Made by a program: the position numbers and the translations under genes
The notes under the pieces: model-generated
The model's input: only the letters and a program-made list of their open reading frames with translations
Told to the model about the DNA's origin: nothing
The model's database searches: none
Virus record (IMG/VR): IMGVR_UViG_3300018424_000006
Coordinates: 62,001-126,000 of that record
Length of the DNA: 64,000 nt
Source of the DNA: a virus
Reading direction: 5' to 3' (one strand)
Shown here: piece after piece, positions 1 through 64,000 of the stretch
Layout of the letters: each line of letters opens with the position of its first letter
Numbering within the stretch: the stretch's first letter is position 1

Positions 1-1593
1 ATTACAGTGACTGCTACAGACTCTGTAGGAGCTTCTGGACAGAATACCATTACTCTAGAAGTTGTAGGCGAGGCGGTAACGACATTTGCGTACTTAACAA
101 ACGACGTAAGTGTTATTGCTCCGTATTATGACGCAGGGCAGCCTGCCAAATTAGGTACGGTAACCGACCCTGTTACTGGTGTAACTATTCGCCGTATGTC
201 AGATTCATCTACTGACTTGCAGCAATCCGATCAAGGTCTAAATGGTTATTCAAGATGGACCCAGATTAATTCGGACGGGACTAAGTTGCTGATCTTCGGT
301 TCGAACTCTACTTCGTGTACAGTCCTAGAAGTTTCTACTGGCGCTGTCGTAGCATATTTAGCTTATGACGACTCTGGCAATGGCGTGACTACATTAGGTA
401 TGGCCCATGAAGTAAGATGGGACTTATCTGGTAATCACCCCAATCGAGTTTATTTTAGAAATGGCACCCAATTCTTTCAGATTGATGATGTTACTCAGAA
501 CAACAATGCCGATCGATCTAACCCAACTAGATCCGTTATTAAAGACTTTGAATCATTAATAACGTGGCCATCGGGTAGTTCTGGCCATCAGATAGAAAAT
601 GATCAAGAAGGCGACTCGTCTAATGACTCCGACCATTGGGCATTTATGGCGACGTATTATGAGGCTGCTGGAGATACGACTCGCTGTAGAGCATTTATCC
701 ATTACCAGATCTCTACCGATACAATGCACATTATGTATCCTAGTGACTTAGCCGGTGCTCCTGTAGCGACCTTTAGGATAAACGATTCAAGTGATTTTGC
801 CAGTCTTGATAGTATTAAGGATATGGATTATTTCCCTGCTCGTCCTAACATGGTAGAGATATCTCCACTAGGTACAGGGTTTGTAATCCATAACGGTCGG
901 GCTTGGGACCCGGCTACAACCATCTCGGGTACTTGGTTCGATGGTCCTCATTTATGGCCTCTAGATTTAGATTGGCAGCGTGAAGCGCCTTTCAGAATCT
1001 CTATTGACCAATCTCACTCCGGCTGGGCGTTTGCTAAAGACGGAAGAGAGATGTTTGTTTATCAGGACAACAGACGTGACTTCCTAACTGCCACCTATAT
1101 CAGTGGTGCAGTTAAAGGTTATAACCTTAATTCTGATGCCGGTCCTAATGACGTTACTAATGAAGGTAGTATAGATTTCGCTTATCATAGCGATCTATCG
1201 TGGACTGGATTCCACTTTGGTAAGATGCCTCCTAATCGTCCAGGATTTGTTATGGTATCTACCTACTCAGGCGGTATCGACGAATGGGCCGATGAACAGC
1301 TTCTTATGATCGAAATTAAAGATAAAGATGCTCCCACACCCCCTAAGATTCTTAGGATTGCTCCTATGTACCATGAGTATGAAAGTGCTTACTGGGATGA
1401 AGCAACTGCTAGTATGGACGTAACTGGAAATATAATTTGTGTGGCTCAGAACTGGGGTCTTGCAAATGGTGCTTCAAATGAAGTATATTTCTATGAACTA
1501 CCTAACGACTGGCATGCGAAGTTATCTGCGCCGACGTGGTATCCTCCGGAATACTACCAAACCGTAATTGTAAATAGTGTAGAGGTGGTCTAG
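1..1593 (+). CDS. Tail fibre / adhesin-like protein, C-terminal part (5' end outside window)
   Basis: The frame is open from the first base, and the sequence before the first possible start (GTG at 7) reads as a beta-rich strand pair ending near 'TITLEV'. This resembles the end of an Ig/cadherin-like domain, so the gene very probably begins upstream. The remaining ~500 residues are rich in Gly, Thr, Asp and aromatics. Recurring pieces such as 'INSDGTKLLIFG' and 'AKDGREMFVYQDN' look like blades of a beta-propeller. No catalytic motif is recognised. The stop overlaps the GTG start of the next gene by one base. Position next to two further fibre-like genes suggests a receptor-binding or glycan-contacting virion protein. 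The fold is inferred from sequence texture only. Confidence 0.7.
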   Translation: MTVTATDSVGASGQNTITLEVVGEAVTTFAYLTNDVSVIAPYYDAGQPAKLGTVTDPVTGVTIRRMSDSSTDLQQSDQGLNGYSRWTQINSDGTKLLIFGSNSTSCTVLEVSTGAVVAYLAYDDSGNGVTTLGMAHEVRWDLSGNHPNRVYFRNGTQFFQIDDVTQNNNADRSNPTRSVIKDFESLITWPSGSSGHQIENDQEGDSSNDSDHWAFMATYYEAAGDTTRCRAFIHYQISTDTMHIMYPSDLAGAPVATFRINDSSDFASLDSIKDMDYFPARPNMVEISPLGTGFVIHNGRAWDPATTISGTWFDGPHLWPLDLDWQREAPFRISIDQSHSGWAFAKDGREMFVYQDNRRDFLTATYISGAVKGYNLNSDAGPNDVTNEGSIDFAYHSDLSWTGFHFGKMPPNRPGFVMVSTYSGGIDEWADEQLLMIEIKDKDAPTPPKILRIAPMYHEYESAYWDEATASMDVTGNIICVAQNWGLANGASNEVYFYELPNDWHAKLSAPTWYPPEYYQTVIVNSVEVV

Positions 1594-2729
1594 TGGCTAT
1601 TAATTTAACTCTGGATACTGATCCATTACAGGCTAATGGCTCAACTATCTTTAATACATTTGAAGACTTAAAAGCATATATAACGACTACTTACGGCAAT
1701 AGCTGGACCGGACAAGGAACATTAACTGTTACGTGTCAATCTAGTGACGGCCAGCCTTATGTAGGTGGTATTGTTGTAGACGACTTCGTCCCTAGTGAAA
1801 CAGATAATATGATTATCCGTGCCGTTAAAGTGGGCAATACTCCATTCCGCCAAACACCCCCAGATAACTTTACTAGTTCTCTTATAGGTATAGCTGACGA
1901 CTATGTTGACGTTATAACGGAATTAGGCACTTGGTTCTTGGATGGAAGTCAGGGAGCGATTAATAATCACTTCTTCTGTCACTCTTCTAAGGCGGGTGTA
2001 ACTGAAGGGATTGTTCTTCTAGGAAATGGTACGACTACAGGCGCTGCGTTATATGCAGGGTCATATGCACGTACTTATCGAAAATGTATCGTTAAAGATT
2101 TTCATCGTCCTTTCTATGGCGCTTTCCGTGACGGTAGTACTGTACTGAATATTGATCAGTGTGTTTTCATAGATAATGTTTATGGCCGTAGTGCTAATAC
2201 TATCTCTAATTCAATACTGATTAATACACCTATTCAGACTCAATACGGTATTCATAGTTCATCTAACAACAACGCATATACACAAAGTCAAACCATTGAC
2301 ATGTATAGCGATGCTGTTATGGGCGATGCGAATTCCGTATTTGATTTCGTTGCGGTAGATCATGTTGCGGCCAGAGCAGATGGCGGAGTAAACATTATTG
2401 TAGGTTCCCCGCTAGCGACGACTGCCTCTGACGGCGGACCTGTAGGCGCGGATGCTTTGATCATTACTCCTGCCACTATAGCAACCAATATTACTCGAGG
2501 CGCTAGTTTCGATATTGTACTGGAAGGTCATACGGCAGGACCATCTACCGAATGGGTAGATGTCGTGATTAAAGATGTGGCTGGTGATGGGACAGAATAT
2601 CCTTGTACGGTAACTACCTATACAGATATTTTGATTCAAGCTACTGCTCCAGATACAGGGGCGATTGCAGCTATGTCGGGTGCTCAAGTCATTGTTCGTT
2701 ATAAGAGCAAATTGGGGTACTTCGAATAG
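1593..2729 (+). CDS. Tail-spike-like protein, probable beta-helix
   Basis: 378 aa. The start is GTG at 1593, overlapping the previous stop (TAGTG) with AGAGG upstream, so translation is coupled. The middle (~110-280) has short turns rich in Asn, Gly and Ser alternating with hydrophobic strands, as in right-handed parallel beta-helix domains of phage spikes and pectate-lyase-like proteins. The last ~90 residues look like a separate small beta domain. I see no lyase or hydrolase catalytic signature. A perfect 11-bp terminator hairpin follows at 2771-2800. Function as a virion adhesin is inferred from neighbours and composition. Confidence 0.65.
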   Translation: MAINLTLDTDPLQANGSTIFNTFEDLKAYITTTYGNSWTGQGTLTVTCQSSDGQPYVGGIVVDDFVPSETDNMIIRAVKVGNTPFRQTPPDNFTSSLIGIADDYVDVITELGTWFLDGSQGAINNHFFCHSSKAGVTEGIVLLGNGTTTGAALYAGSYARTYRKCIVKDFHRPFYGAFRDGSTVLNIDQCVFIDNVYGRSANTISNSILINTPIQTQYGIHSSSNNNAYTQSQTIDMYSDAVMGDANSVFDFVAVDHVAARADGGVNIIVGSPLATTASDGGPVGADALIITPATIATNITRGASFDIVLEGHTAGPSTEWVDVVIKDVAGDGTEYPCTVTTYTDILIQATAPDTGAIAAMSGAQVIVRYKSKLGYFE

Positions 2730-2770
2730 AGTTCTTATGATCGAATTCTATGTGATCAATACCTTTTAAG

Positions 2771-2800
2771 CTAGGACAGGGTCTCACGGCCCTGTCCTAG
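2771..2800 (+). terminator. Intrinsic terminator after the spike gene
   Basis: Perfect 11-bp inverted repeat CTAGGACAGGG / CCCTGTCCTAG with an 8-base loop, 41 bases after the stop. The T-tract is weak, so it may be partial or also serve as an RNA-processing site before the next fibre gene. Confidence 0.7.
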
Positions 2801-2822
2801 TCTATGCTTTACAAAAGGAAGT

Positions 2823-5501
2823 ATGAATATGACAAACACATTAGAAACGGTATTTCAAACCGCTACCTCAAGGATGAAACAGTCGCAAGAGAAGCTTGCT
2901 GCTGACGTCAACCAAGTAGATGATGATACCGATTTAAATAAAAATTTAATTGACCAGCTTCGTAGTGACCTTACGGAAGTACAACGAGCTATTCTTAACC
3001 TTCCGACATACACACCTTCATTACCTACTGTTTTTGCGATTGTTCGTGACAATGAAGTTCAAACTAGTTGGCCGGGTAGTCATGCTACTCCGCTAGATGC
3101 CTCTATTAAAGTAGCAGATGCAAATCTAGTCTGGACAATGCGTAAAGAATTGAATGATTTAATTACATCATTCGATATGCTAGATGGTACAGCAGATGCA
3201 GACTGGAGAACTAACCTAAACGACATGTTAGGTTGGATCAGTACTAACACAGCTAATCTAGAAGCATTAGGTACAGCTAATGCTACTCAGAACGGTTTTA
3301 TGTCTTCCACTCAGGCCATAAAGCTTGCTGGTCTCCCTGAACCAGAAAACGCTATGAGTAGAAATGGTAGTTCTACTTGGCTTGGTAATTCGACGACCAG
3401 TTTGTTAACAGTAAGTCCTACTCAGTCTGCGACTACCTCTTCATGGAATGTTGGCATTGCGTTTCAAAATTCTGAGTCAGGGTCAAGTAACCCCGGCCTT
3501 TTACGCGCTTTCGGTAATGCTGACGCGATCAGCTATTTACAGCTTACTACTAAACCGACAGACAATGGCCTTAGAGTCTATCCAGATAGGCTGCTCTGGA
3601 ACAGCGACGAAGTTTATCATGAAGGGAATCTGCCCATTCAACCTAATAGCTACACGGCTAATGAGGGCGATTTACTTGAATCTGGAACTCAGACGTTAGG
3701 GCAGACGTACCATACTGGAGACCCGGCCTATAAATGGGAGACCGTTAATAAAGCTATACATCCTGGAGGCCTAGGTCAATCTAGACGTGCTTGCTTCGTA
3801 ATCGGCTTCAATGCTTCAACGGTAGATGATGCCACAAATAACGTATCATTCGATCCAAGTGGTGTCAGGGGCATTCTTCGCGGAATAGACAGCAGTGGGG
3901 GCAGTAGCGATAGGGATATTGTGGAGGTAGAACTTGATGTTCTTTCATTTGGTCCATGTCAAGATCTAGATCAATACTATGCCAAAAGCAGCATACTTAC
4001 CAACAGGCCAGATCTAGTAACCGGCCATTCAGTTAAATTATCTGACGGTCGTTTTGTTAGCCTTTTGGAATTTACGCCTGATGGCGAAAAGTATAATTGG
4101 ACTTTCAATGGGGATATCATTCAAGGGGGCCCGGGGGGAGATATTGTTGGCACTGGCATAAGTAGCGTCTCTATAGATACCTACCTAGGTGACTTCGGTA
4201 AAATCCGAGCTACTCAAGAGCAGGTGAGAAGCTTCTTGGATCGTAAGAACGGAAGTATTTCCTTTGGTTCGGGTGGTGATTTTGCTACTCTCTATGCGGC
4301 ATGGAATTATGTTACTCTTCTTGATTATTATGAAGGCGGAGTGACCATGGGGCCTACTGGGGCAATAACGTGTGATGATATTATCACAATCTCTAATAGA
4401 AACTTATCTTGGATAACTGTTTCTGGCGGCATTAATACCACTAACTGCATTAGTATAGGCGCACTATCAACACGTATTGTAGATCTAGGTTATAATAATA
4501 ACACCCATGCCGAATACCCCCTCTTCTATACATCGAATGGTGGAACCGGCCCTAACTTGACTGGCTTCTTTAAGTTTACGGAATCTACCAGCGCCTCTAT
4601 ATATAGATCTCTGGCGGGCGTCGATGGCCCCGGGAGTACTCAGAAACTAGCCGTCGTTAGATTGGCGGGAGGTGGTCCGGGCAAACGCGATAAAGGCGTC
4701 ATTTCTAATAATGGTGCGGCAATTAGATTGGAAGATGTCGACTTTGATAATCTTTATTTTGGTTATCAGGCCGAAAAGCTAGGTACTATCATATTAAGTG
4801 ATGGGTGTAGTATTACTGACTGCTGGAGAGGAGGTATCCTTATAAACTCTGGAATTGTCAATAGTCGCCAGACGACCTATCGGGATAACAATGAAGATCT
4901 GATTATTATACGCCGATCAGACTACTACGGCTCCTCTGACGTTTTTAACAAAACAGAGGCCGGAATAAGCATCATGGTAAACGGATCTTCTCTAAAGTTA
5001 GCGTCAACGGTTCTAACGATTGCAAGTACGCTTACACCATCCTCTCCTCTTATAGAGGCAGATGATGGGTCTGATATTAACTTGGAGGTAGTTAATCTTT
5101 ATACCGAGTCTTCGACTACACTAGCCCCCGTTCTAGTTGAACTAAGGGAGAAGTCTAAGCTACATTGTAAGCAGGTTAACCTTAAAGGGTTTGAGTCAGC
5201 CATCACTGCCTATGATGGATCTAGTATTGTATTTGAACTGGCAATACCTGCGATACCGAACTCTGGAGGCCTGAACGGTAGATTCTTCACTCTATATAGT
5301 GGAAGTGAGGCATATTGCAATTCCTTCACATCTATCGATAGGGTGGAAGGTATTGGAGCAATTACGCAAGGCTCTAGAGTATTTGAAAGTAATCTAGAGA
5401 ATGGACTAGGCATCGGCTTCGGCTCTGGTATTTATGTTACGGGCAATCGGGACACCTGGTCCGTACACGGTATAGTTTATTCACCGAGTAGTATTGCGTA
5501 A
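2823..5501 (+). CDS. Large tail fibre protein
   Basis: 892 aa, start ATG at 2823 (or 2829) behind AAAGGAAG. The first ~60 residues are helical and heptad-like, suggesting a trimeric coiled-coil stalk. Around residue 265 there is a 'VYHEGNLPI' element, a motif common in long tail fibres of T4- and lambda-type phages. The C-terminal ~400 residues look like a beta-helix with repeated short polar turns. No protease or endosialidase motif is seen. It is the last of three tandem fibre-like genes and is followed by a terminator hairpin, so it probably ends the adhesion module. Confidence 0.75.
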   Translation: MNMTNTLETVFQTATSRMKQSQEKLAADVNQVDDDTDLNKNLIDQLRSDLTEVQRAILNLPTYTPSLPTVFAIVRDNEVQTSWPGSHATPLDASIKVADANLVWTMRKELNDLITSFDMLDGTADADWRTNLNDMLGWISTNTANLEALGTANATQNGFMSSTQAIKLAGLPEPENAMSRNGSSTWLGNSTTSLLTVSPTQSATTSSWNVGIAFQNSESGSSNPGLLRAFGNADAISYLQLTTKPTDNGLRVYPDRLLWNSDEVYHEGNLPIQPNSYTANEGDLLESGTQTLGQTYHTGDPAYKWETVNKAIHPGGLGQSRRACFVIGFNASTVDDATNNVSFDPSGVRGILRGIDSSGGSSDRDIVEVELDVLSFGPCQDLDQYYAKSSILTNRPDLVTGHSVKLSDGRFVSLLEFTPDGEKYNWTFNGDIIQGGPGGDIVGTGISSVSIDTYLGDFGKIRATQEQVRSFLDRKNGSISFGSGGDFATLYAAWNYVTLLDYYEGGVTMGPTGAITCDDIITISNRNLSWITVSGGINTTNCISIGALSTRIVDLGYNNNTHAEYPLFYTSNGGTGPNLTGFFKFTESTSASIYRSLAGVDGPGSTQKLAVVRLAGGGPGKRDKGVISNNGAAIRLEDVDFDNLYFGYQAEKLGTIILSDGCSITDCWRGGILINSGIVNSRQTTYRDNNEDLIIIRRSDYYGSSDVFNKTEAGISIMVNGSSLKLASTVLTIASTLTPSSPLIEADDGSDINLEVVNLYTESSTTLAPVLVELREKSKLHCKQVNLKGFESAITAYDGSSIVFELAIPAIPNSGGLNGRFFTLYSGSEAYCNSFTSIDRVEGIGAITQGSRVFESNLENGLGIGFGSGIYVTGNRDTWSVHGIVYSPSSIA

Positions 5502-5508
5502 AGCTAAT

Positions 5509-5543
5509 TTTATGTATGGGAGGTTCGTCCTCCTAGACATAAA
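5509..5543 (+). terminator. Hairpin terminator after tail fibre gene
   Basis: Outer 7-bp stem TTTATGT / ACATAAA encloses an inner GGAGG / CCTCC stem with a TTCGT loop, starting 8 bases after the stop. Its position just after a long gene supports a terminator. The T-tract is short. Confidence 0.6.
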
Positions 5544-5626
5544 GCATCCTAGGTTTCTTGCATTTTGTAAGATTAGTATTTAACTGGCCTTGTTAGCTTT
5601 TGCTAATAAGAGGTACGGAGATAGCC

Positions 5627-5725
5627 ATGGCTTCACAAGTAAAACGAACGTTACCCTACGTTCCATATGCAGCTGTAGTAGCAATTAATATTGTTATCTA
5701 TTCGGCAAATGTATTAGCGGGGTAG
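5627..5725 (+). CDS. Small single-TM peptide (32 aa)
   Basis: ATG at 5627 preceded by ACGGAG at good spacing, 32 codons and a TAG stop. The peptide has a short basic N-terminus (Lys5, Arg6) followed by one hydrophobic stretch (~11-31), so it looks like a small inner-membrane peptide. A 10-bp terminator-like hairpin lies downstream at 5812-5849, giving it a complete gene-like layout. Function is unknown; a holin-like or lysis-regulating role cannot be excluded, but nothing shows it. The ORF is short enough that chance is possible. Confidence 0.45.
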   Translation: MASQVKRTLPYVPYAAVVAINIVIYSANVLAG

Positions 5726-5811
5726 CGTCGGTTGCAGTGTGTGACCCCCCATGCGTTATCGTAGTTTGCATAACCAAAGTCAAGCACGCAATTGAATGTT
5801 ATTTCCTATAT

Positions 5812-5849
5812 AAGAACTAGAGTAAGAAAGGTAGTCTATTCTAGTTCTT
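5812..5849 (+). terminator. Terminator in 5726-5911 intergenic region
   Basis: Perfect 10-bp inverted repeat AAGAACTAGA / TCTAGTTCTT followed by CTTTT, a plus-strand intrinsic terminator. The rest of the gap between the small peptide and the next gene shows no other ORF or motif that I can support. Confidence 0.7.
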
Positions 5850-5911
5850 CTTTTAATTATTCGTCGTGCAGTTAATTTGAATAATAATAATTCTTAAGAG
5901 GGATTTAACAA

Positions 5912-6370
5912 ATGAAAAACACTTTGCTTTATAATATTCCGATTGCTCTTTTTGGAGTATTAACAGCTCTCGTGTTCTACAAACCAGTTCAGCCTAACTA
6001 TATAGTTAATATGTTCTATTTTGTAGACATTCTCATGAATGCTTTAACGGGCGGTAATGGTACTATTACTGTTTCTGCACGTACTGGCTTTTACGATAGA
6101 CATAAACCTGCACGCCATGCTTATAGTCGATGGTTCTGGGACAAAGCTGCCAGAATTATTAACTTCACGTTCTATCCAATGGATGGACCGGGGCACTGTG
6201 AACAGGCTTATGTCTGGGCGCGCGATAACGTACTTCAAGGTAAAGATGATGAGATCGGTTTTATGCATGGACCTAAGTGGTCTTTAGTAATACTGATGTT
6301 AGTTATTATTTTAGCTTGTATAGTCTTAATTCCAGTTTTACGCATAGGTAAGTTATTTAAACTGTATTAG
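5912..6370 (+). CDS. Two-TM membrane protein, unknown
   Basis: 152 aa. ATG at 5912 lies behind AGAGGGATTT. An N-terminal hydrophobic segment (~4-23) and a strong C-terminal one (~127-147) flank a polar middle with many aromatics and histidines; the middle would be periplasmic if the N-terminus is inside. No family is recognised. The 15-base leader TTAAGAGGGATTTAA is identical to that of the membrane-protein gene at 37652, hinting at common regulation. Probably an inner-membrane protein made during infection. Confidence 0.75.
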   Translation: MKNTLLYNIPIALFGVLTALVFYKPVQPNYIVNMFYFVDILMNALTGGNGTITVSARTGFYDRHKPARHAYSRWFWDKAARIINFTFYPMDGPGHCEQAYVWARDNVLQGKDDEIGFMHGPKWSLVILMLVIILACIVLIPVLRIGKLFKLY

Positions 6371-6441
6371 GACGATCGATTTCCAGTTAATCTTTAGGTT
6401 AAGAAGTCGATAAAGAATAACAAACGAAAAAGGATTTAGAT

Positions 6442-6789
6442 ATGGCCAATATCGATTATGTTGTCGAGTGGTTCTTCCAAGGGTACGAGATAACAGATCC
6501 CAAAGTAGTTTCCTTTAGGGAATTGCATTGGGAAGGGACAGGCTGTCAGTGGGTCGTACAGCGCTCCTCAGGAGTCGCTTACGCATTAGCCCTACTAAGT
6601 CAGCGTGTTGGACCAGAAGTGGCCGTAGAGAGCCTTCAAATAGCTCTCAACGATTTAATCTACGGTAAGATAAGTGTAATTGATGAAGACGGTGTCATGG
6701 CTCCGGTTGTGATTGCTCGTCTAGATAACATCTTGGCTTCATTGCCAGATGCAGAACCATTCATCATAAGCTTCCTTAACGAATTTTAA
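6442..6789 (+). CDS. Hypothetical protein, 115 aa
   Basis: ATG at 6442 behind AAAAAGGATTT. It is an acidic, soluble-looking protein with mixed alpha/beta composition and no transmembrane segment or known motif. It is the last plus-strand gene before a bidirectional terminator that separates it from the convergent minus-strand cluster. Confidence 0.75.
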   Translation: MANIDYVVEWFFQGYEITDPKVVSFRELHWEGTGCQWVVQRSSGVAYALALLSQRVGPEVAVESLQIALNDLIYGKISVIDEDGVMAPVVIARLDNILASLPDAEPFIISFLNEF

Positions 6790-6803
6790 ACAAAAAAATA
6801 AAG

Positions 6804-6833
6804 CTACCCTACTAGCCTGAGCTAGTAGGGTAG
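6804..6833. terminator. Bidirectional terminator between convergent genes
   Basis: Perfect 13-bp stem CTACCCTACTAGC / GCTAGTAGGGTAG with loop CTGA. ACAAAAAAATAAAG lies on the left (a T-tract for the minus strand) and GTCTTTAT on the right. The hairpin core is identical to the one at 57364-57393. Confidence 0.9.
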
Positions 6834-6838
6834 TGTCT

Positions 6839-7555
6839 TTATGCACCTAGTTCATATTCTTCAGATGGTGCCTTAGGTGATTCTTCATCATCCTCAGGAC
6901 CATCGTCAGCACCTTTCATAAGTTGTTCATCTTCTCTGATTCGTGCAGTCTTAGAAGTGAAGTCTTTTTGAATGATGATTGATTCAGTAGGATTGAACTG
7001 AGCAAACAAACGACTCTCAGGAGCGTCTGAAATATCCAGTTCGTAATCCACTGAAAAGAAGTCAGATAGTTTCGTATCTTCATCCTGCTTATCTTTAATA
7101 AGCTGACGAATACGATAGACTTGATAGCTAGACTCGTCGTCTATTTCACTTACACTCCAACCGTAGTTATAGTGTTCAATGTAATAGTTGCCCATAAGGA
7201 TGATGAAGTTACCTACATTGTTAATGACAATGCCGGGAGCTAATGCTTCCAATTTCATTACTACATCAACAAGCATCTTCTCAGAATCTACGGTCTTCCG
7301 TTCGATCCCTTCTAGTAATTCAGATAAACCGGGAATCTCATCAGGCTCGGCTACCAAAGGGTCTTTAGGGGAGCCGAAGTGCCTACCTAAACGAAAGTTC
7401 TCGTTAGCTTCAGACCATGCGTCCTGAAAGCTATGATACCAAGGACCTTCCGTAGCGAATATCCCTCTGTTAGCAAAGGCACCTAATGATGCTTTAACTA
7501 CTAGAGTATTTAGATATTTAATAACCAAGATTAAATAATACTTAAGCTGATTCAT
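6839..7555 (-). CDS. Hypothetical protein with acidic tail
   Basis: 238 aa, ATG at 7555 behind GGAGGCTAGG, overlapping the upstream gene's stop by 14 bases. The N-terminus (~5-20) is hydrophobic and could be a membrane anchor or buried helix. The last ~25 residues are very acidic (Asp/Glu/Pro). No recognised domain. It is the last gene of the minus-strand run that begins at 11046 behind an early-type promoter, so it is inferred to be an early or middle gene. Confidence 0.75.
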   Translation of the reverse strand: MNQLKYYLILVIKYLNTLVVKASLGAFANRGIFATEGPWYHSFQDAWSEANENFRLGRHFGSPKDPLVAEPDEIPGLSELLEGIERKTVDSEKMLVDVVMKLEALAPGIVINNVGNFIILMGNYYIEHYNYGWSVSEIDDESSYQVYRIRQLIKDKQDEDTKLSDFFSVDYELDISDAPESRLFAQFNPTESIIIQKDFTSKTARIREDEQLMKGADDGPEDDEESPKAPSEEYELGA

Positions 7556-8078
7556 GTTTGCCTAGCCTCCATTCATTTTGGAATCGTGTTTCAAAAACAA
7601 CTAATGCTTCCCGTCCCTCTTTAATTTGAGAGGGATCTAAGAACTCTAGTTTCCGTTTTACTTCTGGTAGTAATGCACTGTTTATAAAGATATTAGGATG
7701 TTCAATATCGTCATATGCTTTATTGAGCAAATGCCCTACTACCGCACGAGCTAACGAAGTGCCTTTAGTCCTAACGCCATCCAAGCCATCATTGCTATCG
7801 CCTACCATATAGAGAGGGTTCTTGCCACTTCGAAATATGTTTAATTCGAAGTGGCTAATTAGCATCTCTAAATGAGCAGGGTTGTCAAATGGATTGAAGA
7901 ATCCAATTGGTTCACTACGGTCTGCAGATCCCGCTGGCTCCTGCCCTTCTTCAGGAAAGAACCAATACTTATCAGCACCGCCGCTATCCTTAGGATAACG
8001 ATGCCACCCAAAAGCCTGTCCTAAGAAGAGAACCATACTTAGATCAGTCATCAGCATCATTGCATCATTAACCTTCAT
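7542..8078 (-). CDS. Hypothetical protein, 178 aa
   Basis: The start is placed at ATG 8078 because it has a good AAAGGAGA site nine bases upstream; an upstream in-frame ATG at 8132 would overlap the neighbouring gene more deeply without a ribosome site. Soluble alpha/beta composition, no recognised motif. It sits between two overlapping genes (11 and 14 bases), so it is translationally coupled in the early-type cluster. Confidence 0.75.
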   Translation of the reverse strand: MKVNDAMMLMTDLSMVLFLGQAFGWHRYPKDSGGADKYWFFPEEGQEPAGSADRSEPIGFFNPFDNPAHLEMLISHFELNIFRSGKNPLYMVGDSNDGLDGVRTKGTSLARAVVGHLLNKAYDDIEHPNIFINSALLPEVKRKLEFLDPSQIKEGREALVVFETRFQNEWRLGKHESA

Positions 8079-9057
8079 CTTGGCTGTCTCCTTTATATTC
8101 AAAGTCAGTCGGGCCGTCATAGATATAAACAATGTTACCAGCGTCTACTATCTGCTTCACTTTCTTAGTGCCTTTAAAACGTAAAGTAAGACGGAAGCCT
8201 TCGTTATACTCCATGTTGTAAAAGGCTTTAGGTTTAACTTCCCAATCATAGCCTTCTACTAAAACATAGCTGCAGTCCGAATCCATATACTTACCGTCTA
8301 CAACACGCCAACTATCGCCAGTGTATTCGTCAGTATCTAAAGTGCCGCTAAATTTATCATCGGCATAATAGACATGATGTTTAGAAGTAGTAAATGACTT
8401 AAGATAACCTTCTTCTTCGTCAAAGACTGCGCGGGAAAAGCGATTAGCGGGCTGGTTTATAACGTACTTACTGTTCTTGGTCAGCTCAATATACCGAGAA
8501 GCGTACCTCTGGGCGTACTTAGTTTCTGCCTTATGGTTACCATCTGGATCGCTGTAAAGCACTCGATGTTCTACTGACAGTTCGCCGTCAAGGAAGACCT
8601 TCGACAATTCGCCCTTAGCACTATACTCACGTAAAACATATTGAAAATCGCCAATCCATTCTTCCGTACAATTGTTATGCTCATCATATTTAACAATCTT
8701 GGGTTGAGAATTTTTTGAAGTTATTATGCACGTCTTACCGACTGTATCATAAGTTGACGTAAAAAATACGGTATCTGAAAACTGCATTGTACAAAAAGGA
8801 TAGCTACCAGCTTTTTGATAGAGAGTAATCACTGTCCCCGGACTGATCTTAAAGACGAGTCTATTTCCAGAGTCTTCAAGTATTTTATTCGGTCTGATAG
8901 CTTTAAGGGATTTGGCGTATATACATTCTGGCTTGTAGTCGATTTGCATTAAATCTTCAAACGACATACCTTCTAAGCCTAATTGCTCTATAGCTGTTCT
9001 GTCGACCGCAGAAAGATTCATAAGAGCCATGGTGACGTGGTTAATGGTTGTTATCAT
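8068..9057 (-). CDS. Hypothetical protein, beta-rich, 329 aa
   Basis: ATG at 9057 with GGAG upstream. After a helical N-terminus the protein is dominated by Tyr/Asp/Gly-rich strand-turn units, which recalls MORN/YwqK-like repeat proteins, but I would not assign a family. No signal peptide or TM segment. The gene follows a large structured RNA/terminator (9128-9247), so its expression may depend on read-through or on a separate start in that gap. Confidence 0.75.
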   Translation of the reverse strand: MITTINHVTMALMNLSAVDRTAIEQLGLEGMSFEDLMQIDYKPECIYAKSLKAIRPNKILEDSGNRLVFKISPGTVITLYQKAGSYPFCTMQFSDTVFFTSTYDTVGKTCIITSKNSQPKIVKYDEHNNCTEEWIGDFQYVLREYSAKGELSKVFLDGELSVEHRVLYSDPDGNHKAETKYAQRYASRYIELTKNSKYVINQPANRFSRAVFDEEEGYLKSFTTSKHHVYYADDKFSGTLDTDEYTGDSWRVVDGKYMDSDCSYVLVEGYDWEVKPKAFYNMEYNEGFRLTLRFKGTKKVKQIVDAGNIVYIYDGPTDFEYKGDSQDEG

Positions 9058-9127
9058 TTTAATAGTTCTCCAACTATTTATTTCAACAAAAAATCGAAAT
9101 AAGCCTCTGCTAATTTCGACGGCAAAA

Positions 9128-9247
9128 AAGTAAACAGAGACCTAGCTGAGTTTTGACATCGCAATCTACACTCTACAGTCGCAGTACCTCCCTAAAATTA
9201 TTTATTTGCGGGAGGTTGCTAATGTTTAACTAGGTCTCTGTTTACTT
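9128..9247 (-). ncRNA. Structured RNA / complex terminator closed by 18-bp helix
   Basis: A perfect 18-bp inverted repeat (9128-9145 and 9230-9247; arm AAGTAAACAGAGACCTAG) encloses 84 bases. Inside, GCA and ACCTCCC (9181-9192) pair with GGGAGGT and TGC (9210-9219), with a 2-base bulge, giving an internal hairpin. On the minus strand the outer helix is followed by TTTTTT and GCCG, the same arrangement as other terminators here. The loop is much longer than a simple terminator and holds no plausible ORF. It may be a multi-branched small RNA ending in its own terminator, or a regulatory 3' element of the 79-aa gene. Confidence 0.6.
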
Positions 9248-9252
9248 ATTCT

Positions 9253-9492
9253 TTACGCAGCGCTAGCGTCTAGCTGACGATACGCATCGTTGGCTTTACG
9301 GGCCACACGAATATTTTGCTCCAAAGTCATAATGACAATATCTTGTTCAGGTACGTCATTGGGATTTGGATTTACTTTTTGGATTACTCCGTAGTCAGCT
9401 ACGAATTTATCCGACAAGCCAGCCAATAATTTTGTCTGTTTGTCTTGCAGTTTTTGGATCTTCTTTTTCTTGGTAGAGAATTGCTTACTCAT
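9253..9492 (-). CDS. Small helical protein, 79 aa
   Basis: ATG at 9492 with AAGGGC upstream. The N-terminal third is strongly basic (a run of lysines at ~8-20) and the rest reads as amphipathic helix. It could bind nucleic acid or a protein partner, but no family is recognised. The structured RNA at 9128-9247 begins just after its stop. Confidence 0.7.
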   Translation of the reverse strand: MSKQFSTKKKKIQKLQDKQTKLLAGLSDKFVADYGVIQKVNPNPNDVPEQDIVIMTLEQNIRVARKANDAYRQLDASAA

Positions 9493-9506
9493 TTTTGCCC
9501 TTTCTT

Positions 9507-9887
9507 TTAGTTATAGGCTTCGCTCGGCACGGAGAAGCGGATAGTTGTTCTATCGTTCTCATTCACTACCTCATTCACCTCTGCGAATGATGCGTGACGT
9601 ATACCGAATTTCAGCTCTGCTTTTAAAGCAATACCAACGATCTGTTCCCATACATCAAGGATTGATACGTGAGTAAAGGCCTTATTCAAACACTCGAACC
9701 ACTGCTTCAGAATGGAACATTCGGATTGAGAGTCGGAACTAAACAGCGACCAAGATAGTGTGTCGTCACTTTCTTCTAGCCCGTTCTCCGGCAATTCGTA
9801 TTGTTTACTAAGTCTCAGTTCAACGGCAGTTACTTGCTGCATATCGTTAAACGAGATTGTAAAATTTTTTCCAGTTAATTCAGCCAT
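9507..9887 (-). CDS. Hypothetical protein, 126 aa
   Basis: ATG at 9887 behind CAGGAGAAA, 13 bases after the stop of the 48-aa gene. Soluble, mildly acidic, alternating strand/helix composition, no recognised motif. Part of the closely spaced early-type cluster of small genes. Confidence 0.75.
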   Translation of the reverse strand: MAELTGKNFTISFNDMQQVTAVELRLSKQYELPENGLEESDDTLSWSLFSSDSQSECSILKQWFECLNKAFTHVSILDVWEQIVGIALKAELKFGIRHASFAEVNEVVNENDRTTIRFSVPSEAYN

Positions 9888-9900
9888 CTGTTTTCTCCTG

Positions 9901-10047
9901 TTACGAAGCTGATTTAAATATGTAATACAAATACATAGCCATTAGACCATAACAGATAAAGGCATTTTCAAATACCCCTATCTCCTTTCCTGCTCCGGGA
10001 TATTTATATATCCCTTCATCGCATACATCTTCTTCTAACTTCGCCAT
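9901..10047 (-). CDS. Small single-TM protein, 48 aa
   Basis: ATG at 10047 lies one base after the stop of the upstream gene, with GGAGAAGGGGAAG forming the ribosome site. The downstream gene starts 13 bases after its TAA with its own GGAG. This tight fit supports a real gene despite its size. The first ~25 residues are charged; residues ~28-45 form one hydrophobic helix rich in Tyr and Met. Probably a small inner-membrane protein of unknown role. Confidence 0.65.
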   Translation of the reverse strand: MAKLEEDVCDEGIYKYPGAGKEIGVFENAFICYGLMAMYLYYIFKSAS

Positions 10048-10048
10048 C

Positions 10049-10522
10049 CTACTTCCCCTTCTCCAGTTTCTGAAGCTTAACGAAGCTTGTAATGTCGGGA
10101 AGAGCCAAGTCTTCAGAAAAGGTATCGAACTCTAGTTCATATGGAGATACTGACTTATCCCATCTACAAAAGAAGACTGTCTTCTTTTTATGCACCCTCT
10201 CAAGGTCTTCCATTAAAAAGAAATCTCCGTCTGGCATAATAGTAGACATTACGAAGTGGGCAGATAACTTCATGATCATAGGCATTGCAAAGTTTGTTTG
10301 GTCATCTATCAGTAGAAAGATATAATTATAGTACACAAACGCTCTAGGCATCTTAACCGTTTCGTCTTCAACAGCTTTACCATAGATATAGTGAGCTGCC
10401 CATGAACCCCTCTTAAGGGTAATAAGATCAATATCCATATCTGGTTTATTAATCAGTTTCTTTATCGTAGCAATGACGTTACGTTCATCATCCCCTTCAA
10501 TTGCAATGATATTATCAATCAT
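10049..10522 (-). CDS. Hypothetical protein, 157 aa
   Basis: ATG at 10522, overlapping the previous gene's stop by eight bases. Soluble alpha/beta composition, with a hydrophobic strand-rich middle (~75-105). No recognised motif. It belongs to the same coupled cluster. Confidence 0.75.
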   Translation of the reverse strand: MIDNIIAIEGDDERNVIATIKKLINKPDMDIDLITLKRGSWAAHYIYGKAVEDETVKMPRAFVYYNYIFLLIDDQTNFAMPMIMKLSAHFVMSTIMPDGDFFLMEDLERVHKKKTVFFCRWDKSVSPYELEFDTFSEDLALPDITSFVKLQKLEKGK

Positions 10523-10727
10523 CTGTCTTTTCCTTTTCTTGTGTTGACCACTTTACAATATAAACTACCATTATCATAAAGAAGAAGAAACCTATACTCA
10601 TAACAATCACCTTTATCGGTAGAAAAAACGTCAAAATGATTGGGACGAATTTAAACAGAAAAGCGGTTGCTACTACAAACAGACTACAGAAAATCTGTAG
10701 TCTTACGAATTTCTGAGTTCCGTTCAT
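10515..10727 (-). CDS. Two-TM membrane protein, 70 aa
   Basis: The start is set at ATG 10727 (AAGGAATT upstream). An upstream in-frame ATG at 10772 would read through the 10759-10783 hairpin. Residues ~10-32 and ~36-57 are hydrophobic, followed by a charged tail. Small phage membrane proteins of this kind are often early genes, but no family is visible. Confidence 0.65.
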   Translation of the reverse strand: MNGTQKFVRLQIFCSLFVVATAFLFKFVPIILTFFLPIKVIVMSIGFFFFMIMVVYIVKWSTQEKEKTDD

Positions 10728-10758
10728 TTTATAATTCCTTATTAAGACAAAAGAAATA

Positions 10759-10783
10759 AAGGGAGACTGCACCTGCCTCCCTT
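10759..10783 (-). terminator. Hairpin/attenuator within early-type cluster
   Basis: AAGGGAG / CTCCCTT 7-bp stem; on the minus strand it is followed by TATTTCTTTT. It lies just after the first gene of the cluster and could act as a partial terminator, reducing expression of later genes. Confidence 0.55.
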
Positions 10784-10791
10784 ATCTCTAG

Positions 10792-11046
10792 TTAATACAA
10801 AAAGTCATCATCATCTTCCTGCGGACGACACGGACCAAAGATTCCATCAAGTTCTTTCTCAGTTACTTGATCTAACGTTTCTTTAGTTCGGTTAGGTAGT
10901 CTGTAAAGAAGCTCATCATCCTGGATGGCTTGTCTTTTACAATAACTGCCGTAGTATCGTACACGCTCGTCGTGTGAGATGTTTGTATATTCTGCAAGAA
11001 GCTCGTTAAAGTCTTCTCCATTACGTGCAGGATCTAATCTACTCAT
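10792..11046 (-). CDS. First gene of early-type cluster, 84 aa
   Basis: I place the start at ATG 11046 because GAGG lies nine bases upstream. The in-frame ATG at 11061 overlaps that very GAGG and has no site of its own. Small acidic protein ending in a run of Asp. No recognised family. The early-type promoter at 11083-11113 is only ~37 bases upstream, so this should be among the first phage transcripts. Confidence 0.7.
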   Translation of the reverse strand: MSRLDPARNGEDFNELLAEYTNISHDERVRYYGSYCKRQAIQDDELLYRLPNRTKETLDQVTEKELDGIFGPCRPQEDDDDFLY

Positions 11047-11082
11047 AGTAGTAAACCTCATTAGAGTCTGCGGGCCATATAA

Positions 11083-11113
11083 GTAATATAGATTTGAAAG
11101 GTTCTAGAGCGCG
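11083..11113 (-). promoter_or_regulatory. Bipartite early-type promoter P1
   Basis: On the minus strand: box CGCGCTCTAGA, 11-base spacer, CTATATTAC, then TTATATG. The core matches the TATATTAC early promoter reported for phiKZ. Box, spacing and core recur at seven other loci in this window. It drives the 11046 to 6839 gene run. Confidence 0.8.
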
Positions 11114-11166
11114 TCACTTTATAAAACTAGGATTTATCATATACCTTTCAAAAGGAGATTAAGATA

Positions 11167-11781
11167 ATGCCTGTAAAATTAAATAGCAAGCCTTACGCGC
11201 TTATCGGTAACCGTAAAGACGTACATCTAGCTTATAGTGAAGAGTTAATCCGAATCGGTTACTACCTATCTAGTGTAGGAGCTTTATTCAGATCCGGTGG
11301 TTCTGGTACGTCAGATAAAAGCGGCGAGGCTGGGGTAGTTCGCTACTACGAAGAAAACGAAAAAGAAGTAGACTATGAAGTATTCTTGCCATGGAAAAAC
11401 TTTGACGCTGCCACCCGACTAAGTCCACCAGAGGCATATAAAACACTAACAAAAGAAATGGAAGAATGGGCTGACGAAATTCTTATTGAAAACAAAGTTT
11501 GTACATTCATTAAGAATCTACCTAGCGGCATTGCTAATATGTTTCGAAGAAATGTCTGTCAGATAATGGGCTATGGACCCGGACAACAATATTCTAAGTT
11601 CGTAGTCTATTATGCAAAAGAAGGTTATCCCAAACGAACTATAAAAGGCGGCACACGTATCGCAGTCTATTTGGCTCGTAAACTAAAGATACCTACCTTT
11701 AATATTGCATTCGAGAAAGACAGAAAAGAATTCAGTCGCTTTACTGGTTATGAGTTCACTGTTCTTGACGGATCATTTTAA
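11167..11781 (+). CDS. SLOG/DprA-like Rossmann-fold protein (putative)
   Basis: 204 aa, ATG at 11167 behind AAAGGAGATT. The N-terminal region contains a strand, a helix and then 'RSGGSGTSD' (42-50). This resembles the phosphate-binding glycine loop of SLOG/LOG and DprA-like nucleotide-binding folds, in which 'SGGA.G.D' follows the first helix. Several phages carry such proteins with unknown ligand. No catalytic assignment is possible. It is isolated on the plus strand between two minus-strand clusters, and an early-type promoter (11873-11903) points against its 3' end, so antisense control is conceivable. Confidence 0.6.
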   Translation: MPVKLNSKPYALIGNRKDVHLAYSEELIRIGYYLSSVGALFRSGGSGTSDKSGEAGVVRYYEENEKEVDYEVFLPWKNFDAATRLSPPEAYKTLTKEMEEWADEILIENKVCTFIKNLPSGIANMFRRNVCQIMGYGPGQQYSKFVVYYAKEGYPKRTIKGGTRIAVYLARKLKIPTFNIAFEKDRKEFSRFTGYEFTVLDGSF

Positions 11782-11872
11782 ACAAAAAAATATCCCGGGA
11801 AAACAACCAGAAATATCTCTATGTATCAAAAAAATTAAATACATCGGATAGAGCATGTTTATGCTCATATAA

Positions 11873-11903
11873 GCAATATAGGATTGTATTTTTCTGGAGC
11901 ACG
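11873..11903 (-). promoter_or_regulatory. Orphan bipartite early-type promoter P2
   Basis: On the minus strand: CGTGCTCCAGA, 11-base spacer, CTATATTGC, then TTATATG. It matches the consensus except for one core base. No minus-strand gene follows; transcription would run antisense into 11167-11781. The first bases downstream form a perfect hairpin, GAGCAT AAAC ATGCTC. Confidence 0.65.
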
Positions 11904-11908
11904 TTAAT

Positions 11909-11942
11909 TACCCCTACCTGCCTTTTTAGGTGGGTAGGGGTA
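11909..11942. terminator. Hairpin between SLOG-like gene and minus cluster
   Basis: 10-bp stem TACCCCTACC / GGTAGGGGTA. T-tracts are poor on both sides, so it may be a weak terminator or a spacer hairpin. In the 11782-12068 gap I otherwise see only the orphan promoter, the strong terminator next door and a short 7-bp helix at 12001-12052. Confidence 0.5.
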
Positions 11943-11958
11943 TTATGCTGCAAAAAAA

Positions 11959-11995
11959 AGAGGACCTGTCGCAATGGGGGTGCGACAGGTCCTCT
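11959..11995 (-). terminator. Strong intrinsic terminator
   Basis: Perfect 15-bp stem (arm AGAGGACCTGTCGCA) with a 7-base loop, followed on the minus strand by a run of T. It ends the minus-strand transcript from the 12069-14388 genes before it can enter the orphan-promoter region. Confidence 0.9.
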
Positions 11996-12068
11996 AAAAA
12001 TGCCAAGGCTAGAACGGGTGCTCCAGTCCGCTATTACTACCTAGTCCCTGGCTTCCTCAACGGTCGGT

Positions 12069-12638
12069 TTACTGCATGTAATATCCTGCAGTGAATTCTT
12101 TCTCTACGTCTTTAAACTTACTCGTTCCAAAGCGTACACCTAGGATGTTGTCATAGTACCATGTATTACCTTTCTGATACTGACTGTCGCCCGGTTTAAA
12201 TTTATTACCGTCAACCTCAATTACAAATCCATTGTCCATATAGGTACGGACACGAACACTGAATTCAGATAACATTACTTTACCCGAGATTCTAATGTCG
12301 AAGCTATGGATACGTGTAAACGGACGAATGGAATTAATTACATAACTGGCAATAGCAGCTACATCCGAGTTAAAATCTAATCTTTTCGTTATCCCTTCAT
12401 ACGCTAAAGCATATCCGGGAGTACCTGCGTCTACTTTAACGGAGGTAGCAATTGACTTAAAGCTTTTCTCTGAAAGCTTGATGACAATCTTCTCGTCATT
12501 TGCTGTACATATTTTAAAGGACCCGTCTTCCTTAGTGCCGGCTAGACGAGCCCTTATAATTTCTTTCCCAAGTTTATCGAATAGTGCCACCCGATATCCA
12601 TTAAGAAGGGCAGTAGTGTATAACTTCTTATTAAACAT
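12069..12638 (-). CDS. Hypothetical protein, 189 aa
   Basis: The start is set at ATG 12638 (AAGGAAAAG upstream). The longer in-frame reading from 12713 would overlap the hydrolase gene and begins with an Arg/Trp-rich stretch typical of spurious extension. The protein is beta-rich with basic patches. No motif is recognised. Confidence 0.75.
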   Translation of the reverse strand: MFNKKLYTTALLNGYRVALFDKLGKEIIRARLAGTKEDGSFKICTANDEKIVIKLSEKSFKSIATSVKVDAGTPGYALAYEGITKRLDFNSDVAAIASYVINSIRPFTRIHSFDIRISGKVMLSEFSVRVRTYMDNGFVIEVDGNKFKPGDSQYQKGNTWYYDNILGVRFGTSKFKDVEKEFTAGYYMQ

Positions 12639-12699
12639 TTTACTTTTCCTTAAAGCTTCCTTTCTTAAAAATCGACGGCAGAAAGACCAATGCCAAACC

Positions 12700-13224
12700 C
12701 TAAGGCTTGGCATCAGTTTTATCTTTCAATGCAATTCTCGATGCGTCCCAACAAGTAGTTTTGCCGTTAGGTTCGTATGCCCATGTATGGTTACCATGAA
12801 CTTCGAAACGGTCAAAACTATCTTTCCAGCAGGGTCTTGCTATCTTTTTGTGTGCCCAATAGTGGGTAGAGGCATCATCCAAACTAAAGTCATTACTTAG
12901 CACTCTTATAGAGATAGCTAAGATCTGCTTATAGATTTCTGCATCTTCCACTTTCCGTAGAACAACTGAGTTTGGAAGGTGATCATTGGTCCAGCTAAAT
13001 GCTCCGGGTTTCCAGATAACACTACATACTGTATCTGGATATGAAGAATCATAGAGACGCTTCATGACTGTAGTACCAACTTTAATCTGACCAACCAGAT
13101 CTTCACCTTGCGCTTCAAACCATATGTTCTGGGCCATACAAGTAACGTTTCTTTTGTTGACTAATTCGCCGGGCTCAAATGTTGTATTGAGCGCCATAGC
13201 CAATAAGTATTCCGCTAAACCCAT
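12700..13224 (-). CDS. SleB-like cell-wall hydrolase
   Basis: 174 aa from ATG 13224 (GAGGGAAAG upstream; an in-frame TTG further upstream is less likely). From about residue 26 the sequence 'MAQNIWFEAQGED..GQIKVGTTVMKR' followed by 'YPDTVCSVIW..GAFSW' matches the Hydrolase_2/SleB family, whose conserved Glu in 'FEA' is catalytic in peptidoglycan lytic transglycosylases. A short hydrophobic N-terminus could be a signal or anchor. The window also holds an M15 endolysin, so this second enzyme may act during entry, as a virion component, or on another bond. Assignment is by motif. Confidence 0.75.
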   Translation of the reverse strand: MGLAEYLLAMALNTTFEPGELVNKRNVTCMAQNIWFEAQGEDLVGQIKVGTTVMKRLYDSSYPDTVCSVIWKPGAFSWTNDHLPNSVVLRKVEDAEIYKQILAISIRVLSNDFSLDDASTHYWAHKKIARPCWKDSFDRFEVHGNHTWAYEPNGKTTCWDASRIALKDKTDAKP

Positions 13225-13318
13225 AATTTTGCTTTCCCTCGCCAAGGCTAGAAGTTCTAACCCTAACTCTTATTTAAACATTAATTAGGAATTATAGATT
13301 CCTATTAAACAATAAGAG

Positions 13319-13645
13319 TTATTCGTTAATTGCTACATAGTCAGCTAGCTCATTGTGACGAGCAGCTAGACGTTGGCGTTGTTCATCACTTAGAAAGTCT
13401 AAGCTGAAGTCTTCAACGATACTAGGTTGTAGAATTAGACATTTAAAAATTTGCTGAGAAGATAAAGTTGTGGTATCTATCTTCTTGGAAAGTTCAGGGC
13501 TCTGGATGATAAGATAAGTCTTATCTGTGTTATTCAACAAAGATAGATCTACGCTATCTGCTAGGTATGGTTGGAAAGCTAAAATGTTACGCACTTCAGA
13601 GGAAGTGGTTGGAGTAACGAAGCTTGCTTTTCTTAATGCGTTCAT
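13319..13645 (-). CDS. Small helical-repeat protein, 108 aa
   Basis: ATG at 13645. The protein appears built of three ~30-residue units of the form 'L..QP.l...vdlslL....k..Li..sP', each ending with a Pro. The same unit type recurs in the 358-aa protein at 30304-31380 ('LI.kdPsi...lp.d.L'). Such repeats would make a small alpha-solenoid, perhaps a protein-protein interaction surface. Function unknown. Confidence 0.65.
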   Translation of the reverse strand: MNALRKASFVTPTTSSEVRNILAFQPYLADSVDLSLLNNTDKTYLIIQSPELSKKIDTTTLSSQQIFKCLILQPSIVEDFSLDFLSDEQRQRLAARHNELADYVAINE

Positions 13646-13695
13646 GACTTAAAGTCCTCTATTTTAAAAGTGAGTTAATAACAACAAAATGCAAA

Positions 13696-13729
13696 CATAC
13701 ATACGGCATATGGCATAAAGCCATGTATG
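13696..13729. other. Hairpin in 13646-13791 intergenic region
   Basis: CATACAT / ATGTATG stem with inner GGC / GCC pairing. On the minus strand it includes TTTATGCC-like bases similar to the terminator tails elsewhere. It may be an RNA-processing or 5'-UTR element of the 13645 gene. Confidence 0.4.
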
Positions 13730-13761
13730 AAATATGAATGCATTCTGTTTATTATACTATA

Positions 13762-13793
13762 AGGTAAGAGAATATTTTTTTATTCTCTTACCT
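13762..13793. terminator. Terminator overlapping stop of the 198-aa gene
   Basis: Perfect 13-bp AT-rich stem AGGTAAGAGAATA / TATTCTCTTACCT with a T6 loop. It overlaps the TAG stop of the gene ending at 13792. Confidence 0.75.
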
Positions 13794-14388
13794 AGAGACA
13801 CTCGAGTATCTCGATATTTTTAGGGGCCTCTCGACCGTTAGGGTAAGTCACCTTATTCTTTTTCAAGCTAGGTGTAATGTGTAGCGAGTCCATTCCTTCC
13901 CGTCTACTCTTTGTTAGCAGTAGATTGATATAGTCCGGAAGATACTTCTTAAAGCTGCGGATTTTTCTTAAAGTACAAAGTACTACTTTGTAGCGGTCCT
14001 TACCGGAACCCTTTGTAAAATAAGTCACCGGAATTAATCGATCATCACCTTCTAGGTTAAACATAAAGTTTACCTGAGCATTGGTATTATGATCTTTTAA
14101 TTGGGTCAGCTTTTTAATTCCGTCTTCAGGAATCTGGACGTCCTCGTTGTTTGTGTTAAGAGTGCCGTTCTTAGCCCAAACAGTGCAAACTGCAAAGTCG
14201 TCACTGAAATACGTTAATGCCGGAGAAACCAGCACGTTCGTTTTTCTAAACTTAGTAGGTCGGTGTATATCCACTTCTGGAGTGGAGCTAAACGTCACTA
14301 TTAAGGATGGGCTCTTGTAAGCATAGGCTTCCCAATTGACCCTGACATTCTTTACAGTTAGTCCCTCTTCTGTAGTTATAGTTTCCAT
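13792..14388 (-). CDS. Early-type hypothetical protein, 198 aa
   Basis: The start is chosen at ATG 14388, with AAAGGA just upstream. An in-frame ATG at 14415 exists but lies inside the TTTAATG portion of the early promoter repeat (14420-14450) and so is probably part of the promoter, not a start. Beta-rich, basic, no recognised motif. Promoter, single gene and overlapping terminator make it a complete monocistronic early-type unit. Confidence 0.75.
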   Translation of the reverse strand: METITTEEGLTVKNVRVNWEAYAYKSPSLIVTFSSTPEVDIHRPTKFRKTNVLVSPALTYFSDDFAVCTVWAKNGTLNTNNEDVQIPEDGIKKLTQLKDHNTNAQVNFMFNLEGDDRLIPVTYFTKGSGKDRYKVVLCTLRKIRSFKKYLPDYINLLLTKSRREGMDSLHITPSLKKNKVTYPNGREAPKNIEILECL

Positions 14389-14419
14389 AGTCCTTTGATA
14401 TGGTTGGTAGTTCATTAAA

Positions 14420-14450
14420 ATAATATAGATTCATAGTAACCTAGAACACG
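14420..14450 (-). promoter_or_regulatory. Bipartite early-type promoter P3
   Basis: On the minus strand: CGTGTTCTAGG, 11-base spacer, CTATATTAT, then TTTAATG. It lies ~32 bases before the 14388 start and directly after the terminator of the portal gene. Confidence 0.75.
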
Positions 14451-14455
14451 GCATA

Positions 14456-14489
14456 AAGACTACTATCGACCGAAGCCGATAGTAGTCTT
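14456..14489 (-). terminator. Terminator after portal gene
   Basis: 13-bp stem AAGACTACTATCG / CGATAGTAGTCTT, 8-base loop. On the minus strand it is followed by TATGCCG and then immediately by early promoter P3. Confidence 0.85.
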
Positions 14490-14497
14490 ATAATTAA

Positions 14498-16906
14498 TTA
14501 AAACTCGCCAAAGTCATCACTAGAATCGCCTAGGTCGTCAGTGGATTCTTCACTGAAACCAGAGTCGTTATCCTCACCTTCTGCTCCGGGGTCATCAGAA
14601 CCACCTTCTTCAGAAGTGTCGTCTAAGTTGTCGTCTTCAGCTGGAACGTCATCATCGGAAGAGAACTCATCTTCCTCTCCTTCTGCTCCGCCCTGCTCCT
14701 CTTCTTTCTTAGCCAAACGCTCTTCTTCATCTGCGTCTAACTTATCTTGAAGATCTTCAGTTTTGTTGTCTTGTTTAATATCGACTTTCTTAATATCACG
14801 ATAAGTATCGCCAATAAGCCCTGCCATCATTTCAACATGAGCCTTAATCTTATCTTTAATGCCGCCATTACCTTCAGCAGAAAGTAACTGATCAAGTTCA
14901 GGTAAGATATTTTGGCTACGCATCCAGTCACGGACTAGGGTACTGATCATCATCTCGCGGAAGTTTTCGATGCCGGTAGGCACTGTATCGCCTTCAAACA
15001 TATCGGAAAGCATTTCGTCAGTAAGATAGTTATCAACTGCTATTTCAGCAAACTCACGGAATTTCTGCAGAGCCTCAGAATGTGCCTCAATCTTGGTCGT
15101 ATCTGGTTCAGGGAAAGATACTTCGATACCCAGTAAGATATCTTCCATAGATACTTTCTTTTTACCTATTTCATAAAGATCTTTAAGAAGCTTACCAGAC
15201 CATCGTACATACTTACGTACGTGTTCGGTTGACTGACTACCCAAAATCTTCTGATAGATACGAATACGACGAGCAAGTAGCTTGTTTGACGTTACGATGC
15301 CTGTGGCGAAATCGCCTTGGTACATCTGGTCAACTACTTCAGGAGGCATTCCCATGCCGTGATACTGAGTCTTCTTAAGCTGCTCTTCCATCTGGTCATC
15401 AGGACGAACTCGATCTCGACTATTGTCTTCAATCTCAGCTTTAGTAGACGGAAACGCAGTACCGCCATCAACATTAACCTGAATACCAGAATGCTGTAGG
15501 TTTCTAATCATGTCCGTTGGTTCATGATAGTCCCCTAGAGGTAAACCGTCGTTCTGCATCTTAGAGAATTCAGAAACGATCATGTGAACAGCTTTAACCG
15601 GATCTTGTTCGTCTTCATCTAACGTGATGTTTAGATTAGTACGACCCACCGCATTCTTAACTGAAGAAATCAAGTTAGAGAAAAGCACGGCTGAGCGCAT
15701 AGAAGAATATAGCTTAGTTCTTTCTAGAAGAGATTCACCAATACCTTCTGGAGTATAACTGAAAGCAAAATAAGTAATCAGTTCTTTATCCACATAAAGC
15801 AGCTTGGTTTTCTTATGGGACAGTGCACGCCAGAACATGACGTTATACACTTCTTCAGAATCGGCTACTTCAACATTGCCGCCCACAAGACCATCTTTCA
15901 ATGCTTCTTCTAAGTGGGTATTGATATGCTTATGATAAAGATTAGTTAGTTCCTTAGCACTACTTACTGTATTGCCACCCAAACCAAGTTCTTGAATGAT
16001 CTTGTTTAGATGATTATCATTAGAAGCTGAAAGAGTCTTAAGCTTCTCTGTATGATCGCCATCTGTCACCCTAGATACTGGATAACCGTTCTCGTCGAGA
16101 AGTATATAGAAAGCTAACTGCTTACGAGGGTTACTTGGCTCATGAATAGGGATAACACAATCAAACGGTATGCGCTTAACTAAAGGAGCTTCGCTGGCAT
16201 CGCTAGCATCAATTGGACGGATACTCAGAATGTTTTTATTCTGGTCTCCGTACATATTCTCTAGACCGGCATGTAAAATAGAAGCATTACTTAATGCCTT
16301 ACTTCTTAATTCAGGAGCCGCTAATAACTCTAGGTTATCAGTTACTTCGATGCCTAGTTTATTCGCTTTGCATTTAACAAACGAAGGTGGCTTACTATTC
16401 ATAACCTGAATCTGTCTAGTGAAGCTTTCCAAACCTGCCGTAGCATTAACAGAGCCGGTTACATTTTCAACAATAGGACGAGGAAGGATAAGGGAAGTAT
16501 AACTACCATAATCAAACAGAGCCTCGCGAATAATAGTCGGAATCTCTTCAGAAATATTATAAACTTCGGTGAAGTGCTCATTAAGCTTAGTGGCAATATC
16601 TGCAGCTACTTGCTCGTCTACGTCATCAAGACTTACTTTAATCTCGATATCAGTATCCGTAAAGTCTTTAGGGTTACAGATACTAGACACTAGAATCTCT
16701 TCAACTAATGCAAGGTCAGGAAGTATCTCTTTAATACTCTTGGCTTCTGAACCTTTACGACTTAGTTTATTAAACGTGTCTTCTAAAGAAGCGGTATTAA
16801 CTGTCTTCTTTTTCTTTTTATCTTCAACAATAATCTTTCTCGGAACAGTCGCCTTCTTAATAAGTGCGCTTTCCGTATTACTGCTGATCTTGGATACTTT
16901 TGTCAT
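14498..16906 (-). CDS. Probable portal protein
   Basis: 802 aa, ATG at 16906 behind GAGG. The central part (~370-640) has features usual in large-phage portals: a long helical stem region, a conserved-looking 'GMGMPPEVVDQMYQGDFATG' segment, then 'NKLLARRIRIYQKIL'. The C-terminal ~100 residues are extremely acidic and low complexity, likely disordered. Size and position, separated from the capsid gene by the RNA-polymerase-half cluster, fit the phiKZ order of capsid, RNAP subunit and portal (recalled from the literature). In the virion it would form the dodecameric DNA gate. Assignment by pattern, not by alignment. Confidence 0.65.
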   Translation of the reverse strand: MTKVSKISSNTESALIKKATVPRKIIVEDKKKKKTVNTASLEDTFNKLSRKGSEAKSIKEILPDLALVEEILVSSICNPKDFTDTDIEIKVSLDDVDEQVAADIATKLNEHFTEVYNISEEIPTIIREALFDYGSYTSLILPRPIVENVTGSVNATAGLESFTRQIQVMNSKPPSFVKCKANKLGIEVTDNLELLAAPELRSKALSNASILHAGLENMYGDQNKNILSIRPIDASDASEAPLVKRIPFDCVIPIHEPSNPRKQLAFYILLDENGYPVSRVTDGDHTEKLKTLSASNDNHLNKIIQELGLGGNTVSSAKELTNLYHKHINTHLEEALKDGLVGGNVEVADSEEVYNVMFWRALSHKKTKLLYVDKELITYFAFSYTPEGIGESLLERTKLYSSMRSAVLFSNLISSVKNAVGRTNLNITLDEDEQDPVKAVHMIVSEFSKMQNDGLPLGDYHEPTDMIRNLQHSGIQVNVDGGTAFPSTKAEIEDNSRDRVRPDDQMEEQLKKTQYHGMGMPPEVVDQMYQGDFATGIVTSNKLLARRIRIYQKILGSQSTEHVRKYVRWSGKLLKDLYEIGKKKVSMEDILLGIEVSFPEPDTTKIEAHSEALQKFREFAEIAVDNYLTDEMLSDMFEGDTVPTGIENFREMMISTLVRDWMRSQNILPELDQLLSAEGNGGIKDKIKAHVEMMAGLIGDTYRDIKKVDIKQDNKTEDLQDKLDADEEERLAKKEEEQGGAEGEEDEFSSDDDVPAEDDNLDDTSEEGGSDDPGAEGEDNDSGFSEESTDDLGDSSDDFGEF

Positions 16907-16908
16907 CT

Positions 16909-18330
16909 TTAAACCTCAGTGGGTATATAAATGTCGCGAAGGGCCGGGTGTCCCATATTCTTTAAGATCCCTAAAACATATACGGCAGAGTTACTGAAAC
17001 TCATAAATTCCAGATCCCAGTTATATTTTAATTCGCCTGTCTTGGCAAACGCCTTATTGACATTAAGAGTTCTTAACAAAAGATCAAGCGGACAATTAAG
17101 TAGCTGTGACCTTAAGTTATCTTTAAAATGGACCGGAAAACCTTTACGTGCTAGTCGGCTATCCTCTACTTCTAGGATGTCGATAGGATGGAAAGAATAT
17201 CTAAATAAAGCATGAAGTGAATCGTCGCTAATATCCGAGATATCAATTTTTAGATCGCTATAGAACTTCTTTATCTGAGCTGTCTTGATGCCATGACATT
17301 TGTGATTAATGCAAGCGTAATAGCCGCCAATTAACCTAAGGTCATGTTCACAAGAACTGCAGTGAGGCCTGGACTCTGTACCGGGATCTATGACATCTTT
17401 AATAATGAAGTTATCTTCTTTATCTTTGGCCATCATAACCATAGCCCCACGATTTAGTTTCTTTTCGGTCAAGAGAAGAGTGTCATCTAACTTAATTGTA
17501 AATCGCTTACGTGGAGACGAAACAGAATATATCTCAACTCCTGCAATCCCTTTATGGTTAGGTGTGAATGTGAGGTCTGTAAAATTTACCCGAATGCCTT
17601 CCGATTCGGCATTAATAAGATTCCATTCAAACGGATTCTTTCTGCCCACTGGAAGATTTTGATCAAAAAGATATGCTTCGCGACATTCTCTAAAATCTTC
17701 GGCAAAGTTTAAATCAAATAGTCTATCGGCATTAGAAGAATACGGTTGTAGATCAGACCCTCTAAGAATAGTCTCAGGAATCATTCTAAAACCTAGCTTC
17801 TTTAAATAGACTCTTTGGGTCTTGTAGTCGGAACTAATGGTTTCTGGATCAAATTTAAAAGTCCCATAAATGAAGATATCGATTAACTTAGCATGATCCT
17901 TATCTTTAACCAAGTAGTATGGGACCTTACTATAAATACTCTTCTCACCAGAATGTCTTATCGTAGCAACTCCTCTCAATTCCATACTAGCAAAGCTAGT
18001 AAGTTTCTTCGGAATTAAATTTGCTTCTACTAAATAGGAAGTAATATCTTCTCCAGAACAGCCATCGCCAAAAGTAATTGCGCTAACTAAAGTTCCGCTA
18101 GCGTATTTAGCCGTAAATTCGATTCCTAATGGCCGAGGAATAATGACATAGGACTTATTTAGATCTATATCTTTACAAAACTCTTTCATTGGCTCCTTTG
18201 TTGTAAGGATTGGACCAAAATGAAAGTTGTGTCTGATTTTCTGTGTTATTAATCTACTGTTTTCCAGTGACTTCAGAGGGAATTTGAACTCGTTCTTTTC
18301 CTCTTTCGTTAGCTGCGAAAATATATGCAT
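16909..18330 (-). CDS. NAD-dependent DNA ligase-like protein lacking catalytic residues
   Basis: 473 aa, ATG at 18330, AGGAG six bases upstream. 'YASGTLVSAITFGDGCSGEDIT' (76-97) lines up with LigA 'YENG.LV.AATRGDG.TGEDIT', followed by 'MELRG' (116-120, LigA 'LEVRGE') and a zinc site Cys324-x2-Cys327-x12-Cys340-x4-Cys345. But the nucleotidyl lysine of K-x-D-G is Arg66 and its Asp is Leu68. The Arg of 'TRGDG' is Phe87, the Glu of 'VRGE' is Val121, and 'DGVVIK' reads 'EGIRVN'. BRCT is absent. It therefore looks like a ligase fold that cannot be adenylated, possibly a DNA-binding or structural factor. The frame is intact and ends two bases before the portal start. Confidence 0.7.
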   Translation of the reverse strand: MHIFSQLTKEEKNEFKFPLKSLENSRLITQKIRHNFHFGPILTTKEPMKEFCKDIDLNKSYVIIPRPLGIEFTAKYASGTLVSAITFGDGCSGEDITSYLVEANLIPKKLTSFASMELRGVATIRHSGEKSIYSKVPYYLVKDKDHAKLIDIFIYGTFKFDPETISSDYKTQRVYLKKLGFRMIPETILRGSDLQPYSSNADRLFDLNFAEDFRECREAYLFDQNLPVGRKNPFEWNLINAESEGIRVNFTDLTFTPNHKGIAGVEIYSVSSPRKRFTIKLDDTLLLTEKKLNRGAMVMMAKDKEDNFIIKDVIDPGTESRPHCSSCEHDLRLIGGYYACINHKCHGIKTAQIKKFYSDLKIDISDISDDSLHALFRYSFHPIDILEVEDSRLARKGFPVHFKDNLRSQLLNCPLDLLLRTLNVNKAFAKTGELKYNWDLEFMSFSNSAVYVLGILKNMGHPALRDIYIPTEV

Positions 18331-18342
18331 GGGAGTCTCCTA

Positions 18343-20439
18343 ATGCGTTCAGAACTATATAAAATCTATCGAGATAGTAATATTTCTCTCGCTAGAAGTA
18401 TTGTTGTAAAATCTGAAGATTCTATTGTCGCTATTAATGATTACTTTAATGCCATGGGCAGGACAGTAGATAGCGATCCGAAGACTTGGAAGTATTACCT
18501 AAACCTAGCAGGTGAGTATCATTGGTCGGATACGCCGATGGAAGTAATATCCTCAGATACTCAGCAGCTTATCCCTTTTACTAAGGAAGTACTGGTCGAT
18601 CACCCCCTTACTCGATTTGAATATCGTAGAGGTGGCTCTGAACGACACCGTATTCTTTCTGCTTATCCTAAGCAAGAGATATTAATAGATAGAATACTTG
18701 ATCCAGTTGATATCGATAAAGCTATTGCTGCAGACAACATGGACATCCTTTTTTGGGATAGTACGCTAGTAGCCTCTAACGAACTTAACCTTATCCCTGA
18801 ATTACAAAGATGGATTAAGCGTTTTAATTTACGTTGGAATGTTACCTCTATGTCCGTAACGGATGGCCTATATCCTTCCGTATTTTTAGCTAATCTTTAT
18901 TTAGCGATGGTGAATGAAATTTCTAACATTCGTATCTCTAATATAAAGACGCCCTATGCCTCTCAATGGCATATATGGACTTACCTATCTGGCCATCTAG
19001 GCTTAGATAAGTATCAAGAATATTTAAGTATTGAGCAGTCATTATGGCTATATCGTAATATCGAATATATTCGTCGTAACGCAGGTAAAGAATATACTCT
19101 GGACTTGCTAGTTGAGAACCTTATTAAGACAACCGGTTTGTCCGCTAATAAGTTCGACATGATGAAGGCCGATGACTTACTTAAAGATTATAACATCATT
19201 AGCATCAAGACAAACAAAAGCGATGTTGACGACGTTAATCCAATAGTCGATCCAGGCTCTTTACTTGATCCATATTTAACTATGGATGCAACTAAGACTA
19301 GGGCTTTGGAAAACGACTCGAATAAAGATATTGATGCTGAGATTTTTGAGAAGGCTGCTTTAGCCAACCCAACAACCATTCGTCAAGTACCAATGTACGA
19401 GATTACTCAGCAATTAAGTGTACTTAGTCGATTTAACAACCACCTTCAACTGCAATCTGACTACTGGATTTATTTATCTGCTATAGGTAGATACACTGGC
19501 TCCTTTACCATCCCTATTCCGGGACAGAATGCAGTAAACCTTTCTCCTAAAGAAGCTTTGATTCTTATGGTTTATTGTAGCAATAAAGCTAACGGATATC
19601 TTCTAACGGATATACCTAAGCTTTTTGTAACTGGAGTAATTCCTGAGACTTATCCAGATAAGTCTGTTATACAAGGCATGCTTGATGAAGAACAGGTGAA
19701 GGTTACCGAAGTGGTTAATGAGTTAACTACGGACTTAGTTAAGCTAAAAACATTGACTAGTCTGTCTAGCTTAATTCAGTTTGTCGACTCTGTTACGGTT
19801 CAGAATCTCAAGCATTATTTTGCCGGAAGGCATGCTCGCGACACTCACGGAAAGAGTATGATCGAATCTGCCAGTCTAGCGCTGCTCGATAAACGAGACT
19901 GCCTATTGGCCCCTGAAGGTACAAAATATGTTGACTGGTTTAATTTCTTAGACTTAGATGTATCGACACTCTCAAACGAAGATTTACTAGAGGTTGTGAT
20001 CAGCTGTCTTAAGACAGTGGGTGGGATAGATGAAACTTCTACTGGTCTTCCTATTCAACAACTGTCGATGTTGGAATTATTAGACTACTTAACCTCTTAT
20101 GGCTTTATAGTCGTAGAAGGTCGAGCGTTTAATGCTAACTCGACTATAGAATGGTTCTTCTCTCAATATTCTAACTTTGACGTAAGTCTAGAATATTACG
20201 GAGCAATTGATCTGGATGCTAATACGCTTGGCAGCTCAGATAATGTTTCTGTTACTATTGAAGATAGCTATTCGGTTGAAATAAATAACAAAGAACTTAA
20301 GAACTCGGGTATCCATGACGAATTCAGAGATATTCAAGTGGGTACTAGCCCTACAAGTTCAATGGAATCCTCCGGTACTACATTTGCTGAAATAAGTAAA
20401 ACGCTTATAACAAATGCGACCGTAACAGTTACTGATTAA
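18343..20439 (+). CDS. Probable virion structural protein, 698 aa
   Basis: ATG at 18343 with GGGAG seven bases upstream; an in-frame ATG at 18325 overlaps the divergent gene and lacks a site. Large, mostly helical, with Asn/Asp/Ser-rich C-terminal ~90 residues. No motif is recognised. It is followed 17 bases later by another structural-like gene and shares a 12-bp divergent gap with the ligase-like gene. A tail or head-completion role is inferred from location and size only. Confidence 0.65.
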   Translation: MRSELYKIYRDSNISLARSIVVKSEDSIVAINDYFNAMGRTVDSDPKTWKYYLNLAGEYHWSDTPMEVISSDTQQLIPFTKEVLVDHPLTRFEYRRGGSERHRILSAYPKQEILIDRILDPVDIDKAIAADNMDILFWDSTLVASNELNLIPELQRWIKRFNLRWNVTSMSVTDGLYPSVFLANLYLAMVNEISNIRISNIKTPYASQWHIWTYLSGHLGLDKYQEYLSIEQSLWLYRNIEYIRRNAGKEYTLDLLVENLIKTTGLSANKFDMMKADDLLKDYNIISIKTNKSDVDDVNPIVDPGSLLDPYLTMDATKTRALENDSNKDIDAEIFEKAALANPTTIRQVPMYEITQQLSVLSRFNNHLQLQSDYWIYLSAIGRYTGSFTIPIPGQNAVNLSPKEALILMVYCSNKANGYLLTDIPKLFVTGVIPETYPDKSVIQGMLDEEQVKVTEVVNELTTDLVKLKTLTSLSSLIQFVDSVTVQNLKHYFAGRHARDTHGKSMIESASLALLDKRDCLLAPEGTKYVDWFNFLDLDVSTLSNEDLLEVVISCLKTVGGIDETSTGLPIQQLSMLELLDYLTSYGFIVVEGRAFNANSTIEWFFSQYSNFDVSLEYYGAIDLDANTLGSSDNVSVTIEDSYSVEINNKELKNSGIHDEFRDIQVGTSPTSSMESSGTTFAEISKTLITNATVTVTD

Positions 20440-20456
20440 AAACAAGGTTTATAAAA

Positions 20457-21290
20457 ATGTCTTTTTCTACAGTTAAAACTATGCATCTAGATATGCTGGA
20501 AACCACGCGTTCTATCGAAGGGGCGTTCAGCACAATGCAATATTCGACTTTAAATGAAAAGTTTAATATTGAACAGGATACTGATTTACCACCAGGCGAA
20601 TATCCTAAGATTCGCTATATTGCAATCGGTAATGGCGGGCACCGTAACGTAAGTGGCGGAAACGGCGGCCTTCAGGATATCCTGCAGCATTCTGTAACAG
20701 ACGCTGCCTTATTCAACCACTTACCCTTCATCATGCGCGAAACAAATGACGACCTTACTCCGTCTGAGCGTGAGAAATATCGTCTACGTAAAGTAGAAGT
20801 GCATGGCGGTAAGGAATACTACGTCTATTACCTTCGTAAAGTAACTCTAAGTACAACTACTCCACAGGTAAGTACTATTGATACTGACAATGGTAGTACG
20901 ACTACCCAAGAGTTTACACCGTCTAGTTCTATGCTTTCTCCTACTCCAGTAACTATGGAAAATGGTAAAGTAGTAGAGACTACTGGTAAACATATCTCTG
21001 TGCAGGTTCCGGTTAAGATCGAACTGACTCAGACTGATATTCAAGAAATCATTAATGCAGCCGAGATCATTCATGGCGATAGTCGTTACGCTATCATTTC
21101 CGAGATCTCCATTGTGTCTGCTATTGACTTGACAGTAAACTCTACCCAAGGCGGTAACAATGTAAACTACACTGAGGCCGTCGGGGCACAGTGTTGTAAC
21201 TTCATTGGTGCAAACACCAACCTTAATGCTAGCAACAAGCTTGTAACCCTAAACTATGACTTAGGTACTACACAGCCTCTATTGCTATAA
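20457..21290 (+). CDS. Probable virion structural protein, 277 aa
   Basis: ATG at 20457. It begins with a helix, then 'IRYIAIGNGGH' (~55-65), a type of glycine-rich turn I associate with tail or baseplate proteins of large myophages. A Thr/Ser-rich middle (~130-175) and a beta-rich C-terminus follow. No enzyme motif. It sits between the 698-aa gene and RuvC in a closely spaced plus-strand group. Confidence 0.6.
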   Translation: MSFSTVKTMHLDMLETTRSIEGAFSTMQYSTLNEKFNIEQDTDLPPGEYPKIRYIAIGNGGHRNVSGGNGGLQDILQHSVTDAALFNHLPFIMRETNDDLTPSEREKYRLRKVEVHGGKEYYVYYLRKVTLSTTTPQVSTIDTDNGSTTTQEFTPSSSMLSPTPVTMENGKVVETTGKHISVQVPVKIELTQTDIQEIINAAEIIHGDSRYAIISEISIVSAIDLTVNSTQGGNNVNYTEAVGAQCCNFIGANTNLNASNKLVTLNYDLGTTQPLLL

Positions 21291-21301
21291 GGTAAGACTC
21301 T

Positions 21302-21856
21302 ATGTCTACTCCAAAGTTCCGGGTCATCTCAATTGACCCGGGATCTAATAATACTGGATTTTCCGTTATTGATTTTGATCCTTCAACCGGATGGAAAGAT
21401 ATAATCTTTTCTGAAACCATTAATCAGAAAGACTCTACCGCTAACCAGAAGGCTCTAATTGAGATTTATGGCGAGAGACCTATTAGAATTAAGCAGGTGA
21501 CGAAATTCCTAGGCGAACTAATTGACACATATGAGCCCGACGTGGTGGTATCAGAAGCTCCTTTTATGGGACGGTTTCCTGCCGCATTTAGGGCTCTGGC
21601 TGAATTAGTTTTTGCATTCAAGGCACTAGTGATTGAGCGTTATTCTCCATTGGAATTTGTAGATGTCGATCCTCCTAGTGTAAAGAAAGCAATGGGAGTG
21701 AATGGTAAAAGCAGTGATAAAGACGACATGACCAATGCTTTGATCAGTCGAGACGATTTATCATATGCAGAGGATATTAATGTGACTGCTCTTGATGAGC
21801 ATGCTGTTGATAGTATCTGTGTAGGTCTATGGTTTATAGGCACTATAAGTAAATAG
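21302..21856 (+). CDS. RuvC-like Holliday-junction resolvase
   Basis: 184 aa, ATG at 21302. RNase H-like fold with the four acidic residues expected of RuvC: Asp12 in 'SIDPGSNNTGFSV', Glu85 in 'VVVSEAPF', and Asp166/Asp170 in 'LDEHAVDSI'. A 'KKAMGVNGKSSDKDDM' stretch (128-143) matches the basic loop preceding the last helix. Such enzymes resolve branched DNA before or during packaging; in large phages they replace T4 endonuclease VII. It starts 11 bases after the previous gene. Confidence 0.85.
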   Translation: MSTPKFRVISIDPGSNNTGFSVIDFDPSTGWKDIIFSETINQKDSTANQKALIEIYGERPIRIKQVTKFLGELIDTYEPDVVVSEAPFMGRFPAAFRALAELVFAFKALVIERYSPLEFVDVDPPSVKKAMGVNGKSSDKDDMTNALISRDDLSYAEDINVTALDEHAVDSICVGLWFIGTISK

Positions 21857-21864
21857 GTGTAGAA

Positions 21865-22296
21865 ATGGAACGTGGAAGCTTAACGAGCTATGCCATCTAT
21901 GGCAGTGCCGGAATGGCAGCCGCAGTCAACAAGGGGATTAGGGACGTGAATACCGAAAACACTCCTATAGTCTCCACCGTCGTAGAAGAATCTGCTAAAG
22001 AAGCAATTAATCCTAGGATAGCAAGAATCTTGGAAGAGGCCCCATGGTTGTTTAATAACTTCCCTGAGATGGTTGCTGATGGTTCTTTGAATATAAAGAA
22101 TGGAAGTATTCTTCTCTATGGTGTTGGGCTACTAGATATCTTTTCTTTTATCGTAATTCCTATAACGCTTGGTTTCGCTATTGGTAAGTTTATTATGGAT
22201 CGTAAGAGCTTCAAACTAACCCAAAGGCGGCTGGCGGAAGGGAAGCGACGTGCGGATAAATGTCCGGATTGTGGTAGTGATATTAGTAATATCTAA
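21865..22296 (+). CDS. Membrane protein with C-terminal zinc-ribbon knuckle
   Basis: 143 aa, ATG at 21865, eight bases after the RuvC stop. A hydrophobic segment lies at ~83-108, followed by a basic Lys/Arg-rich stretch and a final 'CPDCGS' knuckle (only one Cys pair, so metal binding would need dimerisation or a partner). Ala-rich N-terminus. No family recognised. Confidence 0.7.
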   Translation: MERGSLTSYAIYGSAGMAAAVNKGIRDVNTENTPIVSTVVEESAKEAINPRIARILEEAPWLFNNFPEMVADGSLNIKNGSILLYGVGLLDIFSFIVIPITLGFAIGKFIMDRKSFKLTQRRLAEGKRRADKCPDCGSDISNI

Positions 22297-22315
22297 ATAA
22301 TAAAAAAATAAAGCT

Positions 22316-22345
22316 ATACTCCCTAGGCATTAGCCTAGGGAGTAT
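22316..22345. terminator. Bidirectional terminator between convergent genes
   Basis: 13-bp perfect stem ATACTCCCTAGGC / GCCTAGGGAGTAT with ATTA loop, flanked by AAAAAAATAAAG on the left and TCTTTTTATG on the right. Confidence 0.9.
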
Positions 22346-22366
22346 GGTCTTTTTATGTCGTTTTAC

Positions 22367-22810
22367 TTAAGAACGTAACTCTTGATTTTCCTCTCTCGCT
22401 TTAGTTTTTATTAGTTGCTGTTGACGGAAAGGTAACGATTCTAATTCTTTGGTTTCTTGAAGCTTACCGTCATCATCATAAAAGAAGCCCGTTTCCGTAA
22501 GGAATGGTATTGAGACGACGGGTTCATCTATATTTAAAAATTTAGAGCAAGTGGCAGTATCTACAAGATAGAACTTTCTTCCGTTACTCATCTCTATCTT
22601 TAAGGTCTTGGTCCACATCTTCAACGTACGTTCATAGTTATAGCTACAGATTACAGGTAAAGCTACGATCTCCTGCATGACAATAAAATCGGTATTAATT
22701 TTGATGAACTCGGGAGCCGCTCTATATGTACCCAGTATAACTTCAACTGCAGCGTCACATTCAGCTGGAAGCTCTTCTATAACTAACGGTTTTATTAAAA
22801 TTAAAGGCAT
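22367..22810 (-). CDS. Hypothetical protein, 147 aa
   Basis: ATG at 22810 with AAAGGGAACC upstream. Soluble, beta-rich N-terminal half, helical Gln/Glu-rich C-terminus. No motif recognised. It lies after a strong minus-strand terminator (22841-22858), so it needs its own promoter or read-through. Confidence 0.75.
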   Translation of the reverse strand: MPLILIKPLVIEELPAECDAAVEVILGTYRAAPEFIKINTDFIVMQEIVALPVICSYNYERTLKMWTKTLKIEMSNGRKFYLVDTATCSKFLNIDEPVVSIPFLTETGFFYDDDGKLQETKELESLPFRQQQLIKTKAREENQELRS

Positions 22811-22840
22811 TGGTTGGTTCCCTTTTAATCAAAAAAAAAT

Positions 22841-22858
22841 ACCCCTGCGAACAGGGGT
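22841..22858 (-). terminator. Intrinsic terminator with T9 tract
   Basis: Stem ACCCCTG / CAGGGGT with a 4-base loop; on the minus strand it is followed by a run of T. It separates the membrane gene at 22923 from the 147-aa gene. Confidence 0.85.
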
Positions 22859-22922
22859 TAAAAGCTCCACTATCTTGGGGATAGCAGAATGGATATCCAT
22901 CAGGATACCGGGGAGAAATCGT

Positions 22923-23303
22923 TTATCTTACAGCAGACGCTACTAGGACCAGTAGGAACGTCAATTCTAAATAAGGTAAAATCTTTCTAAGTAAAGGTTC
23001 ATTGTACGTATTTAGCCTTACTGTCGCGCACACCACAACTACTACTAGTAATGCTGCGCTTTCAATGCTATACACTCTGTTCGTGTTATGTACACCCAGT
23101 GCTATAATTATTATTAATACGTTAACAATGAATTGGAAGTACGCGATTAGCGCCTTCTGTATTTCTATTTGTTGTGTGTGACCATAACCGTTATTAGTTA
23201 TGAATATACTGTCTACAACCTCACCCATCGCTTTATAGAGATGTATGAAATTAACCAGTATATATGCAACACCAAGAGCGAGTATTATATTTTGCAAACT
23301 CAT
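22923..23303 (-). CDS. Four-TM membrane protein, 126 aa
   Basis: ATG at 23303. Hydrophobic segments at roughly 3-20, 50-70, 80-97 and 105-125 suggest four helices with short loops. No family is recognised; it could be holin-like, but its position among early-type genes does not favour lysis. It is transcribed from the run that starts at 24434. Confidence 0.75.
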   Translation of the reverse strand: MSLQNIILALGVAYILVNFIHLYKAMGEVVDSIFITNNGYGHTQQIEIQKALIAYFQFIVNVLIIIIALGVHNTNRVYSIESAALLVVVVVCATVRLNTYNEPLLRKILPYLELTFLLVLVASAVR

Positions 23304-23319
23304 TGGTGACTCCTGCTAG

Positions 23320-23841
23320 CTATAGGGCTTGTAGATGACGTTGGTCTAAGCCAACTTCTTGCGACATAATAGATTCTAAGATAGATTCTTTACGTTCATC
23401 GTTTTCATCACTTTCCACTAAAGCCTCTGCTCCGAATTTATCAAGCATGATTAAATTCTTGAAGCTTTCTACTAGAGACTGAACGCGTTCCTCACGGATC
23501 AAACGCAATTGTCCCGTTGCGATGTGTAGATATGTATCAAGTGTTTCAGATAGAGACATAACTACTTCCAGAGGAAATAACTCTTGCTCTGTCGTCTCAT
23601 CATTCTCGATGCACTTTTCTACAATGTCGTCAGATGCTTGAAGTAAGCTATCCTTCAAATAACGACAATGTTCCATTTGGTTTCTCCACTCCTGACTTCC
23701 CGCCGGTGGTGGATTGCGTTTCACTGCTTTCATAAAGTCCGCAGTCTCTACCACTTGCTCTTTAACGCCTCCTACTTTGGCGCTAAGTCCATCGGCGACA
23801 TCATAGATGCCGTCCATTATCTTTCCTATTAGAGCATTCAT
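23320..23841 (-). CDS. Hypothetical helical protein, 173 aa
   Basis: ATG at 23841. Acidic, almost entirely helical, with no TM segment. No recognised motif. It sits between the 158-aa gene behind promoter P4 and the four-TM gene, with 16 bases before the latter. Confidence 0.75.
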   Translation of the reverse strand: MNALIGKIMDGIYDVADGLSAKVGGVKEQVVETADFMKAVKRNPPPAGSQEWRNQMEHCRYLKDSLLQASDDIVEKCIENDETTEQELFPLEVVMSLSETLDTYLHIATGQLRLIREERVQSLVESFKNLIMLDKFGAEALVESDENDERKESILESIMSQEVGLDQRHLQAL

Positions 23842-23957
23842 CTCTAGGTTTTCCCCTTAATCCGAAGATAAATATATTGAAGTTGATATTTCCATCTCGC
23901 TCTGTTAACTACTCCTGTTAGAGCGAATTTTACCGCTGCCTTCTAGTCTTATTTTTA

Positions 23958-24434
23958 TTAATCGAACAAACGTAAAAGTTCGTCCGTATATGCTCGATGT
24001 AGGGCCACATCTTCATCTGCTGTTTCGACACCACTTATACCATGGCGTACTGCAACATATAGATCCGCATAGTTTTCAACTAAAGCCTTATAATCCGTAA
24101 CGTTACTCTCTCCCAGAGCATTGTTCTTAGTCATAGTGACCGTATTAAGGATTAGTCGAAGTGCTTCTTTCATCAGGTCCGGTGAGCAGAACCTGTCGTT
24201 CATGTATTGTTGTTCAGTTAGGATAGCAGCCAACGTTACCAAACTATCTACACGCCCAGAAGCGATTCGTACTCGGGCTTTGAAAACATGGTTAACCTGA
24301 CGTGGGTCAGTTTCGCGCATTTTTGCAATTGCCGAGTAATCGTCAAAGATTCTGCTCGTAGCGTCTCTTAACTCATACAAGTTAGGATCGTCGTCCAAGA
24401 CAGCCAGAATCTTCTCCTGTAGTTCACTTTTCAT
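23958..24434 (-). CDS. Early-type hypothetical protein, 158 aa
   Basis: ATG at 24434. Acidic, helical, no recognised motif. It is the first gene downstream of early promoter P4 (24521-24551); the ~87-base leader holds a 7-bp hairpin at 24486-24504. Confidence 0.75.
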   Translation of the reverse strand: MKSELQEKILAVLDDDPNLYELRDATSRIFDDYSAIAKMRETDPRQVNHVFKARVRIASGRVDSLVTLAAILTEQQYMNDRFCSPDLMKEALRLILNTVTMTKNNALGESNVTDYKALVENYADLYVAVRHGISGVETADEDVALHRAYTDELLRLFD

Positions 24435-24520
24435 TTTCTTAGTCTCTTGTTCCTCTAATTTCCTTTTAGGTAATCAGACAAGCAAACGATATTAATTATA
24501 TCGTAGCTATCACCATTAAA

Positions 24521-24551
24521 GTAATATAGAATTATTTTATCCTTCAGCACG
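24521..24551 (-). promoter_or_regulatory. Bipartite early-type promoter P4
   Basis: On the minus strand: CGTGCTGAAGG, 11-base spacer, CTATATTAC, then TTTAATG. The transcript would begin shortly before a hairpin ACGATAT / ATATCGT (24486-24504). The rest of the 24552-24666 gap shows nothing I can name. Confidence 0.8.
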
Positions 24552-24666
24552 TATGGGCCCACAAGATGCGTTTGCACAATACACTCATAGTTTATTAGGT
24601 TTGCTACAAAGTCTTCTTATAGAGCTTTACAGTGCGTTTGAAGGTCTAATACTACACAGGACGGCA

Positions 24667-24700
24667 TAATGTCCCCACCACCTAAGTAGCGGGGACATTA
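24667..24700 (-). terminator. Terminator after Pro/Gln-rich protein gene
   Basis: 10-bp stem TAATGTCCCC / GGGGACATTA, 14-base loop. On the minus strand it is followed by TGCCG, the tail shared by many terminators here. Confidence 0.75.
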
Positions 24701-24703
24701 ACT

Positions 24704-26251
24704 CTAAAGCATTTCTGCTTTTACAACGTGGATAATAGGACTCAATGCATCGTCAGAATAAACTACTTCTAAACGCTGAGTCTTAGTCAGCACCACTACC
24801 TTGTGGAAACTGTTAACAGGTACGCCAACAATGTCTTTGTACATATCTAGGAAAATACGACGATACTCGTTTTCCCCTAGGAACTTATGAATAGCGCTAA
24901 GTGCATCATAAAGTTCTTGCGTTATTTCAGATTTAACACGACCTACTTCATACAAGCCATCTAAATCTAAATTCGCGACCAGCTCAATTTCTTTAAACTC
25001 AGGAAGAAGGATGCCTTCAGCATCTTCGTCATCTTCTTCAATCTCAGTTACTTCTAGGCATAGAGCTGAACGATAAGTATCGGTGCAAGAAATATTGAAT
25101 AGGTCCAAAAGACTTTCGCCCTTTTCTTCCAAATATTTCATCAATGCAGGCCAGTCATCAACAGCACTATCAATGCTAATGTCAATAGATGGTCGGCGAT
25201 ACTTAAGCGTTTCGTTAATCCAGTTTGTTAAACGGGTTTCCAGTTCGCGAATAAGAATTGGATAGCGTTCTTGAAGCAGTTTATTTTTAATAGTTGCTGC
25301 TACTGAAACGATCCAGTTTGCAAACGAACTATTATCAAAGCGTAGATGCTCAATATCATCTTGCGTAATTGACTCAGGTAGCTGCTTATGAACAACTCCT
25401 AAGGAAACTACGCCTGCTTTTCCGATAGCCGGATTTAGACTACGAAGTACGCCGTATAAACATTCTGCCGAATTGTTAGTGCGTACTTTACTTGAGATCT
25501 CAAAACGATACCGGTCAACATCCATCGTAGCATCAGGAATAACCTTAGCTTCAGTGGCAGTACCGTTTGATTCTTTTAGACGAAGAACTATTTCGTCGTC
25601 TTGGTCAATGTGTTGATTAATGTCCATAAACTCTTTCCCCACGTAAATTTCTTTAAGCTCTTTGTCTTTCAAGACAGGTACTACCTGACCTAGTTTTCGG
25701 TCAAAGCAGATATTGCCTTCAAATCGGAACTTCGGTGCAACGTCAACAGATAAGCTTTTCTTGTTAAAAAGTATCGCCACGCTGTTATTACGATAAAGGG
25801 CTTTGCCGATAATCGTTCCGTAGTTAGGTTCTTGCTTAACTGCGGTCTGTTCGACAATTGGTTGGGTTTGGACTTGGGGTTGAGGCTGTGTATTACGACT
25901 TGCAAGCAAGCGTTCTTCGTAAACCGTCATGTCTTCGCGAGCAGGGCCTTCGGGTTCATTATACCCATATCCTACAGAAGCGGTCATATTCTGCGGACGG
26001 GATTGGGTGATAGGCTGATGCGATGGCTGACTATACATAGGCTGTTGATTCATAGCCTGTGTAGGTCGGGGACGGGGGGCATTTTGATACTGATTCACGG
26101 GTTGCTGGTAGGCCGTTGGCTGGTGCGGTCTCATAGCAGGTTGTGAAGCAGCGTGTGCCATAATGGGGTTTCCGTTTTGGTCTACTGGTAACCATATTTC
26201 GTTGCCAGCGGCATCTAGGAATCTTCCCATTGGTTGCTGAGGTTGATGCAT
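24704..26251 (-). CDS. Pro/Gln-rich N-terminus, possible virion protein, 515 aa
   Basis: ATG at 26251 behind GGGAGAAAA. The first ~95 residues are Pro/Gln/Asn/Met-rich and surely disordered; they open with 'GRFLDAAGNEIWLPVDQNGNP', a small WxxP-type motif. A second linker (~100-135) is Gln-rich, then ~380 residues of ordinary alpha/beta sequence follow. No domain recognised. It follows two small genes and the RNAP beta half in the same direction. A head-internal or RNAP-associated role is possible but not shown. Confidence 0.7.
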   Translation of the reverse strand: MHQPQQPMGRFLDAAGNEIWLPVDQNGNPIMAHAASQPAMRPHQPTAYQQPVNQYQNAPRPRPTQAMNQQPMYSQPSHQPITQSRPQNMTASVGYGYNEPEGPAREDMTVYEERLLASRNTQPQPQVQTQPIVEQTAVKQEPNYGTIIGKALYRNNSVAILFNKKSLSVDVAPKFRFEGNICFDRKLGQVVPVLKDKELKEIYVGKEFMDINQHIDQDDEIVLRLKESNGTATEAKVIPDATMDVDRYRFEISSKVRTNNSAECLYGVLRSLNPAIGKAGVVSLGVVHKQLPESITQDDIEHLRFDNSSFANWIVSVAATIKNKLLQERYPILIRELETRLTNWINETLKYRRPSIDISIDSAVDDWPALMKYLEEKGESLLDLFNISCTDTYRSALCLEVTEIEEDDEDAEGILLPEFKEIELVANLDLDGLYEVGRVKSEITQELYDALSAIHKFLGENEYRRIFLDMYKDIVGVPVNSFHKVVVLTKTQRLEVVYSDDALSPIIHVVKAEML

Positions 26252-26269
26252 AAAGTTTTCTCCCGGAAC

Positions 26270-26803
26270 TTAGATGCGGATGTTATTCAGATACGGATAT
26301 CTTTGAGATACGTACCCAGTATAGAAAGTTGTATTAGGCATACCATATGCTCTACGATAAATATGCAGAACATGGCACGGATCAACATTAAATTTTTCTG
26401 GATTATAGATAATGTCTGTTACCATGTCATTTGTATAATCCGAAGGATACAACTGTCTGGTTGTTTCTAGTGCAATACTGCTATAGACGAACTCTATGAA
26501 AGTCGGACTAGGGCCCGGCTTACTAAAACTATTAACGGCATGGGAAAATACTTTATTTAGTTCTTCCCGTTCCTCAATAGTCGGTTCGACATAAGTAGCT
26601 GGATGACGCACTATTAGATCGACAGGCATAAAGGCCGATTCCTGCTTAGGAATCGGCTTAGATGCTTTTTTGCTGTCGTCAAGCGAAAAGGTTCCAGACT
26701 CTTTTGTAGAGGAACTAAACATTCTAGCTACTCTACGTAATCGATTCTTGATACCTACTTCCCGTCCCATTTCTTTCTGGGAATCTTGTTCGTAATCAGA
26801 CAT
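26270..26803 (-). CDS. Hypothetical protein, 177 aa
   Basis: ATG at 26803 with GAGAAGG upstream. N-terminal ~60 residues are polar and basic, the remainder helical with many Tyr and Pro. No recognised motif. Closely spaced between the 188-aa and 515-aa genes, implying one transcript. Confidence 0.75.
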   Translation of the reverse strand: MSDYEQDSQKEMGREVGIKNRLRRVARMFSSSTKESGTFSLDDSKKASKPIPKQESAFMPVDLIVRHPATYVEPTIEEREELNKVFSHAVNSFSKPGPSPTFIEFVYSSIALETTRQLYPSDYTNDMVTDIIYNPEKFNVDPCHVLHIYRRAYGMPNTTFYTGYVSQRYPYLNNIRI

Positions 26804-26810
26804 ATCCTTC

Positions 26811-27377
26811 TCACAACAATGAAAATTTCTCGGAACCTTTGAACCGCTTTTCTTTTACCTTAGAACGTCGATCTAAGGTAAAATTACGCAAAAAGTTTTT
26901 CTCGGATTCCAACTTACTCTTTTCTTTGGAAGACCCTCTCCTACCAACGTAGTTGCTAGTATGCTCTTTATACTGATGCACATAACTGGTAGCCTGAAAG
27001 CCACCTGCTCGTGATAAATCAGCTCTTAAATCGCCTACTGCACGATCCATAAGTAAGCCAAGTGTAATCATTTTAGAATGATACACAAAACTATGATCGC
27101 TAATCGGGAAGTTTCCGATATCAACTAAATAGGAAAGTATGTCTAGGCTATCTCTCACAAGCGCTATAAAGCCAGAATCGTTCGCAGAAATCAATGGAAT
27201 TTGATCACTATAGATTCCTTCTCTAAACTCATGAAGAGTGCCCAGTACATTGGAAATGCCTTTTATAATACTATCGGCATGTTCCTCAACCGGACCCGGC
27301 AAATTCAGATCCGTTGGAGACCTTCCTGTTTCCAAGCAATGAACAAACTTAATAGCGCTAACATAGCTATTATTCAT
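26811..27377 (-). CDS. Hypothetical protein, 188 aa
   Basis: ATG at 27377, overlapping the RNAP beta-half stop by eight bases with GGAG upstream, so it is coupled to that gene. Helical N-terminal two thirds and a strongly basic tail (~145-185) that could contact nucleic acid. Tight coupling suggests a partner of the polymerase subunit, but that is inference. Confidence 0.75.
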   Translation of the reverse strand: MNNSYVSAIKFVHCLETGRSPTDLNLPGPVEEHADSIIKGISNVLGTLHEFREGIYSDQIPLISANDSGFIALVRDSLDILSYLVDIGNFPISDHSFVYHSKMITLGLLMDRAVGDLRADLSRAGGFQATSYVHQYKEHTSNYVGRRGSSKEKSKLESEKNFLRNFTLDRRSKVKEKRFKGSEKFSLL

Positions 27378-28977
27378 GTGGTGCTAGCTCCGCAAAGTTA
27401 TCAGCCAGTGGTTTGATAACCTCGTTCTCTCGAACATCGTAGTTTTCCCCTAGCGACGCAAACGGATTTAACCGCCCATGGCCGGAAGGAGCTGACTTCA
27501 GAATTGAGAGATACGAGAAGGTATGGAAGTTACTAGGATGCAATTGGAACTTAGGGTTCTTCATTTCATCTGACTTCTGGCTTCCTTTCTTCGTATTACT
27601 GGCTTTTTCTTGATCCACAACAGGTAAGGTAACTTTCATTAAAAAGCTATCTGACGCTGTCTCGAGTGTGCTCACTTCCCCATGTTTACTATTTATTTTC
27701 ATGATGTGATCAGTGGGGAATCGATTCAATACATTATCCAAAGCATGCTCGGTTAAACGGGCACCCTTCAATTCCTGCATTTTATACATCATGTTAAAGA
27801 TCTGACGTGTGATGTCAAACAAAACGAAACGAGTAGTCTCTAGCTGTTTCCCGATTGTATTCGGTAGATCTTTGGAATTTTCAAGACGTGTGAAGTTCTT
27901 GATAAGGTAAGCTAGGAAATCTTCGATACTTTCCAGATGGATGTTCTCAAATCGAAGTTTCTTAAGTACAAGACTATCCATATAGTTTCGTACGCTCTCC
28001 ATATGCTCATCCATTTTCTCAAGCTTCTGGGATTCTGAATCGATTACTCGATAAATGAAACGCGCTAATACACGACGCCACAAACGCGGTTTATCCATGT
28101 ATTCCGTAGTTACAAATCCTAGATCTGATATGTGGTCAAGTATATAGAAGAACGAACCTATCATGGAACGCAAACCTGCATCTTCTTCAAACTTATCTTT
28201 CGGTACAGCAATACGGAAATGAGTTTTCATCGTCATAGCCAGTTTCTTTGTACGAGTGGTAGGGTTACCATCACTCTCACAAATTACCCACTTATCTGAC
28301 GGATAGTTCTCTTCTGTAATGTTTTCTATGCCGTAGTGTACTTTGGTGTCGAAGTAACGCTTAAACGTCTCTGTAACACCCATAGAAGCGAATAGGTAGT
28401 TTGCTAGAAGGGTATGTCTACGCTTCACACAATCTTTGTCAGGCCAGTTATGTAACTTAGACCAAACAACGTCTTCCTTTACAGAAGTACCATTTGCTAA
28501 ATAGGATGTTTGTAACTTAGAGAAGTTAATGCGTGTACGAGTCAGCTGCACAAAGATGTTACCATCCTCAATCGAGAATAGATTGTCAATTAGTGCTGGG
28601 GAAATATGGAACTTCGCTCCACGGATACTCAATATCCCGCCACGATGAACATTTGGTAACATCAGGTATTTATACCATACCTTCGAACCGTATTCGAAAC
28701 GATAGCATACCATATAAATGTCCGAGTAACTGGCTTCATACTTGCCTTTTCGCTCTAGCCCTGACAACTGACACAATGCTCGAAATTGTTGCTCAGGCGT
28801 GCAGCGCGTAAAGCCTTGATAACGAAATCCCTCTGGGAAGTTTTTCGCAGCAGACTTTATAACGATGTCAATGTATTCTTCCGTTACGGCTGGTCGTAGC
28901 TGCTCAGTTGCAAGACCATCACAAATACTCGAATTAAATCGAGGCATTTCGTCTTGTAGCTGTCTGACTAAGTCCAT
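27370..28977 (-). CDS. RNA polymerase beta subunit, N-terminal half (phage multisubunit RNAP)
   Basis: 535 aa, ATG at 28977 behind AAAAGGAAAA. 'PNVHRGGILSIRGAKFHIS' (~108-126) resembles the beta region 'GxFIINGxERVIVSQ'. Near the end 'HPS' (from ~480), then 'LSILKSAPSGHGRLNPFASL' and 'VRENEVIKP', lines up with the beta landmark '[22 protein letters not shown].SLA' and its 'VNEYGFIETP'. The protein stops just after this point, where phiKZ-type phages split beta into two genes. Position between capsid and portal genes matches phiKZ gp123, a non-virion RNAP subunit (from memory). The C-terminal half is not in this window. Confidence 0.6.
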   Translation of the reverse strand: MDLVRQLQDEMPRFNSSICDGLATEQLRPAVTEEYIDIVIKSAAKNFPEGFRYQGFTRCTPEQQFRALCQLSGLERKGKYEASYSDIYMVCYRFEYGSKVWYKYLMLPNVHRGGILSIRGAKFHISPALIDNLFSIEDGNIFVQLTRTRINFSKLQTSYLANGTSVKEDVVWSKLHNWPDKDCVKRRHTLLANYLFASMGVTETFKRYFDTKVHYGIENITEENYPSDKWVICESDGNPTTRTKKLAMTMKTHFRIAVPKDKFEEDAGLRSMIGSFFYILDHISDLGFVTTEYMDKPRLWRRVLARFIYRVIDSESQKLEKMDEHMESVRNYMDSLVLKKLRFENIHLESIEDFLAYLIKNFTRLENSKDLPNTIGKQLETTRFVLFDITRQIFNMMYKMQELKGARLTEHALDNVLNRFPTDHIMKINSKHGEVSTLETASDSFLMKVTLPVVDQEKASNTKKGSQKSDEMKNPKFQLHPSNFHTFSYLSILKSAPSGHGRLNPFASLGENYDVRENEVIKPLADNFAELAPHE

Positions 28978-29026
28978 ACGTTTTCCTTTTTATTTGGTTG
29001 GTTCATAGGAATCATATCAAGTTGTA

Positions 29027-30208
29027 TTAAAATGCAAAGCCAAACATACGACCGAAGAATCCTCCAATCGCTCCAAAGAAGTCAGCTACTTTTCCAAGGA
29101 AACCTGTGGAGTCTTTTGCTTTACTCCAACGGGCATCTCGAGCGGCCTTTTCTTTTTCTGCTTTATGTAGACTCTTCAGTTCTTCAAGTTCTTTTTCAAG
29201 CTTGACCTTTTCTTTAGCCTGCTCTTCTTTAAACTCTTCAAATTTCTGTTCTAACTTTGCCTTTTCTACCTTGAGGAACTGTTCGTTCTTCTTGATTTGA
29301 TCCTTGGTATATTGAGTTTCTGGTTTACGGTTATCGATCTTGGCTTCTTGCTCAGTTTCGTATAAACGTATTCCGCCTTTACCTTCACCTTCCAATAAGT
29401 CTGTAATACTGCAGACTATTTCTTTTTCATTTGTATCTAGAAAATATTTGTATCTGATACGTACTTCTTCATTTGGTAGGGTGGAGTCTGTGTTTACTTT
29501 AATCTTTCTAGTGCTATCCAAGAAGGGCAGATAGAGAGAAGTAAAGCGACGATCATTCGAAGAGATTGTTATCTCAAGTCCGAATGCTTCTAGAGGATCT
29601 CGGTTCTCATATTCCTCAGCATAAAAGTGAGGCGTTTCTTCAGCTAGCTCTTTGTCTAGGAAGAACATGAAATGACATCCGCTAAAGCGAAAGCCTCTGT
29701 CATGATTAAGAACATTCTCTAGAGTTGTTGTTTTTGAAATGAAGTTTCGAGTGCCGTTTAACTTACGCTCGTTATGAGTATATGGACAATAGTCAGTATG
29801 ATGGCTTTTATCGTTCTGAGGATAAACTCCAACGCTATAGAATTCTCGTACAGCTAAATCGTATTCATCTCTAGGATTAATACTAATGCTACCGTTTTCT
29901 ATAATAGACTTGGTCATCATTTTCTCTGGATCATAATACTCCAGAACAGTTAGGACCTTCGCTACATTCTTATCATTCCGAGAATGGATTTCCATGATTC
30001 TACCATTTGGATGCTTGGCATAAATAGTTGAACCTAGGTTGTTTTCAATTACACATGCAGTATCTAAAAACTTCAATTGCATGTCGCCCCAAGGACCACT
30101 CGCAGCTGAAGGTTTAGTTAATGTATGAAATTGCTGAGGAGTATTGCAGTCTCGTATATCTTCTAATATACGACCGCTGATTTCCTCATGGCCTGCAGTA
30201 GTTAACAT
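29027..30208 (-). CDS. Coiled-coil protein with amphipathic C-terminus, 393 aa
   Basis: Start set at ATG 30208 (GGAG eight bases upstream); ATG 30214 is possible but too close to the site. The first ~280 residues are beta-rich with many Asn/Asp. A ~65-residue Lys/Glu coiled coil (~290-355) follows, and the protein ends with 'GKVADFFGAIGGFFGRMFGF', a Gly/Phe amphipathic helix that could insert in membranes. It stands directly behind early promoter P5, so it is likely an early protein, possibly acting at the membrane or at a phage-made compartment. Family unknown. Confidence 0.75.
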   Translation of the reverse strand: MLTTAGHEEISGRILEDIRDCNTPQQFHTLTKPSAASGPWGDMQLKFLDTACVIENNLGSTIYAKHPNGRIMEIHSRNDKNVAKVLTVLEYYDPEKMMTKSIIENGSISINPRDEYDLAVREFYSVGVYPQNDKSHHTDYCPYTHNERKLNGTRNFISKTTTLENVLNHDRGFRFSGCHFMFFLDKELAEETPHFYAEEYENRDPLEAFGLEITISSNDRRFTSLYLPFLDSTRKIKVNTDSTLPNEEVRIRYKYFLDTNEKEIVCSITDLLEGEGKGGIRLYETEQEAKIDNRKPETQYTKDQIKKNEQFLKVEKAKLEQKFEEFKEEQAKEKVKLEKELEELKSLHKAEKEKAARDARWSKAKDSTGFLGKVADFFGAIGGFFGRMFGFAF

Positions 30209-30255
30209 AGCCATTGCTCCTTTATTTCTAATAATTATTGTTTCTAGTCATTAAG

Positions 30256-30286
30256 GTAATATAGAATTTCAAATATCTGGAGAACG
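30256..30286 (-). promoter_or_regulatory. Bipartite early-type promoter P5
   Basis: On the minus strand: CGTTCTCCAGA, 11-base spacer, CTATATTAC, then CTTAATG. It lies ~48 bases before the 30208 start and immediately after the terminator of the repeat-protein gene. Confidence 0.8.
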
Positions 30287-30294
30287 GCAGAAAA

Positions 30295-30315
30295 GCTGCT
30301 TCACTAGGAAGCAGC
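30295..30315 (-). terminator. Terminator overlapping stop of repeat-protein gene
   Basis: 8-bp stem GCTGCTTC / GAAGCAGC, 5-base loop, then TTTTCTGCCG on the minus strand. The stop codon lies inside the hairpin. Confidence 0.8.
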
Positions 30316-31380
30316 AAAAAGAGATTCTTGGACGACCGGGGAGTCGACTAAATCAATTTGGTCTTGGTGGCGGTCTAGAAGTAAGGTAGAATCTAAATAA
30401 CCTGCCAAATCTGGAATCTCGTGAATGATTTCCAATATTAATTTGCTAGCTACATATTCCTTACCTAGGCTATCCAATAATGACGGATGTCTGCTAACTA
30501 ACATCTTAAGGTGCTGGCCTGTAAGATTATCGGTAGGTAAGACTGTTGCTATACTTGGATCTTTATTAATCAAGTTTTTAATAGCTTGACTAGACAACCT
30601 GTCTAGAGGAAGAAAGGATAGTAGGGTTCTATCCATATCAATAAGCATGCAAATTAAGTCGGAGTTTAAACGGTTACGCACAATTAAATTGCGTAATAAG
30701 TTTCTATCTCTGACGATATCAATCGCTAGCGATTTAGTAGGAACCGCCATGTAATCTATCTCGGCCATTTTAGGACCTCCTTCATAAATGTATCTTCCGC
30801 TTAATAAACCTTTATTTCTAAACATCGGATAAAGGTCAGGACGAGCTTCTGCTAAACGTTCAGCTTCATTTGTGTTTAATTCTTCGATGGGATAATTCCA
30901 ATCTAAAATGAAGGGGTGTTGCTTAGCAAGGCGGTAGCGCTGATGCTTGGTTAGAAAACTTAAATCTAGGGTCGGTAGATAGTTGCCGTATCTGCCCAGT
31001 AAGATAGCCAAGTTTTTATAGTCGAAGACTGTTTCCTGAAACCATTTATGTCCAAGCCAATCTTTTCTTTTTAAAAGAAGAAGCTGTTTATGCTTAGGAC
31101 CTAGTCTCATGAAGTCTCTCTGGCTAATAAGCTCTAACTCGGCATGCGGCTCCATGAGTACGGTAAAGAGTTGAACATCGGTGAAGTCGTTTACTTTCAT
31201 TCCTAACTTCAACGGTGCCATAAGAAGGAACTGGTAGCGGTCAATAGCAGGCACTTTATCGAAGGCTTTAAAGGAAGGGAACCTTGATAGCAATTCAGCT
31301 TTCTTGCAAATTGATCTATGTTTATCTAACTCTTCTTTATGTAACTTCTTCAAGGCGTCCAGTAGTATTCTAAAGTCCAT
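30304..31380 (-). CDS. Helical-repeat (solenoid) protein, 358 aa
   Basis: Start set at ATG 31380 with GGAGAATC upstream; an in-frame start at 31467 would lie inside the capsid-gene terminator. The protein consists of irregular ~33-residue units of type 'LD.L......Li..dPsi...l', ending in Pro-containing turns, related to those in the 108-aa protein at 13319-13645. Likely an alpha-solenoid scaffold. It follows the capsid gene in the position where phiKZ has small head genes, but its role is unknown. Confidence 0.7.
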   Translation of the reverse strand: MDFRILLDALKKLHKEELDKHRSICKKAELLSRFPSFKAFDKVPAIDRYQFLLMAPLKLGMKVNDFTDVQLFTVLMEPHAELELISQRDFMRLGPKHKQLLLLKRKDWLGHKWFQETVFDYKNLAILLGRYGNYLPTLDLSFLTKHQRYRLAKQHPFILDWNYPIEELNTNEAERLAEARPDLYPMFRNKGLLSGRYIYEGGPKMAEIDYMAVPTKSLAIDIVRDRNLLRNLIVRNRLNSDLICMLIDMDRTLLSFLPLDRLSSQAIKNLINKDPSIATVLPTDNLTGQHLKMLVSRHPSLLDSLGKEYVASKLILEIIHEIPDLAGYLDSTLLLDRHQDQIDLVDSPVVQESLFAAS

Positions 31381-31427
31381 GTTGATTCTCCATAATCTTT
31401 TCTCTACTAGATTAGAAGGCGGCATAA

Positions 31428-31464
31428 AAAATAACCCCTCAGCTATTCGCTGAGGGGTTATTTT
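31428..31464. terminator. Very strong terminator after capsid gene
   Basis: Perfect 16-bp stem AAAATAACCCCTCAGC / GCTGAGGGGTTATTTT with 5-base loop, T-rich on the minus-strand side and followed by ATGCCG. It isolates the capsid transcript. Confidence 0.95.
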
Positions 31465-31488
31465 CAACTAGTTACTTTAAAGCAGCTA

Positions 31489-33618
31489 TTAGCTTACTTT
31501 AGGAGTAGCCGTTAGGAACAAGCTTTCTAGGCCAGTTACCGTGATAGCACCTAGTACTGGACATAGTACGTGGTGACGGTTACGAGGCTGAAGCTGGATT
31601 TCATTGCTAGTAGCAGAGCCTTTAGAAGTAGCCGCACGGAAGATCAATGAAGTAGTAACACCATGGATACCGAAGTTCAATGGGTCAGCAGCGTCAGCAC
31701 CTTTACGGCGTAGAGCGATCTTGATTTGACCACGTAGACGTTGGTCATCAGTAGCAGCAACGCGGAAGCTAATGCCGTTACCTAGAGTACGAGCATCGCC
31801 AGACTTCATTAGAAGAGAAGCGATTTGTTCGTCGGTACCGATAACAACTTCATATTCGCGAGAACCAGGTACAGTCTTAAGTGCAGCAGTGTAGCCAGAC
31901 TCAAGAACCATGCGGTGAACGATAGCAGTTACAGAGTTCAAGATTGCTTCGCGTAGGTCGTCATAAGAACCGCTAGAGCGAGCAGAGATTACTTGAGCAG
32001 CAACGTCTACAGTTTCAGATGCATACGTAGGAGTTACTAAAGTAGAACCAGCGAATGCAGAAGTACCGGCTAGGCCAGAGTTAGCAGCTAGAGCAGCTTC
32101 CATTTCTAGTAGAGTATCTACAGCACGGTTAGCGTTACGGATACGGTTAGTAGCGTTAAGCGCTTCGATAGTTACGCCGTAATGGTCGCCAGATACTGGA
32201 GAGATAGTAGAGATTGGGCTCTGTAGCTCAACAGGTAGACGATAGGTAACAGTGCTACCAGATTCTACGCTTAGACCGCGAGAACGCATGTTGCTGTTGC
32301 TACGACGAGCAGCAGGCATTGTACCAAGGATAGTGATAACAACGTCATCAAGACCAGTGATGTCCGCGATAGGAGTCATACCATCGTCGCCACCAACGAA
32401 ACCGGTAACAGTAGCTTTAACAGCGTTAAGCTCGAAAGAACCAGTAGTGGTGTTAGCGTCACCAGAAACTTTAACTTCGAAAGTCATTGCCCAATCAGCA
32501 GCTGCGCCAGCACTTACATCGTCAGCCAATTCTAGAGCTGCAATAGAGGCACCAGTGATGTCTTTAGTGTTCTTGCGAACTTGTAACTGACCAGTGAAGT
32601 TAACAGTTAGATCAGAGCTGTCGCCTTCAGCAGGACGAGTGAATAAAGAACCTTGCATACCTGCAGTAGATAGCTTAAAGGTCATGTCAACACCAACTGC
32701 AGAGTTTGCAGATGGGTTAGAGATGTTGATGTAAAGATCGCCAACAGCTAGGTTAGGATCGATAGTATCAGTTTCGTCTTGTTCGCCAAGGATAATGCCT
32801 GGATGAGCAGATAGAGCCAATAGGTCTACTTTCTTGCCCATAGCGATAGGACGAGTGTCAACTTCAGTACCGTTTATAGTTTCTTTGAAAGCAGCTACTT
32901 GTGCTGCAGGTACTAAGTAAGCATCGTTTTCGGCTTTAGAAACAGGTACGATTTTAGTGCTGTCGTTTGCTAGGATGCTAGCGTCACGTACGGCAGCTAC
33001 TAGAGATTTCTTGTTGATGTCAGTTGGAGCACCAGTGTTACCACGAACAGTACGGTTATAAACCTTAGGTACTTTAACTTCAACATCGATACCAGACTTA
33101 CCGGCCGGGATCATTTTAGTGCGGAAGAAAGCTTCGGCGAAAGCGTCGCCAGATGCATTCAGTGCGTTGAAAACAACAGAAGCGGCAGCGAAGTCAGCGA
33201 AAGCGTTTTGGTCATAGCCTTCCATACCAGCAACCATGGTTTCGGCATTGAAGTCACGACCTAATACGTTTTGGCCTTGTTGTGGCTTCATGAAACCTTG
33301 AGCGAATTTTGCAGGATCTTGAGCAGCATAGATAGTGGCAACAGCAGCTTCGATACCGGCAGTAATTGCAACTTCGTCTTCGCCATATTCAGCTTTAAGA
33401 ACTTTCATGAAGCCGTCATCAGAGCGTAGAGAACCTGAAAGAGTTTGCATTTGGTCAGCAAAGCCTTGTTGGGCAGCGATGTCACCTAAAGATTCCATAC
33501 CGGCTACAACAACATTGGCTGCGCCTTCAGGAGCGATAGCTGCACCTTGGGCTGACATTTGGCTAGATACGAAATCGATCGCTTCATCAACCGTTGATTT
33601 TTGAGTAATTTCAAACAT
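31489..33618 (-). CDS. Probable major capsid protein
   Basis: 709 aa, ATG at 33618 with AAGAAGGAAAC. The sequence is unusually rich in Ala, Gly, Val and Asp with few Lys-rich runs, as in abundant capsid proteins, and stands alone between a long leader and the strongest terminator here. The N-terminal ~130 residues are helical and acidic and contain three Gly-x-Glu sites (ending at Glu42, Glu90 and Glu133). phiKZ-type head protease cuts after (S/A/G)-x-Glu, so removal of about 133 residues during maturation is likely. An internal beta-rich insertion (~250-430) could be a surface domain. HK97 fold is assumed, not shown. Confidence 0.75.
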   Translation of the reverse strand: MFEITQKSTVDEAIDFVSSQMSAQGAAIAPEGAANVVVAGMESLGDIAAQQGFADQMQTLSGSLRSDDGFMKVLKAEYGEDEVAITAGIEAAVATIYAAQDPAKFAQGFMKPQQGQNVLGRDFNAETMVAGMEGYDQNAFADFAAASVVFNALNASGDAFAEAFFRTKMIPAGKSGIDVEVKVPKVYNRTVRGNTGAPTDINKKSLVAAVRDASILANDSTKIVPVSKAENDAYLVPAAQVAAFKETINGTEVDTRPIAMGKKVDLLALSAHPGIILGEQDETDTIDPNLAVGDLYINISNPSANSAVGVDMTFKLSTAGMQGSLFTRPAEGDSSDLTVNFTGQLQVRKNTKDITGASIAALELADDVSAGAAADWAMTFEVKVSGDANTTTGSFELNAVKATVTGFVGGDDGMTPIADITGLDDVVITILGTMPAARRSNSNMRSRGLSVESGSTVTYRLPVELQSPISTISPVSGDHYGVTIEALNATNRIRNANRAVDTLLEMEAALAANSGLAGTSAFAGSTLVTPTYASETVDVAAQVISARSSGSYDDLREAILNSVTAIVHRMVLESGYTAALKTVPGSREYEVVIGTDEQIASLLMKSGDARTLGNGISFRVAATDDQRLRGQIKIALRRKGADAADPLNFGIHGVTTSLIFRAATSKGSATSNEIQLQPRNRHHVLCPVLGAITVTGLESLFLTATPKVS

Positions 33619-33756
33619 GTTTGTTTCCTTCTTACAAAAGAAAAAATTAAAATTTCACTGACCAAAGAAAGGCACGATGGCCAGCATACACCAGTGTCAT
33701 AACATAATGTGGATAAAAACTACCCAACATTAAAATCTTTCAGTTAAATGGATAAC

Positions 33757-34188
33757 TTAAGGGCGTCTAAGCTTCTTAAAGTTATCATACTCTTTAGAGA
33801 GCATCATTTCGCTAATGCCTTTACATTTAGCGAACTGACATAAAACTTGAGTTGCCAACTCAATACTAGCAAAAGCTTGTATTGGAGAATCGGCACATTC
33901 ACATAAAATTAGATTACCATCTATGGTAATTTCTGCTTTTAATGTGGAGTTGTGATGTTGATAGTTCCAAGGAACAGATCCCTCTTGAACAGGAACGTCA
34001 AAGTAGTTCTCAATTCCTAATTTAACTAGCGCCGGATGTTGAGAAAACTTCTCTGCTTCTAATGCCAAGAAGTGTCGATCTTCATAACTAAAATCATCAA
34101 GGATTTTAGAAAGTTCAACGGAAGCTAAACTTTCATATCGTTCCTCTAAAGCATTCGCAATAGTGGACGGTAAAAATATAAATTTCAT
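33757..34188 (-). CDS. Hypothetical protein, 143 aa
   Basis: Start set at ATG 34188 with AGGTG upstream (an in-frame GTG at 34197 is possible). Soluble alpha/beta protein, no motif. It lies divergent to the helicase gene; the short gap holds an ATAGTG / CACTAT hairpin and a promoter-like CTATAGTAC that lacks the upstream box. Confidence 0.7.
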   Translation of the reverse strand: MKFIFLPSTIANALEERYESLASVELSKILDDFSYEDRHFLALEAEKFSQHPALVKLGIENYFDVPVQEGSVPWNYQHHNSTLKAEITIDGNLILCECADSPIQAFASIELATQVLCQFAKCKGISEMMLSKEYDNFKKLRRP

Positions 34189-34267
34189 CTTTATCACCTG
34201 AAGAAGATAATAGTGGCTTCCACACTATAAGCAAAGATTAAAGTACTATAGAACCTAGGAGTTCTTA

Positions 34268-35845
34268 ATGAACAGCTCATTTCTAGTGATCCTGAAAGGG
34301 ATTATTGCCGCCTTTCTTAATAGAAGGCTGGAGGACGACAAACTTGACATCAAAGATGAGTTACGGTCCGTTTTAAAGGAAGTTCGTCTACCTACGAACT
34401 TAATGGGTACGGGTAGTGATGGCGATATAGGTTCAGGACTTAGAGATACCCTTTCGTGGGTATTAGATTATAAAGAAGATCAAGAGTTAACGCCAGAAGA
34501 TGTTCTTGCTAGAGTCCAAATCAATCTACACACCGATACTCACTATGCAGATGTTATTCGTACGGCTATATCGAACGAAAATGAAACAAAGGAAAGAACT
34601 CGTATTCGTGTCTCTACTAATATGAGTGAAATTCGCAGCGAGTTAGGTAAACAACGACTACAGACAAAAATTCGTGAAGCAAATAAAACTTTGAATAGTT
34701 CGGATTCTTATCTGGATAAAGAAGAGTTCTTAGGCAACTTAATAGAAAGTCTAAACGAATTTAAGAGTGAGTTAAAAGAAGGTGGACCTGTTTCCCAATC
34801 TTCTCTTAATTCCGATGACCCTGAAAGTATCCGTACTATATTTAAACAAGCGCAAGAAAGTGTTTCGGCAGATGGCGTATTAAAGACGGGACTGGTGGGT
34901 CTAAATAAAATGTGTGGAGTGGGCGGTATTGTCCGAGGCCTTTATGTAAATATAGGTGCCCTTACCCACAACTATAAAACTGGTTTGTTACTTGACTTGT
35001 TTAGGCAGATCCCAATGCATAATAAACCCTTTATGCTTGACCCGTCTAAAAAGCCTTTAGTATTACGTGTCAGTTTCGAAAACCGCATAGAGCAAGATTT
35101 ACCTAAGCTCTATAAAGATATTAAAGAACAAGAGACCGGCGAGAAGGTAGATATTAAATCCATTAATGTTGATGATGCAGTTGAATATATCTCCTCTAAA
35201 CTTAAACGCAATGGCTATCATTTTGCCATGGAATTCTTTTCTCCTAATGACTTTACTGTGGACGATCTAATAACCGTCCTTGAAGAGTATGAGTCTAAGG
35301 GTTACGAAATCCATCTTCTTAATCTTGACTATCTAGAATTAATTGCTAAAGCAAAAGGGAATGCTAGACCTGACCAAGTAATTACTGACTCAGCGGAGAA
35401 GTTACGTGGTTATTGTTTCCCGAGACGTATTACTGTTATTACAGCTCACCAGCTGTCTACAGAAGCACAAGCTCTGTCTCGTGAAGGAACGTCTAACTTT
35501 GCTAAGCGTGTATCCACCGGTGGTTGGTATATGAACTGTAAGTCATTGCACACTAAGCTGGACTTAGAAATCATTTGCCATATCCACAAAACAGAAGAAG
35601 AATCTTATCTCACATTTGCCCGTGGTAAACACAGGGGTGGTGAAGAAACGCCTATGAGTCATCGATACTTCGCGTATAAGTTCCATCGCATTGGGACAAT
35701 ACATGACGATATCGATAAGGAAGTACCCGAAGTCATTTATAATGTTTCGGAAGGTATGCAGTCAGTAGAAGGCGCTAAACAAGAATCTAATAATCAATCT
35801 CAAATGGGGAATAGTAATGCCAATAGCGATGATGCCGACTGGTAA
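34268..35845 (+). CDS. DnaB-like replicative helicase with unusual Walker A
   Basis: 525 aa, ATG at 34268 with AGGAG. After a ~200-residue N-terminal domain, the RecA-like core shows 'YVNIGALTHNYKTGLLLD' (Lys237) where DnaB helicases have G-x4-GK(T/S). The residue before Lys is Tyr instead of Gly. Walker B is likely 'IHLLNLDYLELI', followed by 'ITVITAHQLS' (DnaB H4 'QLSR') and 'FARGKHRGGE' (DnaB 'KNRNG'). It would unwind DNA ahead of the phage polymerase. It overlaps the next gene by 29 bases. The altered P-loop is odd but the order of motifs is convincing. Confidence 0.7.
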   Translation: MNSSFLVILKGIIAAFLNRRLEDDKLDIKDELRSVLKEVRLPTNLMGTGSDGDIGSGLRDTLSWVLDYKEDQELTPEDVLARVQINLHTDTHYADVIRTAISNENETKERTRIRVSTNMSEIRSELGKQRLQTKIREANKTLNSSDSYLDKEEFLGNLIESLNEFKSELKEGGPVSQSSLNSDDPESIRTIFKQAQESVSADGVLKTGLVGLNKMCGVGGIVRGLYVNIGALTHNYKTGLLLDLFRQIPMHNKPFMLDPSKKPLVLRVSFENRIEQDLPKLYKDIKEQETGEKVDIKSINVDDAVEYISSKLKRNGYHFAMEFFSPNDFTVDDLITVLEEYESKGYEIHLLNLDYLELIAKAKGNARPDQVITDSAEKLRGYCFPRRITVITAHQLSTEAQALSREGTSNFAKRVSTGGWYMNCKSLHTKLDLEIICHIHKTEEESYLTFARGKHRGGEETPMSHRYFAYKFHRIGTIHDDIDKEVPEVIYNVSEGMQSVEGAKQESNNQSQMGNSNANSDDADW

Positions 35846-36494
35846 GAAACTAAGTAGTAAACGACTGGCGTTATGCCCTAACTGTTTATTTCCAGTAAAA
35901 CGTACCCTTTACATGGGTTTCCAAGATTCCTATCACTGCCAGCGCTGTGGTAGTTTCGAGCCTTGGAGTAGTCGTCTTTCTATTCGTAATCCGAATAACC
36001 CTAAGAAGACGGGACGTTTCCCTACTAGCCTTTTGGAAGTATTTGGTAACAATCTTAAGAAGTTAGGTATTCAGGAAAATACTAAATACTTTAACTTGGG
36101 CATCGTTGCCAATAAAGACATGACTAAATTTGTCTTTAAGGAATCCGGTATTCTTAAGAAGCTTAATGGCTTTGGCGGTAAGGTATCTCCCGTATCTAAC
36201 CTTAAGGAAGCTTGTGTGAGTTCTCTTGAGAAAAGTACTGGAGTCACGACTAAGGCTGACGATTGGATCTATATCGATTCTATTGCTCGTCGCGAAGTAG
36301 AAGAAGCATTAGGTTACGACTCTCCCTTAGTGGGATTAGTAGGTATGCTGATTCATGCGGATGACGATGTCTTTTGGGACGTTTCTTGTAAAGAAAGAAC
36401 TCGGGTATTGGATCTAGAAGAGCTAGCTAAATACGAAGATGGTGATCTTGGTATCGACGCCGGTTTAGTAGAACGTATCCTATCTAATTCTTAA
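35817..36494 (+). CDS. Zinc-ribbon plus Nudix-like protein with lost catalytic residues
   Basis: 225 aa, ATG at 35817 inside the helicase end, with GGGGAA upstream. A zinc ribbon Cys20-x2-Cys23 / Cys41-x2-Cys44 leads into a Nudix-like domain. 'LNGFGGKVSPVSNLKEACVS' (116-135) and 'TGV' mirror MutT/MTH1 'NGFGGKV..GE....A..REL.EE.G'. In the 23-residue box the Glu at position 7 is Ser127, Arg15 is Ser135, Glu16 is Ser136, and Glu19/Glu20 are Lys139/Ser140. Metal-dependent hydrolysis is therefore unlikely; a nucleotide or dinucleotide sensor is more plausible. Coupling to the helicase suggests a replication link. Confidence 0.65.
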   Translation: MPIAMMPTGKKLSSKRLALCPNCLFPVKRTLYMGFQDSYHCQRCGSFEPWSSRLSIRNPNNPKKTGRFPTSLLEVFGNNLKKLGIQENTKYFNLGIVANKDMTKFVFKESGILKKLNGFGGKVSPVSNLKEACVSSLEKSTGVTTKADDWIYIDSIARREVEEALGYDSPLVGLVGMLIHADDDVFWDVSCKERTRVLDLEELAKYEDGDLGIDAGLVERILSNS

Positions 36495-36508
36495 CAAAAA
36501 AATAAAGC

Positions 36509-36541
36509 TATAACCCCTAGGCACTGTGCCTAGGGGTTATA
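36509..36541. terminator. Bidirectional terminator between convergent genes
   Basis: Perfect 15-bp stem TATAACCCCTAGGCA / TGCCTAGGGGTTATA with a 3-base loop, flanked by AAAAAAATAAAGC and GTCTTTTA. Confidence 0.92.
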
Positions 36542-36546
36542 GTCTT

Positions 36547-37122
36547 TTACGGTGCGTTATTTGCATATACGCTTAGAGGAGGCATTCCCATTTCTTTTAG
36601 ATCGTCAATGGCTTCTTCTAGATTCTCTTGATCTTCACTGTAATCTTTTTCTAAAATAAAGCTAACTAGCATTCTAAATGCTAACTGCATAGCTTCCATT
36701 GCTGTTTGTTCCCTAGTGAATATTTCTTCAAGAAACTGAATCTTGGAATCCGTCACTGCATTCTGGGGATGCACTGCCGCACAATAAGCTGAACCATAGC
36801 ACTCATCTAGCTGGAGAAATATCTCCATAGTCTCTTCTTCTGAAGTGGCTAAATCTAAGAGTTCCATTAAACGACTTGCTGGTCCAATTAAAGTAGATAT
36901 CAGTACTATGACACGGTCTGCATTACGCGCAATTCGTAGCATGTTCGATACCTCAGTCGTAACGTCATCCGCCGATATTAGCCCTTTCCCTATACGAGGA
37001 TCTTTGGTCTGTAGCTTTTCTATTAAACGCACTAACTCACGTAATGAATCCATGTAAGTCAGTGCAGCCTGAGTTCTCTGAGTTAGCAGAGCCAACTCTT
37101 TTACCTTAGCTGAAAAATCCAC
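36547..37122 (-). CDS. Hypothetical helical protein, 191 aa
   Basis: ATG at 37122, overlapping the upstream membrane gene by 17 bases, with AAGGAGAAAAC as ribosome site. Acidic and helical throughout; the C-terminus ends in Pro-rich 'MPPLSVYANNAP'. No motif. It is the second gene behind early promoter P6. Confidence 0.75.
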   Translation of the reverse strand: MDFSAKVKELALLTQRTQAALTYMDSLRELVRLIEKLQTKDPRIGKGLISADDVTTEVSNMLRIARNADRVIVLISTLIGPASRLMELLDLATSEEETMEIFLQLDECYGSAYCAAVHPQNAVTDSKIQFLEEIFTREQTAMEAMQLAFRMLVSFILEKDYSEDQENLEEAIDDLKEMGMPPLSVYANNAP

Positions 37123-37534
37123 CTGTTTTCTCCTTAAGAATTAATAGAATATCCTCTGTCATAAATGAGACCAGAAGTATAAAGATTGCTAGTATTAGAA
37201 AAACATCAATTGTAATAATCAACGAGGCACTGTATCTAAACAGTGGAAGGGAAGCTGCAATAACAACCAAAAGTCCTACGCCAATATAAACTAGATAAAA
37301 GTTTGCGTACTGGCCATTAATATAATATGCCGCTAACCATACTGCCAAAATCCACAAGGTACGCACCGTAGTTCTCAGCCTCAACTCCCTCATCTTAATT
37401 CTTCGCATTATCCTTTTGACTTCTTTGGGGTTATTATTACCTCCTACTCCTATCTCCATTAGCTTCTTACCTACAAGTAAATTGTAGACAAAAATATTCA
37501 ATAAAATAACTGCAAGTAGTAGTACGTATTTCAT
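37106..37534 (-). CDS. Early-type multi-TM membrane protein, 142 aa
   Basis: ATG at 37534, ~37 bases after promoter P6. Hydrophobic segments at about 2-20, 58-75, 78-98 and 105-128, with a basic loop at ~35-57. Likely inner membrane. Family unknown. An early membrane protein could alter host envelope or exclude other phages, but nothing in the sequence shows it. Confidence 0.75.
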   Translation of the reverse strand: MKYVLLLAVILLNIFVYNLLVGKKLMEIGVGGNNNPKEVKRIMRRIKMRELRLRTTVRTLWILAVWLAAYYINGQYANFYLVYIGVGLLVVIAASLPLFRYSASLIITIDVFLILAIFILLVSFMTEDILLILKEKTGGFFS

Positions 37535-37570
37535 AGCTACTCTCTTTTTTTGTTTGCCATATTCGCATTA

Positions 37571-37601
37571 GTAATATAGAATCGTACTAGCCTTAGACAC
37601 G
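37571..37601 (-). promoter_or_regulatory. Bipartite early-type promoter P6
   Basis: On the minus strand: CGTGTCTAAGG, 11-base spacer, CTATATTAC, then TAATG. It serves the 37534 to 36547 pair. Confidence 0.8.
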
Positions 37602-37651
37602 TTTAAAACAGAAAGAGTATATTTTATGTATTTTATTAAGAGGGATTTAAA

Positions 37652-38032
37652 ATGTTTGAAACATTTGTTTGGATCTACGGATCTATGTTTGTAGTTGGGG
37701 CCGTTATAAATATCGTACTTGTTTTCAATGATATTTCTGATGGAGGCATGATGGAATATTATGAAGAAAGTAGTTTGAAGATTTTGCAGCGTAACATCTT
37801 TAGTGTTATTCGAATAGGTATGTTAGCTCTGGTAGGCATTTTAATAACTGCCGGAGGCGCTAGACTTTACATGGGACCTGGTCACCATGAAGACATAAAG
37901 ATACTTATAGGTGACGCATTCTTCTGGACCTATGCCATTATCCCTATCCTTGTTCTTTCAAAGGCGTTGTGGGAAATCCGTTTCCGTAAAGCTAAGCCGG
38001 GACAGGCGGCTCTTATGGGGAGGCCTCTATGA
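37652..38032 (+). CDS. Membrane protein, first of three coupled genes, 126 aa
   Basis: ATG at 37652 behind AGAGGGATTT; the 15-base leader TTAAGAGGGATTTAA is identical to that of the gene at 5912. Hydrophobic segments at ~4-26, ~50-72 and ~90-107. Its stop overlaps the next start by four bases (ATGA). Probably part of a three-protein membrane module. Confidence 0.75.
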   Translation: MFETFVWIYGSMFVVGAVINIVLVFNDISDGGMMEYYEESSLKILQRNIFSVIRIGMLALVGILITAGGARLYMGPGHHEDIKILIGDAFFWTYAIIPILVLSKALWEIRFRKAKPGQAALMGRPL

Positions 38033-38421
38033 CAACTGGAGAAATGGTCGTCGTCTATCTATATGGCTATCTATTTCCGCTAACGGTTTTAATTTTCTTA
38101 CTCGTTTATATTGATGAGCGCCATAAAGATTTTCTGAGTAATGAAAACTATATGGTTCTATCCAATCTAACTAAAGCCATAACTAACTTCCCTCTGTATT
38201 CAATCGGCGGCGTAACCAGTATTCTAGTCGGTAGTGACTTAGGGTATGGGTCTTTTGATCCCTTCGATCTTGACACTATTCGTGAAAAGGACGCTCTAAC
38301 CTATAAGAATGCACTGATGTTTGTAAACGTACTACCTGCCGTTATTCTCATACAGGCGCTATTACGAAACCATAAGTTTCGAGTCGATAATAGTTTTCTT
38401 TATAATAAGGGGGAGTTATGA
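38029..38421 (+). CDS. Membrane protein, second of three coupled genes, 130 aa
   Basis: ATG at 38029 in ATGA overlap with the preceding gene. Hydrophobic helices at ~6-26 and ~95-112, plus a weaker segment at ~48-65. No family recognised. Coupled at both ends, so it is expected to be made in step with its neighbours. Confidence 0.75.
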   Translation: MTTGEMVVVYLYGYLFPLTVLIFLLVYIDERHKDFLSNENYMVLSNLTKAITNFPLYSIGGVTSILVGSDLGYGSFDPFDLDTIREKDALTYKNALMFVNVLPAVILIQALLRNHKFRVDNSFLYNKGEL

Positions 38422-38801
38422 GTGATTTAGAGTTATGGCAAAAAGTAGGTTTAGGTGTATGGGTATTAGGACTTATGTTTAGGTCCTATATATCTACGAC
38501 ATATCCTATACGTCAAGCAGAACTAAGAGGGACCACCTTAGCTAGAATCTCTCTTATTCTAACTATCCTCTTCTTTGCCTATTGCGGCTTAATTCTAGTA
38601 TGTATAGCCGGAGGGTTAATAGCCATTCTCCTTCTATATCTAACTGATGGTTCTATACAACCTTACCTCTACACATTTGTACAGGCCGTAAAACCATTAG
38701 TTCTGGAAGTAACAGCTATTATCGGATTAATCATAGCATGGGACTTTGATATCCGTGAACGTAAGTATAAAGGTTATGACTATTACGACTATCCTTTATA
38801 A
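38418..38801 (+). CDS. Membrane protein, third of three coupled genes, 127 aa
   Basis: ATG at 38418 in ATGA overlap, GGGGGAG upstream. Three hydrophobic stretches (~10-25, ~43-75, ~88-108) and a Tyr-rich C-terminal tail. No family recognised. Followed at once by a bidirectional terminator. Confidence 0.75.
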   Translation: MSDLELWQKVGLGVWVLGLMFRSYISTTYPIRQAELRGTTLARISLILTILFFAYCGLILVCIAGGLIAILLLYLTDGSIQPYLYTFVQAVKPLVLEVTAIIGLIIAWDFDIRERKYKGYDYYDYPL

Positions 38802-38813
38802 CAAAAAAAGAAG

Positions 38814-38843
38814 CTACTCTACTCCCTCATGGGAGTAGAGTAG
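38814..38843. terminator. Bidirectional terminator between convergent genes
   Basis: Perfect 13-bp stem CTACTCTACTCCC / GGGAGTAGAGTAG with TCAT loop, followed on the plus strand by TATTCTGCCG, the same tail as minus-strand terminators. Confidence 0.9.
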
Positions 38844-38854
38844 TATTCTGCCGT

Positions 38855-39055
38855 CTAAGATAAGAAGGCTAGCATACGGCCTATTGTACCACCCGGGTTG
38901 GCAGGACTAATAAGCATTGCCTTACCTAAGCCTTTAGTTGGGTTAAAGTCCCCAACCTTCTTAGGTTCTTTCTTTTCTTCTTTGCCTTCGGCTTTCTTTT
39001 TAACCACACGACCTTTAGGTTCTTTTACTGGAGCGCCTGTTGTATTTAAAGACAT
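38855..39055 (-). CDS. Small Lys-rich early-type protein, 66 aa
   Basis: Start set at ATG 39055 (AAAAGGAAAATAA upstream); the in-frame ATG at 39097 lacks a site. Residues ~12-40 are Lys/Glu-rich and probably disordered or nucleic-acid binding; the C-terminus is hydrophobic and Gly/Pro-rich. It is the only gene behind promoter P7, so a dedicated early product. Confidence 0.7.
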   Translation of the reverse strand: MSLNTTGAPVKEPKGRVVKKKAEGKEEKKEPKKVGDFNPTKGLGKAMLISPANPGGTIGRMLAFLS

Positions 39056-39111
39056 ATTTATTTTCCTTTTGTCATTAATGAGAATTGATATGTTCAATCC
39101 TAGTCATTAAA

Positions 39112-39142
39112 GTAATATAGCCTTATACTAATCTAGAACACG
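39112..39142 (-). promoter_or_regulatory. Bipartite early-type promoter P7
   Basis: On the minus strand: CGTGTTCTAGA, 11-base spacer, CTATATTAC, then TTTAATG; the clearest copy. It follows a terminator directly and precedes a 57-base leader with a weak ATTGA / TCAAT hairpin. Confidence 0.85.
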
Positions 39143-39148
39143 GCATAA

Positions 39149-39175
39149 AGGCACTACTCCAATGGAGTAGTGCCT
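39149..39175 (-). terminator. Terminator after 451-aa structural gene
   Basis: 12-bp stem AGGCACTACTCC / GGAGTAGTGCCT with 3-base loop; on the minus strand followed by TTATGCCG and promoter P7. Confidence 0.9.
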
Positions 39176-39181
39176 ATTAAG

Positions 39182-40537
39182 TTATTCAGGTTTAACAAAT
39201 ACCTTAAGGGTACTGTTAGATCTATACTCAGTATCAGTCATACCGGTAGTTGCAGTTGTAATAACCGTCTGTACGCCCGTGAGAGTACCGACTGATTCTT
39301 TTACTAACCCATTCTTCATATAAAGAACTTTAACCGGCATACCGGGATACAGAAGACTCTGATTAGAATTCTGCCAGGTAAGCGTTAACTCGTGACCCAG
39401 TCCTTCCGTCAGATTACTGATTTCAGGATATGGATTATTCGTTATTCTCCCTTTCGCCCAACGGATATTATTATGTCCGTTTACAGGTTCTGCTATAGAG
39501 GTTTCTTTGAGAGTCTTATCCCTTTCTAAAGTTACTTTGTTTTCAGAAGGAACACCCATCAAATCCATTAAAGCAGAAGCCCTAACGTAACGCATACCAT
39601 TGCCTTTATTCAGCATACTAGAGCGACTAACGTCAGTCATAGTACTAGAGCCTGTAGAAAGGACGAAGATCTTCTTTCCGTCTTTCCTATAAGATCTTTC
39701 AATGGCAGGCATTTCATTTTCAGGTACATTAACTATCGTTAGAGTACTAGGCTTTTTATTGAAAAGTGTATAGTCTCTGGTAGGATATACAAACCACTTA
39801 CCGGCCTGCAAATAAACTCCTAGGCCGGAGCTGTAGATACCATAGTTCTTCTGAATGTAGTCAGGGAGATCTATGATGCGAGTACCTACCGGGATAATCA
39901 ATGGATCGATCACTCCTGAATTAGCGGGCTCGGATATCTCAACCCCACGAATACCTGTAAAGGTATCTTCCTTTAAAGGACCTATAGAAGTACCTCCATT
40001 GAGTCCATAACCCATTCCTACACGAAGTACATCTTTGATGGTAGACTCTCTAAAGATACCACCGAACTCTGCTAAACGAGAAGTGAATAAAGCTTCCTCA
40101 TTTAACTGGAAGGTAAAGTCTAGTTGATTAGCTGCTTCGTCTTCAGCGGCTCTATCTGATTCCTTTAGTTTAGCTAACTTATCAATGTCTGGGGCCGTTG
40201 TTAATGTAGCGGTATAGATTTGATAACTAACATCACCAAAAGACACATCTGAACCAGACTCTCCTTTACGAGAGCGAGTAACTTTAATCTTTAGGTTTTC
40301 CCGATGGGGATAGATATCTCTCTTGTAAGTAAAGGCACCTAACGTAAGTGTAATTAAAACCATATCTCCATAAGAGGATACATAGTCACGATTATAGTGA
40401 ATGCCGTCAACCCGGATTGCTTCAACGTCTTTATCTGGAGTAATAATTTCAGCTTCATATTTCCAGATATCAGCAGGTGCCCTGCTATTAGCCAGGGCAG
40501 TGATATCACTATAGATCGCTTCGTTTTCAAAAGCCAT
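39182..40537 (-). CDS. Probable virion protein, baseplate hub-like, 451 aa
   Basis: ATG at 40537 with AGAGGAC upstream. The N-terminal ~200 residues are beta-rich; then 'DYIQKNYGIYSSGLGVYLQA' and 'KWFVYPTRDYTLFNKKP' (~235-275) resemble the layout of hub proteins in contractile tails, where a second beta domain follows a helical linker. The C-terminal ~80 residues form another small beta domain. No lysozyme motif. It ends a four-gene structural run with 3-20-base gaps. Confidence 0.55.
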   Translation of the reverse strand: MAFENEAIYSDITALANSRAPADIWKYEAEIITPDKDVEAIRVDGIHYNRDYVSSYGDMVLITLTLGAFTYKRDIYPHRENLKIKVTRSRKGESGSDVSFGDVSYQIYTATLTTAPDIDKLAKLKESDRAAEDEAANQLDFTFQLNEEALFTSRLAEFGGIFRESTIKDVLRVGMGYGLNGGTSIGPLKEDTFTGIRGVEISEPANSGVIDPLIIPVGTRIIDLPDYIQKNYGIYSSGLGVYLQAGKWFVYPTRDYTLFNKKPSTLTIVNVPENEMPAIERSYRKDGKKIFVLSTGSSTMTDVSRSSMLNKGNGMRYVRASALMDLMGVPSENKVTLERDKTLKETSIAEPVNGHNNIRWAKGRITNNPYPEISNLTEGLGHELTLTWQNSNQSLLYPGMPVKVLYMKNGLVKESVGTLTGVQTVITTATTGMTDTEYRSNSTLKVFVKPE

Positions 40538-40540
40538 CTA

Positions 40541-41263
40541 TTAGTCCTCTTTCATAAAGGCGTATGGATCATACTCCTCTGCTTTAACCATATCTCCCTT
40601 ACCAAGAACAACTTCCTTGGTGGAGACCTTAACACGGTGACTAGCGGCTGCTCGGTTACCTTCGCTAGCAGGAGTGAAGTTAAAGAACATCTTATCAAAC
40701 TCAGCATAATCCACATTACCGGCAGTAACTGCTTCAGCCGCACCACGAATCTTATTTCGGAAGTTACGGATTTTAATCACATCTTCTTCTGGAGGCGGTT
40801 TGCGGTGAGGATCAATGGACTTAAGATTTTCCAGTTCGAATAGATACCCATTAACAATAGAGAATACTTCAGGAAGTTTCTCCCATTCCTTCATAGTGAA
40901 GGTGGCTTCCATATCAGCAATCTCAATCATTTGGTTAATGGTTAATTCATAAGACTCGATGTCTTGAAGAATTTCCATAGCCTCTTCATCGCTTTCACCT
41001 AAATGGGGCGTACCCATTAATAGGTCGATATGAGCTTGGTCATCATCATTACAGATGACTTCTATACCTGAGGCAATATGCTCGAAGTAAGCAGGAGCAG
41101 GTTCTTCTTCTTCAACTATCTTTGCTTCTTCTTGAATCGAAAGATAATTGATTACTTTAGTCATTACTAAATAGTTAGTATGGAAAAGTTTGTAGACATT
41201 AGAGTTGGGATCTAAACCGGCCCCTCTTCCGACTACGACTGGCTCGTCATAATTATTGGACAT
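40541..41263 (-). CDS. Probable virion-associated protein, 240 aa
   Basis: ATG at 41263 behind AAAGGAGCAGG. Acidic, helical, with 'PAPAYFEH' and a basic C-terminal ~70 residues. No motif. It lies between structural genes at 3- and 19-base spacing, so a tail assembly or chaperone role is possible. Confidence 0.65.
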   Translation of the reverse strand: MSNNYDEPVVVGRGAGLDPNSNVYKLFHTNYLVMTKVINYLSIQEEAKIVEEEEPAPAYFEHIASGIEVICNDDDQAHIDLLMGTPHLGESDEEAMEILQDIESYELTINQMIEIADMEATFTMKEWEKLPEVFSIVNGYLFELENLKSIDPHRKPPPEEDVIKIRNFRNKIRGAAEAVTAGNVDYAEFDKMFFNFTPASEGNRAAASHRVKVSTKEVVLGKGDMVKAEEYDPYAFMKED

Positions 41264-41282
41264 GACCTGCTCCTTTGCTGGG

Positions 41283-42470
41283 TTAGTTTACTGCCGACTT
41301 AAGTAATAAGAAGTAAACAGGTAATTGATAAAATCTTTCTTCTGGAGTTAGATTTGGTAGATTGTTAACTGGGTCGACAAGACTACTGTAGTCGGGACGA
41401 GTACCCATTAAGAAATCATGGACGAACTTATCTAGGACGGTATAGTTAGCTTCATCCGAATCATAGAACGCTTTAGAAAGAACGTAGTAAGGTTCTGCTT
41501 CATCAACAGGCGTAAGGCCATCTGTCCGTAAAGTAGGGATGCTCTTAGGATAAGCAACGCTATCAATAGGGCTGGTAGATAAACTATAATGGATACTGTC
41601 TGAAGAGAATGCAGAAGTAGCTACATTTTCAGTTTGTCTAGGAATAGAATCCTTTCCGTAACAAGTGGCCGTTAGAAGTAAATCCCAGATAGTTGAGATC
41701 TTCTTGCGATACTTACCATTCTTAACAGAGTACAGTTTAGGTTTTGGTTGGCTACCGCGTAATACACGAGGCACTACTTTGGACCAGAACTCTGCAACAA
41801 ATGGGTCGTAAATTAGCTTACCGTCATCAGGGTAAAGGATCGTCTCACTACGCTCATTAAAGAACTCATCATTGTAATAGGCTACTAATTTACCAATATC
41901 CACTGTACGGCCCGCTGAGGACGTTCTAGCGGTAAGACTGAGGTCTTTATTGACATTATCGAAATAACGCTCCTCTACGGTCTTTAAGGCAAGGTTCTCG
42001 GCTGATGAGACTGATAGTATTTCATAAAGTTCAAACTCTATACGATGGGCTGTATTAGCCGCATAGCTTAGACGAGTTACTTCTTTAATGATAAACAAAC
42101 ATTTGCCACGGTCAGACAGATCTGCAACAAAATGGTCATTTACGTTTGGTACGATACCCGGATAAAGTAATCCTTCTCCAGTAACCGTAGAATTACCTTG
42201 ACCATCGTCTGCTTCAAAGGTAAGATCGCCTTGCAGCATAAGCTCATAGTTATGAACCTTAATGTATTGCTGTAGAGTAGGATCAATACCCAAGTCTAGT
42301 GGAGAGGAAGAGTCATCGTCTCGCAGTAATTGCAAGAAGAAGTCTGCTCGCCAAACAGTACCTTCAATAGCACTGATAATCTTTAAAGGTTCAGTAGCCG
42401 AACCGTATTGCGTACTAGTATCTATTTCAGGCACTTCACGCTGTGTCGGTGTTTCTGTAACGAAAGCCAT
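41283..42470 (-). CDS. Probable virion structural protein, 395 aa
   Basis: ATG at 42470 with AAGGTAATAA. Beta-rich N-terminal half with Asp/Ser/Gly loops, more helical C-terminus. No enzyme motif. Three bases after the 513-aa gene. Inferred to be a tail or baseplate part from neighbourhood. Confidence 0.65.
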   Translation of the reverse strand: MAFVTETPTQREVPEIDTSTQYGSATEPLKIISAIEGTVWRADFFLQLLRDDDSSSPLDLGIDPTLQQYIKVHNYELMLQGDLTFEADDGQGNSTVTGEGLLYPGIVPNVNDHFVADLSDRGKCLFIIKEVTRLSYAANTAHRIEFELYEILSVSSAENLALKTVEERYFDNVNKDLSLTARTSSAGRTVDIGKLVAYYNDEFFNERSETILYPDDGKLIYDPFVAEFWSKVVPRVLRGSQPKPKLYSVKNGKYRKKISTIWDLLLTATCYGKDSIPRQTENVATSAFSSDSIHYSLSTSPIDSVAYPKSIPTLRTDGLTPVDEAEPYYVLSKAFYDSDEANYTVLDKFVHDFLMGTRPDYSSLVDPVNNLPNLTPEERFYQLPVYFLLLKSAVN

Positions 42471-42473
42471 TTA

Positions 42474-44015
42474 TTACCTTCTCCTCGCTATAACGGAAGC
42501 AGACAAAACAGTCCCTCCGCCTTTACGTTTAGCTCGTTTAAATTCTTTATTCGTACCCGGTAGTTTACGAAGAATATCGTTATAACTAGATACAGTAACT
42601 TCAGTTCCAAATGGAACATGTAGTTTCCCTTCTTCATAGTCACTGGAAACCTCTAGATTAGGAGCCACTCCATACATTGCATCTAAGGTATCTTCAAAGT
42701 TTAATAGGAAGTCTTTGATAACCGCATTTGGTATTCTAGTCTGGTCTGTAATTGCTGATACACGAAGATAATATCTGTGGCGCATATTCATTGGTAAAAC
42801 GCTACGGATATTTAGATCCGCATCCAGAGTAAAGGTGTGACGAATCTGACCGTCTCCTAAACCAAACAATTCAATAAAGTAAGGGCCGTCTAGGTAAGTG
42901 TGAACCGAATCCAAATTGTTCTTAATATAGTTCTTTACTCTGGCAGGTAACAGATCGTCTCCTACCTGTCCTAGTGGACCTACGCTATGTTTGTCAGCAG
43001 CCTGTACTTGAACAGGTATCAGAAGAAGCGTTTGGGTATCGGCATATACTTCTCTAGGAAAGAAGTCGTCATAAGAGACCATGCGTTTACCGCCGTCCCC
43101 TAAATACTGAGTTCTTCTCTCGATAGGTTTGCCGCCAATAACTCTTCCATCTAATACCTTTTCTTCGCCTACAGAAACAGGCACTATTCTGTTAACCCAG
43201 CTATCAATATATTTGGAATCAATGCTGGAGTTATGAACCATAAAAGGAAAGTCTACAGCAATAGCAGAAGCACGTTCGTAATTATACTTAAACGTAATAC
43301 TAACATCGTGTTTACCTTTATCGGCAGTGGATGAATTATAGAACGTCTCGGTAACGAAATGTCCTTCTATATTACGCTGTAATTCATTTACTACTTTAAC
43401 TTGATATGAACCGCTTCTATTACTACGAGTAATAGTCGGGGTCTTTACAATGCTATCTACATACTCTTCTAGAGTATCGCCATAGCCGTCGTTCAGTTCA
43501 CGTAGATCATGCACATGCTTTACAAAGTTCCCTAAGATCTCAGGGAAAGCATAGTTGTACTGGATATCGAACGTATAACTAAGAGGACGAAACTTCTCTG
43601 CTATAGCTAAACGGTCTAACCAATTATTCATAGTAGACTTTGATTTAAAACTGAATGTCATTTCTAGTTCAGCTTCAATCGGTAAATAAAGAGTAGAGGC
43701 AGCGATACCAATAACCGGATCATGGATCAGTGGAGTATTAAAGCTAACAGAACGTAAGCGTTGTAAGATAGCTTGTTCCGAAATTCTGTCCACTCCTATA
43801 GCCCTTACACGGTTACTGTAGCGAGTACGTACATCTTCTTTCTCTGGGGCATCTTCCCCATCACGCTTACGAAGAACTTCATCGGTTTCAACCAAATCAA
43901 TTTCACCGTCAGACGGGAAACCTGTCTTCCGAATAATCGTGTCGATAATGCTTTTGCGTACATAGTTAGAAACGCTAATTGCATTATCAGGTAAGTTTAA
44001 TAAAACTCTGGACAT
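42474..44015 (-). CDS. Probable virion structural protein, 513 aa
   Basis: ATG at 44015 behind AGGAGGC. First gene of the four-gene structural run. Mixed alpha/beta with long loops; the C-terminal ~20 residues are Arg/Lys-rich. No known motif. A head-tail or baseplate role is inferred from position and size. Confidence 0.65.
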   Translation of the reverse strand: MSRVLLNLPDNAISVSNYVRKSIIDTIIRKTGFPSDGEIDLVETDEVLRKRDGEDAPEKEDVRTRYSNRVRAIGVDRISEQAILQRLRSVSFNTPLIHDPVIGIAASTLYLPIEAELEMTFSFKSKSTMNNWLDRLAIAEKFRPLSYTFDIQYNYAFPEILGNFVKHVHDLRELNDGYGDTLEEYVDSIVKTPTITRSNRSGSYQVKVVNELQRNIEGHFVTETFYNSSTADKGKHDVSITFKYNYERASAIAVDFPFMVHNSSIDSKYIDSWVNRIVPVSVGEEKVLDGRVIGGKPIERRTQYLGDGGKRMVSYDDFFPREVYADTQTLLLIPVQVQAADKHSVGPLGQVGDDLLPARVKNYIKNNLDSVHTYLDGPYFIELFGLGDGQIRHTFTLDADLNIRSVLPMNMRHRYYLRVSAITDQTRIPNAVIKDFLLNFEDTLDAMYGVAPNLEVSSDYEEGKLHVPFGTEVTVSSYNDILRKLPGTNKEFKRAKRKGGGTVLSASVIARRR

Positions 44016-44071
44016 TCCAAAGCCTCCTCTATAAGGATAAGTAACAGAAAATCAGACAAGACGGCATAAAA

Positions 44072-44093
44072 AGCCCTAGGTAGTCCTAGGGCT
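44072..44093 (-). terminator. Terminator after internal-head paralogue
   Basis: 9-bp stem AGCCCTAGG / CCTAGGGCT with TAGT loop; on the minus strand followed by TTTTATGCCG. Confidence 0.85.
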
Positions 44094-44100
44094 AATTTGC

Positions 44101-45390
44101 TTACTTCTCGATGTCTTCATCAGAAAATGCATTGCTGCCTGAAATCTGAGTATTAAGACGAGCAATCTTTCTACGGAAAGTTTCAAGAGGTTTAATCTCA
44201 AGAGGCATTAGTTTACCGAAGTGTTCAGCTGCTTTCTTGGCCGATATAATACGTACACGGTGATCACTACTAATGCCATCCATCTTACGAAGAAGATTCA
44301 TAGCATCGATAGCTTCTTTAAGATTAGTCTTGTTGTCTGTAATATCGTCAGTGATATCACCAAGCTCTTTGATAACTTCATTAAGAATCTTTTCAGATTT
44401 CTCTAGAAGACTGATGGCTTTATCTCGGGTACTGGCATCGACCATAATAAGATCTGGTACGGCACTAGTAAGAGTAAAGTTACTAGAACTAAAGATAACA
44501 ACATTAACGCCTACTTTACTTGCCTTAGCTAAAGACTGCACTCCAAATCCAAACTTCTTATTACCGAATAATAGATCGGCACGGAAATCTGGTTGTGTTT
44601 TAGTGATGACGTCTTCTACAGTTGTAGTGGCATTCTCAGCCGCACGTTTGTCGCCAAGCTTAACCTTAGTAAATTCATCTAAGACTTTTAACTGCTGACG
44701 ATGAGCATCCGGACGAGACTCAACATGCTTAGAAACGAAGCTGTATATATCTTGGGCTTTCGCTAATAGTTCTTTCGAGTTCTTGATGTCACTGAACTGC
44801 TTGTCTAGTTTAAGTTTATAAACTGACGGTACATCGGGTAGACCTTTAACTTTAGACATGACTTCATCAAAGATACTAGATGCTTCATAAAGAATCTTAT
44901 TAGGTTCATCAGACTTATCGGCTTTCTTAGCCATTTCAAAAAGATCGTCTTTTGCTTTTACAACAATCTTTAATAATTCAGAATCTTTCTTAGTCGCTTC
45001 CAATTTGGAAACAGTCTCTAGCTTATACGCTAGGAAAGAAATCTTGCCAGAGGCTTCTTGTGAAGTCTGGTCTTTAGATAGACCTAACCATATCTTAATA
45101 CGGTTGAAGATCTGAGTAATGGTTCGCACAATGGCTTCCCATATCTTTTTAGCAGTATCACGGATACTTGATTCAGTACCTGCTACTAACTCTTCTTCTA
45201 GTTCCCCATATAAAGGACCAGAGATAACTTTAAGAGCAGCTGAGAACATCTGGGACTGTTCAGACGGACCTAGATCGGCAACGGCCTCTAGTCCAGAATG
45301 GATAGCGTAAAGATTATCCAAGGCAAGTACAAGAGGTTTAATCTCCTCATTGAGAAGCTCATGCTCTCTTTCAAAATTAGTAATATCCAT
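44101..45390 (-). CDS. Internal head protein paralogue A
   Basis: 429 aa from ATG 45390 (GTG 45402 in frame is less likely). 'LVAGTESSIRDTAKKIWEAI' followed by 'TQIFNRIKIWLGLS' shares an amphipathic helix and spacing with the proteins at 45484 and 58225. All three have a Gly/Ala/Cys-x-Glu site 9-12 residues before the invariant Trp. phiKZ phages carry several paralogous inner-body proteins cut by the head protease at such sites, so the N-terminal ~80 residues are probably removed. The rest is Lys/Glu-rich helix. Packaged in the head with DNA, by inference. Confidence 0.65.
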   Translation of the reverse strand: MDITNFEREHELLNEEIKPLVLALDNLYAIHSGLEAVADLGPSEQSQMFSAALKVISGPLYGELEEELVAGTESSIRDTAKKIWEAIVRTITQIFNRIKIWLGLSKDQTSQEASGKISFLAYKLETVSKLEATKKDSELLKIVVKAKDDLFEMAKKADKSDEPNKILYEASSIFDEVMSKVKGLPDVPSVYKLKLDKQFSDIKNSKELLAKAQDIYSFVSKHVESRPDAHRQQLKVLDEFTKVKLGDKRAAENATTTVEDVITKTQPDFRADLLFGNKKFGFGVQSLAKASKVGVNVVIFSSSNFTLTSAVPDLIMVDASTRDKAISLLEKSEKILNEVIKELGDITDDITDNKTNLKEAIDAMNLLRKMDGISSDHRVRIISAKKAAEHFGKLMPLEIKPLETFRRKIARLNTQISGSNAFSDEDIEK

Positions 45391-45422
45391 TTTTATTCTC
45401 ACGACAAAAAAATAAAAGAAAA

Positions 45423-45450
45423 AATAAAGGAGGCCGAAGCCTCCTTTATT
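45423..45450. terminator. Terminator between the two head paralogues
   Basis: Perfect 12-bp stem AATAAAGGAGGC / GCCTCCTTTATT with CGAA loop; on the minus strand followed by TTTTCTTTTATTTTTTT. Confidence 0.92.
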
Positions 45451-45483
45451 CGGATAAAGAATCAGTCAAGATTCAGGTAAAGA

Positions 45484-46854
45484 TTACTCTTCGCCTTCTT
45501 TCTTGTCGTCTTTCTTAGCTTCAGGCTTCTTGTAGTTGTCTTTAGACTGGATACCGAAGTTGGTAGCAGCATTAGCAACAGAAGTAGCGTGACCAGCAAC
45601 AGCAACTACTGGCTGGTGAGCTTTAGAAGCAAGACCACGGATAAGCATCATGCCGAACTTAGCAACGCCTTTGGCAACAACAGATTCTTCTTTGTCGTCC
45701 ATAACGCCTTTAAGGTCGTCACCAACTTTAAGAAGGTCTTTACCCATTTTGTCAAGGGCTTTGTCTTCTTCTTTAAGAGCGATAACTTTATCACATAGCT
45801 TAATTACAGCTTCAGCTAGAGAAACGATACCAGCTTTATCTAAAGCTTTGATAGTTTCTTTACCAGTGAACTTAGGCGCTTTATCTTCCGCATCCATAAG
45901 AGCTAGCTTCTCAAGCTTAGCTTTGTTACCACCTTTAGTTTTGGTGATAGCTAGGAAAACAGACTTGCCACCTAGGTATTCTTCGCCTTTAGAAACTTCA
46001 ACTTTATCGTCGTTGAAACGGTCATCACCAGTTACAGCTTTAAGGCCGTAAGCAGCAGCTACGTCTTTGTAGAAAGTAGCAGCAGCACCGTTAGTGATTT
46101 CTAAAGATTTAGCGTCGCTATCTTCTTTAGTAGCAGCTACGAAAGATTCAGCATACTTAACTGCAGCAGAACCTACTTTGTCAGAACCAGACATGTCTTC
46201 AACAAGTTTCAACATTTCTTCAACGTTCTTAACAACATCGTCCTGAACCTTACCGCCTTTAGCGAAGAACTTAACAGCACCGCCAAGTTTTAGTTCAGCT
46301 TCTTTCTGCTCTAGAGAGTCAGAGATTTCGCCAGCAGCTTCTTTAAGCTTCTCGGCGCGACCTTTTAGACGGCCAACAAGAGCAACGTTCTTAACGAAGA
46401 ACATTTGGATTTTCTTCGCCATGTCTTTGATGAACTTAACGATAGTATCCCATACTTTCTTAGCAGTTTCGCCAAGAGCTTCACAAGCAGCAACAGTAGC
46501 TTCGTGACGACCGCCGTCTTCGCTGTAGTTTTCTTGTGCAGGAACAAGTAGGACGTTTTCAGCACCGCCGAATGGAGTCAAAGTGGCGTCAGCAGCGATT
46601 GCAAATAAAGCAGCTTCTGCTTCGTTCATACCGCCGTTTTCAGCAGCAGCTTCTGCTTGAGCTAGAAGAGTTTCTAGGCCGCCAGCAACTTGTTCAGCTT
46701 GGTCGATCATTTCAACTTGTAGGTCAAGATCAGCTTTAGCTTCGAAATATTCGTTAGTAGTGTCTTGCTCAAGTGCAAGGTGTTCTACGCCAGCAATTGG
46801 TGTAGTTTTCTCGGCAGCCAAAGCGCCGGCCATCATAGATTGAATTTTAGACAT
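45484..46854 (-). CDS. Internal head protein paralogue B (abundant)
   Basis: 456 aa, ATG at 46854. The Ala/Glu-rich N-terminal ~120 residues hold many (S/A/G)-x-Glu sites. The conserved block 'ALGETAKKVWDTI' with 'IKDMAKKIQMFF' follows, then Lys/Asp-rich helices to the end. Low-complexity codon choice, isolation by a strong terminator and similarity to the proteins at 44101 and 58225 support an abundant, processed internal head protein. No enzymatic motif. Confidence 0.7.
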   Translation of the reverse strand: MSKIQSMMAGALAAEKTTPIAGVEHLALEQDTTNEYFEAKADLDLQVEMIDQAEQVAGGLETLLAQAEAAAENGGMNEAEAALFAIAADATLTPFGGAENVLLVPAQENYSEDGGRHEATVAACEALGETAKKVWDTIVKFIKDMAKKIQMFFVKNVALVGRLKGRAEKLKEAAGEISDSLEQKEAELKLGGAVKFFAKGGKVQDDVVKNVEEMLKLVEDMSGSDKVGSAAVKYAESFVAATKEDSDAKSLEITNGAAATFYKDVAAAYGLKAVTGDDRFNDDKVEVSKGEEYLGGKSVFLAITKTKGGNKAKLEKLALMDAEDKAPKFTGKETIKALDKAGIVSLAEAVIKLCDKVIALKEEDKALDKMGKDLLKVGDDLKGVMDDKEESVVAKGVAKFGMMLIRGLASKAHQPVVAVAGHATSVANAATNFGIQSKDNYKKPEAKKDDKKEGEE

Positions 46855-46894
46855 TTTTAAGTTTCCTTAAACATTTTCATTTAACGCGTTAAAA

Positions 46895-46933
46895 AGAAGG
46901 CTACACAACCTAGGCTTGTGAAGTAAGCCTTCT
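46895..46933. other. Hairpin in leader of paralogue B
   Basis: Outer AGAAGGCT / AGCCTTCT and inner CACAA / TTGTG stems with CCTAGGC loop, ~40 bases before the start. It may be a leader stabiliser or part of the terminator for upstream genes. Confidence 0.45.
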
Positions 46934-46954
46934 CACCACATGATAAGACTCTGA

Positions 46955-46992
46955 TTAAAGACCTAGAAACACTGGTAAACTCCGGTCTTTAA
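46955..46992 (-). terminator. Terminator after 171-aa gene
   Basis: 9-bp stem TTAAAGACC / GGTCTTTAA with a 20-base loop. T-tract short, so moderately supported. Confidence 0.55.
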
Positions 46993-47020
46993 ACACTGGG
47001 TCAAATATGTTCTAAAAAGA

Positions 47021-47536
47021 CTATTTTAAATAGTCGCGATGCACCTTGGTAATTTCATTGTAGTTACACAAGAAAAGTACGTCCAGTGCGTATTGTGCTT
47101 CAACTAATTCTTTCAACGAAAAGAATTCAATTGCCGACACAGAACTAGGCATCTCATGACCTAAGTCGTTGAGAAGTCCAGTAAGTTCTTTGTAGTATTT
47201 CATCTGCTCATCACGAGTAAAGACGTCATACTCTTTATACAAAGGATAAGAGTTACCTTCAACCGTACTAGGCTCATCTTTAGGCCCGTTGAAGTCACGG
47301 TAATAAGAAACTAGTTCCAATGGCTCTGTAGAGCGAATCCCAGTGCGAGCATCTTTTAATACGGCACGGGATACTTCTAGCTGAATACGGTCATTCAGTT
47401 TAGCCTGTACTTTAGCGTTAGCCAAAGCATGCGTAACCTTAAGAACATCTTCAGCATCCATTACGCCACCTTCCGCATATACTTTACGGATAGTTGGCAT
47501 AAGGAGATCACGATCTCTAGGATGAAGTTTAAACAT
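47021..47536 (-). CDS. Hypothetical protein, 171 aa
   Basis: ATG at 47536, sharing one base with the upstream stop. Helical, soluble, no motif recognised. Coupled to the 298-aa gene. Likely part of the head/tail gene block by position. Confidence 0.72.
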   Translation of the reverse strand: MFKLHPRDRDLLMPTIRKVYAEGGVMDAEDVLKVTHALANAKVQAKLNDRIQLEVSRAVLKDARTGIRSTEPLELVSYYRDFNGPKDEPSTVEGNSYPLYKEYDVFTRDEQMKYYKELTGLLNDLGHEMPSSVSAIEFFSLKELVEAQYALDVLFLCNYNEITKVHRDYLK

Positions 47537-48432
47537 TATTCTGCCTCTTCTTCATAGTCCTGAATTTTGGCTTGTAGTTTCGTATGGTGTTTGGTCAAGT
47601 ACTTAATCTGTTTCTCAACCTTTGCGATCTTATCCGCAGGAGCGCCATCGATCTCGTCCTGTAGAGACATAAGTTCTAGCTGAGTACGTTCAGCTTCGAT
47701 CTTAGCGGACTCGTAGCAAGCAGCTTTCCAATCGTTCCACGCCAGACCTACATAATAGGCAGGGTTTAATGATACTGGGAGGAAACCTAACTTAAGTGGA
47801 TCAGTTGCACCTTGACGTAGGCCCATAGACTTTTCAGGGACGTCTGCATTCACAGTAATACCACGAAGCTTCTCAAGCGTCTTAACGATATCCTTGGCTG
47901 GTGTTTGTAGTGCCGAGTAGCACGTTAAGAACGTCTCCAAGTTGCGGCTATCCATTACGAAGGCGTTTGCCATCTTTTGCGGTCCTTTAATCTCTTTACC
48001 AGCCAAGAGTCGTTCTCCGCCAACTATGGCTTGAACATAACTCCGCATATAGCGGTTAACGAAAGCGACTGCATTTGTATAATGAAGAATATTCAACTTC
48101 TGATAATCAAGTGCTTCTTTTAGCACGTAATTATTGAACGTCTTGTCAATGGCTTCGACAATTCGATCTTCGTCATTGATCATCTTCTTGGCTAACTCAA
48201 GCATTGCTTCATTAGCAGAAATACCTTTAAAACCTTTAGAGATTAAGCGCTTGCTTAGTTCTTTAAAGGCAGGGTTAGCTCCACCAGTTTCTGGCAGAAG
48301 GTGGGACAAGGCACGAATAGTACCGTCACGCATTTCTTTGATAGTACCTTTGTACTCATCAACAATACGTTTCTTCTCGAAAGAAGGAGTAAGCTTACGG
48401 AAGAAGCTCATGATGTTTTTAATCATTTCCAC
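47536..48432 (-). CDS. Hypothetical protein, 298 aa
   Basis: GTG at 48432 with AAGGAAT seven bases upstream (ATG two codons later is an alternative). Helical with a basic N-terminus ('FFRKLTPSFEKKR') and a C-terminal Lys/Glu coiled coil (~245-295). No recognised family. Between the 347-aa and 171-aa genes. Confidence 0.7.
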   Translation of the reverse strand: MEMIKNIMSFFRKLTPSFEKKRIVDEYKGTIKEMRDGTIRALSHLLPETGGANPAFKELSKRLISKGFKGISANEAMLELAKKMINDEDRIVEAIDKTFNNYVLKEALDYQKLNILHYTNAVAFVNRYMRSYVQAIVGGERLLAGKEIKGPQKMANAFVMDSRNLETFLTCYSALQTPAKDIVKTLEKLRGITVNADVPEKSMGLRQGATDPLKLGFLPVSLNPAYYVGLAWNDWKAACYESAKIEAERTQLELMSLQDEIDGAPADKIAKVEKQIKYLTKHHTKLQAKIQDYEEEAE

Positions 48433-48474
48433 AACACAATTCCTTATATTGGTTTTATAAAGAGAACCGACCTA

Positions 48475-49518
48475 TTAAAGGCCGGGACTATTACCTAAAC
48501 GGTATGCTTTTAGTACATCGTTGATATCAACACCATTTGCATTAGTGCTGTTCTTTTCGATGTCGTCAAAGGTGTAGATTGCTCCATCTTCAATACCGCG
48601 TTGGTATAGAGTGAAGGTTTCCATGTTTGGATCTACAACCGCTAGAATCATGCTGTTAGTTTCTTCGAAGAATTTACGAACATCACGACCACGAGAGAAT
48701 TTACCACGCATAGCAACTTCAAGTTGTTTGGCAGTATTCTTGGTAATAACTGTAATTGCAGAAGCAATATTGTTAGAGCCTTTACCGCTTAAAACAGTGG
48801 CTAGGAAACCACGTCGCTTAGAGCGTTTAGCCCTTTTATGTATGCCATTCTTATCGTTTAGAAGTACTTTCTTATCGTTTTCGATAAGGTCTAGGCAAAG
48901 AGCATAGTCTGCAAAAGACAGCTCGCCTGAGCGCCAGCGGCGGAAACGTCCGGCCACAGAGTTATCTTTAGAGCCAGCAGATAAGAAAGTCAACATTGAT
49001 TTCTGATCAAGACGTTGTGGCAGTAAACGAACAGTGGTCATTACATTCATCTTAGTCTCGCCTACTTGGATAGGTACATTCAGTACTTTACCGACAGCTA
49101 GGTTAGATGGACCAGTAACGTCTTTGTTTTCCAAACCTGCAACAGTAGCAGATAAAGAATGTAAAGACTCGATACCAAATGCTTTACTGGAACGTTCTAA
49201 AATGTTGTCCTGTCCAGCGTTGATATACGGATCACGATCAGTAGCAAAACGATCAATGATATTAACAGCCTTAACATTACCAACCTGCGCGATTAAAGAA
49301 ACCGCTTGTAAGTAATGGGCAGAATAAATAGATAGAAGGGTTTGCATTACTGCGCTCTGGGTATCCTGAGGGATAGCCGAGAATCCTTCATCAATAAAAG
49401 CTAAAGGCTCTACACGAGTTCCCTTAGTAAATTCAGTTAAGGAGGTGCTCTTTAACTCGTGAGTTAATGAAGCTACATTCCCTACTGTTTGCAATAGAGT
49501 AGCTGTTTCGTTTGACAT
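48475..49518 (-). CDS. Hypothetical protein, 347 aa
   Basis: ATG at 49518 with AAGGGAAAT upstream; the longer reading from 49560 would overlap the divergent plus gene. Mixed alpha/beta with a very basic stretch 'KRAKRSKRRG' (~230-240) suggesting nucleic-acid or polyanion contact. No family recognised. Its ribosome site shares a CCTTAAGG palindrome with the divergent gene at 49546. Confidence 0.72.
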   Translation of the reverse strand: MSNETATLLQTVGNVASLTHELKSTSLTEFTKGTRVEPLAFIDEGFSAIPQDTQSAVMQTLLSIYSAHYLQAVSLIAQVGNVKAVNIIDRFATDRDPYINAGQDNILERSSKAFGIESLHSLSATVAGLENKDVTGPSNLAVGKVLNVPIQVGETKMNVMTTVRLLPQRLDQKSMLTFLSAGSKDNSVAGRFRRWRSGELSFADYALCLDLIENDKKVLLNDKNGIHKRAKRSKRRGFLATVLSGKGSNNIASAITVITKNTAKQLEVAMRGKFSRGRDVRKFFEETNSMILAVVDPNMETFTLYQRGIEDGAIYTFDDIEKNSTNANGVDINDVLKAYRLGNSPGL

Positions 49519-49545
49519 TTTTATTTCCCTTAAGGTAAAAACAAG

Positions 49546-50601
49546 ATGACTATCATCCAAGAACCCGATAGCAAGAATAACACTACCCTTGTTAACGAAG
49601 CCTCTAGACAGTCTGGTCGAGGGGCGCGCAATGCCTCAACCTATAATATTTTACACGGCATTAATCATAGATTCTCCGGAGTAAGTCCGGCTCCTGCAAA
49701 TCAGGATTCTGTTGGATTCACCTTCTTTACGAAGCCGGTATTGAATCTAGCATACAATAACATAAGTGGCATACGAAAACTGGAGTTTTTAGGTGATAAT
49801 GACCCTAAGTCAATGGGTTGTGCAATCAAATCTATGCTTAGTCCATATGTTGTTCGTAACGTACCTTATTGGGACTCTACTGATAATATCCGTTCTGCGA
49901 TTGTAGACGACCACTACCCGTTCATTCCACTTCTTTCTAATACTCTTTTAAACATTTCCGGCTGGCCAGATATGAGTCCTGAGACTTATACAACCGATGA
50001 AGGTATTGCAAAGGAATCTACAAGCTGGATCGATGGTCGTGGTGATATTTATAATACCTTTGACCTTACGGCTAACTTTAGAAACCTAGATGGTGATCCT
50101 GTCACTGCCCTTATGGATGCTTGGGTTTACTATTCCAGTAAAGTAGCCGAAGGCGCTATCGTTCCTTATGCCGAAATGATGGTTGAAAACGAGATCGATT
50201 ACATGACTCGTATCTATCGCTTAGTCATGAATAAAGAGCAGACGCATGTCACTAAGATAGCGTGTACAGGAGCAGCGTTTCCTTTTGCCGTTCCGAACGG
50301 AGCATCTTTTAACTTCGAGACTACGGCGGTAGTTAGTAAAGAGAATGAACAGATCTCTATTCCATTCAGATGTATTGGGGCTATCTACAATGACCCGATC
50401 ATCATCAGAGAGTTTAATGATACTGTTGAAATGTTCCAGCCTTTCATGAGAGAAGAAAATCGTGATAAGGAAATGACGAAACTTAAGCGATCTGAATTAC
50501 CTCTATTTAACTTTAAAGGTTATCCTAGAATAGAGAGTGACAATGAACTTACTTGGTGGGTAACGAACGCTACCTACAAATCTATGTTTACGGAAGGATA
50601 A
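49546..50601 (+). CDS. Probable virion structural protein, 351 aa
   Basis: ATG at 49546 with TAAGG upstream. Beta-rich with long aromatic loops. No enzyme motif. Three bases separate it from the 952-aa gene, so the two are made together and probably interact, for example as tail or baseplate parts. Confidence 0.65.
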   Translation: MTIIQEPDSKNNTTLVNEASRQSGRGARNASTYNILHGINHRFSGVSPAPANQDSVGFTFFTKPVLNLAYNNISGIRKLEFLGDNDPKSMGCAIKSMLSPYVVRNVPYWDSTDNIRSAIVDDHYPFIPLLSNTLLNISGWPDMSPETYTTDEGIAKESTSWIDGRGDIYNTFDLTANFRNLDGDPVTALMDAWVYYSSKVAEGAIVPYAEMMVENEIDYMTRIYRLVMNKEQTHVTKIACTGAAFPFAVPNGASFNFETTAVVSKENEQISIPFRCIGAIYNDPIIIREFNDTVEMFQPFMREENRDKEMTKLKRSELPLFNFKGYPRIESDNELTWWVTNATYKSMFTEG

Positions 50602-50604
50602 ACT

Positions 50605-53463
50605 ATGTCCACTACTGATGTTTTAAAAAATAAAATGGCGCAGCTTAAAATCTCTCCAGCTAATATCCAGCAAGTAGCTTTGGATATGCTAGAAGAAATA
50701 AGTGATGGTGCCAAGTTAGTAGTTGATCCTACTAACCCATTCGTATTCAGTCTTGAAACGGCCGCTACTGCTTCGGCAGTAAGCATCGATAGAACCGAAG
50801 CCTTATTACGAAAAGCATATCCTCGTATTGCTCAGGACAAGACTGACCTATATAGTCATATGTCAGACGAAGATTACAAAGATCGTTTCTCCACTCCTTC
50901 TGAAAGTGTAACGATGTCTATCTGGCTTGACTTAGAAGAAGTAAAGGCTAAAGCAGTTACTGATATTTCAACCGGGCTACGTAAGTTAGTTATCCCTGAG
51001 AATACAGCATGGATGGTTAAGGACTATCATTTCTATAGTCATTTTCCTGTTATCATTAATGTTCTTCCCAATGATTCTATTCAGATTGTATTTGATCTAG
51101 AGACCACTTCTCCATTAAAGACTCTGGAATCGAACATTATTGATTTCACTACGACTTTATTTGATGGTCGTAAGATGCTTAACGTCAATATACCTGTTAG
51201 CCAGGTTCGTCTATATAACGAAGAGTATTCCATTACTCGCGCTACAGGTTTCAACGTTAATATTCCATTTCATGATCAATTCTATTTCTGCCGTGCTTAC
51301 ATGAGTGACGACGATGAGAATTGGGAAGAGATTGTAACAACGCATTCGTCGCAGGTTTATGATCCAAATGTCCCTACTCTCGTATTAGCAGTAGGGGAAG
51401 GCTTTTTAAATGCCTCTATCCCTGAAATTTATCTTACTAAGAATAGATTCAAAAGTTCTATTCGAATTGAAGTATATACAACCAAAGGTATGGTAAGTGA
51501 AGACTTGTCTGTACTTGGACCTGACGCCTATAGTGCTACGTGGAATAACTTCAATGGACGGTATAGCGAATTCGTTGCTCCGGTTAATACGCTAAGTACT
51601 ATCCTTATCTTTAGTGATAGTGTCTTAGAGGGCGGTACTAACGAAATAAGCTTTGATGAACTTAGAGAGAAGGTCATCTATAACAAGTTTGGTAAAGACG
51701 TCCCTATGCTCTTTATAGAGCTTGAGAAACAGCTTAGCGATCTTGGATATCGATTGACCAGACTTCGAGACCATATCCTTGGAAGAATGTATTTAGCCAG
51801 CCGCTTTCTAGAGCCTGCTACCAACTCTATCTTCTCGGGTATTTCGGCAATGACTGCTTATTTCCAAGTAGACCCTAGTCTGAACGACAACCCTAGTTGG
51901 ATGAGTGATAACGGTAATCGAATTACTCTTCATCCTGAACTACTATATAAACGCGTAGGTTTCGGTACGACAATTGTTCCTGACGCCACTCGTTCAGTGA
52001 TTGTTGGGTTAGATAGCGATGGCATCACCGACGAGCTAAATGAGAATAACTATTTCTATTCTCCGTTTTTCACTATTATTGATGGTGACAGTGTAGCGAC
52101 TAATATCCGTAGCTACTACTTAGACTCTCCATCAGTTAAAGCTCGTTCTTTTGTTGACAATAATTCTAACTTAGGCTATATCGTTAACACGAAGTCTACC
52201 TTAGTGACTCGAGTAAGTAATGGTTTCCAAATCGAAATCATAGCTGAAATTCCAGAAGGACTAACCGGCCTTAATCTTCAGGTTATTCTGAATAGTCGGG
52301 ACACGGGTGAACGTTGGCTATGTGAAGCTATCTCTAGTGAAGTTATTGGCACAGAAGCTAAGTTTGTTTTCTCTATCGAAACTAGTTTTGATATTGATTC
52401 AGATAACCGCATTGAGCTAACTAACCTATCAGAGCTTGCCAGTGGGCCGAATAATATCTTTATGGCTATTGATGCTCCTATTGATATCATCTATTCGGTA
52501 GACAGTACTGTGGTTACTTCAACTACGTTCGATAACAAATTCGTTCGTGACATCTTTACCGAACCTCAGTCGGGCGTTACTTATGAAGCAGGCATATTGA
52601 GCTTTGGTGAACTTCTCGAACACTATTATTCGGAAGTAAAAGCAAATCTTAAGCCCGAAGTATTCGATACCTATTCTGCTGACGTACCTCTTCTACACAC
52701 TAAAGACGTTTATGAGTCCGATGCTAACGGGCCTATATATACTCCTGACGGCAATGGCGGTATTACTATGAATAAACTTCATGCTATTGGAGATCCTGTT
52801 CTAGATGAATTTGATCAACCTATCATGAAGTATCGTGCAGGCGATATTCGTCTGGATAATGATGGTAATCCTGTTGTCCTCAATCCTCGTTCAGTAGTAC
52901 ATGAAGTTAAGATCCCTGTATTGGATGCTCGCTACATCTTTGCTAACACGTCTGACATTAAAGACTATGTAGTAGAGATTCCTAAGGTTATCTCTAAGTA
53001 CCTTAAGGAAGACATTGCTCCAGTCTCAGATACACTCCTAGAGCGTACTGAGTTGCCTTTTGCTCCTGCTAGTACCAATAGCAATGCAGAAGTTCGTATG
53101 TCAAATGGCGCAACTACCTATATGGATACAGCACTTAGCTTTACGATTCAATTCACTATGACTCAGCGTGGTTATCGTGAAGACGATATTCGTAATGAAA
53201 CTCGAACGTCTGCTCTTAAGGCAATTGCTTCTGAACTTACTAAACGAGAGATCTCCATGAGTTCTATCTTAAGTGCAGTTAAGCAAGCAGTATCCGATGA
53301 AGTTATCGGTATTGACATAAGTAACATTCTGCCGGAAGGTGGATATGCTAAGTTAATCAATGACTATGATGCATTCTCTTTGAAATCTAGATTGACCATT
53401 CTAAGTAATGGTAGTTTGGATATCACTGATGATGTTGTAGTTGACTATGCAGTAACGGCATAA
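50605..53463 (+). CDS. Large virion structural protein, 952 aa
   Basis: ATG at 50605 with GGAAGG upstream. Multi-domain, beta-rich, acidic, with no TM segment or catalytic motif. Size, position after another structural gene, and a strong terminator at its end fit a baseplate or tail component of a large myophage. The final ~100 residues are more helical and may form an assembly domain. Confidence 0.7.
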   Translation: MSTTDVLKNKMAQLKISPANIQQVALDMLEEISDGAKLVVDPTNPFVFSLETAATASAVSIDRTEALLRKAYPRIAQDKTDLYSHMSDEDYKDRFSTPSESVTMSIWLDLEEVKAKAVTDISTGLRKLVIPENTAWMVKDYHFYSHFPVIINVLPNDSIQIVFDLETTSPLKTLESNIIDFTTTLFDGRKMLNVNIPVSQVRLYNEEYSITRATGFNVNIPFHDQFYFCRAYMSDDDENWEEIVTTHSSQVYDPNVPTLVLAVGEGFLNASIPEIYLTKNRFKSSIRIEVYTTKGMVSEDLSVLGPDAYSATWNNFNGRYSEFVAPVNTLSTILIFSDSVLEGGTNEISFDELREKVIYNKFGKDVPMLFIELEKQLSDLGYRLTRLRDHILGRMYLASRFLEPATNSIFSGISAMTAYFQVDPSLNDNPSWMSDNGNRITLHPELLYKRVGFGTTIVPDATRSVIVGLDSDGITDELNENNYFYSPFFTIIDGDSVATNIRSYYLDSPSVKARSFVDNNSNLGYIVNTKSTLVTRVSNGFQIEIIAEIPEGLTGLNLQVILNSRDTGERWLCEAISSEVIGTEAKFVFSIETSFDIDSDNRIELTNLSELASGPNNIFMAIDAPIDIIYSVDSTVVTSTTFDNKFVRDIFTEPQSGVTYEAGILSFGELLEHYYSEVKANLKPEVFDTYSADVPLLHTKDVYESDANGPIYTPDGNGGITMNKLHAIGDPVLDEFDQPIMKYRAGDIRLDNDGNPVVLNPRSVVHEVKIPVLDARYIFANTSDIKDYVVEIPKVISKYLKEDIAPVSDTLLERTELPFAPASTNSNAEVRMSNGATTYMDTALSFTIQFTMTQRGYREDDIRNETRTSALKAIASELTKREISMSSILSAVKQAVSDEVIGIDISNILPEGGYAKLINDYDAFSLKSRLTILSNGSLDITDDVVVDYAVTA

Positions 53464-53466
53464 TTA

Positions 53467-53498
53467 CTATACTCCCAGACTGATGTCTGGGAGTATAG
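53467..53498 (+). terminator. Terminator after 952-aa gene
   Basis: Perfect 14-bp stem CTATACTCCCAGAC / GTCTGGGAGTATAG, then CTTTTTCTGC on the plus strand; also usable by the convergent minus-strand gene. Confidence 0.92.
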
Positions 53499-53511
53499 CT
53501 TTTTCTGCTTA

Positions 53512-54390
53512 CTAGAAATCTATCATTTCTAGAACTGGAGCACTATCGTTTTCCACTTCAGACTTGTCGTCTTTAGGGAAAGCGTCTTCGTCCAAAGTAT
53601 CAGGTGTCTGTTCTTCAACTTCGTCTTCTAAAGAACCAGATAGCATTGCGCTAATGAACGCCTTTTTAGTTTCTTCGGTGGTTACCAAACTATCTAGTAA
53701 GTAATCCATTAGGATTTCAAATACTACTTCAGAATGAATAAAGGTACGATTAACAGTTCCTTTTACGCCAGCTAAATAACGAGCTACTTGGTGTAAGATA
53801 GACGAAGAACCAGAAACTAACTTCATTACTTCTTCAATCTCATGGAACTCTAACTTATCCCAGTAGCCGGAATCTGCGTTTTCACGGATAGCTTCTTCAA
53901 ACTTCTCACGTAATTCATATTCAGAATTAGATGGGACGTCAGTAAGATTTACCGTCTTCTCAAATACTTGAATAATTGGATAGTAAAGAGAACGAAACTC
54001 TTCTAACGTCATTCCGTATAAAGACTCTTCTTTTGCATCCTTAATTCGATTATAGATCTTTTCTGCGAACGTCGGGATAAAGAAACCATTTAAGATTTCA
54101 TTTAACATTCGGTTGCGGACTACGGACACTTGACGAGATAGTTCGATTGTAGAATCTAAACTAAATGCAGCCTTACCTTTAATGGATAATAGCTGACGAC
54201 GAGTTTCAAAGCGACTATCTGTAGTCCAACGAGCAGAAAGATTGTTGTCTGACTCACGACCTAATAGACGGAAGTTACTGAAACTTAAATAGATAGCTAG
54301 CATCAAAGAGATACTAGAATAGCCACGGCCCGTTCCATAAGAACGAACAAGAGATGATGCACCAATTGCAGAGTTAATGTTCTTAAACAT
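53512..54390 (-). CDS. Hypothetical protein with acidic tail, 292 aa
   Basis: ATG at 54390 with AAGGAATTT. Helical; an N-terminal segment ~25-45 is hydrophobic. The last ~50 residues are highly acidic. No motif. It follows the HELGH metallopeptidase at 12 bases, so the two are probably co-expressed. Confidence 0.72.
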   Translation of the reverse strand: MFKNINSAIGASSLVRSYGTGRGYSSISLMLAIYLSFSNFRLLGRESDNNLSARWTTDSRFETRRQLLSIKGKAAFSLDSTIELSRQVSVVRNRMLNEILNGFFIPTFAEKIYNRIKDAKEESLYGMTLEEFRSLYYPIIQVFEKTVNLTDVPSNSEYELREKFEEAIRENADSGYWDKLEFHEIEEVMKLVSGSSSILHQVARYLAGVKGTVNRTFIHSEVVFEILMDYLLDSLVTTEETKKAFISAMLSGSLEDEVEEQTPDTLDEDAFPKDDKSEVENDSAPVLEMIDF

Positions 54391-54402
54391 TGTTAAAATT
54401 CC

Positions 54403-55626
54403 TTATGCTTCTAAACGAGCGGCAAGCTCATGTAAACGGTTGTTGCCAACTTTCTCAAGTTGCTTTTGAATCTGTGCAAGCTTTAGTTTCTTGCGGTTCC
54501 ATGGGGCCAGCTTCCAGATCACTCGACCTAGAGGTTCCCACTCCACGCTTTTCTCCCAAACCTTTTCAAGTTCATCGATATCGTCTAGGATACGCCTCAC
54601 TTCTTCTTTAGGTAGACCTTCATTCTTCAATGACTTAGACATCTGCTGACGAATAACGTTAGCGCGAGTTTTATGACTATCGTAAAGATCTTTGCCATCA
54701 TCAAAGATTAGAATTAAAGGAGCAGCCAATAAGTTTGCTGGGAGAAATAGAGTTACTTCTAGCACGTTAACGAACCAGCGTATGCCACGACTACGTTCTG
54801 GGGTATAATCTAGTAGTTTAGCCAGACCTGTACCTAATGCCTTACCATAGCCCATACGGATAGCAAAGTTATCTGCTAGAGCTTCGTAACCACGAGTATC
54901 ATAAATATTCTCGCCTAGAGAACTACGACACTCTTCATATTCGGCTTGAGCCACAAGCACTACGGCAGCTTCTTTACTTTCTACTTTGGCTACTTCTTCT
55001 GGATCTTTAATATTAAACCCAGCCTTACGGTAATCACGCAAGATCTTAACGCGCTCTTCAGAACTATTGATATTCAATACACGTTCTGTAAGGTCAGTAA
55101 GAAGATAGTTCGTTGTAGTATTGCGATACAACAATTCAAAATAACAGAAAATATGTCCTAACTCATGCAGGATAATGGCTGTGGTTTCAGCTAAAGTAAA
55201 TTCGCTATTACTTGTTAAGTGTGAAGTACCTACGCCAACCATACAAGTAATGTCACGGAAATCACCGGTAACGATACCTTTCTTAAGGTCTACTCCACCT
55301 TTAATGAAGTCTTTACGGTTAATCACCTCAATAGACTGACTGCTGTCCTGTAGCCATCCCGGGAAATGATTGATAAGCACATTGTTCTTGGTTAGCTTAG
55401 GAGGATAAACATAAGCATTGCCGCCAAAGGTAAGCTCAAAGTTTACTGAGATGCCTGTGATGGTTTTAATTGCGTCTACGATCCCATTAAGAGAGGAAGC
55501 TTTTATCTCTTTCTTAGAAGCTCGTATGATACGCAGCTCCTTCTCGATAGCGATACCTAACTTCTTATCTTTCTGGAAATCTATGGCTTCTAGACCGGCA
55601 CGTAACATGCCTGTGATCTCACTCAT
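54403..55626 (-). CDS. Zinc metallopeptidase (HELGH), 407 aa
   Basis: ATG at 55626 with GGAG. 'AIILHELGHIFCYFE' gives His154-Glu155-x2-His158, and a third ligand is likely Glu248 in 'YEALADNF' (E-x3-D as in gluzincins). A hydrophobic stretch follows at ~290-315, and a Lys/Glu helical tail ends the protein. The N-terminal ~140 residues may be a pro-domain or substrate-binding part. Possible targets are host envelope or virion proteins; none is shown. The head protease of phiKZ-type phages is of a different class, so this is not an obvious maturation enzyme. Confidence 0.75.
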   Translation of the reverse strand: MSEITGMLRAGLEAIDFQKDKKLGIAIEKELRIIRASKKEIKASSLNGIVDAIKTITGISVNFELTFGGNAYVYPPKLTKNNVLINHFPGWLQDSSQSIEVINRKDFIKGGVDLKKGIVTGDFRDITCMVGVGTSHLTSNSEFTLAETTAIILHELGHIFCYFELLYRNTTTNYLLTDLTERVLNINSSEERVKILRDYRKAGFNIKDPEEVAKVESKEAAVVLVAQAEYEECRSSLGENIYDTRGYEALADNFAIRMGYGKALGTGLAKLLDYTPERSRGIRWFVNVLEVTLFLPANLLAAPLILIFDDGKDLYDSHKTRANVIRQQMSKSLKNEGLPKEEVRRILDDIDELEKVWEKSVEWEPLGRVIWKLAPWNRKKLKLAQIQKQLEKVGNNRLHELAARLEA

Positions 55627-55689
55627 TTGTGACTCCGTAAAAATTTAAATAAGTTTCAGATTGTATATGAATTATTGGGAGAAATATTA

Positions 55690-57348
55690 ATGGAAACTCA
55701 ACGCAATTGTATTTGGGTAACCCATCATCGCTCTAAACATACTAAACAAGATGACTTGTTAGTCATTAAAGAACGAGTTAAAGAACCGAACAAAGAAGAA
55801 TACTCTAATGTTCGATACGTAAAGAATTTTAAACGACCATACTGGATAACTAAGAAAGCTCACCAAAGCACCCATGAGCAAAAGAAAGACTGGGAGCATA
55901 TGGGTAACCTAGACCGCTATGAATGCACGCAAGCTGAGCTAGCTACGCACTCTGCTAAAAATCTAGGTATGTATCTGCATAATGGTTTTGCAAAACAATC
56001 TGATGTTAACCGGTCTCCATACGTCTATGGTACAGACGTTACCTCTCCTGTTATCGTTAAGAACAGTTACAGAGATAAATGGCCAGATTATGCCCCTGCT
56101 GCCTCTGTAGCAGTACTCGATTACGAGACAGACGTTATTAACGATCCAGACGATAAGCGAGTGGTATCTGGAGCACTAACCTTTAGAAACAAATGTTACT
56201 TAGCAATCAGCCAGGACTTTGTTGGGACGTTACCAAATCCAGAAGAAAAGATTCGGGCTTGCATAGAAAAGCATCTATCTAAATATATCCATGATCGTGA
56301 TATAGAATTGTTCATTAAGATCGTTCCGGACTCAATGGCGGTTATTCGTTCTTGTATGAAAGCCGCCCATATGACTCAGCCAGACTACGTAGCAATATGG
56401 AACATGGTGTTCGATATTAACGTAATGATTGATGAATGTGAACGCTGCGGCATTGATCCTGCTGATATCTTCTGTGCTCCTGAAATCCCTAAAGAATTTA
56501 GAACCTTTAGATGGGTAGAGCAACCTAAGATCAAGCGTAAAGCTAATGGCGATACGATGAGTAAAGACCCATCGGAACTATGGCACCGCGTAGAAGCTCC
56601 TGCTAGTTTCTATTTCATAGATGCTATGTGTTTCTATCGAATCTCTCGAGTAATGCAAGGTAAGATTAACTCTTATTCTCTTGACGCCATTCTAGATCGT
56701 GAGTTGAAATTAGGTAAACTTCGTTTTGATGGCGCTAACGGTTTAACAGGCTTAGACTGGCACATTAAAATGCAGATGCAGTACAAACCTGAATATCTCG
56801 CATATAACTTATTTGACTGTATCTCAATGGAACTGTTGGATGAGAAGACTCAAGACTTATCTGTTGCCTTGGGTTCGTATGTGGGTATTAGTGAGTTGAA
56901 GTCTGTACCTAGTAACCCTAAGCGATTGGCGGATGCTTGTCACTTCTTCTTATTAGAACGCAATAAGGTTATCTGTAGTACGTCTGACGACATGACTCAA
57001 GAATTAGATAAACATCTACTTAGTCTTCGTAACTGGATCATTACACTAGCCTCTGAGCTTGTGGAAAATACTGGACGAAGTATTGTAGAAGGTATACCTG
57101 ATTCTGAAAGTCGTTTCTCTGGACACTGCGGAGATATCGATATTGCATCGGGTTATCCATCTGCCGGTACCGCTATGAATATATCTGGCGGCACTACTCT
57201 ATTTGAAGTAGTGGGCATTGAAGGTAAGTCTGAAGATACTCAGCGTCGTAATGGCGTAGACTTAAATGCTTGTAAGACTAACTGCGGTCAGTTAGGACGA
57301 GAGTTATTTGATCTACCTAGCTACACAGATGCCCTACAATATTTTTAA
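55690..57348 (+). CDS. Family-B DNA polymerase, exonuclease and start of palm only
   Basis: 552 aa from ATG 55690 (GGGAGAAA upstream; TTG 55675 in frame is less likely). Exo I is 'AVLDYETDV' (Asp144, Glu146), Exo II 'IWNMVFDIN' (Asn238, Asp242), Exo III 'YNLFD' (Tyr372, Asp376). 'DIASGYPS' (484-491) corresponds to polymerase motif A 'DxxSLYPS'. The chain ends about 60 residues later with no motif B or the DTD of motif C, and a strong terminator follows at once. A second gene must supply the rest of the palm and thumb if the enzyme is active. It provides proofreading and part of the polymerase for phage replication. Confidence 0.75.
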   Translation: METQRNCIWVTHHRSKHTKQDDLLVIKERVKEPNKEEYSNVRYVKNFKRPYWITKKAHQSTHEQKKDWEHMGNLDRYECTQAELATHSAKNLGMYLHNGFAKQSDVNRSPYVYGTDVTSPVIVKNSYRDKWPDYAPAASVAVLDYETDVINDPDDKRVVSGALTFRNKCYLAISQDFVGTLPNPEEKIRACIEKHLSKYIHDRDIELFIKIVPDSMAVIRSCMKAAHMTQPDYVAIWNMVFDINVMIDECERCGIDPADIFCAPEIPKEFRTFRWVEQPKIKRKANGDTMSKDPSELWHRVEAPASFYFIDAMCFYRISRVMQGKINSYSLDAILDRELKLGKLRFDGANGLTGLDWHIKMQMQYKPEYLAYNLFDCISMELLDEKTQDLSVALGSYVGISELKSVPSNPKRLADACHFFLLERNKVICSTSDDMTQELDKHLLSLRNWIITLASELVENTGRSIVEGIPDSESRFSGHCGDIDIASGYPSAGTAMNISGGTTLFEVVGIEGKSEDTQRRNGVDLNACKTNCGQLGRELFDLPSYTDALQYF

Positions 57349-57363
57349 ACAAAAAAAATAAAG

Positions 57364-57393
57364 ATACCCTACTAGCCTGAGCTAGTAGGGTAT
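57364..57393. terminator. Bidirectional terminator after polymerase gene
   Basis: 13-bp stem ATACCCTACTAGC / GCTAGTAGGGTAT with CTGA loop, identical in its core to the terminator at 6804-6833, flanked by AAAAAAAATAAAG and TCTTTTATGCC. Confidence 0.92.
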
Positions 57394-57397
57394 TCTT

Positions 57398-58081
57398 TTA
57401 TGCCTTTAGTGCAGCATCAAACTCCTTAAGGAACGGATCATCGGAAAATAACTTCTCTCCAATCTTTCGATTGTAAGCAATTATCCTTTCGACATCTCTA
57501 TCTGAAGGATCTCCTTTACGAGCAAGTTCTGCCTCATAGCGTAGATCATAATAAAACTTCTCTCTAGTCATACCGGAGCCACTGGATTCGACATAGTCGT
57601 ATTCAGCATTATAGGCCTCGATTTCATGGGGAGAAGAGAAATATTCTTCTAAGCTAGATTTTAGATTACCTTTGATATCGGCTACTTCCTTAATAGGTTT
57701 GCCTTTCCACAGTAATACCGAATCAGACTCACGGACTAAATCTCCACGCTGCATTTGTTTGATATGAGTAAGTTCATGTACAAACATGCGACGGACAAAG
57801 AAACGGGCACCGAAGGCACCGTACGCAAGAATGATCCTATCTAAAAACGTCATAGATATCTGTATAATGGGTTCGAAAACTCCTACGCTAAAGCTAGCGT
57901 AGCCAGCAACCGCAGACTCTTGTTTAGAAAGAATGCAGCCCACCGAGCGCTCTAGATCTTTAACTTGATCATTAAGCCACTCCAAACCAGTCAAAGCTAC
58001 TAAGACATCTGCTTCAGTAGTATTAATCGGTACCATATCATAAAGATCGTGGTGTAGCGTAATGTTCTTAAGTTCATTCAT
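57398..58081 (-). CDS. Early-type metallopeptidase-like protein (HELTH), 227 aa
   Basis: ATG at 58081 behind AGGAGAATAC. 'MFVHELTHIKQM' gives His102-Glu103-x2-His106, followed ~45 residues later by 'PHEIEAYNAE' (Glu153/Glu155), the pattern of small phage- and Zincin-type metallopeptidases. A hydrophobic region (~60-92) precedes the site. It stands alone behind early promoter P8, so it should be made soon after infection; an attack on a host protein is an attractive but unproven idea. Confidence 0.7.
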   Translation of the reverse strand: MNELKNITLHHDLYDMVPINTTEADVLVALTGLEWLNDQVKDLERSVGCILSKQESAVAGYASFSVGVFEPIIQISMTFLDRIILAYGAFGARFFVRRMFVHELTHIKQMQRGDLVRESDSVLLWKGKPIKEVADIKGNLKSSLEEYFSSPHEIEAYNAEYDYVESSGSGMTREKFYYDLRYEAELARKGDPSDRDVERIIAYNRKIGEKLFSDDPFLKEFDAALKA

Positions 58082-58144
58082 TATATTTGTATTCTCCTAG
58101 TTATAATGAAAAGGCTAAGAGATATATTCTCTTAACTCATATAA

Positions 58145-58175
58145 GTAATATAGTACTATTTAGGTCTAGAACACG
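58145..58175 (-). promoter_or_regulatory. Bipartite early-type promoter P8
   Basis: On the minus strand: CGTGTTCTAGA, 11-base spacer, CTATATTAC, then TTATATG. The 64-base leader contains a hairpin TAAGAGA / TCTCTTA. Confidence 0.85.
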
Positions 58176-58190
58176 TTCGGCGGCATAAAG

Positions 58191-58218
58191 ACCTATATAC
58201 CCCGAAGAGTATATAGGT
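58191..58218 (-). terminator. Terminator after head paralogue C
   Basis: 10-bp stem ACCTATATAC / GTATATAGGT, 8-base loop; on the minus strand followed by CTTTATGCCG and then promoter P8. Confidence 0.85.
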
Positions 58219-58224
58219 ACTGAA

Positions 58225-59541
58225 TCAAACTGTAAACGGGAAATTTTCCACAGCGATATGTAGACTATTAATGTAGTCATTCATATCTTTGTACATGCGA
58301 CTATGAATACGACAAGTATCATGCATACGACGGAAGAAGAAAAGTAGACCTTTTAGATTGGCTTCTGCCGCATCTTCCTTCTCTTCTGCTTGACGAATAG
58401 CTTCACGAAGACTCTCTTCAAATGACATTAAGCCATTACTACCAGTAGGGCCGTGTGATGCAATTTCTTCCACCGCACTCTCAAATAATTGAGTAGTAAG
58501 TGAAAGTATGCCGCGAAGATGATGAATTTGGTTGGCAGTAGCTTCAACAAATTCATTATAGTCAGTTTGGCGCAAGGCAGGGATCGCTATAGGCTTGCGT
58601 AACTTTTTAGTTACTTCAAACTTAAATGTCGTATAGCTCTTAAGATCGCCATGAGTAATGGGTACTATATTCTTCACGAAAGTAATGTTACTACCCTTGG
58701 AATTTAATACTTTCCATTTAGCATTGTCGATACTTACGTTACTGCTATTAATCCACGCGAAGAACTTATGTCCTGCCCGAACCCAGCTATCGTAATCTTT
58801 AGCGGCAAATATATTAGCAACTAGCGTACGTAGACTGGTGGTATATTTTTCAATGGAGTTAACCATATCCGTAATTTCTTCGACTAGCAAAGTAATATCG
58901 GAATCGGTTTTGGAGCCACCAAATAGATAGAGATTTTCGGTTGATCTAGAACGAGCAATTTCCATTTCGTTATAGGCTTCTATCTGTTCTTCGGTGCCTA
59001 ACCCAATATACATAGCCAGTAATTCGCGCGCTTCTCGAATGAGAGGAATGGCGTCTTGAGGGTCAGTCGCTTTCTTGATCGCAGCATCCATCGATCTCGT
59101 CTTGCTTTCAGCATCATCTTGATCTTCTTTAGGGAGGGTCTTAATGACGTCATTAGCTTTACGAGTATTTTCTTTGGCAATTGTTTTCGCCTTTGCTACG
59201 TCGGCTTCTTCTTTCAAACCGAAGTACTCAGAAATTTTGTCTACAATTTTCATAAAGAAACTATAGATTCGTTTCCAAATATTCTTTAGGGATTTACCTA
59301 CTTCCGCTAGACCTTCATTACCAGCAGTAACTTCAATCTCTAGCATATCGCCGAATTGTTCACTCAAGGCTTCAGGTCTAATCACAGAGACATCAGAAGC
59401 TTCTAGATTCTGGTCTCGGATAGCCTCTAGTTGCCGTACACTCTCAGCGATACGACATACTTGAGATAACGAGCGCTCTAGTCCAGCCAGAGCAGCTCTT
59501 GATTCAGCAACAGATTCTTCTAACGCCAGAACTGATACCAT
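58225..59541 (-). CDS. Internal head protein paralogue C
   Basis: 438 aa, ATG at 59541, overlapping the o-spanin stop by 22 bases. 'VTAGNEGLAEVGKSLKNIW' followed by 'YSFFMKIVDKISEYFGLK' matches the helix block of the proteins at 44101 and 45484, again with a Gly-x-Glu site 12 residues before the Trp. The first ~75 residues are helical and Glu-rich, probably cleaved. Remaining sequence is helical. Location next to the lysis cassette rather than beside the other two paralogues suggests an old duplication and move. Confidence 0.65.
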   Translation of the reverse strand: MVSVLALEESVAESRAALAGLERSLSQVCRIAESVRQLEAIRDQNLEASDVSVIRPEALSEQFGDMLEIEVTAGNEGLAEVGKSLKNIWKRIYSFFMKIVDKISEYFGLKEEADVAKAKTIAKENTRKANDVIKTLPKEDQDDAESKTRSMDAAIKKATDPQDAIPLIREARELLAMYIGLGTEEQIEAYNEMEIARSRSTENLYLFGGSKTDSDITLLVEEITDMVNSIEKYTTSLRTLVANIFAAKDYDSWVRAGHKFFAWINSSNVSIDNAKWKVLNSKGSNITFVKNIVPITHGDLKSYTTFKFEVTKKLRKPIAIPALRQTDYNEFVEATANQIHHLRGILSLTTQLFESAVEEIASHGPTGSNGLMSFEESLREAIRQAEEKEDAAEANLKGLLFFFRRMHDTCRIHSRMYKDMNDYINSLHIAVENFPFTV

Positions 59542-59825
59542 TTCTTTTCTTCCTTCTTTTGATTCTTTTTAGCAGCATCGGAATTCAGCTTCCGTGCTTC
59601 TTCGAGCTGAGCATTACACTTCTCAATAGACTCGGCTTCTTTTACTCCCCACTTAAGGACTTCTTTATAGCCGAAGCCCTTAGCGAGAGGTTGCTCACAA
59701 TCTTTCAGATATTTATCAGGTATCTGGACATAGGTGACTTTCTGCGAGCCTGAGCCCACACAAGACGTCACGAGCAATGCTGCTAGGAGAATCAGAAGGG
59801 TTTTCTGAAGGGGTGCTAACTTCAT
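59520..59825 (-). CDS. Rz1: o-spanin (Rz1-like outer-membrane lipoprotein)
   Basis: 101 aa, ATG at 59825 with GTGGAAG. Lys2 and Lys8, a hydrophobic core and lipobox 'LVTSC' (Cys22) mark a lipoprotein; the mature part is Lys/Glu/Gln-rich and ends 'WYQFWR'. It starts inside the 3' end of the i-spanin gene in another frame (110-base overlap), the usual Rz/Rz1 arrangement. With the i-spanin it would bridge the periplasm and fuse the membranes at lysis. Its presence implies a Gram-negative host. Confidence 0.8.
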   Translation of the reverse strand: MKLAPLQKTLLILLAALLVTSCVGSGSQKVTYVQIPDKYLKDCEQPLAKGFGYKEVLKWGVKEAESIEKCNAQLEEARKLNSDAAKKNQKKEEKKWYQFWR

Positions 59826-60180
59826 CTTCCACTACCTGTTCATTATCTGTTAAATTGTTGTAGATTTCTTCTAGAGACTCAGGTACTTCAATAGCGCCTA
59901 AGATTGGACTTTCGGATTCCAATTGCTTAAGTTTTTCGTATGCTTCGTCGTACTTGTCTTCTATTGCCTTGTGCTTTTGTTCCAAGCGTGCGGCTGACCT
60001 ACGTTCTTCTTCCAAGCGATCAGTTAAGTCTTTTACGTCCTGCTGAGAATTTGCTAATTTAGTCTCAGTTTCGGCTAAAGAAACTTCTAAACTAATCACT
60101 CTAAGAATACCAAGGATAAGAAGGACAAATATCCCGATGGTAATCTTTCTTGAGTCAATTATCTTTGTTAGGAAGTCCAT
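59716..60180 (-). CDS. Rz: i-spanin (Rz-like inner-membrane protein)
   Basis: 154 aa, ATG at 60180 behind AAGGTATAG. One N-terminal TM helix (~12-31) is followed by a long periplasmic coiled coil (~33-95) and a polar tail, as in Rz proteins. It lies two bases after the holin candidate and overlaps the o-spanin gene, completing a classical lysis order. No sequence similarity is claimed; topology and gene arrangement are the evidence. Confidence 0.8.
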   Translation of the reverse strand: MDFLTKIIDSRKITIGIFVLLILGILRVISLEVSLAETETKLANSQQDVKDLTDRLEEERRSAARLEQKHKAIEDKYDEAYEKLKQLESESPILGAIEVPESLEEIYNNLTDNEQVVEDEVSTPSENPSDSPSSIARDVLCGLRLAESHLCPDT

Positions 60181-60182
60181 AG

Positions 60183-60500
60183 CTATACCTTAAGATATTT
60201 CTTACGCCAGTTATCGTCAAGTACAGCGCCGAAGATCCAGCTGATTAACAGATAAGTTGTACCACCAATTAAAGTGGCTACAGTTTGTTCGTGGATAGGC
60301 AAAACCTTCTCCACAAAGAAGCTTACTTTAAGAGTATAAACTAAGGTAACGATTGAGAATAGAACAATCGCTAATCGACGTAAACGCCAAGCATGTTTAA
60401 CAGACAAGCCGTTAATGGTTCGTTCTTCTGCCACAACTGGCACTGCTTCATTAGTATTAGTTGAGTTGACTTCTGGTCTTAAATCGGATGCATTACTCAT
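60183..60500 (-). CDS. Holin candidate, two TM helices
   Basis: 105 aa, ATG at 60500 with AAGGAGACT. A polar N-terminal ~40 residues with a short basic patch (Arg39-Arg42), TM1 ~43-62, TM2 ~75-93 and a basic C-terminus fit a class II/III holin. It lies between the endolysin and the spanins, which is the strongest argument. Experimental pore activity is of course unknown. Confidence 0.65.
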   Translation of the reverse strand: MSNASDLRPEVNSTNTNEAVPVVAEERTINGLSVKHAWRLRRLAIVLFSIVTLVYTLKVSFFVEKVLPIHEQTVATLIGGTTYLLISWIFGAVLDDNWRKKYLKV

Positions 60501-60541
60501 CTCGAGTCTCCTTACCTGTAAAAGTGAAAACAGTTTCGTTA

Positions 60542-61093
60542 CTATTTGTATTTAGAAACAGCCAGATGAAAATGGCCAAGATCAAGAAAAGGTTTCTTAC
60601 CCTGCTTGCGTTTTCGAGCAACATAGTTATCAACCGCAGACTTAATACAAGTAATGGTTCTAAGGTCTTTCCAACAACCGCCCCAAACGACCGGAATGTC
60701 ATTTTTAACAGCTGATATCCGCATGGCCTCGGCAAATGCATAAAAGTACTCCGCTTTCCAAGTTTTGTTTCCATTCTCGTCAAACATGATAAAGTCTTGA
60801 GCATGACTCAGTTTAACTTTACCTAGTAGACGCTCCTTACGACTCTCTGCCATGTTAGTACGGATAACCTTAACTAACTTAGGGATATGGCTAGAAGCCA
60901 TTGTCTGAGACGCACCGGTACGTACAAGCTCGGCCTGCTCTGCTTTAGTACGAACAGAACAAATAATGCCTGCATCAAATACAGTATATTTCGTTAAAGC
61001 GTCTGTAGATACCTTAACGAAATCTGGATGTGTTTGAGCATTGTGTTTCTTAGAGCCTGCGCCCCAAGAGAAATTTTGTGCCTTTACTAACAT
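60542..61093 (-). CDS. M15-family endolysin (peptidase)
   Basis: 183 aa, ATG at 61093 with GAGGGAG. 'LSHAQDF' (His97, Asp100), 'VVWGGCW' (~135-141) and 'DLGHFHL' (His174) follow the order of M15 D,D-/L-Ala-D-Glu-type peptidases such as T5 endolysin ('SKH..G.AVD', 'WGGDW', 'D.PHFEL'). The normal Asp in WGGDW is Cys140 here. No signal peptide, so it needs the holin. It cuts peptide cross-links in peptidoglycan at lysis. Confidence 0.78.
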   Translation of the reverse strand: MLVKAQNFSWGAGSKKHNAQTHPDFVKVSTDALTKYTVFDAGIICSVRTKAEQAELVRTGASQTMASSHIPKLVKVIRTNMAESRKERLLGKVKLSHAQDFIMFDENGNKTWKAEYFYAFAEAMRISAVKNDIPVVWGGCWKDLRTITCIKSAVDNYVARKRKQGKKPFLDLGHFHLAVSKYK

Positions 61094-61122
61094 CGTTTAT
61101 CTCCCTCGAGAAAAAAAGAAAA

Positions 61123-61148
61123 GTACCCTAACAATTAAGTTAGGGTAC
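61123..61148 (-). terminator. Terminator before lysis cassette
   Basis: 10-bp stem GTACCCTAAC / GTTAGGGTAC with AATTAA loop; on the minus strand followed by TTTTCTTTTTTT. It separates the acidic-protein transcript from the lysis genes, which therefore need read-through or their own promoter. Confidence 0.88.
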
Positions 61149-61158
61149 GCCGAATCTA

Positions 61159-61941
61159 TTAAAGCTTACAAATACGACGGATACGACTTAGCGCAACTTC
61201 ACCATCTTTCGCTGGTAGAGTCTTAACCAAGTTTGGTAGGTCGGTTTCTTTCGCTAACGCATGTCGAGTTTTAGGGTCGGCAATGCGAGTGAAGAATACA
61301 GTCAAGAAGGTTAGCGCAATACGCTGAGACTTCTGTAGCAGACCGGCTTCATCAATATAGCGACAAGCTAGACGCTCGGTAAAGCAGTTGTCTTTATGTT
61401 CAAGATAGATTTCAAGAACTTTCTCAAGGCGCTTAACACCTTCTGCATCATCGCCTTTAGTAAGAACTGCTACTAGAGCATTGAACAAGCTAAATTGGTT
61501 AGCGATGATTTCGTCTTTAGAGATCACTACATTCTTACCCATCTTCTGGGTATAAAGAGCGATGTTACGAAGTTCGCGATCAGAACCTTCAATAGCTACA
61601 GCTGTAGGAGAAACCGCTTCAGCTTCTTCTTGCTCTTCTACAATAGGAGCAGGGTCAGGTACGAATGGAGGCTCATCCTGAATTTCAGCAGGAGCTTCTG
61701 GTTCGTCTTCTTGGGTTTCTTCGCCATCGCCAGAATCGCCTTCGGCTACAGCTTCAGACGCTACTTCATCAGTACCTTCAACAACAGAGGTATCGTCCTG
61801 TACTTCTACAGAGCCTTCTTCTTGAACAGACTCGGCAACAACTGGAGTGTCCGTTTCTTTTACTTCTTCTTGAGAAGCTACTTCTTGTTGTACTTCTTTG
61901 GGCGCTTTTTCAGCTGCGCCCTTACTACGTTTCTTAGCCAT
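61159..61941 (-). CDS. Acidic, low-complexity N-terminus protein, 260 aa
   Basis: ATG at 61941 with AAAGGAAAAG. The first ~120 residues are Glu/Val/Ala/Pro-rich with a basic start, clearly disordered; ~125-260 form a helical domain with several Arg/Lys pairs and two Cys. No recognised family. Twenty-one bases after the RNAP beta-prime segment, so a polymerase-associated role is possible but unproven. Confidence 0.72.
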   Translation of the reverse strand: MAKKRSKGAAEKAPKEVQQEVASQEEVKETDTPVVAESVQEEGSVEVQDDTSVVEGTDEVASEAVAEGDSGDGEETQEDEPEAPAEIQDEPPFVPDPAPIVEEQEEAEAVSPTAVAIEGSDRELRNIALYTQKMGKNVVISKDEIIANQFSLFNALVAVLTKGDDAEGVKRLEKVLEIYLEHKDNCFTERLACRYIDEAGLLQKSQRIALTFLTVFFTRIADPKTRHALAKETDLPNLVKTLPAKDGEVALSRIRRICKL

Positions 61942-61962
61942 TTTCTTTTCCTTTACTCGAGT

Positions 61963-63216
61963 TTAGGAGATTGAACTTAAGTGGTCATATTCTTCTGTTC
62001 TTAGTTGCTTACCATGGAATGCACTAAGAGAGATTGATAAGAACACACTACCAACAGCAGAGAGTTGAGGCCCCAACCCAATGCCTGATTTAGCAACGGT
62101 ATCGCCAATACATTTTTCGCAATAGTTGCCAGACTTCACACGACACCCAATCGGGCTTCGTATAATGACTTCTTTTCCAATCAAACCTTTTAGGTCTGAT
62201 TCCGATAAAGGTTTGCTAGGAGCACTTACTTTGTAGTGTCCTACAAATTCTTTATAGTTTTCTTTGGTGATGTTAATGGGGAGACCTACTTTACTTCCAC
62301 AATCTGCTTCAGTAATTTTGGTATTCTGATACATACGACCAGACATCTTAGCAGCCTCACCACCTAACGCCGTATCCTTACCGCGGTCATAAGAACCACT
62401 TCGAAGGTTATTGGCAATGGCAGGTAAATCTTCTGCTCTCCACCCTTCCTCTAGAGAACGAGGGATAGTTTCTACCTTCGTCTCATCATCAAGTCTAGGT
62501 ACGCCACCTATCATACCGTGAGTCATCTTACGTACAGTATTTATCGACTTATCTTTAATAAAGAAACCTTCGGCCTCATCCCCTTCTAGTTCTTCCTTCA
62601 ACGCTTTGGTTATCTCAGCATCAATCTTAGAAACTACAACAGGATCATGAAGGTTATCGATATTTTCCTTTATCAGCCTGTCTTTAAGTTCAGCTACCTT
62701 CTTAGAAGGAGCCAATACTTTAGGGCTGGCTGTAGGAACACAGAAATCTGTAAAGAGAGTAATGAAACCCATCGACTTCATGAACTTACGATATTCATCG
62801 ATCGTAATGAGTTCTTCTCTCAAGTTACGTTCAATTATGCCGTTCAGTATTTTACCATTAAGTTCACCAGCCATAAAGGTAACTTTGTTACCAAAAGGTT
62901 CAGCGAAGATAATGGCATTTAACAATATTTTACGATAGGTTGTTTTAATCGGTTCAGGAATATTTGGTAACATCTCAGTCTGGGCAGTTACTGCCTCATC
63001 AATGCCAAAGAAAGGCTTATCTAAAGCTGCCCCTTCAACTTGGATTGGTTCGCCACCCAAAAGAAATATTACTTTACCATTTACCACTGAAGGATCTTCA
63101 TCAGCTTCTTCTCGCTGACGAATAATCCCTAAGGTTCGTATAAGCCATGTTTTAGACTTATACTTCTTTTCCCGTAGACACTCAGTTAAGTAATCTACTT
63201 TCTTAATTATCTTCAT
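61963..63216 (-). CDS. RNA polymerase beta-prime subunit, internal segment
   Basis: 417 aa, ATG at 63216. 'EYRKFMKSMGFITLFTDF' (~143-160), 'SGSYDRGKDTALGGEAA' (~274-290), 'EADCGS' (Cys306), 'GCRVKSGNYCEKC' (Cys358, 366, 369) and 'GSVFLSISLSAFHGKQ' follow the beta-prime order 'ARKGLADTALKTA', 'EDDCGT', 'C...GVCAHCYG' and '[21 protein letters not shown]'. All four zinc Cys are kept. The catalytic NADFDGD precedes this region in beta-prime and is not here, and the chain stops at the trigger-loop start, so at least two other genes must carry the rest. phiKZ-type phages split beta-prime in this fashion. Confidence 0.75.
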   Translation of the reverse strand: MKIIKKVDYLTECLREKKYKSKTWLIRTLGIIRQREEADEDPSVVNGKVIFLLGGEPIQVEGAALDKPFFGIDEAVTAQTEMLPNIPEPIKTTYRKILLNAIIFAEPFGNKVTFMAGELNGKILNGIIERNLREELITIDEYRKFMKSMGFITLFTDFCVPTASPKVLAPSKKVAELKDRLIKENIDNLHDPVVVSKIDAEITKALKEELEGDEAEGFFIKDKSINTVRKMTHGMIGGVPRLDDETKVETIPRSLEEGWRAEDLPAIANNLRSGSYDRGKDTALGGEAAKMSGRMYQNTKITEADCGSKVGLPINITKENYKEFVGHYKVSAPSKPLSESDLKGLIGKEVIIRSPIGCRVKSGNYCEKCIGDTVAKSGIGLGPQLSAVGSVFLSISLSAFHGKQLRTEEYDHLSSIS

Positions 63217-64000
63217 CGTCAGCTAACCATTTCTTTAGAAGTTTGCCTACCATACCAGAGACATTACCGATGAAGAACAATTCTACATCTAGGTCATCTA
63301 GTAATTCACCAATCTTCTCTTGGATTAAAACTTGGTCTTCATTCGACGCTAAAGCAAGTAAAGTTAATTCGCTACTTACCCGCTCAATGTCTTTTGTTTC
63401 AATGAAGTACTCTAAGTCTTTGAAGATTGCTCTTACAGCCACTTCGAAATTAAAACCAAAGGCGAAGGAAACAGGTCGCATTTTAATGTGTTCTCTTGCA
63501 AGAAGCACTTTGTCGTTTGTTTCCATTTTAGTCAAAGCTTTCTTAGTCCGTAATCTAGATTTATGGATGATTTCTTTTTCATCTTCATCTAGTTCAACAT
63601 CGAACTTAACTTTAACATTCATAATTACTTCGTTATAGAACTCACCGATAATTGGATATAGTTCGCCCATCCCAATATTCGTTAGTTCATTAACTAGATT
63701 AATGAAAGATTCTTCAGGACTTAGTTCTTCATCAGAGAAGTGTTTGTCAACTAAATCCCTGTTGGTAGTATCAGCAATGTCTTCCATTGCATCTAACAAT
63801 GCGGCTAAAAGCTGTAGACTAATATCTTCATCGTTAGTTAAAACTAAACCAATTTCTTTAAGTACTTTCTTAGTATGTACTTTATAGACATCTTCGATTT
63901 CAGATGCTTTATCAGACTCGGTTGCTTCTGGGTGTGAAAGAGCCTGAGTAACTTCTGATTCATGATCACTATAATCGAATTTATCGAAAATAGAATCAAT
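63203..64000 (-). CDS. Hypothetical acidic protein, N-terminus outside window
   Basis: The frame is open to the last base (at least 265 codons), so the true start lies beyond 64000; a TTG at 63799 is only an internal codon. Acidic and helical; 'AFGFNFEVAVRAIFKDLEYF' is a mid-protein amphipathic stretch. It overlaps the RNAP beta-prime segment by 14 bases and is upstream of it in the same transcript. No motif recognised; a virion or RNAP-related role is inferred only from the neighbour. Confidence 0.7.
   Translation of the reverse strand: MDSIFDKFDYSDHESEVTQALSHPEATESDKASEIEDVYKVHTKKVLKEIGLVLTNDEDISLQLLAALLDAMEDIADTTNRDLVDKHFSDEELSPEESFINLVNELTNIGMGELYPIIGEFYNEVIMNVKVKFDVELDEDEKEIIHKSRLRTKKALTKMETNDKVLLAREHIKMRPVSFAFGFNFEVAVRAIFKDLEYFIETKDIERVSSELTLLALASNEDQVLIQEKIGELLDDLDVELFFIGNVSGMVGKLLKKWLADDEDN

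Follow-up and report, generated by a model that had tools for sequence, protein, structure and literature searches.

A rigidly spaced two-part motif at putative early promoters of a phiKZ-like jumbo phage

Results

Two-part sites in the window

The window analysed here comprises 64,000 nucleotides (positions 62001-126000) of a 219,819-bp virus record. Its minus strand carries eight copies of a two-part motif consisting of an 11-base box, 11 further bases, and the core CTATATTAC or a one-base variant of it (TATATTGC at 11873, TATATTAT at 14420). A previous sequence-only reading of this DNA had reported eight copies with this architecture, and all of them were found with each of these parts in place. 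In window coordinates the features are:

11103..11113, minus strand, upstream box CGCGCTCTAGA
11083..11091, minus strand, core CTATATTAC, predicted start G 11076, before ORF 10792-11061
11893..11903, minus strand, upstream box CGTGCTCCAGA, hairpin directly before
11873..11881, minus strand, core CTATATTGC, predicted start G 11866
14440..14450, minus strand, upstream box CGTGTTCTAGG, hairpin with TTTATGCCG tail directly before
14420..14428, minus strand, core CTATATTAT, predicted start G 14413, before ORF 13792-14298
24541..24551, minus strand, upstream box CGTGCTGAAGG
24521..24529, minus strand, core CTATATTAC, predicted start G 24514, before ORF 23958-24434
30276..30286, minus strand, upstream box CGTTCTCCAGA, hairpin directly before
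30256..30264, minus strand, core CTATATTAC, predicted start G 30249, before ORF 29027-30214
37591..37601, minus strand, upstream box CGTGTCTAAGG
37571..37579, minus strand, core CTATATTAC, predicted start G 37564, before ORF 37106-37534
39132..39142, minus strand, upstream box CGTGTTCTAGA, hairpin with TTTATGCCG tail directly before
39112..39120, minus strand, core CTATATTAC, predicted start G 39105, before ORF 38855-39055
58165..58175, minus strand, upstream box CGTGTTCTAGA, hairpin with TTTATGCCG tail just before
58145..58153, minus strand, core CTATATTAC, predicted start G 58138, before ORF 57398-58081

The cores had been described as followed by TTTAATG or TTATATG. This applies to six sites, with TTATATG at 11083, 11873, and 58145 and TTTAATG at 14420, 24521, and 39112; the remaining two continue with CTTAATG (30256) and TAATGCG (37571). 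Seven of the eight sites precede a minus-strand gene as claimed, at a distance of ~30-115 nt rather than 30-90, which varies with the choice of start codon. The exception is 11873, where no minus-strand gene was called for ~800 nt and the core reads antisense into the plus-strand ORF 11167-11781. A hairpin directly precedes five of the eight sites (11873, 14420, 30256, 39112, and 58145).

The phage and its RNA polymerases

The phage is a phiKZ-like jumbo phage, and probably forms a nucleus. The closest match of its major head protein is that of Vibrio phage Yong (37.9%). Iterated profile searches starting from phiKZ proteins, with gp123 left out of the RNA polymerase (RNAP) subunits, yielded homologues of the five virion RNAP (vRNAP) subunits gp178, gp180, gp80, gp149, and gp176, of the non-virion RNAP (nvRNAP) proteins gp55, gp68, gp71-73, and gp74, and of chimallin. 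Both a virion and a non-virion multisubunit RNAP are encoded in the genome. PHROGs matches comprised a nuclear shell protein, the PhuZ tubulin, and an RNA polymerase subunit. One vRNAP gene, presumably encoding part of the reader of the early promoters, lies in the window:

61963..63216, minus strand, homologue of the phiKZ virion RNA polymerase subunit gp80 (phiKZ profile search, 2.3e-153), matching the PHROG 'RNA polymerase beta subunit' (PHROGs, 2.7e-112)

Genome-wide set of sites

Positions are indexed from the C of CTATATTAC, which counts as 0. A weight matrix seeded with CTATATT[AG][CT] only and scanned over the whole genome converged on 23 sites scoring 34.7-58.3, the next-best match in the genome reaching 0.9. 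The full-genome search suggested by the sequence-only reading thus returned 23 copies of the bipartite motif, 8 of them inside the window. All 23 are intergenic and on the minus strand, and 22 stand upstream of a minus-strand gene. Each has an AT-rich core, around -10 relative to the predicted start, which reads TATATTAC in 18 cases, TATATTAT in three, and TATATTGC and TATATCAT in one each. Invariant or near-invariant bases are A at -14 (23/23), G at -13 (20/23), and G at +15, six bases past the core (23/23).

When sites were picked by the core alone, the box contained 10.6 bits of information as compared to 1.08 +/- 0.26 in random intergenic sequence; it is no selection artefact. Because the box had first been noticed inside the window, a box matrix built from the 8 window sites was applied to the 15 sites outside. 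It recognised 12 of these at p<0.01 (Fisher p 1.75e-26), and gave p values of 0.03-0.90 at five wrong offsets. In a leave-one-out test the box scored best at the proposed spacing in 22 of 23 sites. All genome occurrences of CGTGTTCTAGA (5) and GTGTTCTAG (6) are at such promoters. The bipartite motif is therefore confirmed as an observation.

At several window sites the TTTATGCCG terminator tail abuts the box. Conservation of the box might then be a by-product of terminator tails ending in TGCCG, of AT-rich composition, or of a recent duplication of a promoter cassette. This explanation predicts loss of the box at tail-free sites, yet it is kept there (11083, 24521, 37571, and others). Moreover, the box contains G and C, and the flanks further upstream (-44 to -34) hold only 1.6 bits versus a null of 1.07 +/- 0.28, unlike duplicated cassettes. 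We consider such an origin highly improbable.

Start site and promoter geometry

Early promoters of phage AR9 have the form AAATATATATTAT-(6N)-G(+1), and early transcripts of phiKZ and phiR1-37 begin 6 nt downstream of their elements (PMC5312081). The G six bases past the core in the present sites has the same spacing. By analogy we infer that this invariant G is +1, and its coincidence with the start position reported for phiKZ and AR9 would put the core between -15 and -7 and the box between -37 and -27. The box would hence occupy a -35-type position, consistent with the proposed distance of about two helical turns from the core.

This geometry also invites a reading of the sites as host sigma70-type promoters, as TATATT shares five of six bases with TATAAT and the box begins where a -35 hexamer would be expected for a 17-base spacing. 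However, CGTGTT at this place shares none of six bases with TTGACA; a TTGACA-like hexamer was lacking at the 17-base position, the only spacing scored. Core and start spacing are furthermore those of phiKZ and AR9 early promoters, which are reported to be independent of host RNAP (PMC7598289, PMC5312081). There is only a very slight chance that the sites are read as sigma70 promoters.

Genes behind the promoters

Downstream of the promoters lie chimallin with gp55 behind it, gp68, gp71-73 with gp74 behind them, and PhuZ. Chimallin, nvRNAP, and PhuZ genes constitute the early gene set expected for such a phage. The other first genes, including all those in the window, had no homologues in the compared phages, and those of them that were scanned had no Pfam match. 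A promoter stands before the gp68 orthologue also in Yong, pir03, sm033, phiKZ, phiPA3, Proteus phage 10, and 201phi2-1, and in these seven phages it includes the upstream element. The RNAP gene sets, chimallin, the early genes downstream, and the spacing of the start G support the previous assignment of the core to the phiKZ-type early promoters read by the virion RNAP.

The upstream element in related phages

Thirteen comparison genomes, most or all of each, were examined with sites recruited by the core and downstream bases only. In 13 out of 13 the information in the box region exceeded that of random intergenic sequence (z 6-33). The present phage had the highest box information of the 14 phages (10.9 bits), followed by Eowyn (8.9), phiKZ (8.3, z 33), 201phi2-1 (6.5), sm033 and Goslar (6.3 each), phiPA3 and OBP (5.5 each), pir03 (5.4), Yong (4.4), and Proteus phage 10 (3.8). 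At the weak end were AR9 (2.8, z=14), EL (2.6), and SPN3US (1.7), the last with a set of 45 sites on both strands which may include false sites. Position-locked conservation at the same offset was seen in phiKZ, phiPA3, 201phi2-1, OBP, Goslar, Eowyn, Proteus phage 10, and the three Vibrio phages. The element is weaker in EL, SPN3US, and AR9, suggesting that the box may aid rather than be required. The picture was unchanged with stricter site sets where sites sufficed; in the stricter sets of EL and Proteus phage 10, which comprise 6-8 sites, the null maximum was not exceeded. The letters that the phages share most are T at index -17 and A at index -14. The 40 sites recruited here in AR9 included every one of the eight early promoters that are annotated within its first 45 kb, and our logo for 201phi2-1 reproduced the published consensus.

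Among metagenomic sequences, a single-protein search of IMG/VR with the major head protein found no close relatives for dating the CGTG extension of the box, and none were found in the GTDB genomes. A vRNAP search retrieved two 100%-identical fragments and, as the nearest others, sequences with 43-45% vRNAP identity. One of the latter carries TCAAG/TCTAA/TCGAG-type boxes at the same offset, and the metagenomic relatives share the arrangement of box and core. A search of IMG/VR with the bipartite pattern gave six single hits that may be due to chance.

Promoter subtypes

Clustering on positions -22 to -1 separated two classes beyond column-shuffled sets in phiKZ (z -15), 201phi2-1 (-16), phiPA3 (-18), and the present phage (-6). 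In the present phage strong boxes pair with weak spacers (rho -0.71). Such compensation was rejected as a rule for the family, being absent or opposite in other phages. First genes that are widely conserved have promoters of a single class (10/52 versus 0/48 in four pooled phages, which are not independent; Fisher p 0.06-0.5 per phage), so that the link between promoter subtype and gene conservation is at most suggestive.

The differences between subtypes in box and spacer are among the points that would suit a separate factor, i.e. a core read by the vRNAP and a box bound by an injected virion protein, a host protein, or a later early-gene repressor which tunes early genes. Many copies of the box contain the palindrome TCTAGA, and no sigma-like vRNAP subunit was identifiable. 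In contrast, the rigid spacing (22/23) and the equal offset in 13 phages with other letters better suit a polymerase complex, and T-17 and A-14 form no palindrome in the other phages. A separate factor is on balance unlikely, though less so than the two alternatives discussed above.

Discussion

The explanation favoured here, to which we assign a probability of about 0.8, is that the sites are two-part vRNAP early promoters composed of a core and a -35-type box. It builds on the motif with its spacing, strand, and gene context, on its family-wide occurrence, and on the presence of both polymerases in the genome. The 23 promoters would be read by the virion-packaged multisubunit RNA polymerase once the DNA enters the cell, with the invariant G as the first transcribed base (+1); for early timing and start-site spacing we rely on published work on relatives. 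CTATATTAC (-15 to -7) would serve as a -10-type melting element and the upstream box (-37 to -27, consensus CGTGTTCTAGA) as a -35-type element. In phiKZ-related phages an element with T at -32 and A at -29 (index -17 and -14) recurs, of which the box may be the local form; the present lineage would have added CGTG to it at -37 to -34.

That the spacing is fixed, and the offset the same in phages whose box letters differ, suggests that a single rigid protein assembly makes the contact. The spacing would be fixed if one polymerase-bound protein surface touches the box on the same double-stranded stretch of DNA, and we infer that this is the vRNAP itself or a virion protein attached to it. The nvRNAP offers no model for reading of the box, since its promoters reportedly show no sequence conservation at -35 and the contact made there by the gp226 C-terminal domain (CTD) is sequence-independent (PMC9209446). 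No sigma factor was found in the jumbo phages surveyed in 2021, and no sigma-like factor of the vRNAP is known (PMC7824862). Our profile search for a paralogue of the sigma-like gp68 that might act as vRNAP specificity factor found none.

Two further proteins were considered as readers of the box. The phiKZ gp177 homologue was picked for the position of its gene, between gp178 and gp176 in most relatives. Its AF2 model (pLDDT 80) had no Foldseek match at E<0.001 (TM ~0.1), and its homologue in SPN3US, gp243, is reported to be a head-assembly/ejection protein (PMC5694885); on these two grounds it was rejected. The 941-residue model of gp178 (vRNAP beta) matched the AR9 beta-N structure (484 residues) with an E of 3.8e-12 and a target TM of 0.55, and residues 828-916 align weakly with 387-476 of Thermus beta. 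By arithmetic, the model would leave roughly 360 N-terminal residues beyond the nvRNAP beta-N fold. Phage beta proteins are described as having a unique N-terminal region (PMC7824862), and our guess is that this region of gp178 reads the box.

As a tentative generalisation, for which we see somewhat less than an even chance, the vRNAPs of phiKZ-like phages may recognise a sequence-specific -35-type box as a second, separate element besides the -10-type core, without a known sigma-like subunit. A domain so far unrecognised would then read the box, perhaps the ~360-residue N-terminal region of gp178, and variants of box and spacer would form subtypes for different early genes. That the -35-type element is conserved and rigidly spaced throughout the group makes a second sequence-reading surface likely in the choice of promoters by the virion polymerase of nucleus-forming jumbo phages. 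The element supplies the exact bases to mutate, and the two-part motif is a sharper tool for early-gene annotation in jumbo phages known from sequence only.

In a 2020 review the vRNAP promoter is presented as an element of about 10 bases near -10 (PMC7598289). The upstream half is absent from reviews of the signal; the primary phiKZ transcriptome paper may mention upstream conservation. The previous suggestion that the upstream box is undescribed holds only in part. It does not hold for the box region, which already lies within the consensuses for 201phi2-1, OBP, and N1M2 tabulated in PMC7058600, nor is the box unique to the present phage, given the same-offset element in 13 out of 13 comparison phages. 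New here are the CGTG extension specific to this lineage, the reading of the element as -35-like throughout the family, and the two promoter subtypes.

The 201phi2-1 consensus TTAWTAVAA_HYWTTTRARR_BTATATTAC has conserved bases at index -21 to -13 that overlap the present box, and A occurs at the equivalent of -14 in the OBP and N1M2 consensuses (PMC7058600, Table 2). The box letters of these three phages are unlike those of the present phage, and as tabulated there each consensus is a single long motif with no separate -35-type reading. Early promoters of phiKZ share with ours the TATATTAC core, the G start six bases on, the intergenic location mostly on one strand, the position before chimallin and nvRNAP genes, and an element (TATT.AAA, measured here) at equal offset. 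The phiKZ box is, however, nearly all A+T, whereas that of the present phage is CGTGTTCTAGA with its CGTG extension. AR9 early promoters (AAATATATATTAT-6N-G) have the same core type and start spacing and a weak A/T-rich element at equal offset. AR9 differs in having uracil DNA and in not being nucleus-forming, and its box is weak with other letters. The RNAP that reads the late promoters of phiKZ and AR9, the nvRNAP, is a related multisubunit phage enzyme, and some of the present sites resemble these promoters in having TATG at the start. Late promoters are characterised by TATG with G at +1 and nothing else conserved, in contrast to the present sites, most of which have AATG at the start and which combine a strong core with a strong -35-type box.

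A possible termination signal

In the genome of this phage, a terminator form occurs in which TTTATGYCG follows the hairpin in place of a T run. Examples in the window are:

14450-14490, hairpin followed by TTTATGYCG
39142-39180, hairpin followed by TTTATGYCG

The same form is also present in phiKZ, phiPA3, 201phi2-1, Proteus phage 10 and Eowyn. TTTATGYCG-type words with a hairpin of at least 6 bp immediately upstream were counted per genome, with the reversed word as control. Such hairpins preceded 10 out of 14 words in our phage, 6 out of 7 in phiKZ, 20 out of 22 in phiPA3, 18 out of 27 in 201phi2-1, 20 out of 26 in Proteus phage 10, and 19 out of 29 in Eowyn; by the same criterion, the reversed words gave 0-2. 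The phage polymerases may terminate transcription at this combination of hairpin and TTTATGYCG.

Early promoters and the virion polymerase gene

The gene for the virion RNA polymerase beta subunit, outside the window, is split in our phage and, at about the same place, in several relatives, possibly by an intron with a homing endonuclease:

G000:C1:189541-194999 (whole virus record), homologue of phiKZ gp178, split in two ORFs

An ORF resembling phiKZ gp179 lies between the two.

Early promoters of phiKZ, phiPA3, 201phi2-1 and our phage form two subclasses in which box and spacer covary. Wherever the first gene is widely conserved (chimallin, gp68, gp71-73 and PhuZ are examples), the promoter belongs to one and the same subclass. 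A single core has no same-strand gene soon downstream:

11873-11881 of the window, minus strand, promoter core

The predicted promoter would yield a transcript antisense to the plus-strand ORF 11167-11781.

In AR9 (L239-L251), the upstream part of at least 7 early promoters starts with ACCGTATTAAAA or a close variant, similar to the CCGTGTT junction of our phage.
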